A stretch of 64,000 nucleotides of DNA, taken from positions 33,361,732 to 33,425,731 of the forward strand of contig CM075775.1 of assembly GCA_037974665.1 (NCBI GenBank). The letters run 5' to 3'. Positions 1 through 64,000 of this stretch are shown here, in pieces; within the stretch, counting starts at the first letter, position 1, and every line of letters starts with the position of its first letter. The notes below the pieces were generated by a model. The model did no database searches, was not told the DNA's origin, and worked only from the letters and a program-made list of their open reading frames with translations. The DNA is from Ehretia macrophylla. Lineage: Eukaryota; Streptophyta; Magnoliopsida; Boraginales; Ehretiaceae. The position numbers and the translations under genes are program-made.

Positions 1-1548
1 TGAGCATTTTATTTCACCCACCCAAAAAGGAAAAAGAAACACCACGGTCTGGCTGTTTAGTTGTGGAGAAGTGAAATGCTTATATAAATATTCTTAAAAA
101 AATTGATAAACAGTTAATACTCCAACCCACTGTTAGGGCTTCCCACGTGGCTATCTTGAAGGGCACCTCCCAATACAGCACTAAAACTCAAATCAGGCAA
201 TGATCAAACACAAGAACCAAGATTAAATGACAGAAACGTGATGGTATCCCCCACTCTGATGCACCCAATCTCTCAAAGTTTAATGCATATCACTAAGTTA
301 CATGATTATGTGCCCCACGTTTTCTCATTCAATCTATTCATTTTCGTCTTCACAAATGTGCAATGTAGGAGAGAACACATAATGTACGGGGAACTTTTCA
401 AAATGCAATCAACTCACAAGAGAAAAGATTATCACCACTCAAGGGGCTATAAATAGCCCATCACACTGTACAAAGGAGGAGGCACTTTCGATGCCAAAGA
501 CACACAATCAATTCAAAAAGAATATATATTTTATTAGTGATACTTTATTTTCAAGCTTTTTCCCTAGAACTCCTTAGAACCCGCCCTTCTTTATATCTAC
601 TGTCTTGTGCATTGGCTTGAGTGATAAAGGCGGGTAAAAGTCCAAAACAGGCATCACAAAAGACATATCACATTTAAAAAACACATTCGGTTGGGAGGAA
701 ATATAAATTCTTCTGAGAATGTTTTCTCCAAATTGGATTGCGTTAGGTAACTTATATAAGATAGTTTTTCACTAATTTTTTTAGAATTTTAGAGAATTTA
801 TTTTTCAATATATATATTTTGAATAATTAGAAATATTGTGTTTTGGTGCATGCTTTAGATCATCTCAAAAAGCTTCTCTATTTTGACCAAAATAGGAGAG
901 TAAACAGATATTTTTGGTCTCTAACAACCTCCCTAAAGGGTTCTCTATTTTAAAGAGCTCTTAAACTTTTTAATTTGACTCTCCAAATGTAGAACTAGAG
1001 CCAGATTTTGTTCCCTATTTATATTAAATTTCTCAAATATGAGTAATATTAGATGTCACTCTATTTGTATCACCTAAATATCACCTCCTATGTATCTGCG
1101 TAATATATTTATTGTTAAGTCCAGAAATCTAAAAATATCTTTGTAAATCAATAATAATTAATTTATCAATAAATTCATATCTCGCTAAAAAATTAGGTGG
1201 TCCAAAAATTATTAATTTTAAAGAGATTATAAAGTATGGGGTTATCAATTCGTCTTCGCTAGAATTTGCTAGTCATAGATGTTATAATGTATCCACGTGC
1301 GGCAGGTGTATTATTTAACAAAATAGTCTTCTTCTGTGTATCAAGATCACAGGATAACTCATTGTACATAACCCCTGTTACACGTGAATTTGGGAAGATT
1401 TCAGCCTACTTTGTATGCGGTATATTTATTATAGCAGCCTTTTATGAATGAAGAAACCTTTGAGAAATCAATTGATGAAGAAAATTGACCATTATATATA
1501 TATATATATATATATAACTTAAACTGTTAGACAGTTATATTCACTGCC
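1..1548 (+). repeat. Distal 5' flank of prenyltransferase unit 1 (segmental duplicate)
   Basis: Non-coding AT-rich sequence that matches 48277-49800 almost base for base apart from small indels, and matches 60830-60957 plus 62010-62575 over its first ~700 bp. A shorter part, from about 1111 on, also matches the flanks starting at 17583 and 27597. It ends in a (TA)n run near 1493-1516. The short ORFs here are not conserved in length between the copies, so I do not call a gene. It is the outer part of the unit duplicated with each prenyltransferase copy. Confidence 0.8.
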
Positions 1549-2360
1549 TCAAATGAAGGTGGAGTTTAGTTTTTTTTAGTATTGCACTTGAATAATTTTA
1601 ATATTTTAAGTGTGTGGCAATGAGTTTTGAACTCATGACCTCTTGGTTTTTAGGCTCTGATACCATGTTAAGTAACTACTAAGTTACCACCTCATCTAAA
1701 ATATTAAGTTGTTTGAGAGAGATTTATTACATTAGTTATTGTCTTCAACATACTCATGACATCCTGGTACTTTCTGATACCATGTTAAATTACTAGCAAT
1801 ATTTTAAATACGTGACAGTGAGTTTTAAACCCAAGAACTATTGGTATCTAAGCTCTGAGACCTATGTTAAGTTACCACATCATCTAAAAACTTAAGTTGT
1901 TAAAGAGTGATTTATTGTATTATTTATTATATTCAACATACCCCCACAAGTGCAAGTAGAATTAACTTCTAAACCATACACTTGAACAAAACTTTGCCCT
2001 AGTTTTGTTGGTTTCTTTTGTCAAACTTAACATACAAGAACCCTGCAGTCATAACACTAACCCTCTACCACCATGTCTGCCATCTCCATCTCTACAACCA
2101 CTACAACCTCCACATCCGCCATAGACAACTATAAATCTTGCACTTCAATAATTTTCATATTTTTAAATTTATGGCGGCAAGTTAGAGTTAGTTTTTAAAC
2201 TTTGTACTTTTACAATTTTAATATTTTTAAATTAGTGGCGATAAATTTTGAACTCAGGATTTTTTGGTACTTAATCGCTAATACAAAGTTAAATGACCAC
2301 CTCATCTGAAACTTTAAGCTATTAGAAAGGGGTTGTGTTATATTATTTATTATTTTCAAC
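1549..2360 (-). repeat. Degenerate TRIM-like retrotransposon array, unit 1
   Basis: Repeated blocks contain the + strand words TCTGATACCATGTTAA and, later, CTTCAACATAC. Read on the minus strand, the first is an LTR end (TTAACA) followed by TGGTATCAGA, the initiator-methionine-tRNA primer binding site of plant LTR elements. The LTR start would be TGTTGAAGAC, preceded by a G-rich polypurine stretch that is best preserved in units 2 and 3. LTR-like segments of roughly 75-110 bp alternate with short non-coding internal segments, which is the architecture of terminal-repeat retrotransposons in miniature. No coding capacity is seen. The same array occurs before the other three gene copies. Confidence 0.6.
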
Positions 2361-3030
2361 AAAACTTTAGACAGTTTTTTTATAAAATCTTATAACACAA
2401 ATTTCACTTGTGAAATTAAGATTATATTCTAAATATATAACGTGAATAGTAGTTCAATGATTTTCCTTTTTTTTTATAATAGAAGTCAAAATCATTGTTC
2501 AAAATAAATTTTTTTAATTACAACAGATTATTACTCGACCACACACCGAACTCTTAGTTTAGTTCAATGATTGTTATTATACAATCAAGAAAAATAAGAT
2601 GCATTTGCAACCTCATCAAGTCAAAATACCTTAAAGCTTATTCACCATTCCATTCAACAAAAGACAAATTTTATTATCCCAATTCTTTCAATAATTTTAA
2701 CCTCTTTATTATATTGGGCAAATAAAGTTGACTGGTCTTTAGTTGAATTCCAACTTTACATCTGAATCTGAATTATCATGTAGTGCGGTTGATTGCAAGA
2801 CCCATACTTGAGACTTGAGAGCATCGAAGCCCCAATGGGACTTGAGTCTGCATAATAAGTATCAAGGAAGTATCAAGGACTCAAAGATGCGTGCCGTCAT
2901 GAGAGATAGAATATAGCAGCTAGCCAGAGTTGACAACGTCGTTTCCTAACACAAACAACAATCCATCACCTTTCTAACATTCCAAATTTTCTAAGGTTTA
3001 ATCTTCGCACCTCAACATTTTTCATTCCCA
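2361..3030 (+). promoter_or_regulatory. Proximal 5' flank of copy 1, core promoter deleted
   Basis: This aligns with 20870-21439, 28900-29462 and 50840-51474. At 2940/2941 about 79 bp present in units 2, 3 and 4 are missing. The lost segment contains their TATA-like box and the stretch around the likely transcription start. The junction has a 2-bp GT microhomology. Sequence from the end of the deletion to the ATG (CCTAACACAAACAACAATCC onward) is kept. Copy 1 may therefore be silent or use another start site; this is inference. Confidence 0.7.
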
Positions 3031-3978
3031 ATGAGTTCGAAACAAACAAGTTTTTCGAAGTCAGGAAAATCTCAGAACAAGAGTAAGCGTCCGTCCTGGA
3101 TCGATCTCTATTTGCCCGAGAAAGCTCGGCCTTATGCCCACCTCGCAAGATTAGATAAGCCTATAGGCAGCTGGCTACTCGCTTGGCCGGCTTTCTGGAC
3201 CGTTGCTATGGCAGCGAATCCGGGAAGCCTGCCGAGTATAAAGTTATTGGCAATATTCGGCTGGTGGACGGTTCTGATACGAGGTGCAGGATGTACTATT
3301 AACGATTACTTTGATCGAGATTTTGATAAGAAGGTTGAGCGTACAAAATCCAGGCCACTTGCCAGTGGTGCTTTGACACCAGGGCAAGGACTTTGGTGGC
3401 TTGGATTTCAATTGGTTTTCGGTCTAGGCATTTTTCATCAAGTGAATAGCTTGACTCTCATATTGGCCATCATACATATTCCATTGGTCTTTGCATATCC
3501 TCTCATGAAAAGGATAACATATTGGCCTCAAGCTTTTCTTGGTGTGATGATTAGCTGGGGAGCTTTACTAGGTTCGACTTCCATTAATGGAAGCATTGAT
3601 CCTATTGTTGCATATCCACCTTACATTTCTAGCTTTTTTTGGACACTTGTTTATGATACTATATATGCACATCAAGATAAAGAAGACGATGAAAAAGCTG
3701 GTGTGAAATCCACAGCCTTGAGGTTTGCAGATTCAACAAGAGAATGGACTAGTGAGTTTGGAATTGCATGCATTGGTGCTCTTGTTGTTGGTGGACTCTG
3801 TGCAAATATTGGATGGCTATATTTTGTGTCTGTGGCAATTGCAGCTTGCCATTTAGCTTGGCAGATTTGGACAGTTGATCTCTCATCCCCTATTGATTGT
3901 GGCAAGAAATTTGTTTCTAACCAAGTGCTTGGTGCTATAATTTTCGGTGGCATTCTACTCGGAAGACACTTTCCATAG
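3031..3978 (+). CDS. 4-hydroxybenzoate polyprenyl/geranyl transferase, copy 1 (intact ORF)
   Basis: Encodes a 315-residue integral membrane UbiA-family prenyltransferase, which joins a prenyl diphosphate to 4-hydroxybenzoate. The first Asp-rich motif is N91-D92-Y-F-D95-R-D-F-D99, followed by SRPLASG near 107-113. The second motif is Y208-D209-T-I-Y-A-H-Q-D216-K-E-D219-D220. YPLMKR at 156-161 and several hydrophobic helices also fit the COQ2/PPT/PGT branch. The N-terminus is only about 22 basic and serine-rich residues before SWIDLYLP, so the long mitochondrial presequence of plant ubiquinone PPTs is absent and an ER location is plausible. It has no intron, unlike the multi-exon plant PPT genes. 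It differs from copy 4 at six residues: 6, 80, 197, 242, 313 and 314. Expression is doubtful because the core promoter is deleted. Family assignment is firm; the substrate (geranyl or a longer prenyl chain) is not determined. Confidence 0.9.
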   Translation: MSSKQTSFSKSGKSQNKSKRPSWIDLYLPEKARPYAHLARLDKPIGSWLLAWPAFWTVAMAANPGSLPSIKLLAIFGWWTVLIRGAGCTINDYFDRDFDKKVERTKSRPLASGALTPGQGLWWLGFQLVFGLGIFHQVNSLTLILAIIHIPLVFAYPLMKRITYWPQAFLGVMISWGALLGSTSINGSIDPIVAYPPYISSFFWTLVYDTIYAHQDKEDDEKAGVKSTALRFADSTREWTSEFGIACIGALVVGGLCANIGWLYFVSVAIAACHLAWQIWTVDLSSPIDCGKKFVSNQVLGAIIFGGILLGRHFP

Positions 3979-4012
3979 AATGTAGTATGTGAGTTGGTCC
4001 TCTCTAAGGGGT

Positions 4013-4025
4013 AAAAAAAAAAAAA
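4013..4025 (+). other. A13 tract after copy 1 stop codon
   Basis: Thirteen consecutive A residues start 35 bp after the stop codon. A-rich tracts occur at the same place in the other copies (about 22420-22442, 30436-30460, 52440-52454). They could be the relic poly(A) tail of an ancestral retroposed mRNA, although a later poly(A)-like run in units 3 and 4 (about 40540-40550) could equally be the original end. Confidence 0.45.
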
Positions 4026-4591
4026 TGGAGGCATAATAAGTGTCACTGATTATTAGTGGATTTAATTTAATTTTTTAATAGTTTCGTGCATTCTAAATCA
4101 ACTACGGATTTGGCTCGTGGAATATTGTTATTGTAGAAATATTGTAACCTTTAATTTTATGGGAAATAATATAAATTGTATGTTACACTTTTCTCAGTAA
4201 AAGAAGCTTAAGTGATTGGGAAAAAAAAATAATAATAATAATTATCTTGTTTTCAGTATAGAATTTCTAAGCCACTCGATCTCTCTCTACTTTCCATGCA
4301 TTTTATTGTTAATTGTAATAATTTACTACGAAGCTAGTTGCATAAACAGCTACTAAAATGAATATGGATTCCCTTCACATATGAAGGAGATCAATGATTG
4401 TTAAGTAATAATATAGTTATACTAAAATAATTTGAATTATTAATTGTGGAGATGAAATAATTAAATCATTACCATATGCATTATTTTATGTGTGAAGATG
4501 AAATAATTAAATCATCACCTTATGCATTATTTTAAATCATAACATTACTTGTGATGCTTTAATTTTGTGTTAATTTAGGGTTGCGAAAAGG
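4026..4591. other. 3' flank of copy 1, no gene seen
   Basis: AT-rich non-coding sequence shared with units 2, 3 and 4 (for example the words GCATTCTAAATCAACTACG). It contains a short direct repeat around the word GATGAAATAATTAAATCAT near 4450-4530. Nothing resembling a coding region or RNA gene is visible. Confidence 0.7.
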
Positions 4592-5031
4592 ATTACGCAA
4601 GTTTTTTTTTTTTTAATGAAGGGAGGGGAACTTCATATCGAAATTTTATTAATTAAAAAAACAAAATATAAAAGTGGAGGGGGATATCAACCTTACCTCC
4701 ACACAAGGACGGAGAATTTACGTGTTCTGTTATCTAATCTATTCTAAAAGAGATACAAATCACCTCTTTTTACAAAGAAGCGTAGTAACAAGGAACCAAA
4801 AGGAGTGCAAGAAAAATACAAAAACGTGCAGATCAAGGGCTAGAACCGAAAGTAGGGAAGAACAGCCTTATCTAGTCGAATCATACCTCTTAGCAATTTG
4901 TGGTCTTCCAATGAGTGGATCATTTTAAGTTCAGTTGCATCAGCTCCTAAGTTAGTAAGAAGATCTGCTGCTTGGTTACCTTCTCGATAGATATAAGAAA
5001 TTTTTCTTCGCAATCTAGCATTACGCCAGTT
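4592..5031 (-). mobile_element. 5'-truncated LINE with RNase H remnant (unit 1)
   Basis: On the minus strand the segment reads as the 3' end of a plant non-LTR retrotransposon: an RNase H tail with YIYREGNQAADLLTNLGA, then a short 3' part ending in poly(A) (T13 at 4602-4614 on the + strand). It is flanked by a 12-bp target duplication, ATTACGCAAGTT at 4592-4603 and ATTACGCCAGTT at 5020-5031. Units 3 and 4 have the empty site (about 40974 and 56056). The same insertion is present in unit 2. The fragment is dead. Confidence 0.8.
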
Positions 5032-5202
5032 AAAAACACAACATAAGTTTTGAATTAGTATTCAATCGTGCTCGTGATAATTCAACAAGAAGTAGTTAGG
5101 AATTTCGATGGAGCAATTCATTCAATATATAGACAATTGGTGACGTGTTTTACTATGGTACTTTAAACTTTTTATATTCATGCAATACTGCAATACTGCA
5201 AT

Positions 5203-6720
5203 TGTTAGATTATATGTCCTAAATGTTAATTTTAGGACATAATAATTATATTATTTATTTAATGTATGCAGTTTATTTAAATATTATTAATGTGATTAAT
5301 TATTTAAATAAAAGTCCTTACAATAATATTTATAGATTGTATCCTTAAGAGTAAGGATATGAATATTTATGAATATAGATTATATCCTTAAGAGTAAGGA
5401 TATGAGTGACAAAATCTATATTCATAAATATATTCTAAAATAGTCCCTAATCGTAAGATAAATTAATTGGGCGTTAATTTATCCGGAAAGATCGGATTAC
5501 AGTGTATCATCCAAATAATATGATATATTGATTTGAGCGATTAGTCTCATATCGTAGGGTAGATGTATAAGTGTTTGTTGAGAACAAGTGACTGGACATG
5601 ACCGCTAGTACAACAAATTACATGGAATGGTTAATGATTCGCTATATAGTGTAATGGTGCAATTAGTTCTTAGACTTGAGACACCACGATTATCTTATGT
5701 TAGAGATAACGTAATTTACTGGTGCAAAAAAATTAGTCCTCATCAAGGATTGGATAATGTACTTAGTGGTTACAATCTATTCCGAGATGGAAATAGGTGT
5801 GTGTAGATATGGAATCTGTCAATTAGGGATCTTATGTGATATATTAATCAAGTAACTAGAAATCATTGGCCGAGGTAGAATAGTGGAAGTCGTTCCACAT
5901 ATTATTCATAAGTTACTGATTAAATAGATTTGGACATATGATTGAATAATAGGGTTTGATGACCCTATCCATGACTCTAGCTCAATCAGAATAATTTAGA
6001 CAGAAGGAATTGATTGCATAATTGTTACTAAAGGGTTCGTAGAATTTCACTTCATCATTAGTTGAGTAGTCGTAATATATTACTAGGTATCACTCACGAC
6101 TTGAAAGAATTAAATTAGAAGAGTTCTAATTAAATATTAATTAGATTAATATTATTTCGCTGCCAATTAATTATGAACCCGAGAGGTCACACACAAATAG
6201 AATTTGCAAATTAATTGGATTAGAGAAAAATATTAAATTAAATTTAGGATCGTCCTAAATATTAATTTAATCAGGGCTCGTAGTAATTGCATGATGATCT
6301 GGTTATTATGGAGCCCAAGACTGATTAGTTTAAGTCCAGTCCACATGTGGCCCTAAGTCCACATATGTCTCCTATATATTGTACTATTCTAACAGGTTTA
6401 GTTAGCACAAAAATCATAGTAATAATAATATGTAGGATTTCTCTAGAAAACCTAGTGGGGGTGAAATCCAATTAAGGGTGCCGATTCTGTGTAGATACTT
6501 TCGGAGGCTTCACAATTAGGGAGTTTTGGATCGTTCGAATCCTACAACAGATTCATCATCATGGAAAGGAAATCCTGAAATCCTTTAATGCGTAATTAAT
6601 GTCGATTATTATGCATGTATGTAATCTACGTAAATAGCCATGAACGAATGCATGAGTATTATGGTTTCCGCTGCATTTATTTAATTATAAAATTTTAAAT
6701 ACCATGCATGATTCCCAACA
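5203..6720 (+). repeat. Copia 5' LTR (1518 bp)
   Basis: Starts TGTTAGATTATATGTCC and ends ATTCCCAACA. It is about 45 bp longer than the 3' LTR, mostly because of a local duplication around 5326-5410 in which the words ATCCTTAAGAGTAAGGATAT occur twice. Short inverted words such as CCTAAATGTTAATTTTAGG lie at the start. No coding potential. Confidence 0.9.
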
Positions 6721-6721
6721 G

Positions 6722-6733
6722 TGGTATCAGAGA
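6722..6733 (+). other. Copia primer binding site
   Basis: TGGTATCAGAGA begins one base after the 5' LTR. It matches the usual plant Copia primer site complementary to the 3' end of initiator methionine tRNA (TGGTATCAGAGC), with one difference at the last base. Confidence 0.85.
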
Positions 6734-7089
6734 CACCGTTCATGCCTTTTATGTGGTTATTCGATTTTAGCACATAAATTCATAGCACAGTTAAGGTGTC
6801 AAGCTAATAGTTTGTGAAGCTATTGTAAAATTAATAGTTTGTGAAATCTATTAATTTATGCCCAAAGAATTTAATTAGGATTAAATTCTAGCCCTATGCT
6901 TTTTGCCTAAAAGACTGATTTTATGAAAAAGGATGTTTTTAATAAATCAGGATTTGTTTTATTTTTCTGAAATAGTTTCAGTTTTTATTTCAAAACCTGT
7001 TTACAAAACTACATTAAAATTAGATTTTAAAATCCGTTTTGTGAACTCGAAATTAAAAAAAAATGGAAAAACCAGTTTTCCAGAATTTA

Positions 7090-7345
7090 TAAAAAACCCC
7101 CATATCCCCTCAGCAGCACGCCGTTGCCAGCATCACCATGGAAGCAGCCATGGTGATAGCAGCGACGATGGCAGCCGCTGCTATCATCGCGGGGCAGCAG
7201 GGCTGCTGTCGCTGCCTGCAGCGTCACTGCAGTGCGATACAGCGGTGCAGCCATGGCAGCAGCTATCGGCTGCTTGAAAAGTTGCAGCACACCGCTGCCA
7301 TAGTGGCAGCGGCAGTGGTGCCTAACGAAAAAGGTAAAAAGGGTG
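7090..7345. other. GC-rich CAGC-repeat island inside the Copia element
   Basis: About 250 bp much richer in G and C than anything near it, built from CAGC, GCTGC and CCATGG words with overlapping inverted repeats (for example GCCATGGTGATAGCAGCGAC against GCTGCTATCATCGC). Short ORFs run through it on both strands because the composition lacks stops. None resembles Copia gag. A (TA)n run follows at about 7379-7423. It may be a captured or expanded low-complexity segment. Confidence 0.5.
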
Positions 7346-7376
7346 GGGGTGGCAGTTGTGAAGAAGAGTAAGAAAG

Positions 7377-7423
<47 letters not shown>

Positions 7424-7424
<1 letters not shown>

Positions 7425-10200
7425 CTGATTCGGGTAGGGTTTCGAAGCCGACCCGAATCGGAATGGGTTTGATCCGTGTATGGATCTAGACCCGGATCCA
7501 AACCCAAGGTGTTGGATGATGGATGGGTTATATTTTGTTTTTTAATTTTTCTATTACTTAATCTTTTGGGCTGTTGGGCTAATAGTTTTGGGCCAATTTT
7601 AAATTCGAATTTGAATAAGATAAATGAGACTTATTTTATTGTTTGGGTTGGGTTGGCAATTAAAGGATTAAGTTTCTATTTCTCGCTTGGACTAATGGGC
7701 ACATGTATTATAAATGGGCATATTTTGATTTGGGCTAGATTTGGACTATTTTAAAATTGTTTTAAAATAAGTATGGACTTGTTGGTGGTCTGTATTGGGC
7801 CAATCTCAATTCAGACTTAGATATGAAATAGTGTGGACTATTTTAGTGTTTGAATTGGACTGTTGGTCTTTTGGACTTGGACTTAATTAAAATAGGTTGG
7901 ACTTATTTTAATTTTTAAAGTCTAGATTGTTTAATTAGTTTTGTTTGAGAAATTAATTAAAGAAGCCCAAAGATATTTTGACACTTTATATTAATAAATA
8001 GTTTATTAATTATTAAATATAATTTGATTATATTTGTATTTTGTAAATATGAGATATTTATGGAGTATATTTAATAAATAGTTTATTAAATAGAATAAAT
8101 TTAATAAAGAGTTTATTAAATTGAAAAATCTAATGTAAAGAGTTTATATTAAGAAATTAATTGTGTTATACTTGTAGTTAATTAATAAATTGTTTATTAA
8201 TTAATTACTATAAATATAATAAGATTATATTTATTTAAATATGACATAGTTAAGGATCCAAATTACTAAAGGTGTTTCTTAATTGGATAAACCTAATATA
8301 ATGAAATTATATTGAGAAACTAATTGTGCTATATTTGTGGATTACTTTTCTTTATTTTTTTGCTATGTTTTTGGGTGATCATGGACTAGTCTTGTGTGTA
8401 TGAATGAATGAATGAATGTCATTATTTTATTTATTTACTGATTTTGGGTTTTATGTAATATTTTAAAATAGGGCTTGCTTGCCTCTTATCCCCGTTTTAA
8501 ATATGTAAAACCCTATTCCCATTTATGTATCCCCACTAGATTAGGAATCTATGTACATAAATGTAATGGAAGATCAAGATGAAAACATCAAGAGTTGGTG
8601 GGCCTAGTTCACGAAAGGAGTTTTGTGGAGCCAAGGAGGAGGAGCTCATGAATCTATCTTGTGGGCCCTTTATTTGATTTAGGAATTCAACCCAGTGGCT
8701 CGGGTTGATAGTTCTCCTAATCCATGATCATCTCATTTTATTTTATGCATTTATTTATTTATTTATGCGATAAATATATGATGAATGCATGTATGTTTCT
8801 ATTTTATTTATGCGATAAATTGAAATTAGAAGCATGTGAAAAGTGAGACCTAAACTAAAGACCAGCAAACCTTCCCAAATTAAATATTAAGTTAATAATG
8901 GTGTAGTCTTAAGAAGATTATATCATTGCCTTATGTTATCGTAGATTAGTTTATATGTTGGACAAGTAAGTAGCTGGCTATGGACACATAGGGATTATTT
9001 ATTTATATCAACATATGAACTAAGTCTATGTAAGCATGAGATGTGGAAAATTTGGATTCTTACTGGCAACTAAAAATCTATCATATGAGGTGTCGATATT
9101 GCATTGATCCAAATTTTCAGGATAATGGGTTTAACTTAAACAATCTTGGAGACCAAAAATCTATAATGTGAGGTCGAAAGGATTGGATGCAAGAATAATT
9201 AGAATTTGTATGAGATACATTGAATAGGAGGTTATTCACCTATTTGTTTTAACTTCACCAAAAATCTAAAATGTGAGGTGGGTTAAAGTAAATGGGCCCC
9301 CAATTCTACTAAAAAAAATACCTTATTATTTTTCCGTTTTCCACTAGGAAAGTGTGGGATTTGAGAAATTTAGTGGAGGTTATTGTTTGACTTAAATACC
9401 CAAATCAAATACTTAATAATATAATTATCTAACATCCTTAGAAATTACTGCCTATATATTATCAAATAGGAACCCAACCTTCTATTTTGACTAGACTAAA
9501 CTTCGATGACTAGCTCAAAATTTTAAGAATTGTTCTCAAATCTGAGAAAGTTATACACGTTCTAGATGTCGAAATAAGTTGTCAAAAGATGCAAGAAAGC
9601 ATGGGTAATGTATCCATCATTAATTATTTACAAAAGTTATGAAGTAAGTAAGATAGGACAATTAGGTATAAGAGATCTAGTGGCAGATATGAGATATCTA
9701 GAAAATTAAGGATAATTAGAGGAATTGATTTGAGAGCATATATTCTCAGGATCAGTATCTTGAGTCCATGAGTTTATTCATGGTTTATCATATGGACACA
9801 AATTTAATCCTCAAAGTCAATTCTTAATTCTCTCTTGTCATTCATAATGGATTTTTACATGTGAATACATTTGACACAACCTTTGGACATGAGAGTCATG
9901 TATGAAGGGTAGATCTGGAAAGGTGGAGCTTAATTGGTGAAAGGATATTATTTCCACTACAAGAAATGAGAACTACTACGAGAGGAAAATCCAAAGGACT
10001 TCAAAAAGTTTGAAATCGATGCCCTCTATAAATACGTCTTGTCTTTTCATTTACCCATCTGGGTGTTCACTAATTTTAGAATAATTGTTGTTCATGTGTT
10101 TTATTTATTTGAGAAATAAATGAATTGACACTGGAAATTAATGAACGAGTTTTATATGTATGATGTAAAACGTGATGGCAAGACAAACGAGTAATATAAG
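7424..10200 (+). other. Copia internal region, gag not recognisable
   Basis: AT-rich internal sequence between the GC-rich island and the first recognisable pol motif. Gag and protease should lie here, but I could not find a CCHC knuckle or a DSG/DTG protease motif in a readable frame. Repeated words such as GTTTATTAAAT at 7990-8200 suggest local slippage. Treat it as decayed coding and leader sequence. Confidence 0.5.
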
Positions 10201-10212
10201 AAATCAAGAGAT

Positions 10213-12546
10213 ATGAATAACACTAAATTATTGTGGCACTTACGATTAGGTCATAAAAGAGAAACAAGAATCACTCAATTGGTGAAAGAAGGACTGGTAA
10301 ACCCTTGAGGCTCCAGGACATTCCCAACACGTGGATCTTATGCTCTTAAAAATGATCAAATCGCCCTTTGTAGGAGAAAGTCAAAGGACCACAAATATTT
10401 AGAATTTATACATAGGGATGTATGTGGGCCTTTTGGCGAAAAAGCCCAATAAGGATTTAGCTACCTTACATATATTTATGATTGTCATAAGTATGAATCT
10501 GAATCATTTGAAATGTTCAAGGAATTCAGAGCTAAAGTAGTAAATCAAACTAGAAATGAGAAGTAAGTCTCAATGATGAGATCATGGAGAATTCTTAGCC
10601 TCAATTTCTAATAGTATCTCAAAGGAAAATAACATAGTTACTTCATTAACTTCTTTTGATATTCCAATGCTTGATGAAGTATCAGAGAGAATGAGTTGGA
10701 CTTGTTGGACATGGTCTAGCAAATGATAAACTATGTTGATTTATAATTTAGCCTGTGAGGCTATATTCTCCTTATAGCAGTACATCTCTTGGATAAGGTC
10801 ACTTCCAAGTTAATCTTAAATACTTCATATGGGATACGAGAAAATAGGATACCTAGTCTTAAGGTGTTAAGAATGAGGGTTATCCTGCTTTCAATCAAAG
10901 GCTTGAGATTGATAAATTGGAAATGAGATTGGACAAGGTTAATTGGTTATCCCAAAGATTCGTTGGGATATAACTTTTATTCCTTTGCTGACTAGAGAGT
11001 CATTTAGCAAGTACAACTTCTTCTTGGAAGAATAGTTCATCTAAGGAGATAGGGTGGGAAGAAAAGTATGACTCAGTAAGAGTCACTAAGCAACCAGCTA
11101 ACCTGAGTCAAATCTAGGATTTGATTCTAGAAAACCCAATCCAAGAGCAACTGATTATTTCACAGCTTTACCCATATCAATAAGATGACAATAATCATGT
11201 TGATGATTTTTGTTAGTTATGAAAAGTTATGTTAAACATAAGCTTAAATGGCTTAAGGCCATAAAATCTTAAATGAATTTCATGCAAGCTTGTGGACCTA
11301 CAGGTCATACAAGAGAGAGAAAGGTAGAGACCTTTAAGACAAATGGTGAAAGACTATTGTCATAGGCAAAGAGTAGACTATGAGGAAATCTTTTCACCAG
11401 TTGTTAAAATTCATTATGATTTATTGATCATAGTTGCACACTACTATTATGAGATATGGTATATGGATGTCAAAACGGCATTCCATAATGACTTCATTAG
11501 TGAAGACATTAATAATTGACTGCCAATATGTTTTGAGTCTAGTGATAAATCACAAAGAGTGCAAGCTAAAGAGATCCATTTATGGACTTGAGCAAGCCTA
11601 TAACAATCTAGAACATTCGGTTTGACTTCATTGAGAATGAAGATAAACCTCAACTACACAAGTAGGTCTAAGTTATTCAAATGAATTCTCCAAGTAAATT
11701 TTGGAATAATCTGCCTAAATCCTTGGAAGATGATTTATAGCGATAGATCAAAAGGATTAATGGGTTTTTTTCCAAAAGGGTGTTAAAGGTGTTTAACATG
11801 TACATAGATTCTAAAAGAGAATTGTTCTCTTTTAAGACATGACAGTTATCTCTCTAGGGCTGAGAGTCTTGAGACTGCTAAAGAGAGAGAGACTGGACAC
11901 ATAAGGTTCTAAGTACTGCAGCAATTAAGCATCTTATATATGTCATACTGTGTACAAAGACATGATATCATAAATGCTATAAGTGTTATGAACAGATATC
12001 TATCTTGTCCAGGTTAGGAATGCTGGAAAGCAATCAAGAACATTCTTAAGCACTTGAGACGCACTAAAGAAATGTTCTTGGTATATGGAAAAGGTGAAAA
12101 TTAAAGTTTTACAAATTTAGACTGAGAGTCTAAAGTGGATTATTGAAAATCCATATTTGGGTTCATAGTCACTTGTAACAGAAGAACAATTATTTGGAAA
12201 TGTTTCAAATATTTGTACAATTGCAAATTCCAGAGGTTGAATGTATCGTTGCATCAGATGTGACAAGAGGAAGCGGTTTGGATCTAGGAGTTCATAACTG
12301 AACTCGGGATGGTTCTTTCCATTAAGTCAACGGGTAGTGTTGTGACGACAATGGAGTTATAGCGCAAGCTAAAGAACCTAGGTCTCACTAGAGATCCAAG
12401 CGCATTAAAGACACTTACCACATCGATCAGAGATTGTAGAAAGGATGATATTATGCAGTAAATAACGTCAACAGTTGACGGTGCTAGTCCACTGACTAAG
12501 GCAATGATTCAGCAGTCATTTGATTACCATATTGAGGGGATATGAG
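10213..12546 (+). pseudogene. Copia pol remnant (GAG-pre-integrase, INT, RT, RNase H)
   Basis: Fragments in shifting frames still read as Copia polyprotein. GAG-pre-integrase LLWHLRLGHKRETRITQLV lies at about 10228-10284. The integrase core, with words like VCGPFGEKA, is at about 10400-10730. The integrase tail with GYPK and YFY words is near 10940-10990. Reverse transcriptase start words (YEEIFSPVVKI, then YMDVKTAFHNDF) are at about 11379-11490. RNase H words around IAQAKEPRSH are at about 12358-12400, and the polyprotein end (DPLTKAMIQQSFDYHIEGM) is just before the 3' LTR. Stops and frameshifts are frequent, and the YVDD box and much of the RT palm were not found. It is non-functional. Confidence 0.85.
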
Positions 12547-12582
12547 ATACCAGAGTAATTGGCTTTAGTGCATGTGGAAGAT

Positions 12583-14055
12583 TATTGGATTATATGTCCT
12601 AAATGCCAATTTTAGGACATAATAATTATATTATTTATTTAATGTGAGCAGTTTATTTAATATTATTAATGTGATTAACTATTTAAATAAAAGTCCTTAG
12701 AATAATATTTATAGATTTTATCCTTAACAGTAAGGATATGAGTGATAAAATCTATATTCATAAATATATTCTAAAATAGTCCCCGATCGTAGGATAAATT
12801 AATTGGTCGTTAATTTATCCGAAAAGATCATATTACAGTCTATCATCCAAATAATATGAAATATTTATTTGGGCGATTAGTCTCATATATTAGAGTAGAT
12901 GTATAAGTGCTTGTTGAGAACAAGTGATTGGACATGACCGCTAGTACAACGAATTACATAGAATGGTCAATGCTTCGTTGTACAATGTAATGGTGCAATT
13001 AGTCCTTAGCCCTGAGACACCAAGGTTATCTTGTATTAAGGATAACGTAATTTGCTAGTGCAATAAAGCTAGTCATCATCAAGGATTGGATAATGTACTT
13101 AGTAGTTACAATCTATCCCGGCATGGAGATAGGTGTGTGTAGATATAGAATCTATCAATTAGGGATCCTATATGATCTATTAATCAAGTAACTAGAAATC
13201 GTTGGCCGAGGTAGAATAGTGGAAGTCGTTCCACGTATTATTCATAAGTTACTGATTAAATAGATTTGGACATATGATTGAGTAATAGAGTTTGACGACC
13301 CTATCCATGACTCTGGCTCAATCAAGATAATTTAGACATAATGAATTGATTGCATAATTGTAACTAAAGGGTTCGTAGAATTTCACTTCATCATTAGTTG
13401 AGTAGTTGTGATATACTACTAGGTATCACTCACGACTTGCAAGAATTAAATTAGAAGAGTTCTAATTAAATATTAATTAGATTAATATTATTTCGCTGCC
13501 AATTAATTATGAACCTGAGATGTCACACACAAATAGAATTTGCAGATTAATTGGATTAGAGAAAAATATTAAATTAAATTTAGGATCGTTCTAAATATTA
13601 ATTTAATCAAGGCTCGTAGTAATTGCATGATGATCTGGTTATTATGGAGCCCAAGACTGGTTAGTTTAAGTCCAGTCCACATATGGCCCTAGATCACATG
13701 TGTCTCCTATATATTGTACTATTCTGACAGGTTTAGCTAGCACAAAAATCATATTCAGAATAATATGTAGGATTTTTCTGGAAAACCTAGTAGTGGTGAA
13801 ATCCAATTAGGGGTGCAGATTCTGTGTGGATACTTTTGGAGGCTTCACAATTGGGGAGCTTTGGATCGTTCAAATCCTACAACAGATTCATCATCATGGA
13901 AAAGTAATCTTGAAATCCTTTAATGCGTAATTAATGTCGATCATTATGCATGTATGTAATCTACGTAAATAGCCATGAACGGATGCATGAGTATTATGTT
14001 TTCCGCTGCGTTTATTTAATTATAAAATTTTAAATACCATGCACGATTCCCAACA
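12583..14055 (+). repeat. Copia 3' LTR (1473 bp)
   Basis: Aligns throughout with the 5' LTR, with many substitutions and a missing ~45-bp duplication. The first dinucleotide has changed from TG to TA. A short purine-rich tract (GTGGAAGAT) precedes it and fits a polypurine tract. It ends CCCAACA. Confidence 0.9.
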
Positions 14056-17000
14056 GATATCTTAGATGAGAAAGAGGGATGGACTATAACGTTATTATTA
14101 AGTGGTGGCGAAATCAGGCATGCGTGGTTAGGGTGGATATTACGGTGACGAAATCAGTAATTAAGGGTCGGTGAACTCATTTATTCATAAATCTTATATG
14201 TAAATTATAAAAGTACTATTGACTTTAAACCTAAAAACATGTTTTTGATGATAATAGATCACAATATGCTATAACTAAACCGATACACATTACAACAAAA
14301 ATGAAGTCTTCAAGGCATAACTCATTCTCATATAATGCACTTAGTAGCGATTCAAAAAATGTAAGCACTAAAGTATATATGTAATAGAAAAAAGAGGAAA
14401 AAGATAATTATAATCATTGTAAATAGAAAAAGTCCACTTCATTAGATGTAAAATTGTTACTTATAAATTTATTATGTTTTAGAAAGATTATCCATACCCT
14501 ATTCAACATATAACAAATTAAAAATCCAATTTAAATGAGATTAAAATGTTACAAGCATAGCATGTATAAATTAAAACAATATATACATAAAAATAACAGA
14601 AAAATGGGCTACTATATAATACGCAATTGAAAACTGCCTTAAAGAGCTCCAAAACCAATTTGTATTGTTCAGATTGTATAAACTTGGGTCATAAACTTGG
14701 TTACCAAAATTTTAGCTCCATCGGATATGAAATCACCTTCCTTATCATATATTTGACGAAGACTTGTCCAATTTTTTCCTATATTTTCCTATCCTTTCCT
14801 CTATTTTCTCTCGTTTACTCACTCTCTCTTTTCAGGCAAGAAAAGCACATAACATATCATTCTCAATGTGAAAAACAAGAGAAAATAATCAAAAAAAATT
14901 GTTTGTCAACAGTAAAAATAAGGCACCTTCATCACTTTTCCATCTCCCTTCACTGTTACTTCCTATCACTTTTCATTATTTGAATAGTAAATATATACAT
15001 ACATAAATAAATAAATATATATATATATATACATATATGTGTATATTTTTCTTTTTCCAACTTAAGGTGTGCACGGGCACCCCTTAGACATAGCTCCCTC
15101 CACCACTGCTATTAAGTGAGCACTGCATAGAAAAACTTAAACTCATGGGTCTGTTATATTTATATTCTATGAAATTTTAAAGACCCTTATTTATGTAGGC
15201 TAGATAGTTTTTTATTGACTCTTACATGTAAATGTAATTTTTACAAATAGGTGGTAGTTAGTTTTAAACCCTGAATTTTTTTGGTACTTAGACTCTTATA
15301 CTATATTAAGTGACAATTGCATCCAAAAGTTCAAGTTATTAGAGAAGAGTATGTTATATTTATCATAAAGCCAAGTTTGTATATATCATAAAGCTAAAAG
15401 TGATAGTAAGAAATCATTGATGAGGTATTGTTCTTGCGGTTAAAGATTGAAGTTCCTCGATGCTCTCATGATATATGGACTATCATACACTATAACACGT
15501 TAGATATTTTTTAACACTCCAATTGAAAATTGAAAGCCATTGTAAAAGGTATCTTATTGCAACGGTTTTTAGTTTTCTATACCTATTTTTTTTTAAAAAA
15601 AAAATTTAACTAATAATTGCTCATAAAAATACTTATTCCAATAGTTTTAAAATGTTATTCATTGTTTATGGAAAAACCCATTGAAATAGAGGATTCCCAA
15701 CGAGACCATATAAAACAACACCATATACAATAGTTTCTAGTCTTTTTTCAATAGTTTTAAATATCCTTAAATATGGCAATAGATCAAAAATTTGATAGTG
15801 ATATAAATTATTAATGATTGTACCTCCTAATTCTTCTTATGATTAAATTCTTGTTGCATGGACATTGTTGTGTAAATCATTGACTTTCATTTAAAACTAT
15901 CTATACATATGCATGTATATAATATTATTATTTACCACACTTTTCAAATGCAAAAAAAAAATTGATTTTAAGGTCTAAACTTGGTTTATTATGGAACTCA
16001 TATCCAAAATTTTAAAATCTCTAATGAAATGTTTAAACTTTTGAAAAATGGGTATTTTACATACCCATTAACACAATCCTCTCTCCCCCCTCCCCCCTCA
16101 ATGTATATATAAAATAAAATTTACCTCCTAATGTTTATTTTATATCACTTAACCTCCACATGTAATTTAATAAAGTAAAATGTCCCTTGTAGCCGTTAAA
16201 GATATACAATATAAAAAAAATACCTTTCTGTATATCTAATGTTTATCTTCTATTTCTCATTTTTATAAATGTTAAAACTTTAGACAAGAAATATAACTGA
16301 AAACAAAATATATATTGTTTAACTGTACAATGAATAAATAGTATAACTTTTTTGTCTCTTAATATTTATTTCTTTTTTGGGCTAATATCACTTTACACCC
16401 TCAATATGTAACTTTTTCTCTTTCATATTTATTTTACATCATCTAAACCCTTTTGTATTATTAGGTAAAAAAGGTGGGCATTTTCACATTTGTGTATTCT
16501 ATAACGGTTATAATAAACACTATTATTAACTAAAGCATGAGGAGGTTAAGTAATCCAAAATATTACAATATATGTAAATTGAGGGGATAAAGTGTCATTA
16601 ATATTTTTAGGATAACAATAGTTTACGCCTTTTATGAATATATAATAGTATAACATTTTGAAACTTGCTTGATTTTGAAGATATCAGTTTGAATTTGATG
16701 ATCAAATTGTGTTAAGAAATATAATGTTTGACTCTAAAACTATTGATATTAGGTAAAGTAGCTAAATATCTTCTATACATGTTTTGGAGTCATGACTTAT
16801 CTATGTCGGACAAATATTGTATTCTTTGACGCTAAGTGTGTAAAAAATTGAGGAGGCAACTTTCAATAATATGTTGAGTTGTGTATGAGAGCGTAGTCCC
16901 ACGTGGATGGGCAAGAGTGGACCAAGACATAACTCTAATACCATGTTAAAAAATGATGTAGAACCTCTCTAAATTAATACTTTATAAATTAATAATTTTT

Positions 17001-17580
17001 TTAAATGATAAAATTGCTAGTCCCAACTTCGAACCAATGCACTAAATTAATAATCCTCATAAATTATAAGATAATACATTTCAACATTTCTTTTGTATTT
17101 TTAGATTCTAAATATTTTATAAATTAATAATTAGCTAAAAATTATATATTTTTTGTTTCATGATTGTACACTAAACAATAATATTTTCTTTTTACTGTAT
17201 TTTATATATTTTTCACTTTTAATTTTTAGGACCTTCTCGTGGTAAATTTTGATAAGCTACCTTTGATTGGCTTGCAAATCATACATGCGAAACCTATTGT
17301 CGCAGATCTTTTAGCATACATAAAGGATACTCTCTGTTATGCTCACATAATGTTTTAAGGATTGCATTTGTCACGTTATTTTTTATTGACACATTTGAGA
17401 TGGGTAACCGATTTTTTTAGAACTGAAGATACCATAAATAATTAGATTGTGTTGGGTTAAATAGTGTACATTTTCATTCAAAATATATTGTATGCATTTG
17501 TTCTAATAAAGTTGAATATGAAGGATCTTTATGCTAACTATGTATTATTTAATGAACTCGTAATGGTTAAATACATATAT
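14056..17580. other. 3' flank of unit 1 after the Copia insertion, no gene
   Basis: Non-coding sequence that aligns with 23705-27590, 41300-44130 and (in part) 56222-58080. It contains pyrimidine-rich stretches, (TA)n near 15017-15032, and a TRIM-like fragment near 15250-15360. ORFs such as the one at 14627-14983 are not kept at the same length in the other units. I see no host gene here. Confidence 0.7.
16050..16640. repeat. Possible MITE with long degenerate inverted repeat (present in units 1-3)
   Basis: The left part (words such as CCTCAATGTATATATAAAAT and TATCACTTAACCTCC) is roughly mirrored by the reverse complement of the right part (GGAGGTTAAGTAATCC, then TTGAGGGGATAAAGTGTC). Equivalent copies lie at about 25940-26530 and 43375-43950. 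No empty site exists among the units, so the ends and target duplication cannot be fixed. Confidence 0.35.
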
Positions 17581-19061
17581 TACTGTTAAGTCCAGAAATC
17601 TAAAAATATCTTTGTAAATCAATAATAGTTAATTTATTAATAAATTAATATCTCGCTAAAAAATTAGATAATCTAAAAATTATTGATTTTAAAGAAATTA
17701 TACTGTATGAGGTTATCAATTGGTGTTCGCTAAAATTTTTTATGCTAGTCATAGATGTTATAATGTATCCACGTGCGGCAGGTGTATTATTTAACAAAAT
17801 AGTCTTCTTCTGTGTATCAAGATCACAGGATAACTTATTGTATAAAACGCACGTTACACGTGAATTTGGGAAGATTTCAGCCTACTTTGTATATTTATTA
17901 TAGCAGCCTTTTATAAATGAAGAAACCTTTGAGAAATCAATCAATGAAGAAAATTGTCCATTATATATATAAGTATTAATATGACGTTTTGTGTAGCACA
18001 TCGTTGTGTCTTGTCAAAAAGTTTTAAGACAAAGTGATAATGTTTTTATTAGGTGCTAGGGACTGATATAATAATTCAACAAATGTCTTTTAAATTAGTG
18101 AATTTAAAACTTGTTGAAGATAATAATATAATCACCTCATTTAAAAATTTAAACTGTTAGAGAGAGATTTATTATATTAGTTTAAATTATTATAGAGGGA
18201 TTTATTATATTATATTATCTTCAACACGCCGCCGTAAGTACCGACAAAGTTAGTTTTTTTTAGCTTTGCACTTGGATAGTTTTACTGTTTTAAATGGGCA
18301 ACAGTGACTTTTGAACCCATGACCTCTTGGTACTTAGGTTCTGATACCATGTTGTTAAGCTGTTATATTAGTTATTGTCTTCAACACACACATGATCTCT
18401 TAGTACATAGGCTCTGATACCATGTAAGTAACCACCTTGGTACCTAAACTCTGATAATATGTTAACTTACCACCTCATCTAAAAGCTAGGCTCTCATAAG
18501 ATGTTAAGTTACCACCTCATCTAAAAGTTTAAGATGTTAGAGAGGACTCTCGCGAGTACCGGCGGAATTAGTTTTTTTTAGTCTTGCACTTGGTCAGTTT
18601 TAATGTTTTAAATGGGTGGCGGTAAGTTTTGAACCCAGAACCTCTTGGTACCTTAGCTTTGATATCCATGCGATAAAATTATCACATCATCTAAAAGTTT
18701 AAATTGTAAGCGAGGGGTTTATTGTATTATTTATTATATTAAACACGCCATTGCAAATCCAAGTAGAGTTAGTTTTTAAACATTGCACTTGAACAAACCC
18801 AGGGATTTTTGGTATCTAGGCTCTAATACTAAGTTAAGTGACCACCTCATCTAAAACGGTAAATTGTTAAAAAATAATTTATTATATTATTTATTATTTT
18901 TAACAAAATTTTAGACAATTTTTTTTCTAAAATCTTATAACACAAATCTTACTTATGAAGTTAAGATTATATTCTAAATATATAACTTGAATAGTAGTTC
19001 AATGATTTTCTCTTCTTTTTTTTCTTTTTATAATGGATGTCAAAATCATCGTTCAAACTAA
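17581..19061 (-). repeat. Distal 5' flank of unit 2 with TRIM-like array (18115-18905)
   Basis: Aligns best with 27591-28890. Both share details absent from units 1 and 4, such as the words GTAGCACATCGTTGTG. From about 18115 it holds the alternating LTR-like and internal blocks described for unit 1, with GATACCATG primer-site words (minus strand) at about 18340 and 18417 and G-rich polypurine words next to AACACGCC. No gene. Confidence 0.65.
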
Positions 19062-19071
19062 AATTTTTTAA

Positions 19072-20861
19072 GGGTTAAACTTAAAACTATTTTAGTTCCT
19101 GAGATTTGCCCTAAAGATCAAATTAGTCCCTCAATTTTGTAAAAAGACCAAAGAGGTCTTTCTGTTAAGTTCATGTCGTTAAATTTAACAGCAAGAAGGG
19201 TAAAAGTGTCATTTTGCTCTCAATTAAAAAAAAAAAAAGGTCAGAACCCTTCTCTCTCTCGCGCCCCATTTTACTGTCCATTTGCCTCCCCACCCTCGGC
19301 ATCACCATCCCCTTCCCCACCCCCACGCTCCGCACACACACAGCAACACACACCCGCAACACACACTGCGAAATACACAGAGGTATGTTTTGCAACTTTT
19401 TAAATATTATTTGTTGTTAATTTTAAATATTATTTATTTATTTTATTTGTTTATTTGATGCTTATTATTTGTATGTTGTGTATGTATGTCGTGGTGGTGT
19501 ATGTATGTATGCCGTGTGTGTATGCCATGGTGGTGGTTATGTATGAATGCCGTGGTGGTGGTGGTGTGTGTATGAATGTCGTCGTCGTCGTCGTCGTGTA
19601 TGTAGTCGCGGTGGTAGTGGTGGTGTATACGTAACGCGTGTATGTATACATATGTGCGTGTGTGTATGTGTGTACATGTTTTTGTTTGGATGTAATGAGA
19701 GATCTCAGGGGAGTATCTGTGGCATTGTTGAATTTGATTGATAAATGTGAAAAATGATCAGCTTTATACTCAGATTTCACCTCATCATGCATATATGATT
19801 GTGTGAAAAAAATGTATAATTAAATATTGTATATATATACTTATGTAGGTCTTCTTTGTTTTCATTTTTCATTATTTTACTCCCTTTTTTTTTTTTTTTT
19901 GTTTTTGATGATGATTCTGAGCTGAAGTTTTAAAGTTCTAGCTTTTATATAGGTCTTAGAAAAATGTATACTTTCAAATATGCACATATATATATATGTG
20001 TTGCTTTTGTATTTTTTCACTGGTTTACTATGTTTTTTTTTTTTTTTTAGATTTTTCAATTTTTGCTGATGAATTTTGAGCTGAATTTTCAGAGTTGCGA
20101 TTATCTACTTCATAGGTCTCAGAAAATGGATACTTAAGTATATGTGTGTGAATATCTTCCTGTTTTTATTTCACTGTTTTACTCTTTTTGTCTTTTTTCA
20201 TTGTTTTTCAGTTTTTAACGATGATTTTGAGTTGAAATTTTTAAGCTTCGGTTAATAATAGTGGAGCCTTTTCAGTGAACTGATATTTTTGTGGTATTAG
20301 GTCAGAATAATCAGAGAAATGAACATGAAAATAATATAATGAAGCAAGGTTCGAAGTTAGGCACTTTTCGGAGCATTTAGTGCACTTTCAAAGATCTGTT
20401 TAAAGTTATTGTGATTGCTTGGGTATTGTGTGTTACGAAAATCAGTACCTATCTAAGATGGGAACAAAAAGAAAGGTGTTTCGAGAAGCAGTAGCCGTGG
20501 TGGTGGTGGTGGTGGTGGTGGTGGTGGTGGTGTATGTCATAACTATTTATTTTTTTATCGATATATTACTAATTTTTAATTTGTTTATATTTGAACGAAT
20601 TATTTTTAGGTTTTCTTTTTCTTTTTCTTTGTGAATGATGTGAATAATGGTTTTTTTTGACTGATTTGGATTTTTTTAATAATTTTTCTTTATAATATAT
20701 GTTACTTAAGGGTAGAATAGTTTTTTAAGTCAATCAACACTTTGACCGTTAGTAATTGACTAACAGAAGTTAACCAGAGGCATCTCTTTGGTCTTTTTGC
20801 AAAACTGAAGAACCAATTTAATCTTTAAGACAAACTTCAGGAACTAAAATGATTTTAACCC
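19072..20861. mobile_element. 1.79-kb Mutator-like non-autonomous element in the unit 2 promoter region
   Basis: The ends are long inverted repeats: the left end starts GGGTTAAACTTAAAACTATT and continues with AGTTCCTGAGATTTG; the right end is its imperfect reverse complement, finishing GATTTTAACCC. It is flanked by a 10-bp direct repeat AATTTTTTAA (19062-19071 and 20862-20871), close to the 9-bp duplication typical of Mutator-like elements. Empty sites exist in units 1, 3 and 4. Inside are a C-rich segment (19255-19380), GTG/GTC microsatellites (19485-19640, 20500-20532) and T-rich introns-like sequence. No transposase ORF. It sits about 580 bp upstream of copy 2. Confidence 0.8.
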
Positions 20862-20871
20862 AATTTTTTAA

Positions 20872-21301
20872 TCACAATAAATTATTACTCGACCATACAC
20901 CCAACTCTTAATTTAGTTCAATGATTGTTATTATACACTCAAGAAAGACAATAAGCTTATTCACCATTCCATTCAACAAAAGACAAATTTTATTATCACA
21001 ATTCTTTCAACAATTTTAACCTCTTTATTATATTGGGCAAGTAAAGTTGACTGGTCTTTAGGTGAATTCCAACTTTACATCATGCAGTGCGGTTGATTGC
21101 AAGACCCATACTCTTTTTTTTTTTCTTTTTTTTTTTTCTAAGAGCTATCATCATAGCCTTTGCAAGACCCATACCTGAGACAGTGAGACTGCATAATAAG
21201 TATCAAGGACTCAAAGACGCGTGCCGCCATGACAGAATAGAATATAGCAGCCAGAATTGACAACGCCGTCATGGTCGACCCCATATGCCTCTGGGAGGGT
21301 G
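20872..21301 (+). other. Proximal 5' flank of copy 2
   Basis: Matches 28900-29324. Around 21110-21170 it has an extra T-rich insertion followed by a repeat of the word GCAAGACCCATAC, a small duplication not seen in the other units. Confidence 0.7.
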
Positions 21302-21310
21302 TATATATTA
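21302..21310 (+). promoter_or_regulatory. TATA-like box of copy 2
   Basis: TATATATTA lies 138 bp before the ancestral start position, in a block conserved with unit 3 (29325) and unit 4 (51337, as TATAAATTA). The same block is deleted in unit 1. Confidence 0.6.
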
Positions 21311-21439
21311 GCCAGCATGCTAACCCTTTTCCTCAATCTCTCCTCAGTTTCCTAACACAAACAACAATCCATCACCTTTCTAATAACATTCCAAAATTTC
21401 TAAGGTTTAATCTCCGCACCTCAACATTTTTCATTCCCA

Positions 21440-22387
21440 ATCAGTTCGAAACAAGCAAGTTTTTCGAAGTCAGGAAAATCTCAGAACAAAAGTAAGCGTC
21501 CGTCGTGGATCGATCTCTATTTGCCCGAGAAAGCTCGGCCTTATGCCCACCTCGCAAGATTAGATAAACCTATAGGCAGCTGGCTACTCGCTTGGCCGGC
21601 TTTCTGGACCGTTGCTATGGCAGCGAATCCAGGAAGCCTGCCGAGTATAAAGTTATTGGCAATATTCGGCTGGTGGGCGGTTCTGATACGAGGTGCAGGA
21701 TGTACTATTAACGATTACTTTGATCGAGATTTTGATAAGAAGGTTGAGCGTACGAAATCCAGGCCACTTGCCAGTGGTGCTTTGACACCAGGGCAAGGAC
21801 TTTGGTGGCTTGGATTTCAATTGGTTTTCGGTCTAGGCATTTTTCATCAAGTGAATAGCTTGACTCTCATATTGGCCATCATACATATTCCATTGGTCTT
21901 TGCATATCCTCTCATGAAAAGGATAACATATTGGCCTCAAGCTTTTCTTGGTGTGATGATTAGCTGGGGAGCTTTACTAGGTTCGACTTCCATTAATGGA
22001 AGCATTGATCCTATTGTTGCATATCCACTTTACATTTCTAGCTTCTTTTGGACACTTGTTTATGATACTATATATGCACATCAAGATAAAGAAGACGATG
22101 AAAGAGCTGGTGTGAAATCCACAGCCTTGAGGTTTGCAGATTCAACAAGAGAATGGACTACTGGGTTTGGAATTGCATGCATTGGTGCTCTTGTTGTTGG
22201 TGGACTGTGTGCAAATATTGGATGGCTATATTTTGTGTCTGTGGCAATTGCAGCTTGCCATTTAGCTTGGGAGATTTGGACAGTTGATCTCTCATCCCCT
22301 ATTGATTGTGGCAAGAAATTTGTTTCTAACCAAGTGCTTGGTGCTATAATTTTCGGTGGCATTCTACTCGGAAGACTGTTTCCATAG
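21440..22387 (+). pseudogene. 4-hydroxybenzoate polyprenyl/geranyl transferase, copy 2 (start codon lost)
   Basis: The reading frame is open for the full 316 codons and keeps both Asp-rich motifs (NDYFDRDFD and YDTIYAHQDKEDD). The start codon ATG is ATC at 21440-21442. Upstream the frame is closed by TAA at 21401-21403 with no ATG between, and the next in-frame ATG is the codon for residue 60 (VAMAA). Starting there would remove the N-terminal segment and most of the first helix. Other changes from copy 4 are conservative (residues 222, 241 and a Q-to-E in LAWEIWTV). The promoter TATA box is present. A very recent single-base inactivation, non-AUG initiation or a sequencing error are all possible. 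Confidence 0.8.
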
Positions 22388-23022
22388 AATGTAGTATGTG
22401 AGTTGGTCCTCTCTAAGGGGTTAAAAAACAAAAAACAAAAAAATCGAGGCATAATAAATGTCACCAATTATTAGTGGATTTAATATTTTTTTTAATAGTT
22501 TCGTGCATTCTAAATCAACTACGGATTTGGCTCATGGAATTTTGTTATTGTAGCAATATTGTAACCTTTAATTTTATGGGAAATAATATAAATTGTATGT
22601 TACACTTTTTCCAGTAAAAGAAGCTCGAGTGATTAGGGAAAAAAACAAAACAAAAAAATATATATATTTTTCAGTATGGAATTTCTAAGCCACTCGACCT
22701 CTCTCTACTTTCCATGCATTTTACTTTTAATTGTTATAATTTACTACGAAGCTAGTTCCATAACCAGCTACTAAATGAATTCGGATTCCCTTAACATATG
22801 AAGGAGATCAATAATGGTCAAGTAATAATATAGTTATATATACTAAAATAATTTGAATTATTAAGTGTGGAGATGAAATAATTAAATCATTACCTTATGC
22901 ATTATTTTAAGTGTGAAGATGAAATAATTAAATCATTATCTTATGCATTATTTTATATCATAACATTACTTGTGATGCTTTAATTTTGTGTTAATTTTGG
23001 TTTGTGAAAAGGATTACGCAAG
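22388..23022. other. 3' flank of copy 2, no gene
   Basis: Matches the 3' flank of copy 1 closely, including TGAGTTGGTCCTCTCTAAGG directly after the stop region, which units 3 and 4 lack. An A-rich tract lies at about 22423-22442. No coding signal. Confidence 0.7.
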
Positions 23023-23543
23023 TTTTTTTTTCTTTTTTTAAGGAAAGGAAGGGAACTTTTCTTTGAAATTTTATCAATCAAAAAAATAAAATACAAAAGT
23101 GAAGGGGGACATCAATCTTACCTTCACACGAGGATGGGAAACTTACATGTCTTGTCATCCAATCTAGTCTAGAAGAGGTACAAACCACCTTTTCTTACAA
23201 AGAAGCCTAGCAACAGAGGAACCAAAAGGAGTGCAAGAAAAATACAAAAACGTGCATATCAAACAAGGGCTAGACCCGAAAGTGGGGAAGAGCAGCCTTA
23301 TCTAGTCGAACCATACCTCTTAGCAATTTGTGGTCTTCCAATGAGTGGATCATTTTAAGTTCGGTTGCATCAGCTCCTCAATTAGGAAGAAGATCTGTTG
23401 CTTGGTTTTTTTTTTTTTTTTTGGTAAAAGGAGGGGTTGTTCCTTCCGAGTATTTTATTAATATCAAAAGAAGATCTGCTGCTTGGTTACCTTCTCGATA
23501 GATATAAAAAAGTTTTGCTTCCCAATCTAGCATTACGCCAGTT
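23023..23543 (-). mobile_element. 5'-truncated LINE (same insertion as in unit 1), with nested insertion
   Basis: Orthologous to the LINE tail at 4592-5031: same target duplication (ATTACGCAAGTT at 23023-23034, ATTACGCCAGTT at 23532-23543), same T-rich run on the left and same RNase H words on the minus strand. It is interrupted at 23406-23467 by a second short insertion. Confidence 0.8.
23406..23467 (-). mobile_element. Nested ultra-short LINE tail (62 bp)
   Basis: Begins with a long T run (poly(A) on the minus strand) and is flanked by a 19-bp direct repeat with one mismatch: AAGAAGATCTGTTGCTTGG at 23387-23405 and AAGAAGATCTGCTGCTTGG at 23468-23486. The long target duplication and poly(A) tail indicate target-primed reverse transcription with extreme 5' truncation. 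Absent from the copy at 4592-5031. Confidence 0.75.
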
Positions 23544-24680
23544 AAAAACACAACATAAGTTTTGAATTAGTATTCAATCGTGCTCGTGATAATTCAACAA
23601 GAACTAGTTAGGAATTTCGATGGAGTAATTCATTCAATATATAGACAATTGGTGACGTGTTTTACTATGGTACTTTTAAACATTTTATATTCATGCAATA
23701 CTGCAATATCCTATATGAGAAAGAGGGATGGACTATAACGCTATTATTAAGCGGTGGAGAAATTAGGCATCTGCAGTTAGGGTAAGTATTACAGTAACAA
23801 AATTAGTAATTAAGGGTCGGCGAACTTATTTATTCATAAATTATATATAAATTATCAAAGTACTATTGATTTTAAACCTAAAAACATGTTTTTGATGATA
23901 ATAGATCACAATATGCTATAACTAAACCGATACACATTACAACAAAAACGAAGTCTTCAAGGCATGACTCATTCTCATATAATGCACTTAGTAGCGATTC
24001 GAAAAATGTAAGCACTAAAGTATATATGTAATAGAAAAAAGAGGACAAAGATAATTATAATCATTGTAAATAGAAAAAGTCCACCTCATTAGATGTAAAA
24101 TTGTTACTTATAAATTTATTATGTTTTAGAAAGATTATCCATACCCTATTCAACATATAACAAATTAAAAATCCAATTCAAATGAGATTAAAATGTTACA
24201 AGCATAGCATGTATAAATTAAAACAATATATACATAAAAATAATAAGAAAATGAGCTACTATATAATACGCAATTGAAAACTGCCTTAGAGAGCTCCAAA
24301 ACCAATTTGTATTGTTCAGATTGTATAAACTTGGGTCATAAACTTGGTTACCAAAATTTTAGCTCAATCGGATATGAAATCACCTTCCTTATCGTATATT
24401 TGACGAAGACTTGTCCAATTTTTTCCTATATTTTCCTATCCTTTCCTCTATTTTCTCTCGTTTACTCACTCTCTCTTTTTAGGCAAGAAAAGCACAGAGC
24501 CTATCATTCTCAATGTGAAAAACAAGAGAAAATAATCAAAAAAATTGTTTGTCAACAGTAAAAATAAGGCACCTTCATCACTTTTTCACCTCCCTTCACT
24601 GTTACTTCCTATCACTTTTCATTATTTGAACAGTAAATATATACAAACATAAATAAATATATATATACATACATAAATAA

Positions 24681-24724
<44 letters not shown>

Positions 24725-24838
24725 CAACAGAAAAAATAAGGCACCTTCATCACTTTTTCACCTACCTTCACTGTTACTTCCTATCACTTCATTATTTGAA
24801 CAGTAAATATATACATACATAAATAAATAAATAAATAA

Positions 24839-24890
<52 letters not shown>

Positions 24891-27590
24891 ATTTTTCTTG
24901 TTCCAACTCAGGGTATGCACAAGCACCCCTTAGACATAGCTCCCTCCGCCACTGCTATTATGTGAGCACTGCATCTGAAAACTTAAACTCATGGGTCTGT
25001 TATATTTATACTCTATGAAATTTTAAAGCCCCTTATTTATGTGGGCTAGATAGTTTTTTTATTGACCCTTACATGTGAATGTAATTTTTACAAACGGGTG
25101 GTAGTTAGTTTTGAACTCTAAATTTTTTTGGTACTTAAACTCTTATACTATATTAAGTGTCCATTGCATTCAAAAGTTTAAGTTATTAGAGAAGAGAATG
25201 TTATATTTATTTATTTATGTCTTCAATAGTCAAAAATGAAATTATGAAAGCCAAGTTTATATACATAAAGCTAAAAGTGATAATAAGAAATCATTGATGA
25301 GGTATTGTTCTTGCGGTTAAAGATTGAAGTTCCTCGATGCTCTCATGATATATGGACTATCATAGACTATAACACTTTAGATATTTTCTAACACTCCAAT
25401 TGAAAATTGAAAGCCATTGTAAAAGGTATCTTATTGCAACGGTTTTACTTTTTTATAAACTAATTTTTTAAAATTATTTTTTTACTAATAATTGCTCATA
25501 AAAATACTTTTTCCAATGGTTTTAAAATGTTATTCATTGTTTATGGAAAAACCCATTGAAATAGAGGATTCACAACAAGACCATATAAAACGACACCATA
25601 TGCAACGGTTTTTAGTCTTTTTTCAATAGTTTTAAATATCCTTAAATATGGCAATAGATCAAAAATATGATAGTGATATTAATTATTAGTGACTGTATCT
25701 CCTAATTCTTCTTATGATTAAATTCTTGTAGCATGGATGAGCATGGATGTTGTTGTGTAAATCATTGACTTTCATTTAAAAACTATCTATACCTATGCAT
25801 GTATATTATATTATTATTTACCACACTTTTCAACTGTGAAAAAAAATGATTTTAATGTCTAAACTTGGTTTATTATGGAACTTATATCCAAAATTTTAAA
25901 ATCTCTAATGAAATGTTTAAACTTTTGAAAAAATGGGTATTTTACATACCCATTAATCCCTCCACCCACCCACCCCAACCCCCCCTCTTCAATGTATATA
26001 TAAAATAAAATTTACCTCCTAATGTTTATTTTATATCACTTAACCTCCACATGTAATTTAATAAAGTAAAATGTCCCTTGTAGCCGTTAAAGATATACAA
26101 TATACAAAAATACCTTTCTGTATATCTAATGCTTATCTTCTATTTGTTATTTCTGTAAATTTTAAAACTTTAGACAAGAAATATAACTTCAAACAAAATA
26201 TATATTGTTTAACTGTACAATGCATAAATATTATAACTTTTTTGTCTCCTAAGATTTATTCTTTTTTGGGCTAATATCACTTAAAACCCTCAATATGTAA
26301 CTTTTTCTCTTTCATATTTATTTTACATCATCTAAACCCTTTTGTATTATTAGGTAAAAAAGGTGAGCGTTTTCACATTTGTGTATTCTATAACAGTTAT
26401 AATAAACACTATTATTAACTAAAGCATGGAGAGGTTAAGTAATGCAAAATAATTATTAGGGCAAAATATTACAATATATGTAAATTGAGGGGACAAAGTG
26501 TCATTAATATTTTTAGAATAACAATAGTTTACCCCTTTATGATAATTATACAATAGTATAACATTTTGAAACTTGCTTTATTTTGAAGATTTCAGTTTGA
26601 ATTTGATGATCAAATTGTGTTAAGAAATATAATGTTTGACTCTAAAACTATATATTGATATTAGGTAAAGTAGCTAAATATCTTCTATACATGTTTTGGA
26701 GTCATGACTTATCTATGTCGGACAAATATTGTATTCTTTAACGCTAAGTGTGTGGAAAATTTAAGAGGCAACTTTCAATAATATGATGAGTTGTGTATGA
26801 AAGCGCAGTCACACGTGGATGGGCAAGAGTGGACCAAGGCATAACTCTAATACCATATTAAAAAATGATGTAGAACCTTTCTAAATTAATAGTTTATAAA
26901 TTAAGAATTTTTTTAAAAAAAATGATGTAGAACCTTTCTAAATTAATAGTTTATAAATTAAGAATTTTTTTTAAATGATAAAATTGCTAGTCCCAACTTC
27001 GAACCAATGCACTAAATTAATAATCCTCATAAATTATAAGATAATACATTTCAACATTTATTTTGTATTTTTAGGTTCCAAATATTTTATAAATTAATAA
27101 TTAGCTAAAAATTATATATTTTTTGTTTCATGATTGTACACTAAACAATAATATTTTCTTTTTACTGTATTTTATATATTTTTCACTTTTAATTTTTAGG
27201 ACCTTCTCTTGGTAAACTTAGATAAGCTACCCTTGATTGGCTTGCAAATCATACATGCGAAACCTATTGTTGCAGATCTTTTAGCATACATAAAGGATAC
27301 TCTTTGTTATGCTCACATAATGTTTTAAGCATTTCATTTGTCATGGTATTTTTTATTGACACATTTGAGATGGGTAGCCAATTTTTTTAGAACTGAAGAT
27401 ACCATAAATAATTAGAGATTGTGTTGGGTTAAATAGTGTACATTTTCATTCAAAATATATGGTATGCATTAGTTATAATTAATTTGAATATGAAGGATCT
27501 TTATGCTAACTATGTCTTATTTAATGAACTCTTAATGGTTAAATATGTATAAAAGTAGTACTGTAAATCTTAATTTAATTACTTGATGTG
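23544..27590. other. 3' flank of unit 2, no gene
   Basis: The uninterrupted counterpart of the flank that holds the Copia element in unit 1. It includes a local tandem duplication of about 170 bp (24552-24721 against 24722-24890, each with AAATAAGGCACCTTCATCAC and ending in a long (TA)n), and a 55-bp repeat near 26865-26970 around AATGATGTAGAACCTTTCTA. ORFs are short and not conserved. Confidence 0.7.
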
Positions 27591-29324
27591 ATAATATATT
27601 TACTGTTAAGTCTAGAAATCTAAAAATATATTTGCAAATTAATAATAATTAATTTATCAATAAATTAATATCTTGCTAAAAAATTAGGTGATTCAAAAAT
27701 TATTCATTTTAAAGAGGTTATACTGTATGAGGTTATCAATTGGTATTGGCTAAAAAATTTTATGCTAGTCATAGATGTTATAATGTATCCACGTGCGGCA
27801 GGTGTATTATTTAACAAAATAGTCTTCTTCTGTGTATCAAGATCACAGGATAACTTATTGTATAAAACGCACGTTACACGTGAATTTGGGAAGATTTCAG
27901 CCTACTTTGTATATTTATTATGGCAGCCTTTGAGAAATCAATCGATGAAGAAAATTGTCCATTATATATATATAAGTATTAATATGACGTTTAGTGTAGC
28001 ACATCGTTGTGCCTTGTGAAAAAGTTTTAAGACAAAGTGATAATGTTTTTATTAGGTGCTAGGGACTGATATAATAATTCAACAAATGTCTCTTACATTA
28101 GTGAATTTAAAACTTGTTGAAGATAAATAATATAACCACCTTATCTAAAAGTTTAAATTGTTAGAGATAGATTTATTATATTAGTTATTGTCTTCAACAC
28201 ACCCACGACCTCTTGGTACCTAAGCTCTGATATCATGTAAGTAACCACCTTGGTACCTAAACTTTGATAACATGTTAACTTACCACCTCATTTAAAAGCT
28301 AGACTCTCATAACATGTTAAGTTACCACTTTATCTAAAAGCTTAAGATGTTACGAGGGCCCCCGCGAGTGCAGGTGGTGTTAGTTTTTTTTAGCTTTGTA
28401 CTTGGACAGTTTTAATGTTTTAAATGAGTGACAATGAGTTTTGAACCCATAACCTCTTGGCACCTAGGCTCTGATATCCATGTGATCAAATTACCACATC
28501 ATCTAAAAGTTTATACTGTTAGGGAAAGATTTATTGTACTATTTATTATATTGAACACGCCCCCGCAAGTCCAAGTATAGTTAGTTTTTAAACATTGCTC
28601 TTGAAAATTTTAATATTTTTAAATTAGTGACAGTAAGTTTTGAACTCACGACTTTTTGGTATCTAGACCCTAATACTAAGTTAAGTGACCACCTCATCTA
28701 AAACTTTAAACTTTTAGAAAATAGTTTATTATATTATTTGTTATTTTTAACAAAACTTTGGACAATTTTTTTCTAAAATCTTATCACACAAATCTCACTT
28801 ATGAAGTTAAGATTATATTCTAAATATATAACTTGAATAGTAGTTCAATGATTTTTTTTCCCCTTTTCTAATGGATGTCAAAATCATCGTTCAAACTATA
28901 ATTTTTTAATTACAATAAGTTATTACTTGACCATACACCCAACTCTTAGTTTAGCTCGATGATTGTTATTATACACTCAAGAAAGACAATAAGCTTATTC
29001 ACTATTCCATTCAACAAAGACAAATTTTATTATCATAATTCTTTCAACAATTTTAACCTCTTTATTATATTGGGCAAGTAAAGTTGACTGGTCTTCAGTT
29101 GAATTCCAACTTTACATCTGAGTTATCATGTAGTGCGGTTGATTGCAAGACCCATACTTGAGACTGGAGAGCATCGAAGCCCCAATGGGACTTGAGTCTG
29201 CATAATAAGTATCAAGGAAGTATCAAGGACTCAAAGATGCGTGCCGTCATGAGAGATAGAATGTAGCAGCTAGCCAGAGTTGACAACGTCGTCATGGTCG
29301 ACCCCGTATGCCTCTGAGAGGGTG
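27591..29324 (-). repeat. 5' flank of unit 3 with TRIM-like array (28120-28750)
   Basis: Aligns with unit 2 from 17581 but lacks the 1.79-kb element, showing its empty site at about 28895. Minus-strand reading of 28440-28750 gives the clearest TRIM organisation: a G-rich tract (CTTGCGGGGGCG), an LTR-like segment of about 75-110 bp, then a degenerate primer site (GGATATCAGAGCC). No gene. Confidence 0.65.
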
Positions 29325-29333
29325 TATATATTA
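29325..29333 (+). promoter_or_regulatory. TATA-like box of copy 3
   Basis: TATATATTA, 138 bp upstream of the ATG, in the block conserved with units 2 and 4. Confidence 0.6.
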
Positions 29334-29462
29334 GCCAGCATGCTAACCCTTTTCCTCAACCTCTCCTCAGTTTCCTAACACAAACAACAATCCATCACCT
29401 TTCTAATAACATTCCAAATTTTCCAAGGTTTAATCTCCGTACCTCAACAATTTTCATTCCCA

Positions 29463-30414
29463 ATGAGTTCGAAACAAGCAAGTTTTTGGAAGTCGGGAAA
29501 ATCTCAGAACAAGAGTAAGCGTCCGTCCTGGATCGATCTCTATTTGCCCGAAAAAGCTCGGCCTTATGCCCACCTCGCAAGATTAGATAAGCCTATAGGC
29601 AGCTGGCTACTCGCTTGGTCGGCTTTCTGGACCGTTGCTATGGCAGCGAATGCAGGAAGCCTGCCGAATAAAAAGTTATTGGCAATATTCGGCTGGTGGG
29701 CTGTTCTGATACGAGGTGCAGGATGTAGTATTAACGATTACTTTGATCGAGATTTTGATAAGAAGGTTGAGCGTACGAATTAAATCCAGGCCAGTTGCCA
29801 GTGGTGCTTTGACACCAGGGCAAGGACTTTGGTGGCTTGGATTTCAATTGGTTTTCGGTCTAGGCATTTTTCATCAAGTGAATAGCTTGACTCTCATATT
29901 GGCCATCATACATATTCCATTGGTCTTTGCATATCCTCTCATGAAAAGGATAACATATTGGCCTCAAGCTTTTCTTGGTGTGATGATTAGCTGGGGAGCT
30001 TTACTAGGTTCGACTTCCATTAATGGAAGCATTGATCCTATTGTTGCATATCCACTTTACATTTCTAGCTTCTTTTGGACACTTGTTTATGATACTATAT
30101 ATGCACATCAAGATAAAGAAGACGATGAAAGAGCTGGTGTGAAATCCACAGCCTTGAGGTTTGCAGATTCAACAAGAGAATGGACTAGTGGGTTTGGAAT
30201 TGCATGCATTGGTGCTCTTGTTGTTGGTGGACTGTGTGCAAATATTGGATGGCTATATTTTGTGTCTGCGGCAATTGCAGCTTGCCATTTAGCTTGGCAG
30301 ATTTGGACAGTTGATCTCTCATCCCCTATTGATTGTGGCAATAAATTTGTTTCTAACCAAGTGCTTGGTGCTATAATTTTCGGTGGCATTCTACTCGGAA
30401 GACTCTTTCCATAG
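29463..30414 (+). pseudogene. 4-hydroxybenzoate polyprenyl/geranyl transferase, copy 3 (frameshifted)
   Basis: The start codon and first 106 codons are present, including N-D-Y-F-D-R-D-F-D. A 4-bp insertion then turns ACGAAATCC into ACGAATTAAATCC at about 29776-29788, which creates an in-frame TAA and shifts the frame. The rest, up to TAG at 30412-30414, is intact in the +1 register and keeps the second motif YDTIYAHQDKEDD. The predicted product would lack the second metal-binding motif and most helices, so it should be inactive. The promoter TATA box is intact, so a transcript may exist. The N-terminal part also has unusual substitutions (WSAFW, NAGSLPNKK, GCSIND). Confidence 0.9.
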
Positions 30415-30563
30415 AATGTAGTACTAAATGGTATAAAATAAAATTAAAGAAAAAAAAAAGACGCGTAACAAGTGTCACCAATTTTTTGAAGATGATGAGG
30501 TTGAAGATGCTCGAAGATTTGTGGCTTCTTTTTGATTTGTTTTTTGGGTTGTTTGTTGTAATT
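30415..30563. other. 3' flank of copy 3 up to the Gypsy insertion
   Basis: Shares with unit 4 a segment (AAGATGATGAGGTTGAAGATG onward) that is absent from units 1 and 2. The segment is cut by the Gypsy element and resumes at 40371. Confidence 0.7.
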
Positions 30564-30568
30564 CCTTT

Positions 30569-31034
30569 TGTCGATGTTAGAAATCTCACAGTTGAGATTG
30601 GGAGCTACTTGTGCCGAGCTGGACTTTTCAGGTTGGCCTCCGAGCTGAATTTTCTTGGTCGGCCACCAGACCTGCACAAGGAAAAGAAGGAAAATGCGGG
30701 GTAATGACCCGAATTTTTCCCTCGAGCATGCGAATGATTAGTATGTCCGAGCTGGCAAGGTAGCTGAGAGCATTTAATAACGAGTTACCTCCTTAAATGA
30801 AGAGGGTGGAGCTCTATTTATACTAAGTTCTGGTCTGACAGCATTTAATGCAGCGCAGCTTTATGTCCCATCAATGCTTTATGTCCCATCGGAACAGCTG
30901 GAACTGAGGTCGGGGTTTCCGGGGTCGGGCCAGTCAACCTGGTTGGACATTCAGTTGAACGCACTGGCCTTGACGCTGATTAGCCCGCCTCGGCTCGGGA
31001 TGGATTCGTACCTCAGCTCGGGAACCCCTCGTCA
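30569..31034 (-). repeat. Gypsy 3' LTR (466 bp)
   Basis: On the + strand it runs from TGTCGATGTTAGAAATC to CCCCTCGTCA. It contains TATAAATAG on the minus strand at 30814-30822. It differs from the 5' LTR mostly by C-to-T and G-to-A changes. Confidence 0.95.
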
Positions 31035-31053
31035 ATTCCCACCCCCCCCAAGT
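31035..31053 (-). other. Gypsy polypurine tract
   Basis: On the minus strand CTTGGGGGGGGTGGGAAT directly precedes the 3' LTR, as expected for the plus-strand primer of reverse transcription. Confidence 0.85.
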
Positions 31054-31230
31054 CGAGATCGAGAGGGTGAGATCTAGAATTGGCAGTTCCTCCCGAGCTG
31101 TAGGTGTCCGAGCCCAGCAGAGTAGGGATGGCCATGTCAGCGGTGCATGCCCAACGGATGGCTGACACGTCACCTGGTGGTTTTGACGAGACGCGACGTT
31201 TGGGCTACCCGAGAAAACTTTCTGGGGCGC

Positions 31231-31240
31231 CTATAAATAG
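31231..31240 (+). promoter_or_regulatory. TATA box for the antisense gene
   Basis: CTATAAATAG lies 260 bp before the ATG at 31491, outside the LTR and facing the antisense gene. A candidate intron in the 5' leader starts at GTACGT (31405) and ends at TTTTCAG (31487), leaving only three bases between the splice site and the ATG. Promoter activity is inferred from motif and position only. Confidence 0.55.
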
Positions 31241-31490
31241 GCCCTTAGCATCCGAGATTCGTTTCACACTTTGCTTTCAATTTCCCAAGAATTTTAGGTC
31301 GGACACCAGAGTGGTCGGACACAATTAACTCGGAAGGAATCTTGTCGGGATTTGTCAGCTCGGAGCCAGCTTAATCGGTCGCAATCCGCAGTCAAGAGTC
31401 ATAGGTACGTCCCGACTCCCTTTAGTCCTTCCTATTTATATTTAGTCTGTAGACAGGATAGGAAGGTCGGAGTCGGAAGATTTTCAGGCG

Positions 31491-33795
31491 ATGGAGGTAA
31501 GGTCCTATGGTGGAAATGAGAGTCCGCCGAGCTCGGCATCTACCTCAAATAGGGTCCGTGGTGAAGAGAGCACCAGTTCGTCTTCAGGGCCGGCTCGAAA
31601 ATCTGGTCCCGGGGAGAGCGATGATGACTGCCAAGTTATTAGGGTCAGATTGGCGCAAGAGGAAGCAGAGGCGGATCCTTTGGCCGACCTGGGAGACTTG
31701 GAAGACAAGGATGATGAGGAGCCGCTAAATCAACTGGAGGGCATCGAGATACCTCAAGAGTTCTTAGCTGGGGTCTCTGCCACCAAGCCGATCGAAGCTA
31801 TTCCAGTTAGTGTTTTTCGACCTCGGAGCTCGGCTTCGGCCAGTGCTTCTTCAATTCAAGGGAAGAGGATCGAGCAGCTGTTCGCCTGTTGCAAGCGTGA
31901 GTGTCATTCCACATTGCAGATGGCTAACGCCAGGCTGAGGAACTGGTCGGTTGATCGTCATCACAAGCTGAAGGTTCCAGGTCGGCAAGAATCGGCGTGC
32001 TATCCTCCGGCCGACCACTTCACTATATATGATCTAGCGTTCGACGTCATCCAGCTTCCTCTCCCTGGCTTCATTGTTGGAATCCTGGACTATTTCGAGC
32101 TCAGCCCAGGTCAGATGTCGCCGAATGGTTGGGCCGTGATGGTGGCCTTCTACGTGTTCTGCCTGGAGAAGAAAGTGGAGCCGACCTTGCACAGGTTCAA
32201 GCATTTCTTCGTGTGTAAACCCAACCCAAAGCAGCCAGGGTGGTTCTACTTCGCAGCTCGGGTCGGCAATTCTATATTCACCAAGTGGCATTCTTCTAAC
32301 AAAGGCTGGCATAATGACTATTACTGGGTAGAGTCGACCGTGAACTCTGGGTGTAGGCTGGAATGGATCCTAAGTTTGAGGAAGACCGCCAACGATGACC
32401 CCAAGCTCTCGAAGGAGGAACTCGGGGAGTCGCAGTGCTCAAGCCCCGCGCCCGGGACGCTGATAGACATCGATAGTGTGCTCAAATGGGAACGAATCTG
32501 GGATTCCAAGTTGTTTGGTAGGGAGCCCGACCTCTAGAAGGATCATCCCAACCTACTTCCCGAGCCAGAAGGGGACGCGGGGTCTAGCTCAGAAGAGGGT
32601 CAATTTGCAGGATCGGCGCCCAACCTCCCCGTCGTTCTGTTTGTTAGCCTTTTTAGGTTGGTCTTCGGCTCATTTTCACCTCTTTCCTCTACCTTTTGCA
32701 GATATGGCGGACATGAGGAAGCTCGCATATGCCCAGGTGCGGAGGAAGAGCGAGGTCAGTGGCGACGTGTCGGCTCGGTCAGGATTGGGTGGTGCTGCTC
32801 AAGGACAGAGGCAGCGCCCCAGCGGCCAAGGACGAGAGGTCGGTTCCGAGGTCTCCTCTAAAGGGGCTTCGGGGTCCCATTTGCCAAAGAAATCGGGCTC
32901 GGGTGTAGCGATCCCTGAGCATTCTTCCTCCCGACCCGAGAGCAGAAAGCGGCCTTGGCCCGAACATTCTGGGAAGGGTAAGGCCACGGAGGTGAGCCCT
33001 CCTGACAAAAACTTCATGGAGGCATCCAAGGTGGATCGTGACCCCAAGTTAGCGACGGTCCCGGCAGAGTAACTCTCGCTCGATTTGAGGACGGCCATAG
33101 TCACGGTGAGTCTTTAACTATATCCTGGTAAGGTTGTCTTTTTAGCTCGGCTGATTGCTTTGTTTTCTGCTAAACAGGCCGAGTCTCATATCCTCTCAGC
33201 TCCCAGCTTCCTAATCAAAGCCCAGACTCACTGTGTTGAGCTCGAGCAACGATACGTGGATGCCCGAGCCGAGCTTGATACCGTGAGAGAAGAGGCAGCT
33301 CAGCGGCAAAAGGCGGATACGACAGAGATCGACCGCCTGAAGAAAGAGCTGGACCTGGAAAAGGCCCGACGCAAAGCCGCGGCCAAGGACGTTGATCGCC
33401 ATAAGCGAGAGAAGCGTGAGGCAAAGGTTAAGTTCCGGGAGCTGGTGGACCGGGTCGGTGTCGAGGGAGAGAAGGCAGTGGAGGCCTTCAAGTCCAGCGA
33501 CGCGTCGGTGGATTGGTTGGCCACGGAAAGCGGGGCTATGGCAAAGTATGCTGAAATGGAATTCTACTTCCAAGGTCAAGTCGCTGCCCGGGAGAGAGCG
33601 AAGACCTTTTTCCCAGCCACCAAGAACGACTACATCGAGATCTTGGAGGTTCCGCCATCGGAGTTCTGGGAGATTCCCGAGCTTCCATCTGACCTCATAT
33701 CCCAGGCCAAGAAGGTGACTGAGTTTGTCCAGAAGGGCCTGGACCAGGTTGGAGATGAAGCCGAGGCCACCACCTCTGCCGCTGTACCAAAGTAG
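31491..33795 (+). pseudogene. Antisense extra gene (aORF) of the Tat element, three exons, one nonsense codon
   Basis: Three ORFs join in frame through two introns with standard borders: exon 1 31491-32517, intron 32518-32701 (GTAGGG...TTTTGCAG, phase 1), exon 2 32702-33105, intron 33106-33177 (GTGAGT...AAACAG, phase 0), exon 3 33178-33795. The spliced length is about 682 codons. Exon 1 has a serine-rich, acidic start, then a region with LPLPGFIVGILDYFELSPGQ, FKHFFVCK and SSNKGWH. This resembles the plant gypsy-type transposase-like domain (Pfam Transposase_28). Exon 3 is a charged coiled coil (about 33230-33470). A TAA at 33070-33072 interrupts exon 2. The function of such aORFs is unknown. 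The gene is antisense to gag-pol and has its own TATA box. The splice model is mine and untested. Confidence 0.75.
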
Positions 33796-34575
33796 ATTTT
33801 GTAACTTTGCCCGAGTCGGGTTCTTGTAATCTCACCCAAGTTGGGCTTTTGTAATCATTCTCCAATTTTAATGAAATGTCTATTTTATTTTTATTTTCGT
33901 TTTGGTTGAGTTTGCACACGGGTACTTTTCTCTTCACAAATTTTTTCTCAAGTAAGTGGGGTCGGACCAATTTAATGGACCATCCAAACTTAAGCGTAAT
34001 GAACCGAGCTGGACACGATTAATGTTTTACCATCATAATCCGAGCTGGTTAAATCAGGGTAACTTTATAATCGTTACCAACTCGAACTCGTCAGTTCGTT
34101 ATAAAATTGGTCAAACTAATGTTGATAAATATTGAATTCGAGTTTGGACCCAAACTAATATACCGACCTGAAGCCGAAATGCACCGAGTTGGATCTTAAT
34201 CCGAACTGGCAAAACTAATCAAATTGTTATTGATTATTCCTGAGCTGGAACTTAGTCCGAGCTAGTTTACTTTATCATTCACTCGTGATTAAGCGTGGCC
34301 ACTGCGTTAATCCGAGTTGGAAGTAGTTTTGTAGTTGTAGCACTTGGGCCCGGGTCGGGCATTACGTTGATTTTGGTACTTATTCCCAGGTCGGGCATTG
34401 TAATAAGTTTACAAAAATGCATTGTATTGAATTTGTACAAGCAATGTCTTGGCCCGGGGCCTTTAAAAGATATTTCAGCTCGGGGCCTTTACAAAATGTT
34501 TCGGCTCGAGGCCGTTACAAAATATTTCGGCTCGGGGCCGCTTTAGACAAAATACCGCTTCAGGTGTTCTGAGTG
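33796..34575. other. Spacer between antisense gene and integrase end
   Basis: Non-coding, with repeated words CCGAGCTGG and later a short tandem series around TTTCGGCTCGGGGCC at 34455-34545 (three copies of about 31 bp). It probably serves as 3' untranslated sequence for transcripts converging from both strands. Confidence 0.5.
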
Positions 34576-36696
34576 TCATACATTTTTCAACAGTTTTCCG
34601 TTCTTGTCGCGGAGGTAGAAGGTCCTGGGTCGAACTTCTTTCACGACTTCGTAGGGTCTCTCCCAAGTCGGGGAGAGTTTGTTACCGGAGCGTGGTAAAA
34701 AGATTGCCTTTCTGAGTACGAGGTCGCCAACCTTAATAGGCTTAGGCTTGACCTGTTTGGCAAAGGCTCTTTGCATAGCAGCTTTGCTGGCCAGCAGTCT
34801 AATTTGAGCTTTAGCTCGAAGCTCTTCAGCGAGGTCAAGCTCTTCACGGATCCGTGCTCCGTTTGTTTCTGGATCATGGTGGAGGGTTCTACTGGTCGGA
34901 GACCCAATCTCCACTGGCAGCACTGCTTGAGTGCCGAAGGTCAGTTCGAAGGGCGATTCTCCCGTTGCTGAGCTGGTGTTGGTCCGCTGAGCCCACAACA
35001 CCTCGGGAAGAATTAATGCCCATTGGTCCTCCGCTTCCTCCAGCTTGGTTTTCAGGCCCTGCAAAATGATTTGGTTAGTCCTTTCAACTTGGCCATTACT
35101 TTGAGGGTGAGCAATAGATGAGAATCTGATGTCGATCCTAATCTCAGCACATTTGCCTCGAAAGTATGCACTGTCGAATTATTTGCCGTGGTCAGTGATG
35201 ATGACCTTTGGCACCCCAAATCGGCAAATGATGTTTTTTCATACGAAATCCCAAGCTGCCTTTTCTGTTATTCTAGCAACACGTTCAGCCTCGGGCCATT
35301 TAGTGAAGTAGTCTACAGCTACAAAGGCGTGTTTCTTTTGGCCGACACCGATCGGCAATGGGCCGATGATGTCTAGACCCCACTGATAGAATGGCCATGG
35401 GCTTACCATCACTGTGAGGTCCACAGCAGGCTTCCTCTGTACATTGGCGAACGTCTAGCAGGTGTCGCACTTTTTTACATACTCTTTGGCATCCTGCTCT
35501 AAGGTTGGCCAGAAATAGCCTTGCCTTAATGCCTTCCGAGCCAGAGCTTTGCCTCCTAAGTGGTTTCCACATACCCCATCATGAATCTCCCGAAGTACGT
35601 AGTTTCCCTCTTCGGGTCCAACACATTTCAAGAGAGGCCAAGTGGAGGCTCTCTTATAGAGTTGCCCGGCAATTATGACAAACCTTGAGGCCTGTTTCAT
35701 GAGCTTCCGAGTTGCTTTTTCATCTGCTGGGGTCATACCCCCCTCCAAGTAGTCCACGATTGGTTTGGTCCAATCTGGGCTTAGATTGAGCTCGGCTACG
35801 GCTTGCACCCCCAACTGAATACTGGGTTCAGATACTTCTTCCACATGGACCAGGGCAGGTCAGCTCTCGCCCAAGGCCAACCTGGACAGGGCATCAGCCT
35901 TCATATTCTCTTCCCTGGGAATCTGCTGTATCGTGAACCTTCTGAGCCCCGAGGTCAAATCATTGACTCTGTTGAGGTAGGCCAGCATAGCACTGTCCTT
36001 GGCTTCGAACTCTCCCGATATCTGGCTAGAAACCAGTTGAGAGTCGGTGCTCAGGTCGACTGTCTGTGCCCCGAGCTGAGCTACAATTTTCAGTCCTGCA
36101 ATCACCGCTTCATATTCTGCTTCATTGTTGGACGCCGGACAGGTGAACTTGAAGAAGTATTGGTGCTCATGCCGGGTTGGGTCGAGGATGACCACCCCAG
36201 CTCAGCTTCCGGACTTCCCTGAGGCCCTATTCACATAGACCTTCCACACGTCCTCCGGGTCATGCTCTGCTCGGCCAGTATATTCTACAACAAAGTCCAC
36301 AATGGCTTGGGCTTTGATGGTTGTCCTGGGCTGGTAGGTGATGTCGAATTGACTCAGCTCAACTGCCCATTTCAGTAGCCTGCCCGACGCCTCTGGCTTG
36401 TGCATGATGGACTTGAGCGGGCCATCCGTCATGACCTTAACTGGATGAGAATCAAAGTATGGCTTCAATTTTCTTGCTGCTGTGATGAGCGCGAGGGCGA
36501 GTTTTTCCAAGGAGGAGTATCTCACCTCGACCCCTTGCAAGGTTTTGCTAACATAATAGACCGGCTTCTGCTTCTTTCCTTCTTCTCGGACTAGTGCCAC
36601 CGCCACTGCTGTCCCCGAGCATGCTAAGTATAGTATCAGCTCCTCCCCTACCTCAGGTCGGGATAATAGGGGTGGCGAAGCTAGATACCTCTTCAG
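34576..36696 (-). pseudogene. Gypsy RNase H, archaeal-type RNase H and integrase (broken)
   Basis: Read right to left in the same frame as reverse transcriptase. RNase H (36606-36202) has KPVYYVSKTL and YSSLEKLALAL. A second RNase H (36195-35860) has SNNEAEYEAVIAGL, TDSQLV and ENMKADALSRLA, the archaeal-type copy found in Tat elements. The integrase follows: an HHCC zinc region ending CDTC (about 35600-35458), then WGLDIIGPLP and DYFTKWPEA (about 35390-35300). A C-terminal part with GDLVLRK runs to about 34580. In-frame stops lie at 36202, 35860, 35455, 35239 and about 35180. No frameshift is needed between the fragments. Not functional as it stands. Confidence 0.9.
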
Positions 36697-38403
36697 CTAT
36701 TAGAAGGCGTTCTGGCATTCCTCAGTCCATTCAAAGTTCTTAGGATTCCTTAATATTTTGAACAGAGAAGCACACTTGTCAGCCGACCTGGACATGAATC
36801 TGCTCAGCTCTACAACCTTGCCTGCTAACACCTGGCCGTCCTTAACGCAGGTCAGCGGTGCCAGGTCAAGTATCGCTTGGACCTTCTCCGGGTTGGCTTC
36901 TATTCCGCGAGCTATGACCATGAAGCCCAGGAATTTGCATGTCTTGACGCCGAATGCGCACTTTTTCGGGTTCAGTTTTATCCCAAAGTGCTCCATTACG
37001 GCGAAGGTTTCAGCTAGGTCAGCTACATGGTCTTCCGCCCTTCTGCTCTTGACTAACATGTCATCTACATAGATTTTCATATTCCGGCCAATCTGATTTT
37101 TGAAGACTTTGTTCACCATCCGAGTGTAGGTAGCTCCAGCATTCTTGAGGCCAAAAGGCATGACCTCATAGTAGTAGAGTCCCTTATCGGTGGTGAAGGC
37201 GGTCTTCTCCTTGTCTCCGGGAGCCATTTTGATTTGATTATAGCCTTTAAAGGCATCCATGAAAAAGAGTAGCTCGAATCCGGATGTGGCATCCACCATC
37301 TGATCGATCCGTGGTAGGGGAAAGCAGTCCTTTGGGCAGGACTTGTTGAGGTCGGTAAAGTCAATACACAGTCTCCATCCACCCGAGGACTTAGTCACCA
37401 GCACCACATTGGATAACCAGGTTGGGTACTGTATTTCCTTGATGTGGTCGGCGTCCACTAACTTGTCCACCTCTTCTGCTATGATTTGTTGCTTGTTATA
37501 ATGGAAGTGCCAGCGCTTTTGCTTTACCGGATAGTGATTCGGGTCGGCATTCAGGTGATGCTCAATCACACCCAGGTCAATACCTGTCATGTCAGAGGTA
37601 GACCAGACAAATACATGTTCATTCTTTAAAAGAAATTGGCTTATACCTTTCTTGAGGTTGACAGAGAGTTCACTCCCGATCTTTGCCCTCTTGGTTTCAT
37701 CAGAGAGCTCCACCTCCTGAAGATCTTCAGCCGAGCTTCCTCTCTTAGCATCTCTCTTTTCTTCGGGCAGATCTGGTCCCCAGCCGATTTGATACTTGGG
37801 CTGGAGTGAGTTTACATAACATTCCCGAGTTGAGAGTTGGGCTCCGCGAATGGTGGCCACGCCGGCCGGGGTCGGGAATTTCAGGGCCTGGAGGTAAGTT
37901 GAGGGGACGGCCCTGAAGTGATTGAGTGCCACCCAACCTAAGATCCCATTGTAAGTGAAGTTACAATCCATCACAATGAAGTTGGCTTGCATCGACGCCC
38001 ACCTATCTCTATCTTCCAGCTTCAGCGGGAGGTTGATGACCCCTTCGGCTCGGTGGGACTGCCCGGTGAAACTAGCTAAAGTACCCCTCAATGGCCTGAG
38101 TCGGCTCCTGTCCAACCCCATTTGTTCAAAAGCGCTAAGGAATAAGACTTCTGCCGAGCTCCCGGTGTCCACCATCAACCTCTTGACGGTGAAGTTGGCT
38201 ATTTCAGCGCTAATCACCAGTGGGTCATCATGAGGCAATATCACCCCCTCCAGGTCTTCTGAGAAGAAGGTGAGCTCTTGCATCCCCGGGGCCGGTCCCC
38301 GCATCGGTCCATACTCCCTCCCAGTACGAACATAACCCTTCCTTCCTGCTGAGGTCTCTCCTCCTGACGCCAATCCCCCCGCAATGGTCTCAATCACGGC
38401 CAA
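36697..38403 (-). pseudogene. Gypsy aspartic protease and reverse transcriptase
   Basis: An uninterrupted 567-codon stretch. Counting from the M at 38403, the protease active site VDTGSSAEVLF is at about 78-88. Reverse transcriptase motifs are LCIDFTDLNKSCPKD (345-359), FMDAFKGYNQI (381-391), MPFGLKNAGATY (415-426) and the catalytic YVDD box (445-448). All three catalytic aspartates are present. It ends at two consecutive stops (36702 down to 36697). The frame continues on both sides of this stretch, so it is the central part of a single gag-pol polyprotein, not a separate gene. Confidence 0.95.
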
Positions 38404-39830
38404 GCGTCCGCCCCCAGCCTGGCGTCTGGGCAGACTCCTCTCCCTATCCCTTTGGTCGGGATTTCGGGTTGGCTGCGGATCTACATATCTCTAGAGGTGG
38501 CCTCGGGCTATCAATGCCTCAATCTCCTGTTTCAAGTCTTTACACTCTTTGGTGGTATGGCCGTAGTCCATGTGGTAGCGGCAATACTTGGTTCTATTGA
38601 ACTTCTCGGGTCGGCCCTTCATCCTTGGAGCTGGAGGCAGGTGGTTCTGGTGTTGGATCTCCATCAGGATCTGCTCCCTCGAGGTGTTAAGGGGAGTGAA
38701 CATGGTGAACCAGGGGTTCTGCTTTGGCTGTTGAGGCTGCTTGCCTCGGTCATTCTGGACTTTACCCCCAAGTTGGGCTCGGGAGGCCTCTCCCTTCTTG
38801 CTGGCTTCCTTCTCCTTGTCATCATCCCACTTCGCCTGATGGATTTCTTCCTAGTGTATGTACCCTTCTGCTCGTACCATCAGCTCGGATACAGTGTCCA
38901 CGGGGTCGATTGCCAGTGAGGATGTGAGGGGGCCCGACCTGAGCCCACTCTGGTAAGCCATCAACGCCATGAAGTCCTCCAGGTTGGGAATTCGGAGGGA
39001 CTCTTCATTGAATCTGGCCGTGTAAGCCCTCAAACTTTTCCCTCTATGTTGCTTCACCAGCAGCAATGTAGAAGTATGGCGGGTAGCGCGCCGGCTTCCC
39101 ATGAAGTGGGACAGGAAAACCTCAGCCAGCTGGTAAAAACTTGCAATCGAACCGGGATGAAGTTTTTAGAACCAATCCAAGGCATTGCCAACCAAGGTGG
39201 TCGGGAATGTCTTCGCCTTCATGAGATCTGGCATGTCATGCAGAGTCATGTGGTGTTCAAAATTGAGCAGATGGTTGGCTGGGTCTCCATCTCCGTTGTA
39301 GACGGCCAGGTTGAGCATACGATTACCGGTGGGCAATGGCGTGGCCAGTACCTCGGGGGAGAGTGGGCTTACGCCGAGCTGGTTGATGACCTTGGCTATG
39401 GCAGTTGCGGTCTTGGCCTGCTCGGGGTCGGCTTGAGCCGCCCTTTTACCTCTCGCCGTGTCGGATCTCGCCATCGGCTTTACGAAGCCCTCCTCATCCT
39501 GCGTTCGTTTTCGCCTCGACTCTGGGATGTGGAATTGCGGACGCGATGGCCTCAGCAAAGCCTCTTGCGGATCCAGGGGGCCCCAGCTAGCCGGGCTACC
39601 TGCTCCTTAAGTTCCTCAAACATCCTCAGCATCATCCTTATCTCCGGTGATAGGCTGGAGTTGGGGTCTCCTTTTGCTGTGGGGTTGTTTTGAGTGGCTA
39701 AGTGTATACGTTGGCTCGTTCTAACGTCGGCTTGGGTTAAGTTTTGGCTAGGCACCTGCGTGGTTTCGAGGTCCCCTTCCGGGTTGGGCGAATCCTCTAC
39801 CGGTGTGCCGTGGCTTCTAGTTTGTACCAT
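38404..39830 (-). pseudogene. Gypsy gag (broken)
   Basis: The likely start is MVQTRSHGTPVED at 39830. A frameshift lies near 39555, after which the frame is that of pol. Gag core words follow: YNGDGDPANHLLNFEHHM at about 39310-39250, then SLRAYTARFNEESLRIPNL. A zinc-knuckle-like CRYHMDYGHTTKECKDLK lies at about 38585-38530, a CX2-less variant common in Tat and related gags. In-frame stops occur at 39166, 38851 and 38491. Gag and pol are in one frame. Confidence 0.85.
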
Positions 39831-39878
39831 AGTGGTTTCTCAATGAGTGGTGAAGAGAGTTATAAAAGAACTCGTCGT

Positions 39879-39896
39879 TTCTCACAGACGGCGCCA
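39879..39896 (-). other. Gypsy primer binding site
   Basis: On the minus strand TGGCGCCGTCTGTGAG begins three bases inside the 5' LTR border, a sequence type widespread as primer site in plant Gypsy elements. I do not assign the tRNA. Confidence 0.8.
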
Positions 39897-39899
39897 AAC

Positions 39900-40365
39900 T
39901 GTCGAGGTTGGAAATCTCACAGTTGAGGTTGGGAGCTACTTGCGCCGAGCTGGACTTTTCAGGTTGGCCTCCGAGCTGAATTTTCCTGGTCGGCCACCAG
40001 ACCTGCACAAGGAAAAGAAGGAAAATACGGGGTGATGACCCGAATTTTCCCCTCGAGCGTGCGAATGATTAGTATGTCCGAGTTGACAAGGTAGCTTAGA
40101 GCATTTAATAACGAGTTACCTCCTTAAATGAAGAGGGTGGAGCTCTATTTATACTAAGTTCTAGTCTAACAGCATTTAATGCAGCGCAGCTTTATGTCCC
40201 ATCAGTACTTTATGTCCCATCGGAACAGCTGGAACTGAGGTCGGGGTTTCCGGGGTCGGGCCAGTCAACCTGGTTGGATATTCAGTTGAACGCACTGGCC
40301 TTGACGCTGATTAGCCCACCTCGGCTCGGGATGGATTCGTACTTTGGCTCGGGAACCCCTCGTCA
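39900..40365 (-). repeat. Gypsy 5' LTR (466 bp)
   Basis: Same length as the 3' LTR. It contains TATAAATAG on the minus strand (40145-40153), the likely promoter for gag-pol. It is richer in G and C than the 3' copy at the sites where they differ. Confidence 0.95.
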
Positions 40366-40370
40366 CCTTT

Positions 40371-42245
40371 AATATGGTTTGACCATGCGAGAGTGGCCAA
40401 ATCATTTCCTACTCAAATAGGGTTGTTTTTTGTTTCTCTTTCTTTCTTTTCTTTTTTTTACCTTCGTTTCTTCGTTGTTTCTAGTCTATGAACTCCCCTA
40501 TGTACTTTTCATTCTATGAAATACAAAATGTTTAATTTGCAAAAAAAAAAAGGATTTGATTTTTTTAATTGTTTGGTGCATTCTAAATCAACTACGGATT
40601 TGGGTCATGAAATATTGTTATTGTAGCAATAGTGTCACCTTTAATTCTCTGTTAATTAATATAAATAGGATGTTACCCTTTTTTCATAAAAAAATAGCTT
40701 GAGTGGTTAGGGAAAAATCAAATCTTGTTTACTTATTAATTGTTATACTTTATTACGAAGCTAGTTCCATAACCAGCCATCTAAAATGAATTTGGAGTCC
40801 CTTAACATATAAAGGAGATCGAAGATAGTGAAATAATAATACAATTATAATGAAATAATTTAAATTATTAAGTTTGGGGATAAAATGATTAAATCATTAT
40901 CTTATGCATTAATTTATGTCATAACATTACTTGTAATCCTTTAATTTTGTGTTGATTTAGGGTTGCGAAAAGGATTACACTAGTTAAAAATACAATAAGC
41001 TGAATAGAGAAATTTGTAACCAAATGAACCTTAGGGAGATTATTGAGTAGTATGTATTGTAGATTCTTTTTGTTTTTTATACTCGTTGTAATGGCCTCAC
41101 CATTTGTTTTTTAATATGGAATGAAACTTTACTTACTAACCAAGCAAAAAAAAAAATACAACAAAAATTTTGAATTAGTTTTCAACCGCGCTCGTGATAT
41201 GAAACAAGAACTAGTTAGGAATTTCGATGGAGTAATTCATTCAATAGACAATTGGTGGCATGTTTTACTATGGTACGCTAATTTTTTATATTCATGCATG
41301 TAAAATTGCAATTTCCTAGATGAGAAAGATTGAAAGACTATAATATTACTAGTGAACAGTGGCGAAACTAGGTACTCGGGGATAGCGTAGGAACTAAAAT
41401 GATAAAATCAGTAACCAAGGATCGAAGAACTCATTTATTCATAAATCATATATATAAAAAACTATTGACTTTAAATCAAAAAATATATTTTTGATGATGA
41501 CGGATCACAATATACTATAACTAAACTAATACACACAAACAAAGTCTTCAAGTCATGACTCCTCATATAATGCACTTTGTAGCAATTGTGGAAATGTAAG
41601 CACTATAGCATATATAGAGTCTTCAAAATGTTAGTTCCGCTCAATATAGTAATGATATAATATACAAAAGAGAGAAAAAAAATAATTATAGTCATTGTAA
41701 ATGGAAAAAGTCCACTTTGTTAGATGTAAATGGAAATTGTTACTCAGAAATTGATTATCTTTTAGAAAGATTATTCATGCCCTATTCAACAAATAATAAA
41801 TTAGAAATCTAATTTAAATGAGATTAGAAAGTTACAAGTATAGCATGTATAAATTAAAATAATATATATATATATATATAACAAGAAAAATGAGCTATTG
41901 TATTATACGCAATTGAAAATTGCCTTAGAGAGCTCTGAACCCAATTTGTATTGTTTAGATTGTAAAAACTTGAGTCATTAACTTGGTCACCAAAATTTCA
42001 ACTTCATCAGATATGATATCACCGTCCTTATCATATTTTTGATGAAGACTATAAATTATTTTCCTATCCTTTCTCTATATTTTCTCTCATTTCCTCACTC
42101 TCTCTTTTCACTCAATAAAAGTACAAAACATATCATTCTCAACATGAGCACTGCATCTAAAAGTTAAAAGTAAAAATAAGGCAACCTTCATCACTTTTCC
42201 ACCTCCCTTCACTTTTACTTCCTATCACTTTTCATTATTTTAACA

Positions 42246-42309
<64 letters not shown>

Positions 42310-44200
42310 CATGGGTACTCCTAAGACATAGCTCCCTCTGCTACTGCTATTAAGTGAGTACCACATCTAAAAGTTAAAACTATTATACAGGAGTTTGTTA
42401 TATTTAGAGTCTATTAAATTTTAAAGACCCTTATTTATGTAGGCTAGATAGTTTTTTATTAACCCTTACATGTGAACGTAACTTTTACAAACGCGTGGTA
42501 GTTAGTTTTGAACCCTAAACTTTTTTGGTATTTAAATTCTAATACCTTATTAAGTGACTACCACATCCAAAAGTTTAAGTTATTATAGAAGAGATATTAT
42601 ATTTATTTATTTATGTCTCCAAAAGTCACAATTGAAATTATGTAAGCCAAGCTTATATATCATAAAGCTAAAAATGATAGTAACAAATCATTGATGAGAT
42701 ATTGTTCGTCCAGTTAAAGATTCAAGTTCCACGTCCGATACTCTCATGATGTATTGACTATCTTTTTCTAACACTCCAATTCAAAAATGAAAACAAAATG
42801 TCAAAAAATGAAAAAAAAAAAAAAAAACCATTGTAAAATATATCTTATTGCAATGGTTTATATTTTTGTATAAACTAAAAATTTTTGCAACAAATTCTTT
42901 TTAATTATTTTTTACTAATAATTGTTCATGAAAATATTTTTTTCCCAACGGTTTTAAAATGTTGTTTATTGTTTATAGAAAACCATTGCAATAGAGCATT
43001 TCTAACGGGATCATATGAAACGGCACCATATGCAACGATTAAAGTTATTAGCAACGATTTTTTATCTTTTTTCAATAGTTTTAAATGTCCTTATATATTG
43101 CAATAGATCAAAAATATGCTAGTGATGTAAATTATTTGTGGTTGTATCTCCGATTCTTCTTATGATTAAATTATTGTTGCGTGGAAGTTGTTGTGTAAAT
43201 CATTGATTTTCGTTTAAAAACTATATATATCTATGCATGTATATTATACTATTATTAACCACACTTTCAAATGCGAAAAGTAATGATTTTAAGGTCTAAA
43301 TTAAACTTGGTTTTTTATGGAACTTATTTCCTAAATTTTAAAGTCTCTAATGAAATGTTTAAACTTTTTAAAAAATGGGTATTTTACATAGGTATTAAAC
43401 CCCTCCCCTCTCAATGTATACATAAAATAAAATTTACCTTCTAATGTTTATTTTAAATCACTTAACCTCCACACATAATTTAATTAAATAAAAAGTTCCT
43501 TGTAGTTGTTAAAAATATACGATGAACTTTTCGTATATCTAATGTTTATCTTCTATTTCTTCTTTTTATAGATGTTAAAACTTTAGACAAGAAATGTAAC
43601 TTCAAACAAAATATTATATAGTTTAACGTTACAATGTATAAATAATATGACAGTTTTTCTCCTATGATTTATTTCTTTTTTGGGCTAATATCACTTTACA
43701 CCCTTAATGCGTAACTTTTTCTCTTTCATATTTATTTTACATCATCTAAACCTTTTGTGTTATTAGGTAAAAAAAGGGCATTTTCATATTTGTATATTCT
43801 ATAATGGTTATAACAACCACTTTTATTAACTAAAGTATGGGGAGGTTAAGTAATGCAAAATAAATACTAGGGCAAAATGCTACAATATATGTACATTGAA
43901 GGGATAAAGTGCCATTAATATTTTTAGGATAATAACATTTTACCCCCGTTATATATAATAGTATAATATTTTGTCTTTTTTTATTTTGTACCACTTAACA
44001 CTTTTGGATAATAATATACATTTGTATACTTTCTAACTACAACAACAGGTATTTTTTAACTAAACCCGGAATAATGAGGATAAAGTGATATTAACTCAAG
44101 ATTTTGTAATTAATGCATGTGCAAAATACAATTTTCAAAAGTTTAAACCTTCTATTACAAATTTTGAATTTCATATTGACCTAACTTAGGTGCAGGCAGA
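40371..44200. other. 3' flank of unit 3, no gene
   Basis: Continues the flank cut by the Gypsy element. 40371-40550 matches unit 4 and ends in an A11 run. 40900-41010 is the LINE empty site. 41300 is the Copia empty site. The rest matches 23705-27000 with a (TA)n run at about 42250-42301 and a TRIM-like fragment at 42485-42600. The match with units 1 and 2 fades after about 44130. No coding region seen. Confidence 0.7.
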
Positions 44201-45113
44201 TGGGGCACTACGTGATGGAGTTCACAACAAAAATGCTTCTTATTAAGGAAGATAATGAGGAGAGGTAGACAGGGGAGAAGTGACACGAGCATATATATTC
44301 AGTTTGCGGAAGTGAAAAGAGCTCGCGATACGGTCTTTGACTTCAGTACACACGATTACGCATTCTTCGCTGAGGGAGGGTCTTCAGTTTCTTCACAGGG
44401 ATAGCAGGGTAACTGTTCCGTACCTCATATGGTTGATCCAAAGAGTGCAGATTTTCGCAGCGGTTTGATCCTGGTTGGACAGATAGTAGTGCCACTTGGT
44501 TTGAGTTGTCCTCCTTTAATTGATTGTGAAATCCCCATCTTAAAAAAAAAGAATTTGATAATGTATGCGCCGGTTTGCCATTTTTTTCATTAATCACCAA
44601 CGGTTGGTTGAAACCCCAAAGTATGGTGGCTAGGTCTTAAGAACAATATCTTTTTGCTAAATCTTGCTTGACCGATAGAGGCAGAGGATTTCTCGAAGCG
44701 GGATATATACTGCCTTAAGTGAAGTGGAGTTGCAACTTAAGTTCGGCGGATCTAGCTTATAGGTCTTGTACAGTCGTTGTTGTTGACTAGCCAATAGGTG
44801 ATTTAGGAGTCACCAGATAAACGACTGTTATGTCCAGTGACTAAGTCGACACAGTCGATGTCCATCCGACGTCTTCAGGTCGGATTAGCATGGTTGCTGC
44901 CTCAGTCTTCGATCCGCCCATTAGTTGATTCATTCGTTGTTCTTTTCTCTTTTCTTTTTTGGGGGTCGAAAAACTAATTCATGTTCTAAAATTATCATTG
45001 CTTCCTTGAAATTTGGTCGCTCTCAAGACGACAAGACCAAGTATCCTTCTCCATCGTCTTTTAGCAGCCAAGGCAACTTTGGGGGTAGCATGCTTTTGAG
45101 ACTGGGCTACATG
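44201..45113. other. Unique segment of moderate GC content, unrecognised
   Basis: Most of this is not shared with other units. It is less AT-rich and looks like a transposed or captured piece. A minus-strand ORF of 85 codons (44600-44343) contains NQVALLSVQPGSNRCENL, which I cannot place in any family. Only its last part (about 45070-45113) recurs in unit 4 at 58150. I make no functional call. Confidence 0.4.
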
Positions 45114-45330
45114 CAAGGGCAAAACCAGGATTTTAAAATTGAGGGGCCAAAATTCAAATAAGAACATTCATGACAAGGAAAAAAAAAAAGGTGGGCCGTT
45201 AACTTATTTTTAACGATACTACATAGATTTTTTTAACAACAATTTTAACAATATTACATAGATTTTTTGAGAAAAAAAATATATTAGAGGGGGTGGGCCC
45301 CTGCTGGCCCTGGCCTAACTCTTTCCCTGA
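45114..45330. mobile_element. Possible hAT-type MITE
   Basis: Starts CAAGGGCAAAACCAGGATTT, similar to the CAGGGGCGGAGCCAGG ends of common plant hAT elements, and a candidate right end TTTCCCTG lies at about 45329. The word CTACATGC occurs at its left edge and again at about 46170, while unit 4 has it once (58187-58194), so the whole 45114-46170 segment is an insertion relative to unit 4. Exact ends are uncertain. Confidence 0.4.
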
Positions 45331-46219
45331 GCGTTATCGAGCTGCATTCGAGAGCTTGGTCATACGTGAATGAAATAAACTAGTTCAAGGTTCAACTGTA
45401 ATATCATGTTAAGAAATATAGAATTTCATCCTAAAATAAATTAGTGTCATGCACGTGGAGTAGTAAAAAGTCTTATATGGAAATCTTAGATTTAAACGTT
45501 GGAGAATTCTTCAACTTTGTCTACTATATATGATGAAAATAATACCTGGATCATCTAGATGAAATCTAATATGAGATGGCTATGATATGCCAAATGTGGG
45601 TTCAGTTCAATGTTAAACTTAGCACAGATATAAAAGTGACCTATTCCATCGTTTTATAATTCATAAATAGTTCTCATTGTTAAAAAATTATTTCGAAATT
45701 CATGAAATTCAACATTAATTTAATCTGAGAAATACTTTGTTCATGAGATAAGCTTCGCTACAATAAGGCAACTTGAAGGATCATAGATGTTGTTGGGTTT
45801 TGGCTCAAGTTTTAAGCCCAAATCAATATTAAAGACAAGTATGTAGAACTCTCGTGAGAATGAAGATAGAAATGTAGGAGTAATACTAGTTTACTATAAT
45901 TTCTAGTTTATAATTATTTGCCACACACCACACATCACGAGGTTGGGTGGGAGCCAAAGAATTTTCTTCTAGTGTTCTATTCATTCTGTAATATGTGGGG
46001 AGAACTTCTCACCTTTTTTTTTTTTTAAAGAAAAGTCGATGATGAGAATTTAGACTTTTCTATGCACAAATCATGCGAGGAGGGTTTAAGTTTTTCTAGA
46101 CTAGTCCTTTTCAAACTATTCGTCATTGTATCCCTACTTACAATGATGTGCTCTGTTAAATTTGTTGTTGACTACATGCATGCTTTCAATGACTAGACTG
46201 GCCAGCCACCAATTTTGAT
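45331..46219. other. Unit 3-specific non-coding sequence
   Basis: No ORF or repeat structure recognised apart from T-rich runs. From about 46165 to 46219 it matches 58185-58225 in unit 4. Confidence 0.5.
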
Positions 46220-46228
46220 TTATCTCAA

Positions 46229-47646
46229 GGGGAAATTTCACAAATAGTCCCTATTATTATTTATTCATGTCAGTTTAGTCCTTATTATTTTATTTGTCAC
46301 AATTTAGTCTCTATTATTTATAAAAAAATCTCAATTTCATCCCTGCCGTCAAATAAGGGGTTAAATCTAACGGTTTCGGGGGTTTTTTTAGAATTATAAC
46401 AATAAAAGTTCAATTTGATCCCTATTATTTTAAAAAAGTTTTAAATAAATCCCCAATATTTTGAAATAATTTCAAGTAAGTCCTCAATGATTTAAAATAG
46501 TTTCAAATAAATCCTCAATATTTTGAAAAAGTTTCATTTAAGTCCTTAATTTTTTTAAAAAGTTTCCTATATGTCCTCAATGTTTCAACAGAATTTCAAA
46601 TAAGTCCTCAATGTTATAAAAAGTTTCAAATAAGTCCTCAATATTTTAAAAATGTTTAAAATAAATCTTCAATGTTTTAAAAAGGTTTCAATTAAGTCCT
46701 TCCTGTTCTATAAAGTTTGAAATAAATCCTTAGAGTCCCCCATCTCTTTAACACACACGGTTTGGGTGGTTAACAAGGAGAAAATAGACTTGTCTCAATG
46801 GATTTTGCCCAAAAAATTTAGTCGAGTTAGCTTCTGACTAATCAGTGATAGATAACTAAGATAGCGCCTGCGAAACCAAATTCAAATTTGTCAAAACCAA
46901 AATTGGGGAAGTCACAATACGTAAATAAAGAGGCAAAATAAGGACATAATATACATTACCAACTACAGACCTTTAGCATTTTTCATTTGAATACTTGTTA
47001 TGAAAACAATCATAAACACCTCAACACTCATCTAAAATGATGTTTGTTCATCCTTAATCCAAAAAAAAGCATAATAATAATATCATCAAAGCTATCAGTC
47101 ATAAAAGCCTGTCATAATCTCATAACATGTCATAAACAAAAAGTCATTAAATATGGTTAAAGTCATTACATTGAGGATTTATTTTAAATATTTTTAAAAC
47201 ATTGAGGACTTATTTAAAACTTTTTATAACATTGAGGACTTATTTAAAATTATGTTAAAACATTAAGGACATATATGAAACTTTTTTAAAACATTAAGGA
47301 CTTAAATGAACCTTTTTCAAAATATTGATGATTTATTTGAAACTATTTTAAATCATTGAGGACTTACTTGAAACTGTTTCAAAACATTGATGATTTATTT
47401 AAAACTTTTTTAAAACAATAGGGATCAAATTGAACTTTTATTGGTATATTTCAAAAATGCTCCCGAAACCATGGTCACGTGCACCGCAGCTGACCAACTT
47501 TCTGTTAGATTTAAACGCTTATTTGACAGCAGGAATGAAATTAGAATTTTTTTGTAAATAATAAAAACTAAATTAAGACAAATAAAATAATAAGAACTAA
47601 ACTTAGATAAATGGATAACAATAGAAACTATTTGTGAAATTTTCCC
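46229..47646. mobile_element. 1.42-kb foldback element with 9-bp target duplication
   Basis: Flanked by an exact 9-bp repeat TTATCTCAA (46220-46228, 47647-47655); the single copy is in unit 4 near 58222. The left end GGGGAAATTTCACAAATAG is mirrored by CTATTTGTGAAATTTTCCC. The inverted repeat continues for about 500 bp per arm, and each arm is a ladder of roughly 30-bp degenerate repeats around GTCCTCAATGTTTTAAAA. The unpaired middle (about 46740-47160) is non-coding. The 9-bp duplication suggests a Mutator-like transposase in trans. No transposase ORF. Confidence 0.85.
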
Positions 47647-47655
47647 TTATCTCAA

Positions 47656-48276
47656 CGTTAAATTTTGTAAGATTTGTTAATGGAAGTGAAATGGTAGGGA
47701 GTCAATCGATCAGTATCTTCTTATGCACGTGCTTGACTTCTAAGCATCAAATATCGTCCTTTCGCAGGAATATTGATATCATCTGATAAAAGTAAGACCA
47801 CGTGCTGACCAAGATAAAATATAAAAATAAGGGCAAATTAGATAAATAATCTCTATTGTTTATAAATTTTAAATAAATAATCTCTATTATTTTAAAAGTC
47901 ACGCGGTTAGTTTTTATTATTTGTAAAAATTTCACCAATAATTTTTATTATTTTAAAAGTCACTCAATTAGTCCTTATTGTTTGTAAAAATCTATCCATC
48001 ACTGATAAATGAATATAATAAACTCATCTACTACGCCCAAGTTTGAGGGACGTGTTGAAGACAAAAATGAATATGATAAACCCTCTACTACGCCCAAGCT
48101 TGAAAATCTCAAGTTTAGGGACAAAACTATTATTGTACGCTTAAATAATAACTACTTAGACTTTAAATTTACTAACTTAAAATGATTAGTCCAAAGTATA
48201 CCCAAAAAATACAAGTATAAACTACACAGTTTACAATTGTCTCACCGATGTGAGAAATTACAGGAAGCATCAGGCT
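47656..48276. other. End of unit 3, no gene
   Basis: 47656-47830 matches 58226-58400 of unit 4. At about 47833-47990 there is a degenerate stretch with the same TTTTATTATTTTAAAAGTCAC-type rungs as the foldback element, probably an old relative. 48000-48276 resembles 60620-60830 (words AAGTATAAACT and CGATGTGAGA). Confidence 0.55.
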
Positions 48277-49800
48277 TGAGCATTTTATTTCACCCACCCA
48301 AAAAGCAAAAAGAAACACCAAGGTCTGTTTGGTTGTGGAGAAGTGAAATGCTTATATAAATATTCTCAAAGAAATTGATAAACAGTTAATACTCCAACCG
48401 ACATTTAGGGCTTCCCACGTGGCTAATTTGAAGGGCACCTCCCAATACAACACTAGAATTCAAATCAGTCAATGATCAAACACAAGAATCAAGATTAAAT
48501 GACGACACGTGATGGTATCCCCCACTCGATGCAACCAATCTCTCAAAGTTTAATACATATCACTAAGCTATATGATTAAATAACGAAACATGATGGTATC
48601 CCTTGATACACCCAATTTCTCAAAATTTAATGCTTATCACTAAGTTATATGCAATTATGTATCCTCCGCTCGATGCACTCAATCTTTCAAAGTTTAATGC
48701 ATATCACTAAATTATATGATCATGTGCCCTACGTTTTCTCATTCAGTCTATTCATTTTCGTCTTCACAAATGTGCAATGTAGGGGGGACTTTTCAAAAAG
48801 AATATATATTTTATTAGTGATACTTTATTTTCAAGCTTTTTCCCTAGAACTCCTTAGAACCCGCCCTTCTTTATATCTACTGTCTTGTGCATTGGCTTGA
48901 GTGATAAAGGCGGGTAAAAGTCCAAAACAGGCATCACAAAAGACATATCACATTTAAAAAACACATTCGGTTGGGAGGAAATATAAATTCTTCTGAAAAT
49001 GTTTTCTCCAAATTGGATTGCGTTAGGTAACTTATATAAGATAGTTTTTCACTAATTTTTTAAGAATTTTAGAGAATTTATTTTTCAATATATATTTTGA
49101 ATAATTAGAAATATTATGTTTTGGTGCATGCTTTAGATCATCTCAAAAAGCTTCTCTATTTTGGCCAAAATAAGAGAGTAAAGAGATATTTTTGGTCTCG
49201 AACAACCTTCCTAAAGGGTTCTCTATTTTAAAGAGCTCTTAAACTTTTTAATTTGACTCTCCAAATGTAGAACTAGAGCCAGATTTTGTTCCCTATTTAT
49301 TTTAAATTTCTCAAATATGAGTAATGTTAGATGTTACTCTATTTGTATCACCTAAATATCATCTCATATGTATATGCGTAATATATTTATTGTTAAGTCC
49401 AGAAATCTAAATATTTTTGTAAATCAATAATAATTAATTTATCAATAAATTCATATCTTGTTAAAAAATTAGGTGCTTCAAAAATTATTAATTTTAAAGA
49501 AATTAGACTGTATGGGGTTATCAATTCGTCTTCGCTAGAATTTTTTATGCTAGTCATAGATGTTATAATGTATCCATGTGCGGCAAGTGTATTATTTAAC
49601 AAAATAGTCTTCTTCTGTGTACCAAGATCACGGGACAACTCATTGTACAAAACCCATGTTACACGTGAATTTGGGAAGATTTCAGCCTACTTTGTATATT
49701 TATTATAGCAGCCTTTTATGAATGAAGAAACCTTTGAGAAATCAATTGATGCAGAAAATTGACCATTATATATATATAACTTAAACTGTTACACAATTAT
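48277..49800 (+). repeat. Distal 5' flank of unit 4
   Basis: Duplicate of 1-1548, from TGAGCATTTTATTTCACCC. Near 48500-48720 a short piece (CTCAAAGTTTAATGCATATC) is triplicated relative to unit 1, and about 95 bp after 48786 are missing. No gene. Confidence 0.8.
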
Positions 49801-50720
49801 ATTCACTACCTCAAATGAAGGTGGAGTTTAATTTTTTTTAGTGTTGCACTTGAATAATTTTAATATTTTAAGTGTGTGGCAATGAGTTTTGAACTCATGA
49901 CCTCTTGGTTTTTAGGCTCTGATACCATGTTAAGTAACTACCTTGGTACCTAGACTCGGATAACATCTTAAGTTATCACCTCATCTAAAATATTAAGTTG
50001 TTTGAGAGAGATTTATTACATTAGTTATTGTCTTCAACATACTCATGACATCTTTGTACTTTCTGATACCATGTTAAATTACTAGCAATATTTTAAATAC
50101 GTAGCAGTGAGTTTTAAACCCAAGAGCTCTTGGTATCTAAGCTCTGAGACCTATGTTAAATTACCACATCATCTAAAAATTTAAGTTAAGAAGTGAAATA
50201 TTGTATTATTTATTATATTTAACATACTTCCACAAGTGCAAGTAGAGTTAACTTCTAAACCTTACACTTTGAACAAAACTTTGCGCTAGTTTTGTTGGTT
50301 TCTTTTGTCAAACTTAACATTCAAGAACCCTGCAGTCATAACACTAACCCTCTACCACCATGTCTGCCATCTCCATCTCTACAACCACTACAACCTCCAC
50401 ATCCGCCATATACAACTATAAATCTTGCACTTCAATAATTTTCATATTTTTAAATTTATGGCGGTAAGTTAGAGTTAGTTTTTAAACTTTGTACTTGTAT
50501 AATTTTCATATTTTTAAATTTATGGCGGTAAGTTAGAGTTAGTTTTTAAACTTTGTACTTGTACAATTTTAATATTTTTAAATTAATGGCGGTGAATTTT
50601 GAACTCAGCATTTTTTGGTACTTAGTTGCTAATACAAAGTTAAATGACCACCTCATTTAAAACTTTAAACTGTTAGAAAGGGGTTTTGTTATATTATTTA
50701 TTATTTTCAACAAAACTTTA
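49801..50720 (-). repeat. TRIM-like array, unit 4
   Basis: The fullest version of the array before a gene copy, with primer-site words TCTGATACCATG (minus-strand PBS) at 49919 and 50067 and LTR-end words TCTTCAACATAC. A ~60-bp internal block around GGCGGTAAGTTAGAGTTAG is duplicated at 50458-50560 relative to unit 1. Non-coding. Confidence 0.6.
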
Positions 50721-51336
50721 GACAAATTTTTTTATAAAATCTTATAACACAAATTTCACTTGTGAAGTTAAGATTATATTCTAAATATATAACGTGAATA
50801 GTAGTTCAATGATTTTTTTTTTTTATAATAGAAGTCAAAATTATCGTTTAAACTAAATTTTTTTAATTACAACAGGTTATTACTAGACCACACACCCAAC
50901 TCTTAGTTTAGTTCAATGTTTGTTATTATACAATCAAGAAAAATAAGATGAATTTGCAACCTCATCAAGTCAAAATACCTTAAAGCTTATTCACCATTCC
51001 ATTCAACAAAAGACAAATTTTATTATCCCAATTCTTTCAATAATTTTAACCTCTTTATTATATTGGGCAAATAAAGTTGACTGGTCTTTAGTTGAATTCC
51101 AACTTTACATCTGAATTATCATGTAGTGCGGTTGATTGCAAGACCCATACTTGAGACTTGAGAGCATCGAAGCCCAATGGGACTTGAGACTCAATAATAA
51201 GTGTCAACGACTCCAATATGTGTGCCGTAATGAGATATAAAATGAACTTTCCTAGTTATCAAGAATTAATTGAATATAGCAGCAAGCCAGAGTTGACAAC
51301 GTCGTCATGGCTGACCCATATGCCTCTGAGACGGTG
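50721..51336 (+). other. Proximal 5' flank of copy 4
   Basis: Similar to the other units but with a private insertion near 51240-51275 (AACTTTCCTAGTTATCAAG). It retains the block deleted in unit 1. Confidence 0.7.
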
Positions 51337-51345
51337 TATAAATTA
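51337..51345 (+). promoter_or_regulatory. TATA-like box of copy 4
   Basis: TATAAATTA, the best TATA match among the copies, 138 bp upstream of the ATG. It predicts a 5' leader of roughly 100 bases rich in CAA and CCT words. Confidence 0.65.
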
Positions 51346-51474
51346 GCCAGCATGCTAACCCTTTTCCTCACCCTCTCCTCAGTTTCCTAACACAAACAAC
51401 AATCCATCACCTTTCTAATAACATTCCAAAATTTCTAAGGTTTAATCTCCGCACCTCAACATTTTTCATTCCCA

Positions 51475-52422
51475 ATGAGTTCGAAACAAGCAAGTTTTTC
51501 GAAGTCAGGAAAATCTCAGAACAAGAGTAAGCGTCCGTCCTGGATCGATCTATATTTGCCCGAGAAAGCTCGGCCTTATGCCCACCTCGCAAGATTAGAT
51601 AAGCCTATAGGCAGCTGGCTACTCGCTTGGCCGGCTTTCTGGACCGTTGCTATGGCAGCGAATCCAGGAAGCCTGCCGAGTATAAAGTTATTGGCAATAT
51701 TCGGCTGGTGGGCTGTTCTGATACGAGGTGCAGGATGTACTATTAATGATTACTTTGATCGAGATTTTGATAAGAAGGTTGAGCGTACGAAATCCAGGCC
51801 ACTTGCCAGTGGTGCTTTGACACCAGGGCAAGGACTTTGGTGGCTTGGATTTCAATTGGTTTTCGGTCTAGGCATTTTTCATCAAGTGAATAGCTTGACT
51901 CTCATATTGGCCATTATACATATTCCATTGGTCTTTGCATATCCTCTCATGAAAAGGATAACATATTGGCCTCAAGCTTTTCTTGGTGTGATGATTAGCT
52001 GGGGAGCTTTACTAGGTTCGACTTCCATTAATGGAAGCATTGATCCTATTGTTGCATATCCACTTTACATTTCTAGTTTTTTTTGGACACTTGTTTATGA
52101 TACTATATATGCACATCAAGATAAAGAAGACGATGAAAAAGCTGGTGTGAAATCCACAGCCTTGAGGTTTGCAGATTCAACAAGAGAATGGACTAGTGGG
52201 TTTGGAATTGCATGCATTGGTGCTCTTGTTGTTGGTGGACTGTGTGCAAATATTGGATGGCTATATTTTGTGTCTGTGGCAATTGCAGCTTGCCATTTAG
52301 CTTGGCAGATTTGGACAGTTGATCTCTCATCCCCTATTGATTGTGGCAAGAAATTTGTTTCTAACCAAGTGCTTGGTGCTATAATTTTCGGTGGCATTCT
52401 ACTCGGAAGACTCGTTCCATAG
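51475..52422 (+). CDS. 4-hydroxybenzoate polyprenyl/geranyl transferase, copy 4 (intact gene and promoter)
   Basis: A 315-residue UbiA-family prenyltransferase with the start, both Asp-rich motifs (N91-D92..D95..D99 and D209..D216..D219-D220), RPLASG and YPLMKR all in place. Single exon. The short basic N-terminus (SSKQASFSKSGKSQNKSK) is not an obvious mitochondrial presequence and is far shorter than in plant ubiquinone-pathway PPTs. It probably prenylates 4-hydroxybenzoate; NDYFDRDFD rather than the NDLLDRD-type motif of ubiquinone PPTs favours a specialised geranyltransferase, but this rests on memory of the family. Of the copies in the window it is the only one with no visible lesion in ORF or core promoter. 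Its last residues (GRLVP) differ from the other copies. Confidence 0.92.
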   Translation: MSSKQASFSKSGKSQNKSKRPSWIDLYLPEKARPYAHLARLDKPIGSWLLAWPAFWTVAMAANPGSLPSIKLLAIFGWWAVLIRGAGCTINDYFDRDFDKKVERTKSRPLASGALTPGQGLWWLGFQLVFGLGIFHQVNSLTLILAIIHIPLVFAYPLMKRITYWPQAFLGVMISWGALLGSTSINGSIDPIVAYPLYISSFFWTLVYDTIYAHQDKEDDEKAGVKSTALRFADSTREWTSGFGIACIGALVVGGLCANIGWLYFVSVAIAACHLAWQIWTVDLSSPIDCGKKFVSNQVLGAIIFGGILLGRLVP

Positions 52423-52742
52423 AATGTAGTACTAAGTGGTATAAAACAAAAAAGACGCGTAATTCCTTTCCCATTTTTTGAAGATGATCAGGTTGAAGAT
52501 GCTCGAAGATTTGTGGCTTCTTTTTTATTTGTTTTTTGGGTTGTTTGTTGTAATTCCTTTAATCATGTATAATTTTCTCTCGTTGAGCATGAATATGGTT
52601 TGACCATGCGGGAGTGGCTAAATCATTTCCTACTCAAATAGGGTTGTTTTTTTGTTTCTTTTTGTTTCTTGTTTTTTTTCACCTTCGTTTCTTCGGTGTG
52701 TCTGGTCTATGAACTCCCCTATCTACTTTTCATTCTATGAAA
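52423..52742. other. 3' flank of copy 4, possible long 3' UTR
   Basis: Matches 30415-30563 plus 40371-40520 of unit 3. An A-rich tract lies at 52443-52454. The segment includes TGAACTCCCCTATCTAC and ends near TTCTATGAAA, where the MITE is inserted. No ORF. Confidence 0.65.
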
Positions 52743-53225
52743 GGGAAAATTCACATTTAGTCCATATTATTTACAAAATGTCTTAATTTAATCTATATTA
52801 TTTAAAATATCTTAATTTAGTCCCTATTATTTTACCAAAAGTTTTAATTTTGTCTCTATTATTTAAAATGTCTCACTTTAATCTCTATTACTTCTCAAAA
52901 AGTTTTAATTTCAACCATATTATTTTTAAAAAGTTTTAATTTCGTCCTATTATTTTTTTAAAGTTTCAAATTCATCCCTATTATTCAAGGACTAAATTAA
53001 TTTTTTTTGAAAAATAATAAGGACAAATTTAAAACTTTTTGAAAACAATAGGGACAAAATTAAAACTTTTAAGAAACAATAAGGACGGAATTGAGAAACT
53101 TTAAACAATAGGGACGAAATTAAAACTTTTAGAGAAACAATAGGGACTAAATTGAGACATTTTAAACAATACAGACTAAACTGAAATTTTTTACAAACAA
53201 TAGGGACTAAATGTGAGATTTTCCC
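52743..53225. mobile_element. 483-bp MITE, relative of the foldback element
   Basis: Flanked by TTCTATGAAA on both sides (52733-52742, 53226-53235); unit 3 has the single copy near 40513. The ends are GGGAAAATTCACATTTAGTC and the reverse complement of GACTAAATGTGAGATTTTCCC. Both halves consist of rungs such as TAGTCCCTATTATTT and AACAATAGGGACTAAATTG. It is non-coding and folds into one long hairpin. End sequence and duplication size link it to 46229-47646. Confidence 0.85.
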
Positions 53226-53235
53226 TTCTATGAAA

Positions 53236-53375
53236 TATAAAATGTTTAATTTGTAAAAAAAGTGGATTTAATTTTTTTTTTAATTATTTGTTGCATTCTA
53301 AATCAACTACTAATTTGAGTTATGAAATATTGTTATTGTAGCAATATTGTAACCTTTAATTTTATGTTAAAAAAT
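53236..53375. other. 3' flank of copy 4 continued
   Basis: Resumes the shared flank (GCATTCTAAATCAACTAC) and stops at the next insertion. Confidence 0.6.
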
Positions 53376-54630
53376 GATATGGTATAAAATCCCAACCTTG
53401 GACACAATTACCAAAATACCCCTGAGAAGATTTACCTAGTTGAGGTCCATTTAGAGATCCTTCCCAAGGTCCCGATAACTCAAAGCCCGAGGCCTACCAA
53501 CCCGAGACCTACCAAACCGAGGTTGAGATAAAAACTCGATTTGAAGCCTCCCGAAGTCCAACGCCAGGGCAGTTATTATCTACTCCGATATATAAATCTA
53601 AGGTCGGGCTCTTGGAATGCCCTATAGACCTCGGAGAGATAGTTACAACAGAGTATGCCCAAGAGATTTGTAGACCACTTTAGTAGTAGGACACGTGGCA
53701 GTCTCTAGTAACTTAAGAACTAGTATAAATATAAGAGCCTTATTCCAAGAAAGATAACCAATATTGGGCACACATGCCCTATATTCTCTTTCTCTTTCTC
53801 CTCTTTTCTTTCTTTTGCTCATATGCAATTTGGGCTCCCGAACTGACTTGAGTGTTAGAATAGGCTCTCGGGGTCCCTTGTTTTGTAGGTTATTTGCCGT
53901 CGAAGCAAGAGATTCGCAGCCGGAGCAAGAATGCAAGCTGATCTGGCAGAATCATGAGCTCATCTGCCTCTTCACCAGATTTTTAACTTAATAGGTTTAT
54001 TGATATGGGATAAAATCCCGACCCTGGACACAATTACCAAAATACCCCTCAGAAGATTCACCTGACTAAGGTCCATTTAGAGATCCTTCCCGAGGTCCCG
54101 GTAACCTGAGGCCCGAGGCCTACCAAACTAAGGTTGAGGTCAAAACTCAACCTCAAGCCTCTTGAAGCCCGAGGTCGGAGCAGTCATTATCTACTCTAGT
54201 ATATAAATCCAAGGTTGAGCTCTCGGAATGCCCCATAGACCTCAAAGAGACAATTATAACAAAGTACGCCCAAGAGGCTTGTAGACCACTTTAGTAGAAG
54301 GACTCATGGCAATCTCTAATAACTTAGGGAATAGTATAAATATAAGAGCATTATTCTAAGAAAGGTAACCAATATTAGGCACACATTTCCTACATTCTCT
54401 CTCTCTTTCTTTTGCTCATATGCAATTAAGGCTCTCGAACTGACTTGAACATCGGAGTAAGCACTTAGGATGCAACCCGGGGACCCTTGTTTTGCAGGTT
54501 ATTTGTTGCCAAAGCAAGAGATTCACTACTGAAGCAAAAGATTCGTAGTCGAAGCAAGAATGCGAACTGATCTTGCGGAATCATGAGGTTATCCACCCTT
54601 TCACCATATTTTTACCTTAACCAATAATAT
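53376..54630 (+). repeat. Two LTR-like repeats in direct tandem (~625 bp each)
   Basis: The segment at about 53377-53998 recurs at about 54003-54626. Both start GATATGG, continue AAAATCCC and GACACAATTACCAAAATACCCC, contain AGTATAAATATAAGAGC (TATA-like, 53728 and 54332) and end near CACCA-ATTTTTA-CTTAA. The TATA box followed by a leader and a T-rich end resembles a plant LTR, but no primer site or internal region separates the copies. It lies inside the copy 4 3' flank and is absent from the other units. Clear target repeats were not found. Confidence 0.6.
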
Positions 54631-54661
54631 AAATAGGATGTTACCCTTTTTCAATAAAAGA

Positions 54662-55468
54662 TGTTAAGATAACTGGGTTTCTATCTTAAAACCAATTGAT
54701 GCCAAATGGAGTAGCCCAGAATCTTCTAAGGTGGTCTTAGAGTTTTTGATTTTCTGATGTGGGAAGTTATATTCTAACACTCTTCCTCACGTGTGACCTG
54801 ATTTGAGAGGAGTCACACGTGGAAGATTGAACATGCGTGGACCTAATTTTGAGAAAGGTCACACTTGGAAGATTGAACACGTGTGGTAGATAACACATGT
54901 GGAAGATTGAAGAACATGTGGACCTAACTTTTTGAGATATATCACACATGGAAGATTGAACAGACGTGTTTAAATTGTTAGAGAGGGGTTTTGTTAAGAT
55001 AACTGAGTTTCCATCTTAAAACCAATTAGTGCCAAGTGGAGTAGCCCAAGATCTTATGGGGTAGTCTTAGAGTTTTTGATTTTCTGATTTGAGAAGTTAT
55101 ATTCTAACACTTCCCCTCACATGTGACCTGATTTGAGAGGAGTCACACGTGGAAGATTGAAAAACATGTGGATCTAATTTTTTGAGATGAGTCACACATA
55201 GAAGATTGAGCAGACGTAGTAGATAACACGTGGAAGATTGAAGATACATGAAACATGACACACGTGAAAAATTGAACATAAGTGGACCTGATTTAAGATA
55301 GGTCCCATGCGAATGAATATGACTAGACCAAGGGCCCAACTCTGATACCATGTTAAGATAACTGAGTTTCTATTTTAAAATTAATTGGTGTCAAGTGGAG
55401 TATCTCAAAATTTTATAAAGTAGTTTTAGAGTTTCTAATTTTTCGATGTAAAAAGTTATATTCTAACA
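54662..55468 (-). mobile_element. TRIM element with three 118-bp LTRs
   Basis: LTRs of exactly 118 bp lie at 54662-54779, 54992-55109 and 55351-55468; on the minus strand each starts TGTTAGAATATAACTT and ends TTAACA. The primer site TGGTATCAGAG is next to the right-hand LTR (minus strand, 55340-55350), and GTGAGGGGAAG polypurine words precede the middle one. The whole is flanked by an exact 5-bp repeat AAAGA (54657-54661, 55469-55473). Internal parts are non-coding and contain several copies of CACGTGGAAGATTGA. The three-LTR form probably arose by recombination between LTRs. Confidence 0.85.
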
Positions 55469-55473
55469 AAAGA

Positions 55474-55551
55474 AACTAGAGTGATTGGGGAAAAAACAAA
55501 TATTGTTTTCAGTGTGCAATTTCTAAGCCACTCTATCTCTCCATAGGATGT
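55474..55551. other. 3' flank of copy 4, last part
   Basis: Shared flank sequence (CTAAGCCACTCTATCTCTCC), which in the other units runs on into the region of the LINE site but here stops at the ghost copy. Confidence 0.6.
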
Positions 55552-55597
55552 AGACTCTTTCCATATAATGTAGTACTAAGTGGTAAAAAAAAAAAAG
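55552..55597 (+). pseudogene. Ghost of a fifth prenyltransferase copy (3' stub)
   Basis: AGACTCTTTCCATATAATG at 55552 matches the last codons, stop region and start of the 3' flank of the gene (AGACTCTTTCCATAGAATG in copy 3), followed by TAGTACTAAGTGGTA and an A-rich tract. The rest of the gene is missing and the sequence before it is the 3' flank of copy 4. After it a second 3' flank begins. The stop codon TAG has become TAT. It marks a deletion or unequal crossover. Confidence 0.75.
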
Positions 55598-58455
55598 AAA
55601 AGAAAAAAAAATGCAGACGCATAATAAGTGTCACCGATTGTAAATGTTAGGGATAAAAAGCGGATTTAATATTTTTTTAATTATTTGGTGCATTCTAAAT
55701 CAACTACGTACGGATTTGCCTCATGAAATATTGTTATTTTAGCAATATTGCAACCTTGACTTTTATGTGAAATAATATAAATAGGATGTTACATTTTTTT
55801 CAGTAAAAGATGCTTGAGTGATTGTTATAATTTATTACGAAGCTAGGTCCATAACCAGCTATCTAAAATGAATTTGGATTCCCTTAACATATGAATGAGA
55901 TCAAGGATGTTGAAGTAATAATATAATTATAATGAAATAATTTAAATTATTAAGTGTGGGGATAAAATAATTATATCATTACGTACTTTATGCATTAATT
56001 TCTGTCATAAAATTACTTGTAATCCTTTAATTTTGTGTTAATTTAGGCCGAAAAGGATTACGCCAGTTAAAAATACAACAAAAGTATTGAATTAGTATTG
56101 AATCGTGTTCGTGATAATTCAACAAGAACTAGTTAGGAATTTCGATGGAGTAATTCATTCAATAGACAATTGGTGACGTGTTTTACTATGGTACTTTAAT
56201 TTTTTATATTCATGCAATACTACAATACCCTAGATGAGAAAGATTGATGGACTGTAATGTTACTATTAATTAAGTAGTGGTGAAGCCAAGTATTCGGAGT
56301 TAAGTTGGACACTACAGTGACGAAATCAGTAATTAAAGGTTGGGAAACTCATTTATTCATAAATTTTATATATAAATTATATATAAAAAAATATTGACTT
56401 TAAACATAAAAATATATTTTTGATGATAATGGATCACAATATGTTGTAACTACAATATGTTGTAACTAAACTAATACACATTACACCACAAATGAAGTCT
56501 TCAAGTCATGACTCCTCATATAATGCACTTTGTAGCAATTATGAAAATATAAGCACTGTAGCATATATGGAGTCTTCAAAATATTAGTCCCCCTCAATAT
56601 AGTATTGACATTATATACAAAAGAGAAAAAAAAATTATTATTATCAATATTCTAAATAGAAAAAGTCCACTTCATTAGATGTAAATGGAAATTGTTACTC
56701 ATAAATTAATTTTCCTTTTAGAAAGATTATCCATGCCCTATTTAACAAATAACTAATTATAAATCCAATTTAAATGAGATTAAAAGTTACAAGTATAGTA
56801 TGTATAAATTAAAATAATATATACATAAAAAATAATAAGAAAATGAGCTATTGTATAATACGCAATTGAAAACTACCTTAGAGAGCTTCGAAGCCAATCC
56901 GCGTTGTTTAGATTATAGAAATTTGAGTCATTAACTTGGTCACCAAAATTTCAGCTCCATCGGATATAAAATCACTATCTTTATCATATATTTGAAGAAG
57001 ACTGTCCAATTTTTTCCTATATTTTCCTATCCTTTCTATCGTTTTCTCACTCTCTCTTTTCACGCAACAAAAGTATAGAATATATCATTTTCAATGTAAA
57101 AAAAAAAAAGACAAATTAAAATAATTAAAAGAATCAATTGTCAAAAAGTAAAATAAGGCACCTTCATCACTTTTCTACCTCCTTTCACTTTTATTTCCTA
57201 TCACTTTTCATTATTATAACAATAAATATATATATATATATATTTATATATTTTCCCAACTCAGAGAGTGTGCACGAGCACCCCTAAGACATAGCTCTGT
57301 CTGCTGCTGCTATTAAGTGAGCACTGCATCTAAAAACTATTAGACATGGGTTTGTTATATTTAGACTCTATGAAATTTTAAGGACTCTTATTTATGTAGG
57401 CTAAATAATTTTTTTATTTACCATTACATGTGAACGTAATTTTTACAAATGGTCAGTAGTTAGTTTTGAACCCATAACTTTTTTTGTGCTTAGACTCTGA
57501 TACCATATTAAGTGACTACCGCATCTAAAAGCTTAAGTTATTATAGAGGAGATTATTATCTTTATTTATTAATTTATGTCGTCAACAGTCACAAATAAAA
57601 TTATGAAAGCCAAGCTTATGTATATCATAAAGCTAAATATGATAGTAACAAATCATTGTTGAGAAATTGTTCTTGCGGTTAAAGATTCAAGTTCCACGTC
57701 CGTTGCTCTCATGATATATGGACTATCATACGCTATAACACTTCAGATTTTTTCTAACATTCCAATTAGAAAATGAAAAAAATGACGAGAAATGAAGGAA
57801 AAAAAAAACCATTGTAAAAGGTATCTTATTACAACAGTTTTTGCTGTTGTATAAACTAATTTTTTTAATTATTTTTTTACTAATAATTTCTCATGAAAAT
57901 ACTTTTTTCAATGGTTTTAAAATGTTATTTATTGTTTATAAAAATTATTGCAATAGGTCATTTCTAAGAGGACTATATGACACGGCACCATATGCAACAG
58001 TTAAAGTTATTTGAAACTGTTTTTAGCCTCAACATTTTATTAACTAAAAAAGAAAATACATGATCAGAGAGGAATATAAAGTCAAAACTTTCGAATGAGA
58101 ACGAAAAACTTATCTGCCCCATGCGTACACAATAATCCACAAGTGATAACTGAGGGCAACTTTGGGGTTGCTTTCGAGACTGGACTACATGCTTTCAAAG
58201 ACTGGACTGGCCGGCCACCAATTTTGATTATCTCAACGTAAAATCTTATAAGATTTGTTAATGGAAGTGAAATGGCAGGGAGTCAATCATCAGTGATCTT
58301 CTTATGCACATGCTTGACTTCTGAGCATCAAATATCGTCCCTTCTGCTGGAATTCTGATATCATCTAATAAAAGTAAGACTACATAAAGACCAAGATAGA
58401 ATATAAAAATAATAGAGAAAAAGTATTCGTCCATAAACATTAGTATGGACTCCAC
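55598..58455. other. Second 3' flank in unit 4, no gene
   Basis: Aligns with 4030-4590 and then 14060-15900 of unit 1 and equivalents, with the empty LINE site (56056) and empty Copia site (56222). It holds (TA)n at 57223-57242 and a TRIM fragment near 57450-57590. After about 58080 it matches 46165-46219 and 47656-47830 of unit 3. ORFs are short and not conserved. Confidence 0.65.
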
Positions 58456-59030
58456 ATTGACGTGAGAGTATAAACATTAATATAGACTCTACATTGACGG
58501 TGTGATAGCCTGACACGTCTGTCTATTTGATGCAAGAGCTCCTCTAATAATAGTTAGAGTACAAAACAATGGTACCATGAGGGGATATAGGACTTTCTTG
58601 GTCATGACAATCTAATCATCTATGATATTATGCTTCAATTGACAGAGACTATGGCCATGTAATGCCTCTTCGAGCCCACGATGCCAACCCCTTTTTTTGT
58701 TTTTCTTTTTTGTTATGCCACCCGGTTTTTCACATAGCAATGCCTTTCCCTAAACCTCGAATCCACCGATAACCATCTTCCTTCAGCAATCTCAATGTTT
58801 ACCCCCAAGTACAACTGCCACATTCTATACTTTAAACTTTAAGCTCACAAACAAAATAAGTATTATAAATTTAAGTAATAATTGAGTCTCATATTTACTA
58901 ACACAAAACAGTTAACTCAAATTATTACTTTTACTTACAACATCCACTTATAAATCACACACTTTATACTTTTTCAACCAATATGAACATTACAATCACG
59001 CTTCACCCTTGTTAAAGAACTCTGATGCGA
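58456..59030. other. Non-coding sequence, nothing recognised
   Basis: AT-rich with no ORF, RNA gene or repeat that I can name. Confidence 0.5.
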
Positions 59031-59907
59031 TTAGGTTGTGCGTTATAAATAGGTGTAAAACAACCAAGTTTTAATAACCCGCAAGTGCACAGATCTTGTA
59101 GTGTAGTGTACTTTGAGTGCGAAGTAGATTTTCACAGAGAAGCACGTTAGTTAGTTAGTGAAGTAGTGTGAAAGTATTAAAACGTTTAAGTGACGGTTTG
59201 CAAAGAGTTTGGAATAACGTGCGAACATGTAAACTAAATTAAACTGAACTAACTAAGTATTTGTTCGAATACGAGGGAAATGAATCTAGGAGTCAAATAA
59301 ATTATGGTACAACCTATAGTTCATTAAAGCACGAATATATGGCACGAAAGTAAAGCAATCATAATATCAACTACAAGTATAATATTATGAAAGACAAAGC
59401 TGAATTAAAATAAGCCATATATTGCAATTGAATCAAATTATCTAAATCTAAGACCATAGATTAAAATACTGTTATTTAAAATATCATCTCCTAGATAATA
59501 GCTCTACTTAGACATAATATTAAATACAAGTTGTACAAATAAAAGAGTCAAGAAAGGCTCCCTCGATATGATGACTTTTGTATTTCTGATTCTCGAAATT
59601 TGAGCAGAGGTTCGACACAAAATAGTTATTCGGGAGGAATTAATTTCCTCCGAATAAAAACTACTTGAACTGAACTTCTCCCGAATAAAAGCTTTCATAT
59701 TAAAAGCTATTTGGACATAACTTCTCCCGTATTCTATAAATACTACTAAATTAAACTAACTAATTAATTAAAACTAAAATTAAACTAATTAAATTAAACA
59801 TAAATTAAATTAAAAACTATTTCTAATTAATAATTAAACACAATAATTAAAACTAAAAATCATATTTTCTATCCCTCCCTAGGAATTCTATTGGACCCCT
59901 GGCATTT

Positions 59908-60051
59908 GATTGTCGTGGTCCAATGAGGACCATGACAATCATTTTGCCAAAATTTTGGAGGTCCAATACCATTGGACCTCCAAAATCACCATGGTCCATG
60001 ATTGGACCATGGCAAAATGCATTGTCGTGACTCAATGAGTCACGATAATGC
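59908..60051. repeat. Array of four consecutive hairpins
   Basis: Four inverted repeats follow one another: arms 59908-59921/59927-59940 (13 of 14 pairs), 59952-59967/59971-59986 (16 of 16), 59989-59998/60003-60012 (10 of 10), 60019-60032/60038-60051 (13 of 14). Loops are 3-5 bases. The first and last hairpins share the word ATTGTCGTG. Most contain GGTCCAAT-type words. Confidence 0.8.
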
Positions 60052-60058
60052 AAGCTTG

Positions 60059-60262
60059 GGTGGCCATAGGTAGTGGCTGCCTAGCCCATGTGTGGCCATG
60101 TGTGGCCACGTGGGCAGGGCCGACGTGGCCTTTAGAGGCCACGCGGACAGAACTGACATGGCCCTGCATGGCCACACCGCGTGGCCATGCGAGGCCACGC
60201 GGGCAGGGCCTGTGTGGCCATGCGGCCATGTGTGTCGAGGACACGCCGGGGCCCCAGCCCGA
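60059..60262. repeat. GC-rich TGGCCA/CACG repeat block
   Basis: About 200 bp in which GGCCATG, GGCCACG and GCGGCCATG words recur more than ten times in irregular spacing. ORFs on both strands through it are a by-product of the repeat (AWPRG/GHV-like strings). Confidence 0.7.
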
Positions 60263-60779
60263 TTTGATATTCGGGCAAACTTTTGAAATGGGCATTCCTT
60301 GTTAAAATTGGCATCTTGAGCTCGTTTTTGCGCTCAGTTGGACTAAATTCTTTCTCTATGAGCTCCTTTTGCCCCTGGTTCTCTAATCTTCTTCGTTCTT
60401 CAACTCTTTGGCTTGCAATTTGAATCGTTTTGGGTCTGATTTTCACTTTTCGAGATCATCCTATATTGCATCAAAAGTATATAAGTGTTTGCATTTATTC
60501 CAAAATTATGATGCAAATATAGTAGAAATACAATGGTTTGAGTGCCGCAAATACAGTCACATCAAACTCCTCGTCAAGGGTACAAAACTCTATAGCCTAT
60601 AGGTGACTCATACTACATAAAGAAGTGGCTTACAAACACCCAAGCTTAAAATCTTAGGTCGGGGGACAAGACTATTGTTGTACGTTTAAGCAATGACTAC
60701 TTACACTTCAAATTTACTAGCTCAAAATGGTTAACCCAAGTTATTACTTAAATCCACAAAATATAAGTATAAACTGCAC

Positions 60780-62575
60780 ACTTTGTAATTCTATCTCCGA
60801 TGTGAGACATTGTAGTAAGCAGCAGGCTTGAGCATTTTATTTTACCCACCCAAAAAGGAAAAAGAAATACTAAGGTCTATTGAGTTGTGGAGAAGTTAAA
60901 TGCTTATATAAATTTTCTCAAAGAAATCCATAAACACTGAATACACTAACCCACTTAGGGGGCATTTGGATCACGGAATCTTACAAGATTCATGAAAATG
61001 TAAAGTTTAAAATGTGATATTCCCATGTATGGTTCGTGGAATAAAAAAAATATTCATTGGAATATCATAGGAATATTTTGGAGAAAAATAAAAGACACAA
61101 ATCCATATCTTAAAAAACAAGACAAATAAATAAATTAACTTAAGAAATAAAAATAAAGAAAAGTACAAATAAAATAAAATGAAAAATAAAAATAATCTAA
61201 AAATAATAAAAAATAAAAATTATTCATTAACATTTAAAGTTAAAGTAATTTTTTTATAATTGAAATTTATTAAAAATAAAAAATTTAAATGAAATTTTAA
61301 ATATAGAATAATAATTTAAAAAATGAAATAATTTTATTTATAACTTTAATATAAAGTTTTAAAATAAAAAATGTAATAAAATAAAAAATTAAATAAGTAT
61401 AAAAATAAAATAAGAAATATAAAAATAAGAAATAAATGGAAAATTATTGAGAATTTTAAGTTAAATTAATATTTTTAATATAAACCTATATTTAGAATAA
61501 ATTTTCAAATACTAAATTCTAATTTTTATATTTTTAAATTAAACTTTTAAATTTAAAAAAATGTAAAAAATAAGTAAAACAATTTTTTTTTTTATAATTT
61601 CTAAATTTTTTTCAAAAATAATATTTACATTTTAAATTTTTGAGATTTTAAATTTTGAATTAAAATTATAATATTTAAAATTAAAAATAAATTTTATTTT
61701 ACTTGAATAAATACTTTAAACATCTGTTACTCGCGTATTGGAAAATGTATACAAAGTGTGTTGCGACTTGTATATTTTTTATAACATTTTTATATTTTTG
61801 AGTTAGGACATTATTGAAAAATTGTTCAAGATTCCTAGGAATTTGAGTCTAAACCAAACAAAATAATATATCAGTCCTAGGAATGTAACAAAATATTCCT
61901 GAGAACATTTTTAATGTATCAAACACTTTTAATCGCATTCCTAAGAATCACATTCCTAAAAATTTGATTCCCGAGAATAAAAATTATTCCGTGAACCTAA
62001 CTCCCCTTTAGGGCTTCCCATGTGACTAACTTGAAGGGCACCTAGCTCCCCATACAACACAAGAACTCAAATCAAGTAATGATCAAACACAAGAACCAAG
62101 ATTAGGTAACGAGACATGATGGTATCCCCCACTTGATGCATCCAAATCTCCTAAAATTCAATGCATATCATTGAGCTATAACGTGTGCTCACGTCTTCTC
62201 ATTCAGTCTATTCATTTTCATATTCACAAAATGTGCAACGTAATGGAGAACACATAATGTAAGGGGGGGAACCTTGAAAAATGCAATCAACTCACAAGAG
62301 AAAAATATTATCATCACTCAAGGGGTTATAAATAGCCCATCACACTTTACAAAGGAGGAGGCTTCGATGCCAAAGATACACAATCAATTCAAAAAGAATA
62401 TCTTTTATTAGTGACACTTTATTTTCAAACTTTTTTTTCCCAGAACTCCTTAGAACCCGCCCTTCTTTATAGCTACTATCTTGTGCACTGGCTTGACTGT
62501 AAAAGTCCAAAACAGGCATCACAAAGACATCACAATTTAGAGAACACATTCGGTTAGGAGGAAATATAAAGAAAC
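60780..62575 (+). repeat. 5' flank of a further unit (unit 5), split by a MITE
   Basis: 60830-60957 and 62008-62575 together match 1-715 and 48277-48990, starting TGAGCATTTTATTTTACCC and including CCTTAGAACCCGCCCTTC. The match is lost after about 62575, so no gene copy follows within the window. Confidence 0.75.
60958..62007. mobile_element. PIF/Harbinger (Tourist-like) MITE, 1.05 kb
   Basis: Flanked by TTA on both sides (60955-60957, 62008-62010), the usual Harbinger target. The left end GGGGGCATTTGGATCACGGA pairs with the reverse complement of TCCGTGAACCTAACTCCCCT. Units 1 and 4 have the uninterrupted site (TTAGGGCTTCCCA). The interior (61080-61760) is almost pure A/T with no ORF. Confidence 0.75.
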
Positions 62576-63450
62576 AATATAATTAAAAGAATAAAATAAA
62601 TATAAAATATTTCTTTAAAGGTTTCAAAAAATGATATAGTTATTAAAAAATTAATTAAAAATAAAAATAATATTAGCAATTAAATGATACATACTAATTT
62701 CTATGTACGGGCTTTGCATGCTTTAATTCTTTTGGGTCATTTGGTTTGCAGGCTGAATCATTACTAGACTATTGGTTAACGTAGCCCAATGGACTATGCG
62801 TGCATAGAGCTCTATCCTCTATGCTTAGTGGAATGTGGTAGAAAATGTTCAATATGCATCGTAAAGGCAAATTTTAGCAATTAATTGGAGCCCAAAAAAA
62901 TTAATCCTCTACGTTACTTTCTATTTGGCATATCTTTATATTTGTTTATCTCTTACGTGCGAAATTTTATATCATATAAATGAATTCTATTTACATGTGA
63001 CACTTACTATATAAAATTATTCAAGATGCCAATTACATTTGAGCTATTGTATAATAATTATGGTTGTCAACTACATTTGCAGAAGTTTACATAATTGCGT
63101 ATTATACACAAGTAGTGTTTCTTTGCTAAGAAGGGTTGAGTGTGAAGTTAAGAAATGTCTTACTTTCTTTTTAAATCATGGTCGCTTTTAATTACAGGGG
63201 AAGTAATCCACCACTATACTACTCATAAATCTCTTAGGTACCGATTGGTATACTGGAATGGGGTTGAGATCTCTTTTCAATTCTCATGTTTAGTATGAAA
63301 GACTGAACTTGAGAATCTTATTCCCAAAGTAATCCCATTCCCGCATACATGAGAATAGCTATTCCAGAGTAAATACATGGGAATAGCTTATTCCCATGTG
63401 TTTGGGAATGAACTTGACTACCATACCTCCATATAACATAACTTTTATAT
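62576..63450. other. Non-coding sequence with a possible small MITE (63235-63430)
   Basis: Mostly featureless AT-rich DNA. From 63235 the words GGTACCGATTGGTATACTGG and, at the other end, the complement of AACTTGACTACCATACC form a weak inverted repeat enclosing GGGAATAGCT repeats. Too degenerate to classify. Confidence 0.35.
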
Positions 63451-63454
63451 ATAG

Positions 63455-63534
63455 TTGGTTTACAATAATAAATAATAATAACAATAATTATAATTAAAAA
63501 ATATAATAATTATTATTATAAAAATATTAATTGT

Positions 63535-63569
<35 letters not shown>

Positions 63570-63905
63570 TTATTATTATAAAAATAAAAATAAAAACTAA
63601 AACTAATAAAATAATAACAAAAATAATAATATTGATTGAAATAATAATAATAATAATAATACTAATAACAATAATGATAATAAAATAAACATAAATAAAA
63701 TAACAATAACAATAAAAATATTGATTAAAATAATAATAATAATAATAATAATTATTATTACTAGTAGTAGTAGTAGTAATAATAATAATAAAATAATAAT
63801 AATAATAATAATAATTGTTGTTGTTGTTGTTGTTATTATTATTATTATTGTTATTATCATTTATTGTTGTTGTTGTTATTATTATTATCATTTTTATTTA
63901 TTATG
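63455..63905. repeat. Trinucleotide microsatellite (AAT)n with (AGT)n and (TTG)n tracts
   Basis: About 450 bp of AATAAT repeats with short internal tracts of TAG (63762-63777) and TTG (63815-63835). ORFs on both strands through it are artefacts of the repeat. Confidence 0.9.
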
Positions 63906-63920
63906 TTTATGTTGTTTACA

Positions 63921-64000
63921 GGGTAAAATGCATCAATGGTCCCCATTGTTTACTCAAAAGTCAATATAATCCTCATTGTTTCAAAATGCTCAAAAAGGTC
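63921..64000. mobile_element. Left end of a MITE cut by the window edge
   Basis: GGGTAAAATGCATCAATGGTC followed by CCCCATTGTTTACTCAAAAG and similar rungs. This is the same design as the elements at 52743 and 46229. The right end lies outside the window. Confidence 0.5.

Follow-up and report, generated by a model that had tools for sequence, protein, structure and literature searches.

Whether intronless genes lying in a row represent an expanded and still useful retrogene, and from what source, is the question raised by the window analysed here, i.e. 64,000 nt of C12 of Ehretia macrophylla (Ehretiaceae, Boraginales), which we set within a survey of haplotype b of the same genome. Our conclusion is that the array probably derives from an ancient retrogene of plant COQ2/PPT that was multiplied in tandem, and whose product is a likely prenyltransferase for specialised metabolites. 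The window contains four single-exon, 315-residue 4-hydroxybenzoate prenyltransferase copies, all on the + strand (Table 1), with copies 2-4 showing 97.4-98.5% DNA identity to copy 1; the first-pass annotation of four near-identical copies in one orientation is thus right in count, strand and identity, but half of them have a broken frame or start. Frame and start are intact in two of the four and, if the TATA-like region is included, in copy 4 only, leaving three with a lesion of some kind (start, frameshift or TATA-like region). None contains an intron, as had been reported. The partial fifth copy ("stub") also reported could not be found, either by blastn of the coding sequence (E 1e-3) or by tblastn with a limit of E 20, whose remaining hits all looked like chance (E 2.7 or worse).

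Table 1. Coordinates of gene copies, duplicated segments and inserted elements in the window.
Feature	Position	Strand	Remarks
Copy 1	3031..3978	+	Single-exon PPT/PGT-like, 315 aa; intact frame and start; 5' region short of about 79 nt, TATA-like box included
Copy 2	21440..22387	+	Open frame; start ATG to ATC; Q278E
Copy 3	29463..30414	+	4-nt insertion at CDS position 314, giving a frameshift
Copy 4	51475..52422	+	Frame, start codon and TATA-like region all intact
5' region of copy 4	51215..51474	+	TATA-like box, spotted by eye
Duplicated 5' flank of copy 1	512..2865		Matches 48792-51207, K2P 0.037-0.047
Duplicated 5' flank of copy 4	48792..51207		Matches copy 1 flank
Duplicated 3' spacer of copy 1	14057..18182		Matches 23706-28186; partly 41152-43973 and 56069-58024
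Duplicated 3' spacer of copy 2	23706..28186
Duplicated 3' spacer of copy 3	41152..43973		Displaced downstream by Gypsy-like insertion
Duplicated 3' spacer of copy 4	56069..58024
LTR retrotransposon	5374..14056	+	Presumably Copia-like; insertion 3' of copy 1; LTR identity 92.5%
Gypsy-like LTR retrotransposon	30569..40365	-	Insertion 3' of copy 3; LTR identity 95.5%; target-site duplication CCTTT

The window holds part of a six-copy tandem array, two further copies lying upstream of it (C12:33.303 and 33.326 Mb); these two and copy 4 have retained frame, start and TATA-like region alike, and the TATA-like 5' region of copy 4 is common to copies 2 and 3 and to both upstream copies. With a broken frame or start in two of the six, and with the TATA-like region gone from copy 1, decay of the array is under way. 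The window copies have 5' and 3' flanks in common, and the matches between the duplicated flanks (K2P 0.04-0.13) bear out the claim that the gene was duplicated within the array together with its surroundings. At 33.3 Mb on C12 the intronless gene grew into an array whose unit comprises promoter region, gene and 3' spacer, the units being split later by LTR elements. The first of these elements we take to be Copia-like from the motif of its primer-binding site; the Gypsy-like element has - strand matches to reverse transcriptase and RNase H, and its unoccupied insertion site is visible after copy 4.

Intron-containing relatives, which the first-pass annotation had suggested seeking elsewhere in the genome, are indeed present: besides the intronless groups there are 18 loci with a separate exon-5 match, of which the seven that were modelled (on C7, C15, C3 and C5) each have eight exons. 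Class I comprises C7a and C15b, both with long N-terminal extensions, and class II C3a, C7z, C15a, C15d and C5, none of whose models contains an internal stop. Class II has also multiplied, on C3 and C15, with one gene on C7 and one on C5; C3 alone holds five exon-5 loci, one of them modelled, and the exon-1 frame of C15d has no Met. Copy 4 aligns with C7a and C15b without a gap over 294 residues, crossing all seven junctions, and with the class II genes with one residue gap. The exact loss of seven introns relative to the eight-exon genes, together with the grouping of the intronless copies in one clade (support 99/98), upholds the proposal of a retroposed PPT gene; judged by gene structure, a COQ2/PPT mRNA would have undergone reverse transcription, and the copy that was inserted would have had none of the seven introns.

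The other marks that had been offered for retroposition fare less well. An in-frame stop 12 codons 5' of the start leaves copies 1, 2 and 4 without a presequence in that exon, whilst copy 3 has CAA at that position, so that the reported absence of a mitochondrial presequence stands for three copies of the four. Presequence loss is moreover separate from intron loss: since single-exon copies on C10 retain an N-terminal extension, and two of the five class II eight-exon models start at the matching MSS site, a missing presequence is no mark of retroposition. N-terminal charge and helix moment gave no separation of presequence-bearing from other proteins. A-rich tracts after the stop, likewise reported, were seen within about 60 nt of it in each of the six array copies, though those of copy 4 and the 33.326 Mb copy are short; we do not take them as diagnostic poly(A) relics, since the first 60 nt after the stop of the two open intronless C10 copies show none and the window has 17 runs of at least 9 A. 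Inspection that was not systematic revealed neither a target-site duplication nor a poly(A) tail left by the retroposition itself.

The source of the retrogene was addressed with a tree confined to this plant's own intronless and multi-exon PPT rows and ten bacterial UbiA rows. The eight intronless rows are monophyletic, at the support given above, and group with the plant's own PPT genes; although 37 alphaproteobacterial UbiA rows show 41-50% identity to copy 4, ten such rows separate from the plant rows at 100/100. For the ten rows in the tree, this split rejects a bacterial origin. Descent from bacteria or from the UbiA lineage of plastids, an idea that would account for the lack of introns and has the single exon as its one argument, is extremely improbable; the best curated family of copy 1 is of the ubiquinone type, a point that bears on the plastid-type plant UbiA outside the tree. 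Class I appears as sister of the intronless clade with support of only 85/78, and AU tests rejected neither the alternative with class II + III (p = 0.205), which makes class II a possible sister, nor that with class I + II (p 0.189). The source would be a multi-exon plant PPT, with class I and class II both compatible with the tree tests.

Descendants of this intronless gene would be the copies on C10 and those at two C12 sites (the array, C12-33, and C12-38), which are paralogous; dS between the C10 and C12 intronless copies is near 0.5. Duplication at the DNA level, flanks included, is seen within these groups only, and the flanks of C10, C12-38 and C12-33 show no convincing similarity to one another. 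When upstream regions were compared by local alignments of 400-500 nt, with 40 single-base shuffles per pair, none of ten pairs of C10 with array or C12-38 regions exceeded the shuffle maximum, and two of six array-C12-38 pairs did so (W4-C38a, 33 vs 27; W1-C38a, 28 vs 25). A common promoter of the three groups, considered as proof of DNA duplication, was rejected, this excess being judged too weak. Given the lack of convincing flank similarity, repeated retroposition within one lineage may have occurred.

All four window copies match Pfam UbiA (PF01040; E 3.1e-40 to 7.6e-61, the broken copy 3 by its 3' piece only), and copy 1, the only one run against TIGR01474 (NCBIfam 4-hydroxybenzoate octaprenyltransferase), scored 322 bits against a cut-off of 275.45. 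The five open array copies (copies 1, 2 and 4 and the two upstream) keep the UbiA-conserved residues and all carry NDxxD, the second aspartate-rich motif and GVKSTAL. The last of these matches GX(K/Y)STAL, a PGT motif listed in PMC7261806. The Q278E change of copy 2 falls at a site invariant across 37 bacterial rows. A structure model of copy 4 (mean pLDDT 89.9) has the UbiA helical fold, with 7bpu, 6m31, 4od4 and 4od5 as best solved folds (TM-score 0.72 by query length for 4od5). Like plant PPT/COQ2 (AtPPT1, OsPPT1), the array belongs to this family and has its motifs, and it has eight-exon relatives in this genome; unlike the mitochondrial enzymes it has one exon, no presequence and array-wide changes relative to class I that include F174 to I and N175 to S.

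Membership of this family, the fold and the residues conserved point to a membrane enzyme as the most likely product, one that would join a prenyl diphosphate to carbon 3 of 4-hydroxybenzoate by means of its two aspartate-rich motifs; as it has no presequence, it probably works outside mitochondria, and would feed prenylhydroquinone-type specialised metabolites. Continued participation in ubiquinone synthesis is highly unlikely: copy 1 does exceed the cut-off of the ubiquinone UbiA family, but copies 1, 2 and 4 have no presequence, and C7a and C15b exist with their long extensions. Another reading is that the array may be mostly a relic decaying by start loss, frameshift and promoter loss, with specialised prenylation carried out by the class II eight-exon genes. 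The lesions in three of the four window copies agree with this, as do the stop-free class II models and the five C3 loci, and class II genes could yield the same products. Each of the ten pairings among the five open copies has a dN/dS below 1 (0.03-0.37), and binomial tests on four of these pairs gave p = 1.4e-5, 0.0011, 0.025 and 0.057, the last not significant; the C10 pair was also not significant (p = 0.20). The smallest value belongs to copy 4 and the 33.303 Mb copy, which differ by one amino-acid and nine synonymous changes. In view of this difference, of the intact frame, start and TATA-like region of both upstream copies, and of the lack of a Met in the exon-1 frame of C15d, we regard the relic explanation as unlikely.

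Recruitment of the array to specialised metabolism is plausible, and by analogy with related genes in shikonin plants it may help to make the plant's prenylated quinones. 4-Hydroxy-3-prenylbenzoic acid, prenylhydroquinone and dimeric prenylbenzoquinones are present in Ehretia species according to the available text of PMC11885236, which lists none of them for E. macrophylla itself. These compounds raise the possibility that the array's product is a 4-hydroxybenzoate:dimethylallyltransferase, specific for C5 and a sister of the shikonin geranyltransferases, with 4-hydroxy-3-prenylbenzoic acid being the first committed step to prenylhydroquinone and to the dimers microphyllone, ehretianone and ehretiquinone; we advance this tentatively, as a possibility short of even chances. 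If true, one retroposition before the Ehretiaceae/Boraginaceae split would have furnished the entry enzymes for two quinone pathways, each with its own chain length of donor. It is rather unlikely that the copies are plain geranyltransferases (C10 donor), functional equals of LePGT1/2 serving geranylhydroquinone chemistry. Their gene structure is that of published single-exon PGT-like genes (PMC7261806, in part), and LePGT1/2 are described as strictly GPP-specific in the portion of PMC5159609 available; against this, the Ehretia quinones in the same text of PMC11885236 are dimers of C5-prenylated units, with no geranylated quinone found there.

The array thus possibly differs from LePGT1/2 in using a C5 donor rather than GPP. 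Other points of likeness come from published descriptions: LePGT1, LePGT2 and PGT-like genes of Lithospermum erythrorhizon are, in the accessible part of PMC7261806, UbiA-type and single-exon, with NDxxD and GX(K/Y)STAL and an undetectable transit peptide; retroposition from PPT was inferred for them, and a tandem pseudogene adjoins LePGT1. The Ehretia genes differ in forming a six-copy tandem array, and an N-terminal extension is retained in other intronless Ehretia copies; that part of the paper does not include Ehretia in the shikonin producers it names. RcDT1 of Rubia cordifolia (Rubiaceae), a dimethylallyltransferase whose main role is DHNA prenylation and which also accepts 4-hydroxybenzoate (PMC11288731, in part), resembles the role proposed here as a PPT-related plant enzyme recruited to specialised quinones. 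Among the matches listed in our search, for which subscription journals lay mostly outside the scope, no paper but that on RcDT1 dealt with a gene for an Ehretia prenyltransferase or for a 4-hydroxybenzoate dimethylallyltransferase of plants. The array offers specific candidates for an early step in the synthesis of Ehretia quinones. For Lithospermum, both PGT-like genes with a single exon and large PGT families have been published before, and the Ehretia array adds a member to this known kind. Expansion as such is not new, since the 18 exon-5 loci and intronless groups lie within the range of the 16 PGT genes of Arnebia tschimganica and 19 of L. erythrorhizon given in the available part of PMC13253341. 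What is gained is a chromosome-level view of a single-exon PPT-derived family in Ehretiaceae beside its eight-exon relatives. The Lithospermum paper, in the part available, places PGT origin in the common ancestor of shikonin producers; if the Ehretia and Lithospermum genes are orthologous, the Ehretia intronless clade, with its C10-C12 divergence, suggests that the retroposition may predate that ancestor.

The first-pass annotation had proposed an array of four intronless 4-hydroxybenzoate prenyltransferase copies in one orientation together with a stub; the four copies are indeed present at the positions tabulated below, and the stub was not found in the window. A UbiA match was obtained for all four (for copy 3 through its 3' piece), the encoded protein comprising 315 residues, and two more copies with frame and start intact lie upstream of the window on the same contig. 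The window itself spans C12:33,361,732-33,425,731 in the genome of Ehretia macrophylla (Ehretiaceae, Boraginales). Within the window, copies 1 and 4 retain an intact frame with a start codon and copy 4 alone combines these with a TATA-like region: approximately 79 nt including the TATA-like box, which was picked out by eye without a promoter scan, are absent from copy 1 and present in the other five array copies.

Features of the array locus and related loci (positions without a contig name refer to the window)
Feature	Position	Strand	Remarks
Copy 1	3031-3978	same as other copies	frame and start intact; TATA-like box missing
Copy 2	21440-22387	same as other copies	ATC in place of start codon
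Copy 3	29463-30414	same as other copies	4-nt insertion at CDS position 314
Copy 4	51475-52422	same as other copies	frame, start and TATA-like region all intact
Upstream copies	C12:33.303 and 33.326 Mb
LTR element	5374-14056		LTRs 92.5% identical
Gypsy-like LTR element	30569-40365		LTRs 95.5% identical; CCTTT target duplication; unoccupied site visible after copy 4
PF04195 open frame	31446-32534	+	putative gypsy type transposon
Intronless group, array	C12-33		six copies
Intronless group	C10, 62.5 Mb		two open, one broken
Intronless group	C12:38.13-38.21 Mb (L009-L018)		broken pieces; second such group on C12
PPT gene pair	C15:562,536-590,426		recurs ~19.35 kb further on
Plastid insert	C20:13,876,421-13,877,347 (L033)		open rbcL frame

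The array copies sit inside repeated units, bearing out the earlier proposal that they were duplicated together with their flanks (K2P 0.037-0.13 overall). The 5' flanks of copies 1 and 4 are alike (K2P 0.037-0.047), as are the 3' flank and spacers of copies 1 and 2 (0.053-0.085), with the older unit pairs tested at 0.13. The units are split by LTR elements, and such differences from unit to unit, in flank divergence and in LTR insertions, argue against an assembly duplication. The PF04195 frame lies within the Gypsy-like element, antiparallel to its reverse transcriptase and RNase H frames (-).

A search of the genome (1,579,978,469 bases, 20 contigs) with the spliced protein of C7a, an eight-exon PPT gene, gave 114 matches. 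A separate exon 5 was matched at 18 loci, of which C7 and C3 carry five each, C15 seven and C5 one; counts of this kind are lower bounds, and some loci are possibly fragments. Multi-exon PPT genes, which the first-pass annotation had suggested looking for elsewhere in the genome, are thus present, eight exons being modelled in seven of the eight genes tried; for the eighth, C15c, the stretch fetched yielded no exon 8. Exon ends in C7a, C3a, C15a and C5 were set by eye so that AG precedes and GT or GC follows each intron, and the same borders were enforced by script in the remaining models; intron 1 of C7a (L030) was modelled with a GC donor. The intronless relatives fall into three groups, in one of which (C12, 38.13-38.21 Mb) two copies share an interruption near codon 121, which in the multi-exon genes falls within exon 3. 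The scores of the recurring C15 pair are equal or near-equal, and the repeat has the appearance of a recent tandem duplication.

In a tree, as suggested at first pass but here built from 15 plant and ten bacterial rows, the array copies fall with the plant's own PPT genes, the bacterial UbiA rows being split off at 100/100. The intronless sequences (five from the array, two from C10 and one C12-38 part) make up one group of eight rows (99/98), and one group each is formed by class I (C7a and C15b; 100/98) and class II (C3a, C7z, C15a, C15d and C5; 99/99). Class I as the closest relative of the intronless clade had support of 85/78, and neither class II with the intronless clade (AU p 0.205) nor class I with class II (AU p 0.189) was rejected. 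The alignment of copy 4 with both class I genes spans 294 residues and has no gaps, in keeping with the retroposed origin proposed at first pass; against class II genes there is a single residue gap. At synonymous sites the array copies differ from one another by 0.023-0.052 and from the C10 genes by 0.50-0.54, and the intronless genes differ from the multi-exon ones by 0.87-1.41.

The copies had also been described as lacking both introns and a mitochondrial presequence; each is a single exon and begins at the site equivalent to an internal MSSKQ in the C10 genes, but presequence loss is not tied to intron loss. The C10 single-exon genes keep some 39 residues ahead of that motif and some class II models start at the MSS site, so the two losses are separate. 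C7a and C15b carry long N-terminal extensions. In class II, where upstream exons may have been missed, C3a and C7z start at an MSSQ site that follows a stop by six codons, the first Met of C15a falls just ahead of an equivalent site, Met codons occur in C5 some 30-50 codons upstream, and the exon-1 frame of C15d contains no Met. Neither net charge nor helix moment over residues 1-40, compared in four proteins, told the groups apart, leaving any targeting suggested for the array protein a guess.

Across all ten pairs of the five open array copies dN/dS was 0.03-0.37, with p = 1.4e-5, 0.0011, 0.025 and 0.057 for the four of these ten pairs that were tested and p = 0.20 for the C10 pair. Comparison with 37 bacterial rows gave 94 positions that 90% or more of those rows share; at 13 of these the five array copies are all changed, the motif aspartates not being among them, and one of the 13, F174, is I or V in intronless rows, F in class I and M in class II. 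Changes at invariant positions comprise Q278E in copy 2, S227F in C10b and Q278L in both C10 copies. The copy 4 structure model (mean pLDDT 89.9, residues 1-18 below 50) found its best solved matches among UbiA-family folds.

Single-exon PGT (shikonin-type geranyltransferase) and PGT-like genes, with retroposition inferred, and an eight-exon LePPT1 are described for Lithospermum in PMC7261806 and PMC6603238, the former reporting a Boraginales-wide radiation with the help of 14 additional Boraginales transcriptomes. A follow-up (PMC8969065) names Ehretia acuminata, and PGT families numbering 16 genes in Arnebia tschimganica and 19 in L. erythrorhizon are given in PMC13253341. The array is thus a further case of a known kind of gene, to which we add how the genes are laid out in an Ehretiaceae genome, that only some of the copies are intact, that introns and presequence were lost separately, and a specific C5 hypothesis for the product. 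We tentatively suggest, as a possibility somewhat short of even, that the array encodes a candidate 4-hydroxybenzoate:dimethylallyltransferase, a C5-specific sister of the shikonin geranyltransferases, the expected product of which is 4-hydroxy-3-prenylbenzoic acid. A review (PMC11885236) lists this compound and prenylhydroquinone from the root of E. longiflora; seven dimeric prenylbenzoquinones are given there for E. microphylla, E. buxifolia and E. longiflora, none of these prenylated compounds being listed for E. macrophylla in the passages covered. In Rubia, the PPT-related enzyme RcDT1 can transfer dimethylallyl groups and takes 4-hydroxybenzoate as well (PMC11288731), and a derivation of Cordia quinones from 4-hydroxybenzoate plus geranyl units has been proposed (PMC10667191). 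Onosma bracteatum, too, is reported to contain allomicrophyllone and ehretiquinones (PMC6479397). Dimeric prenylquinone chemistry is therefore not limited to Ehretia. Onosma bracteatum belongs to the same plant order.

On C20, a nuclear plastid insert carries an open rbcL frame, flanked by pieces that we take to be atpB and accD.
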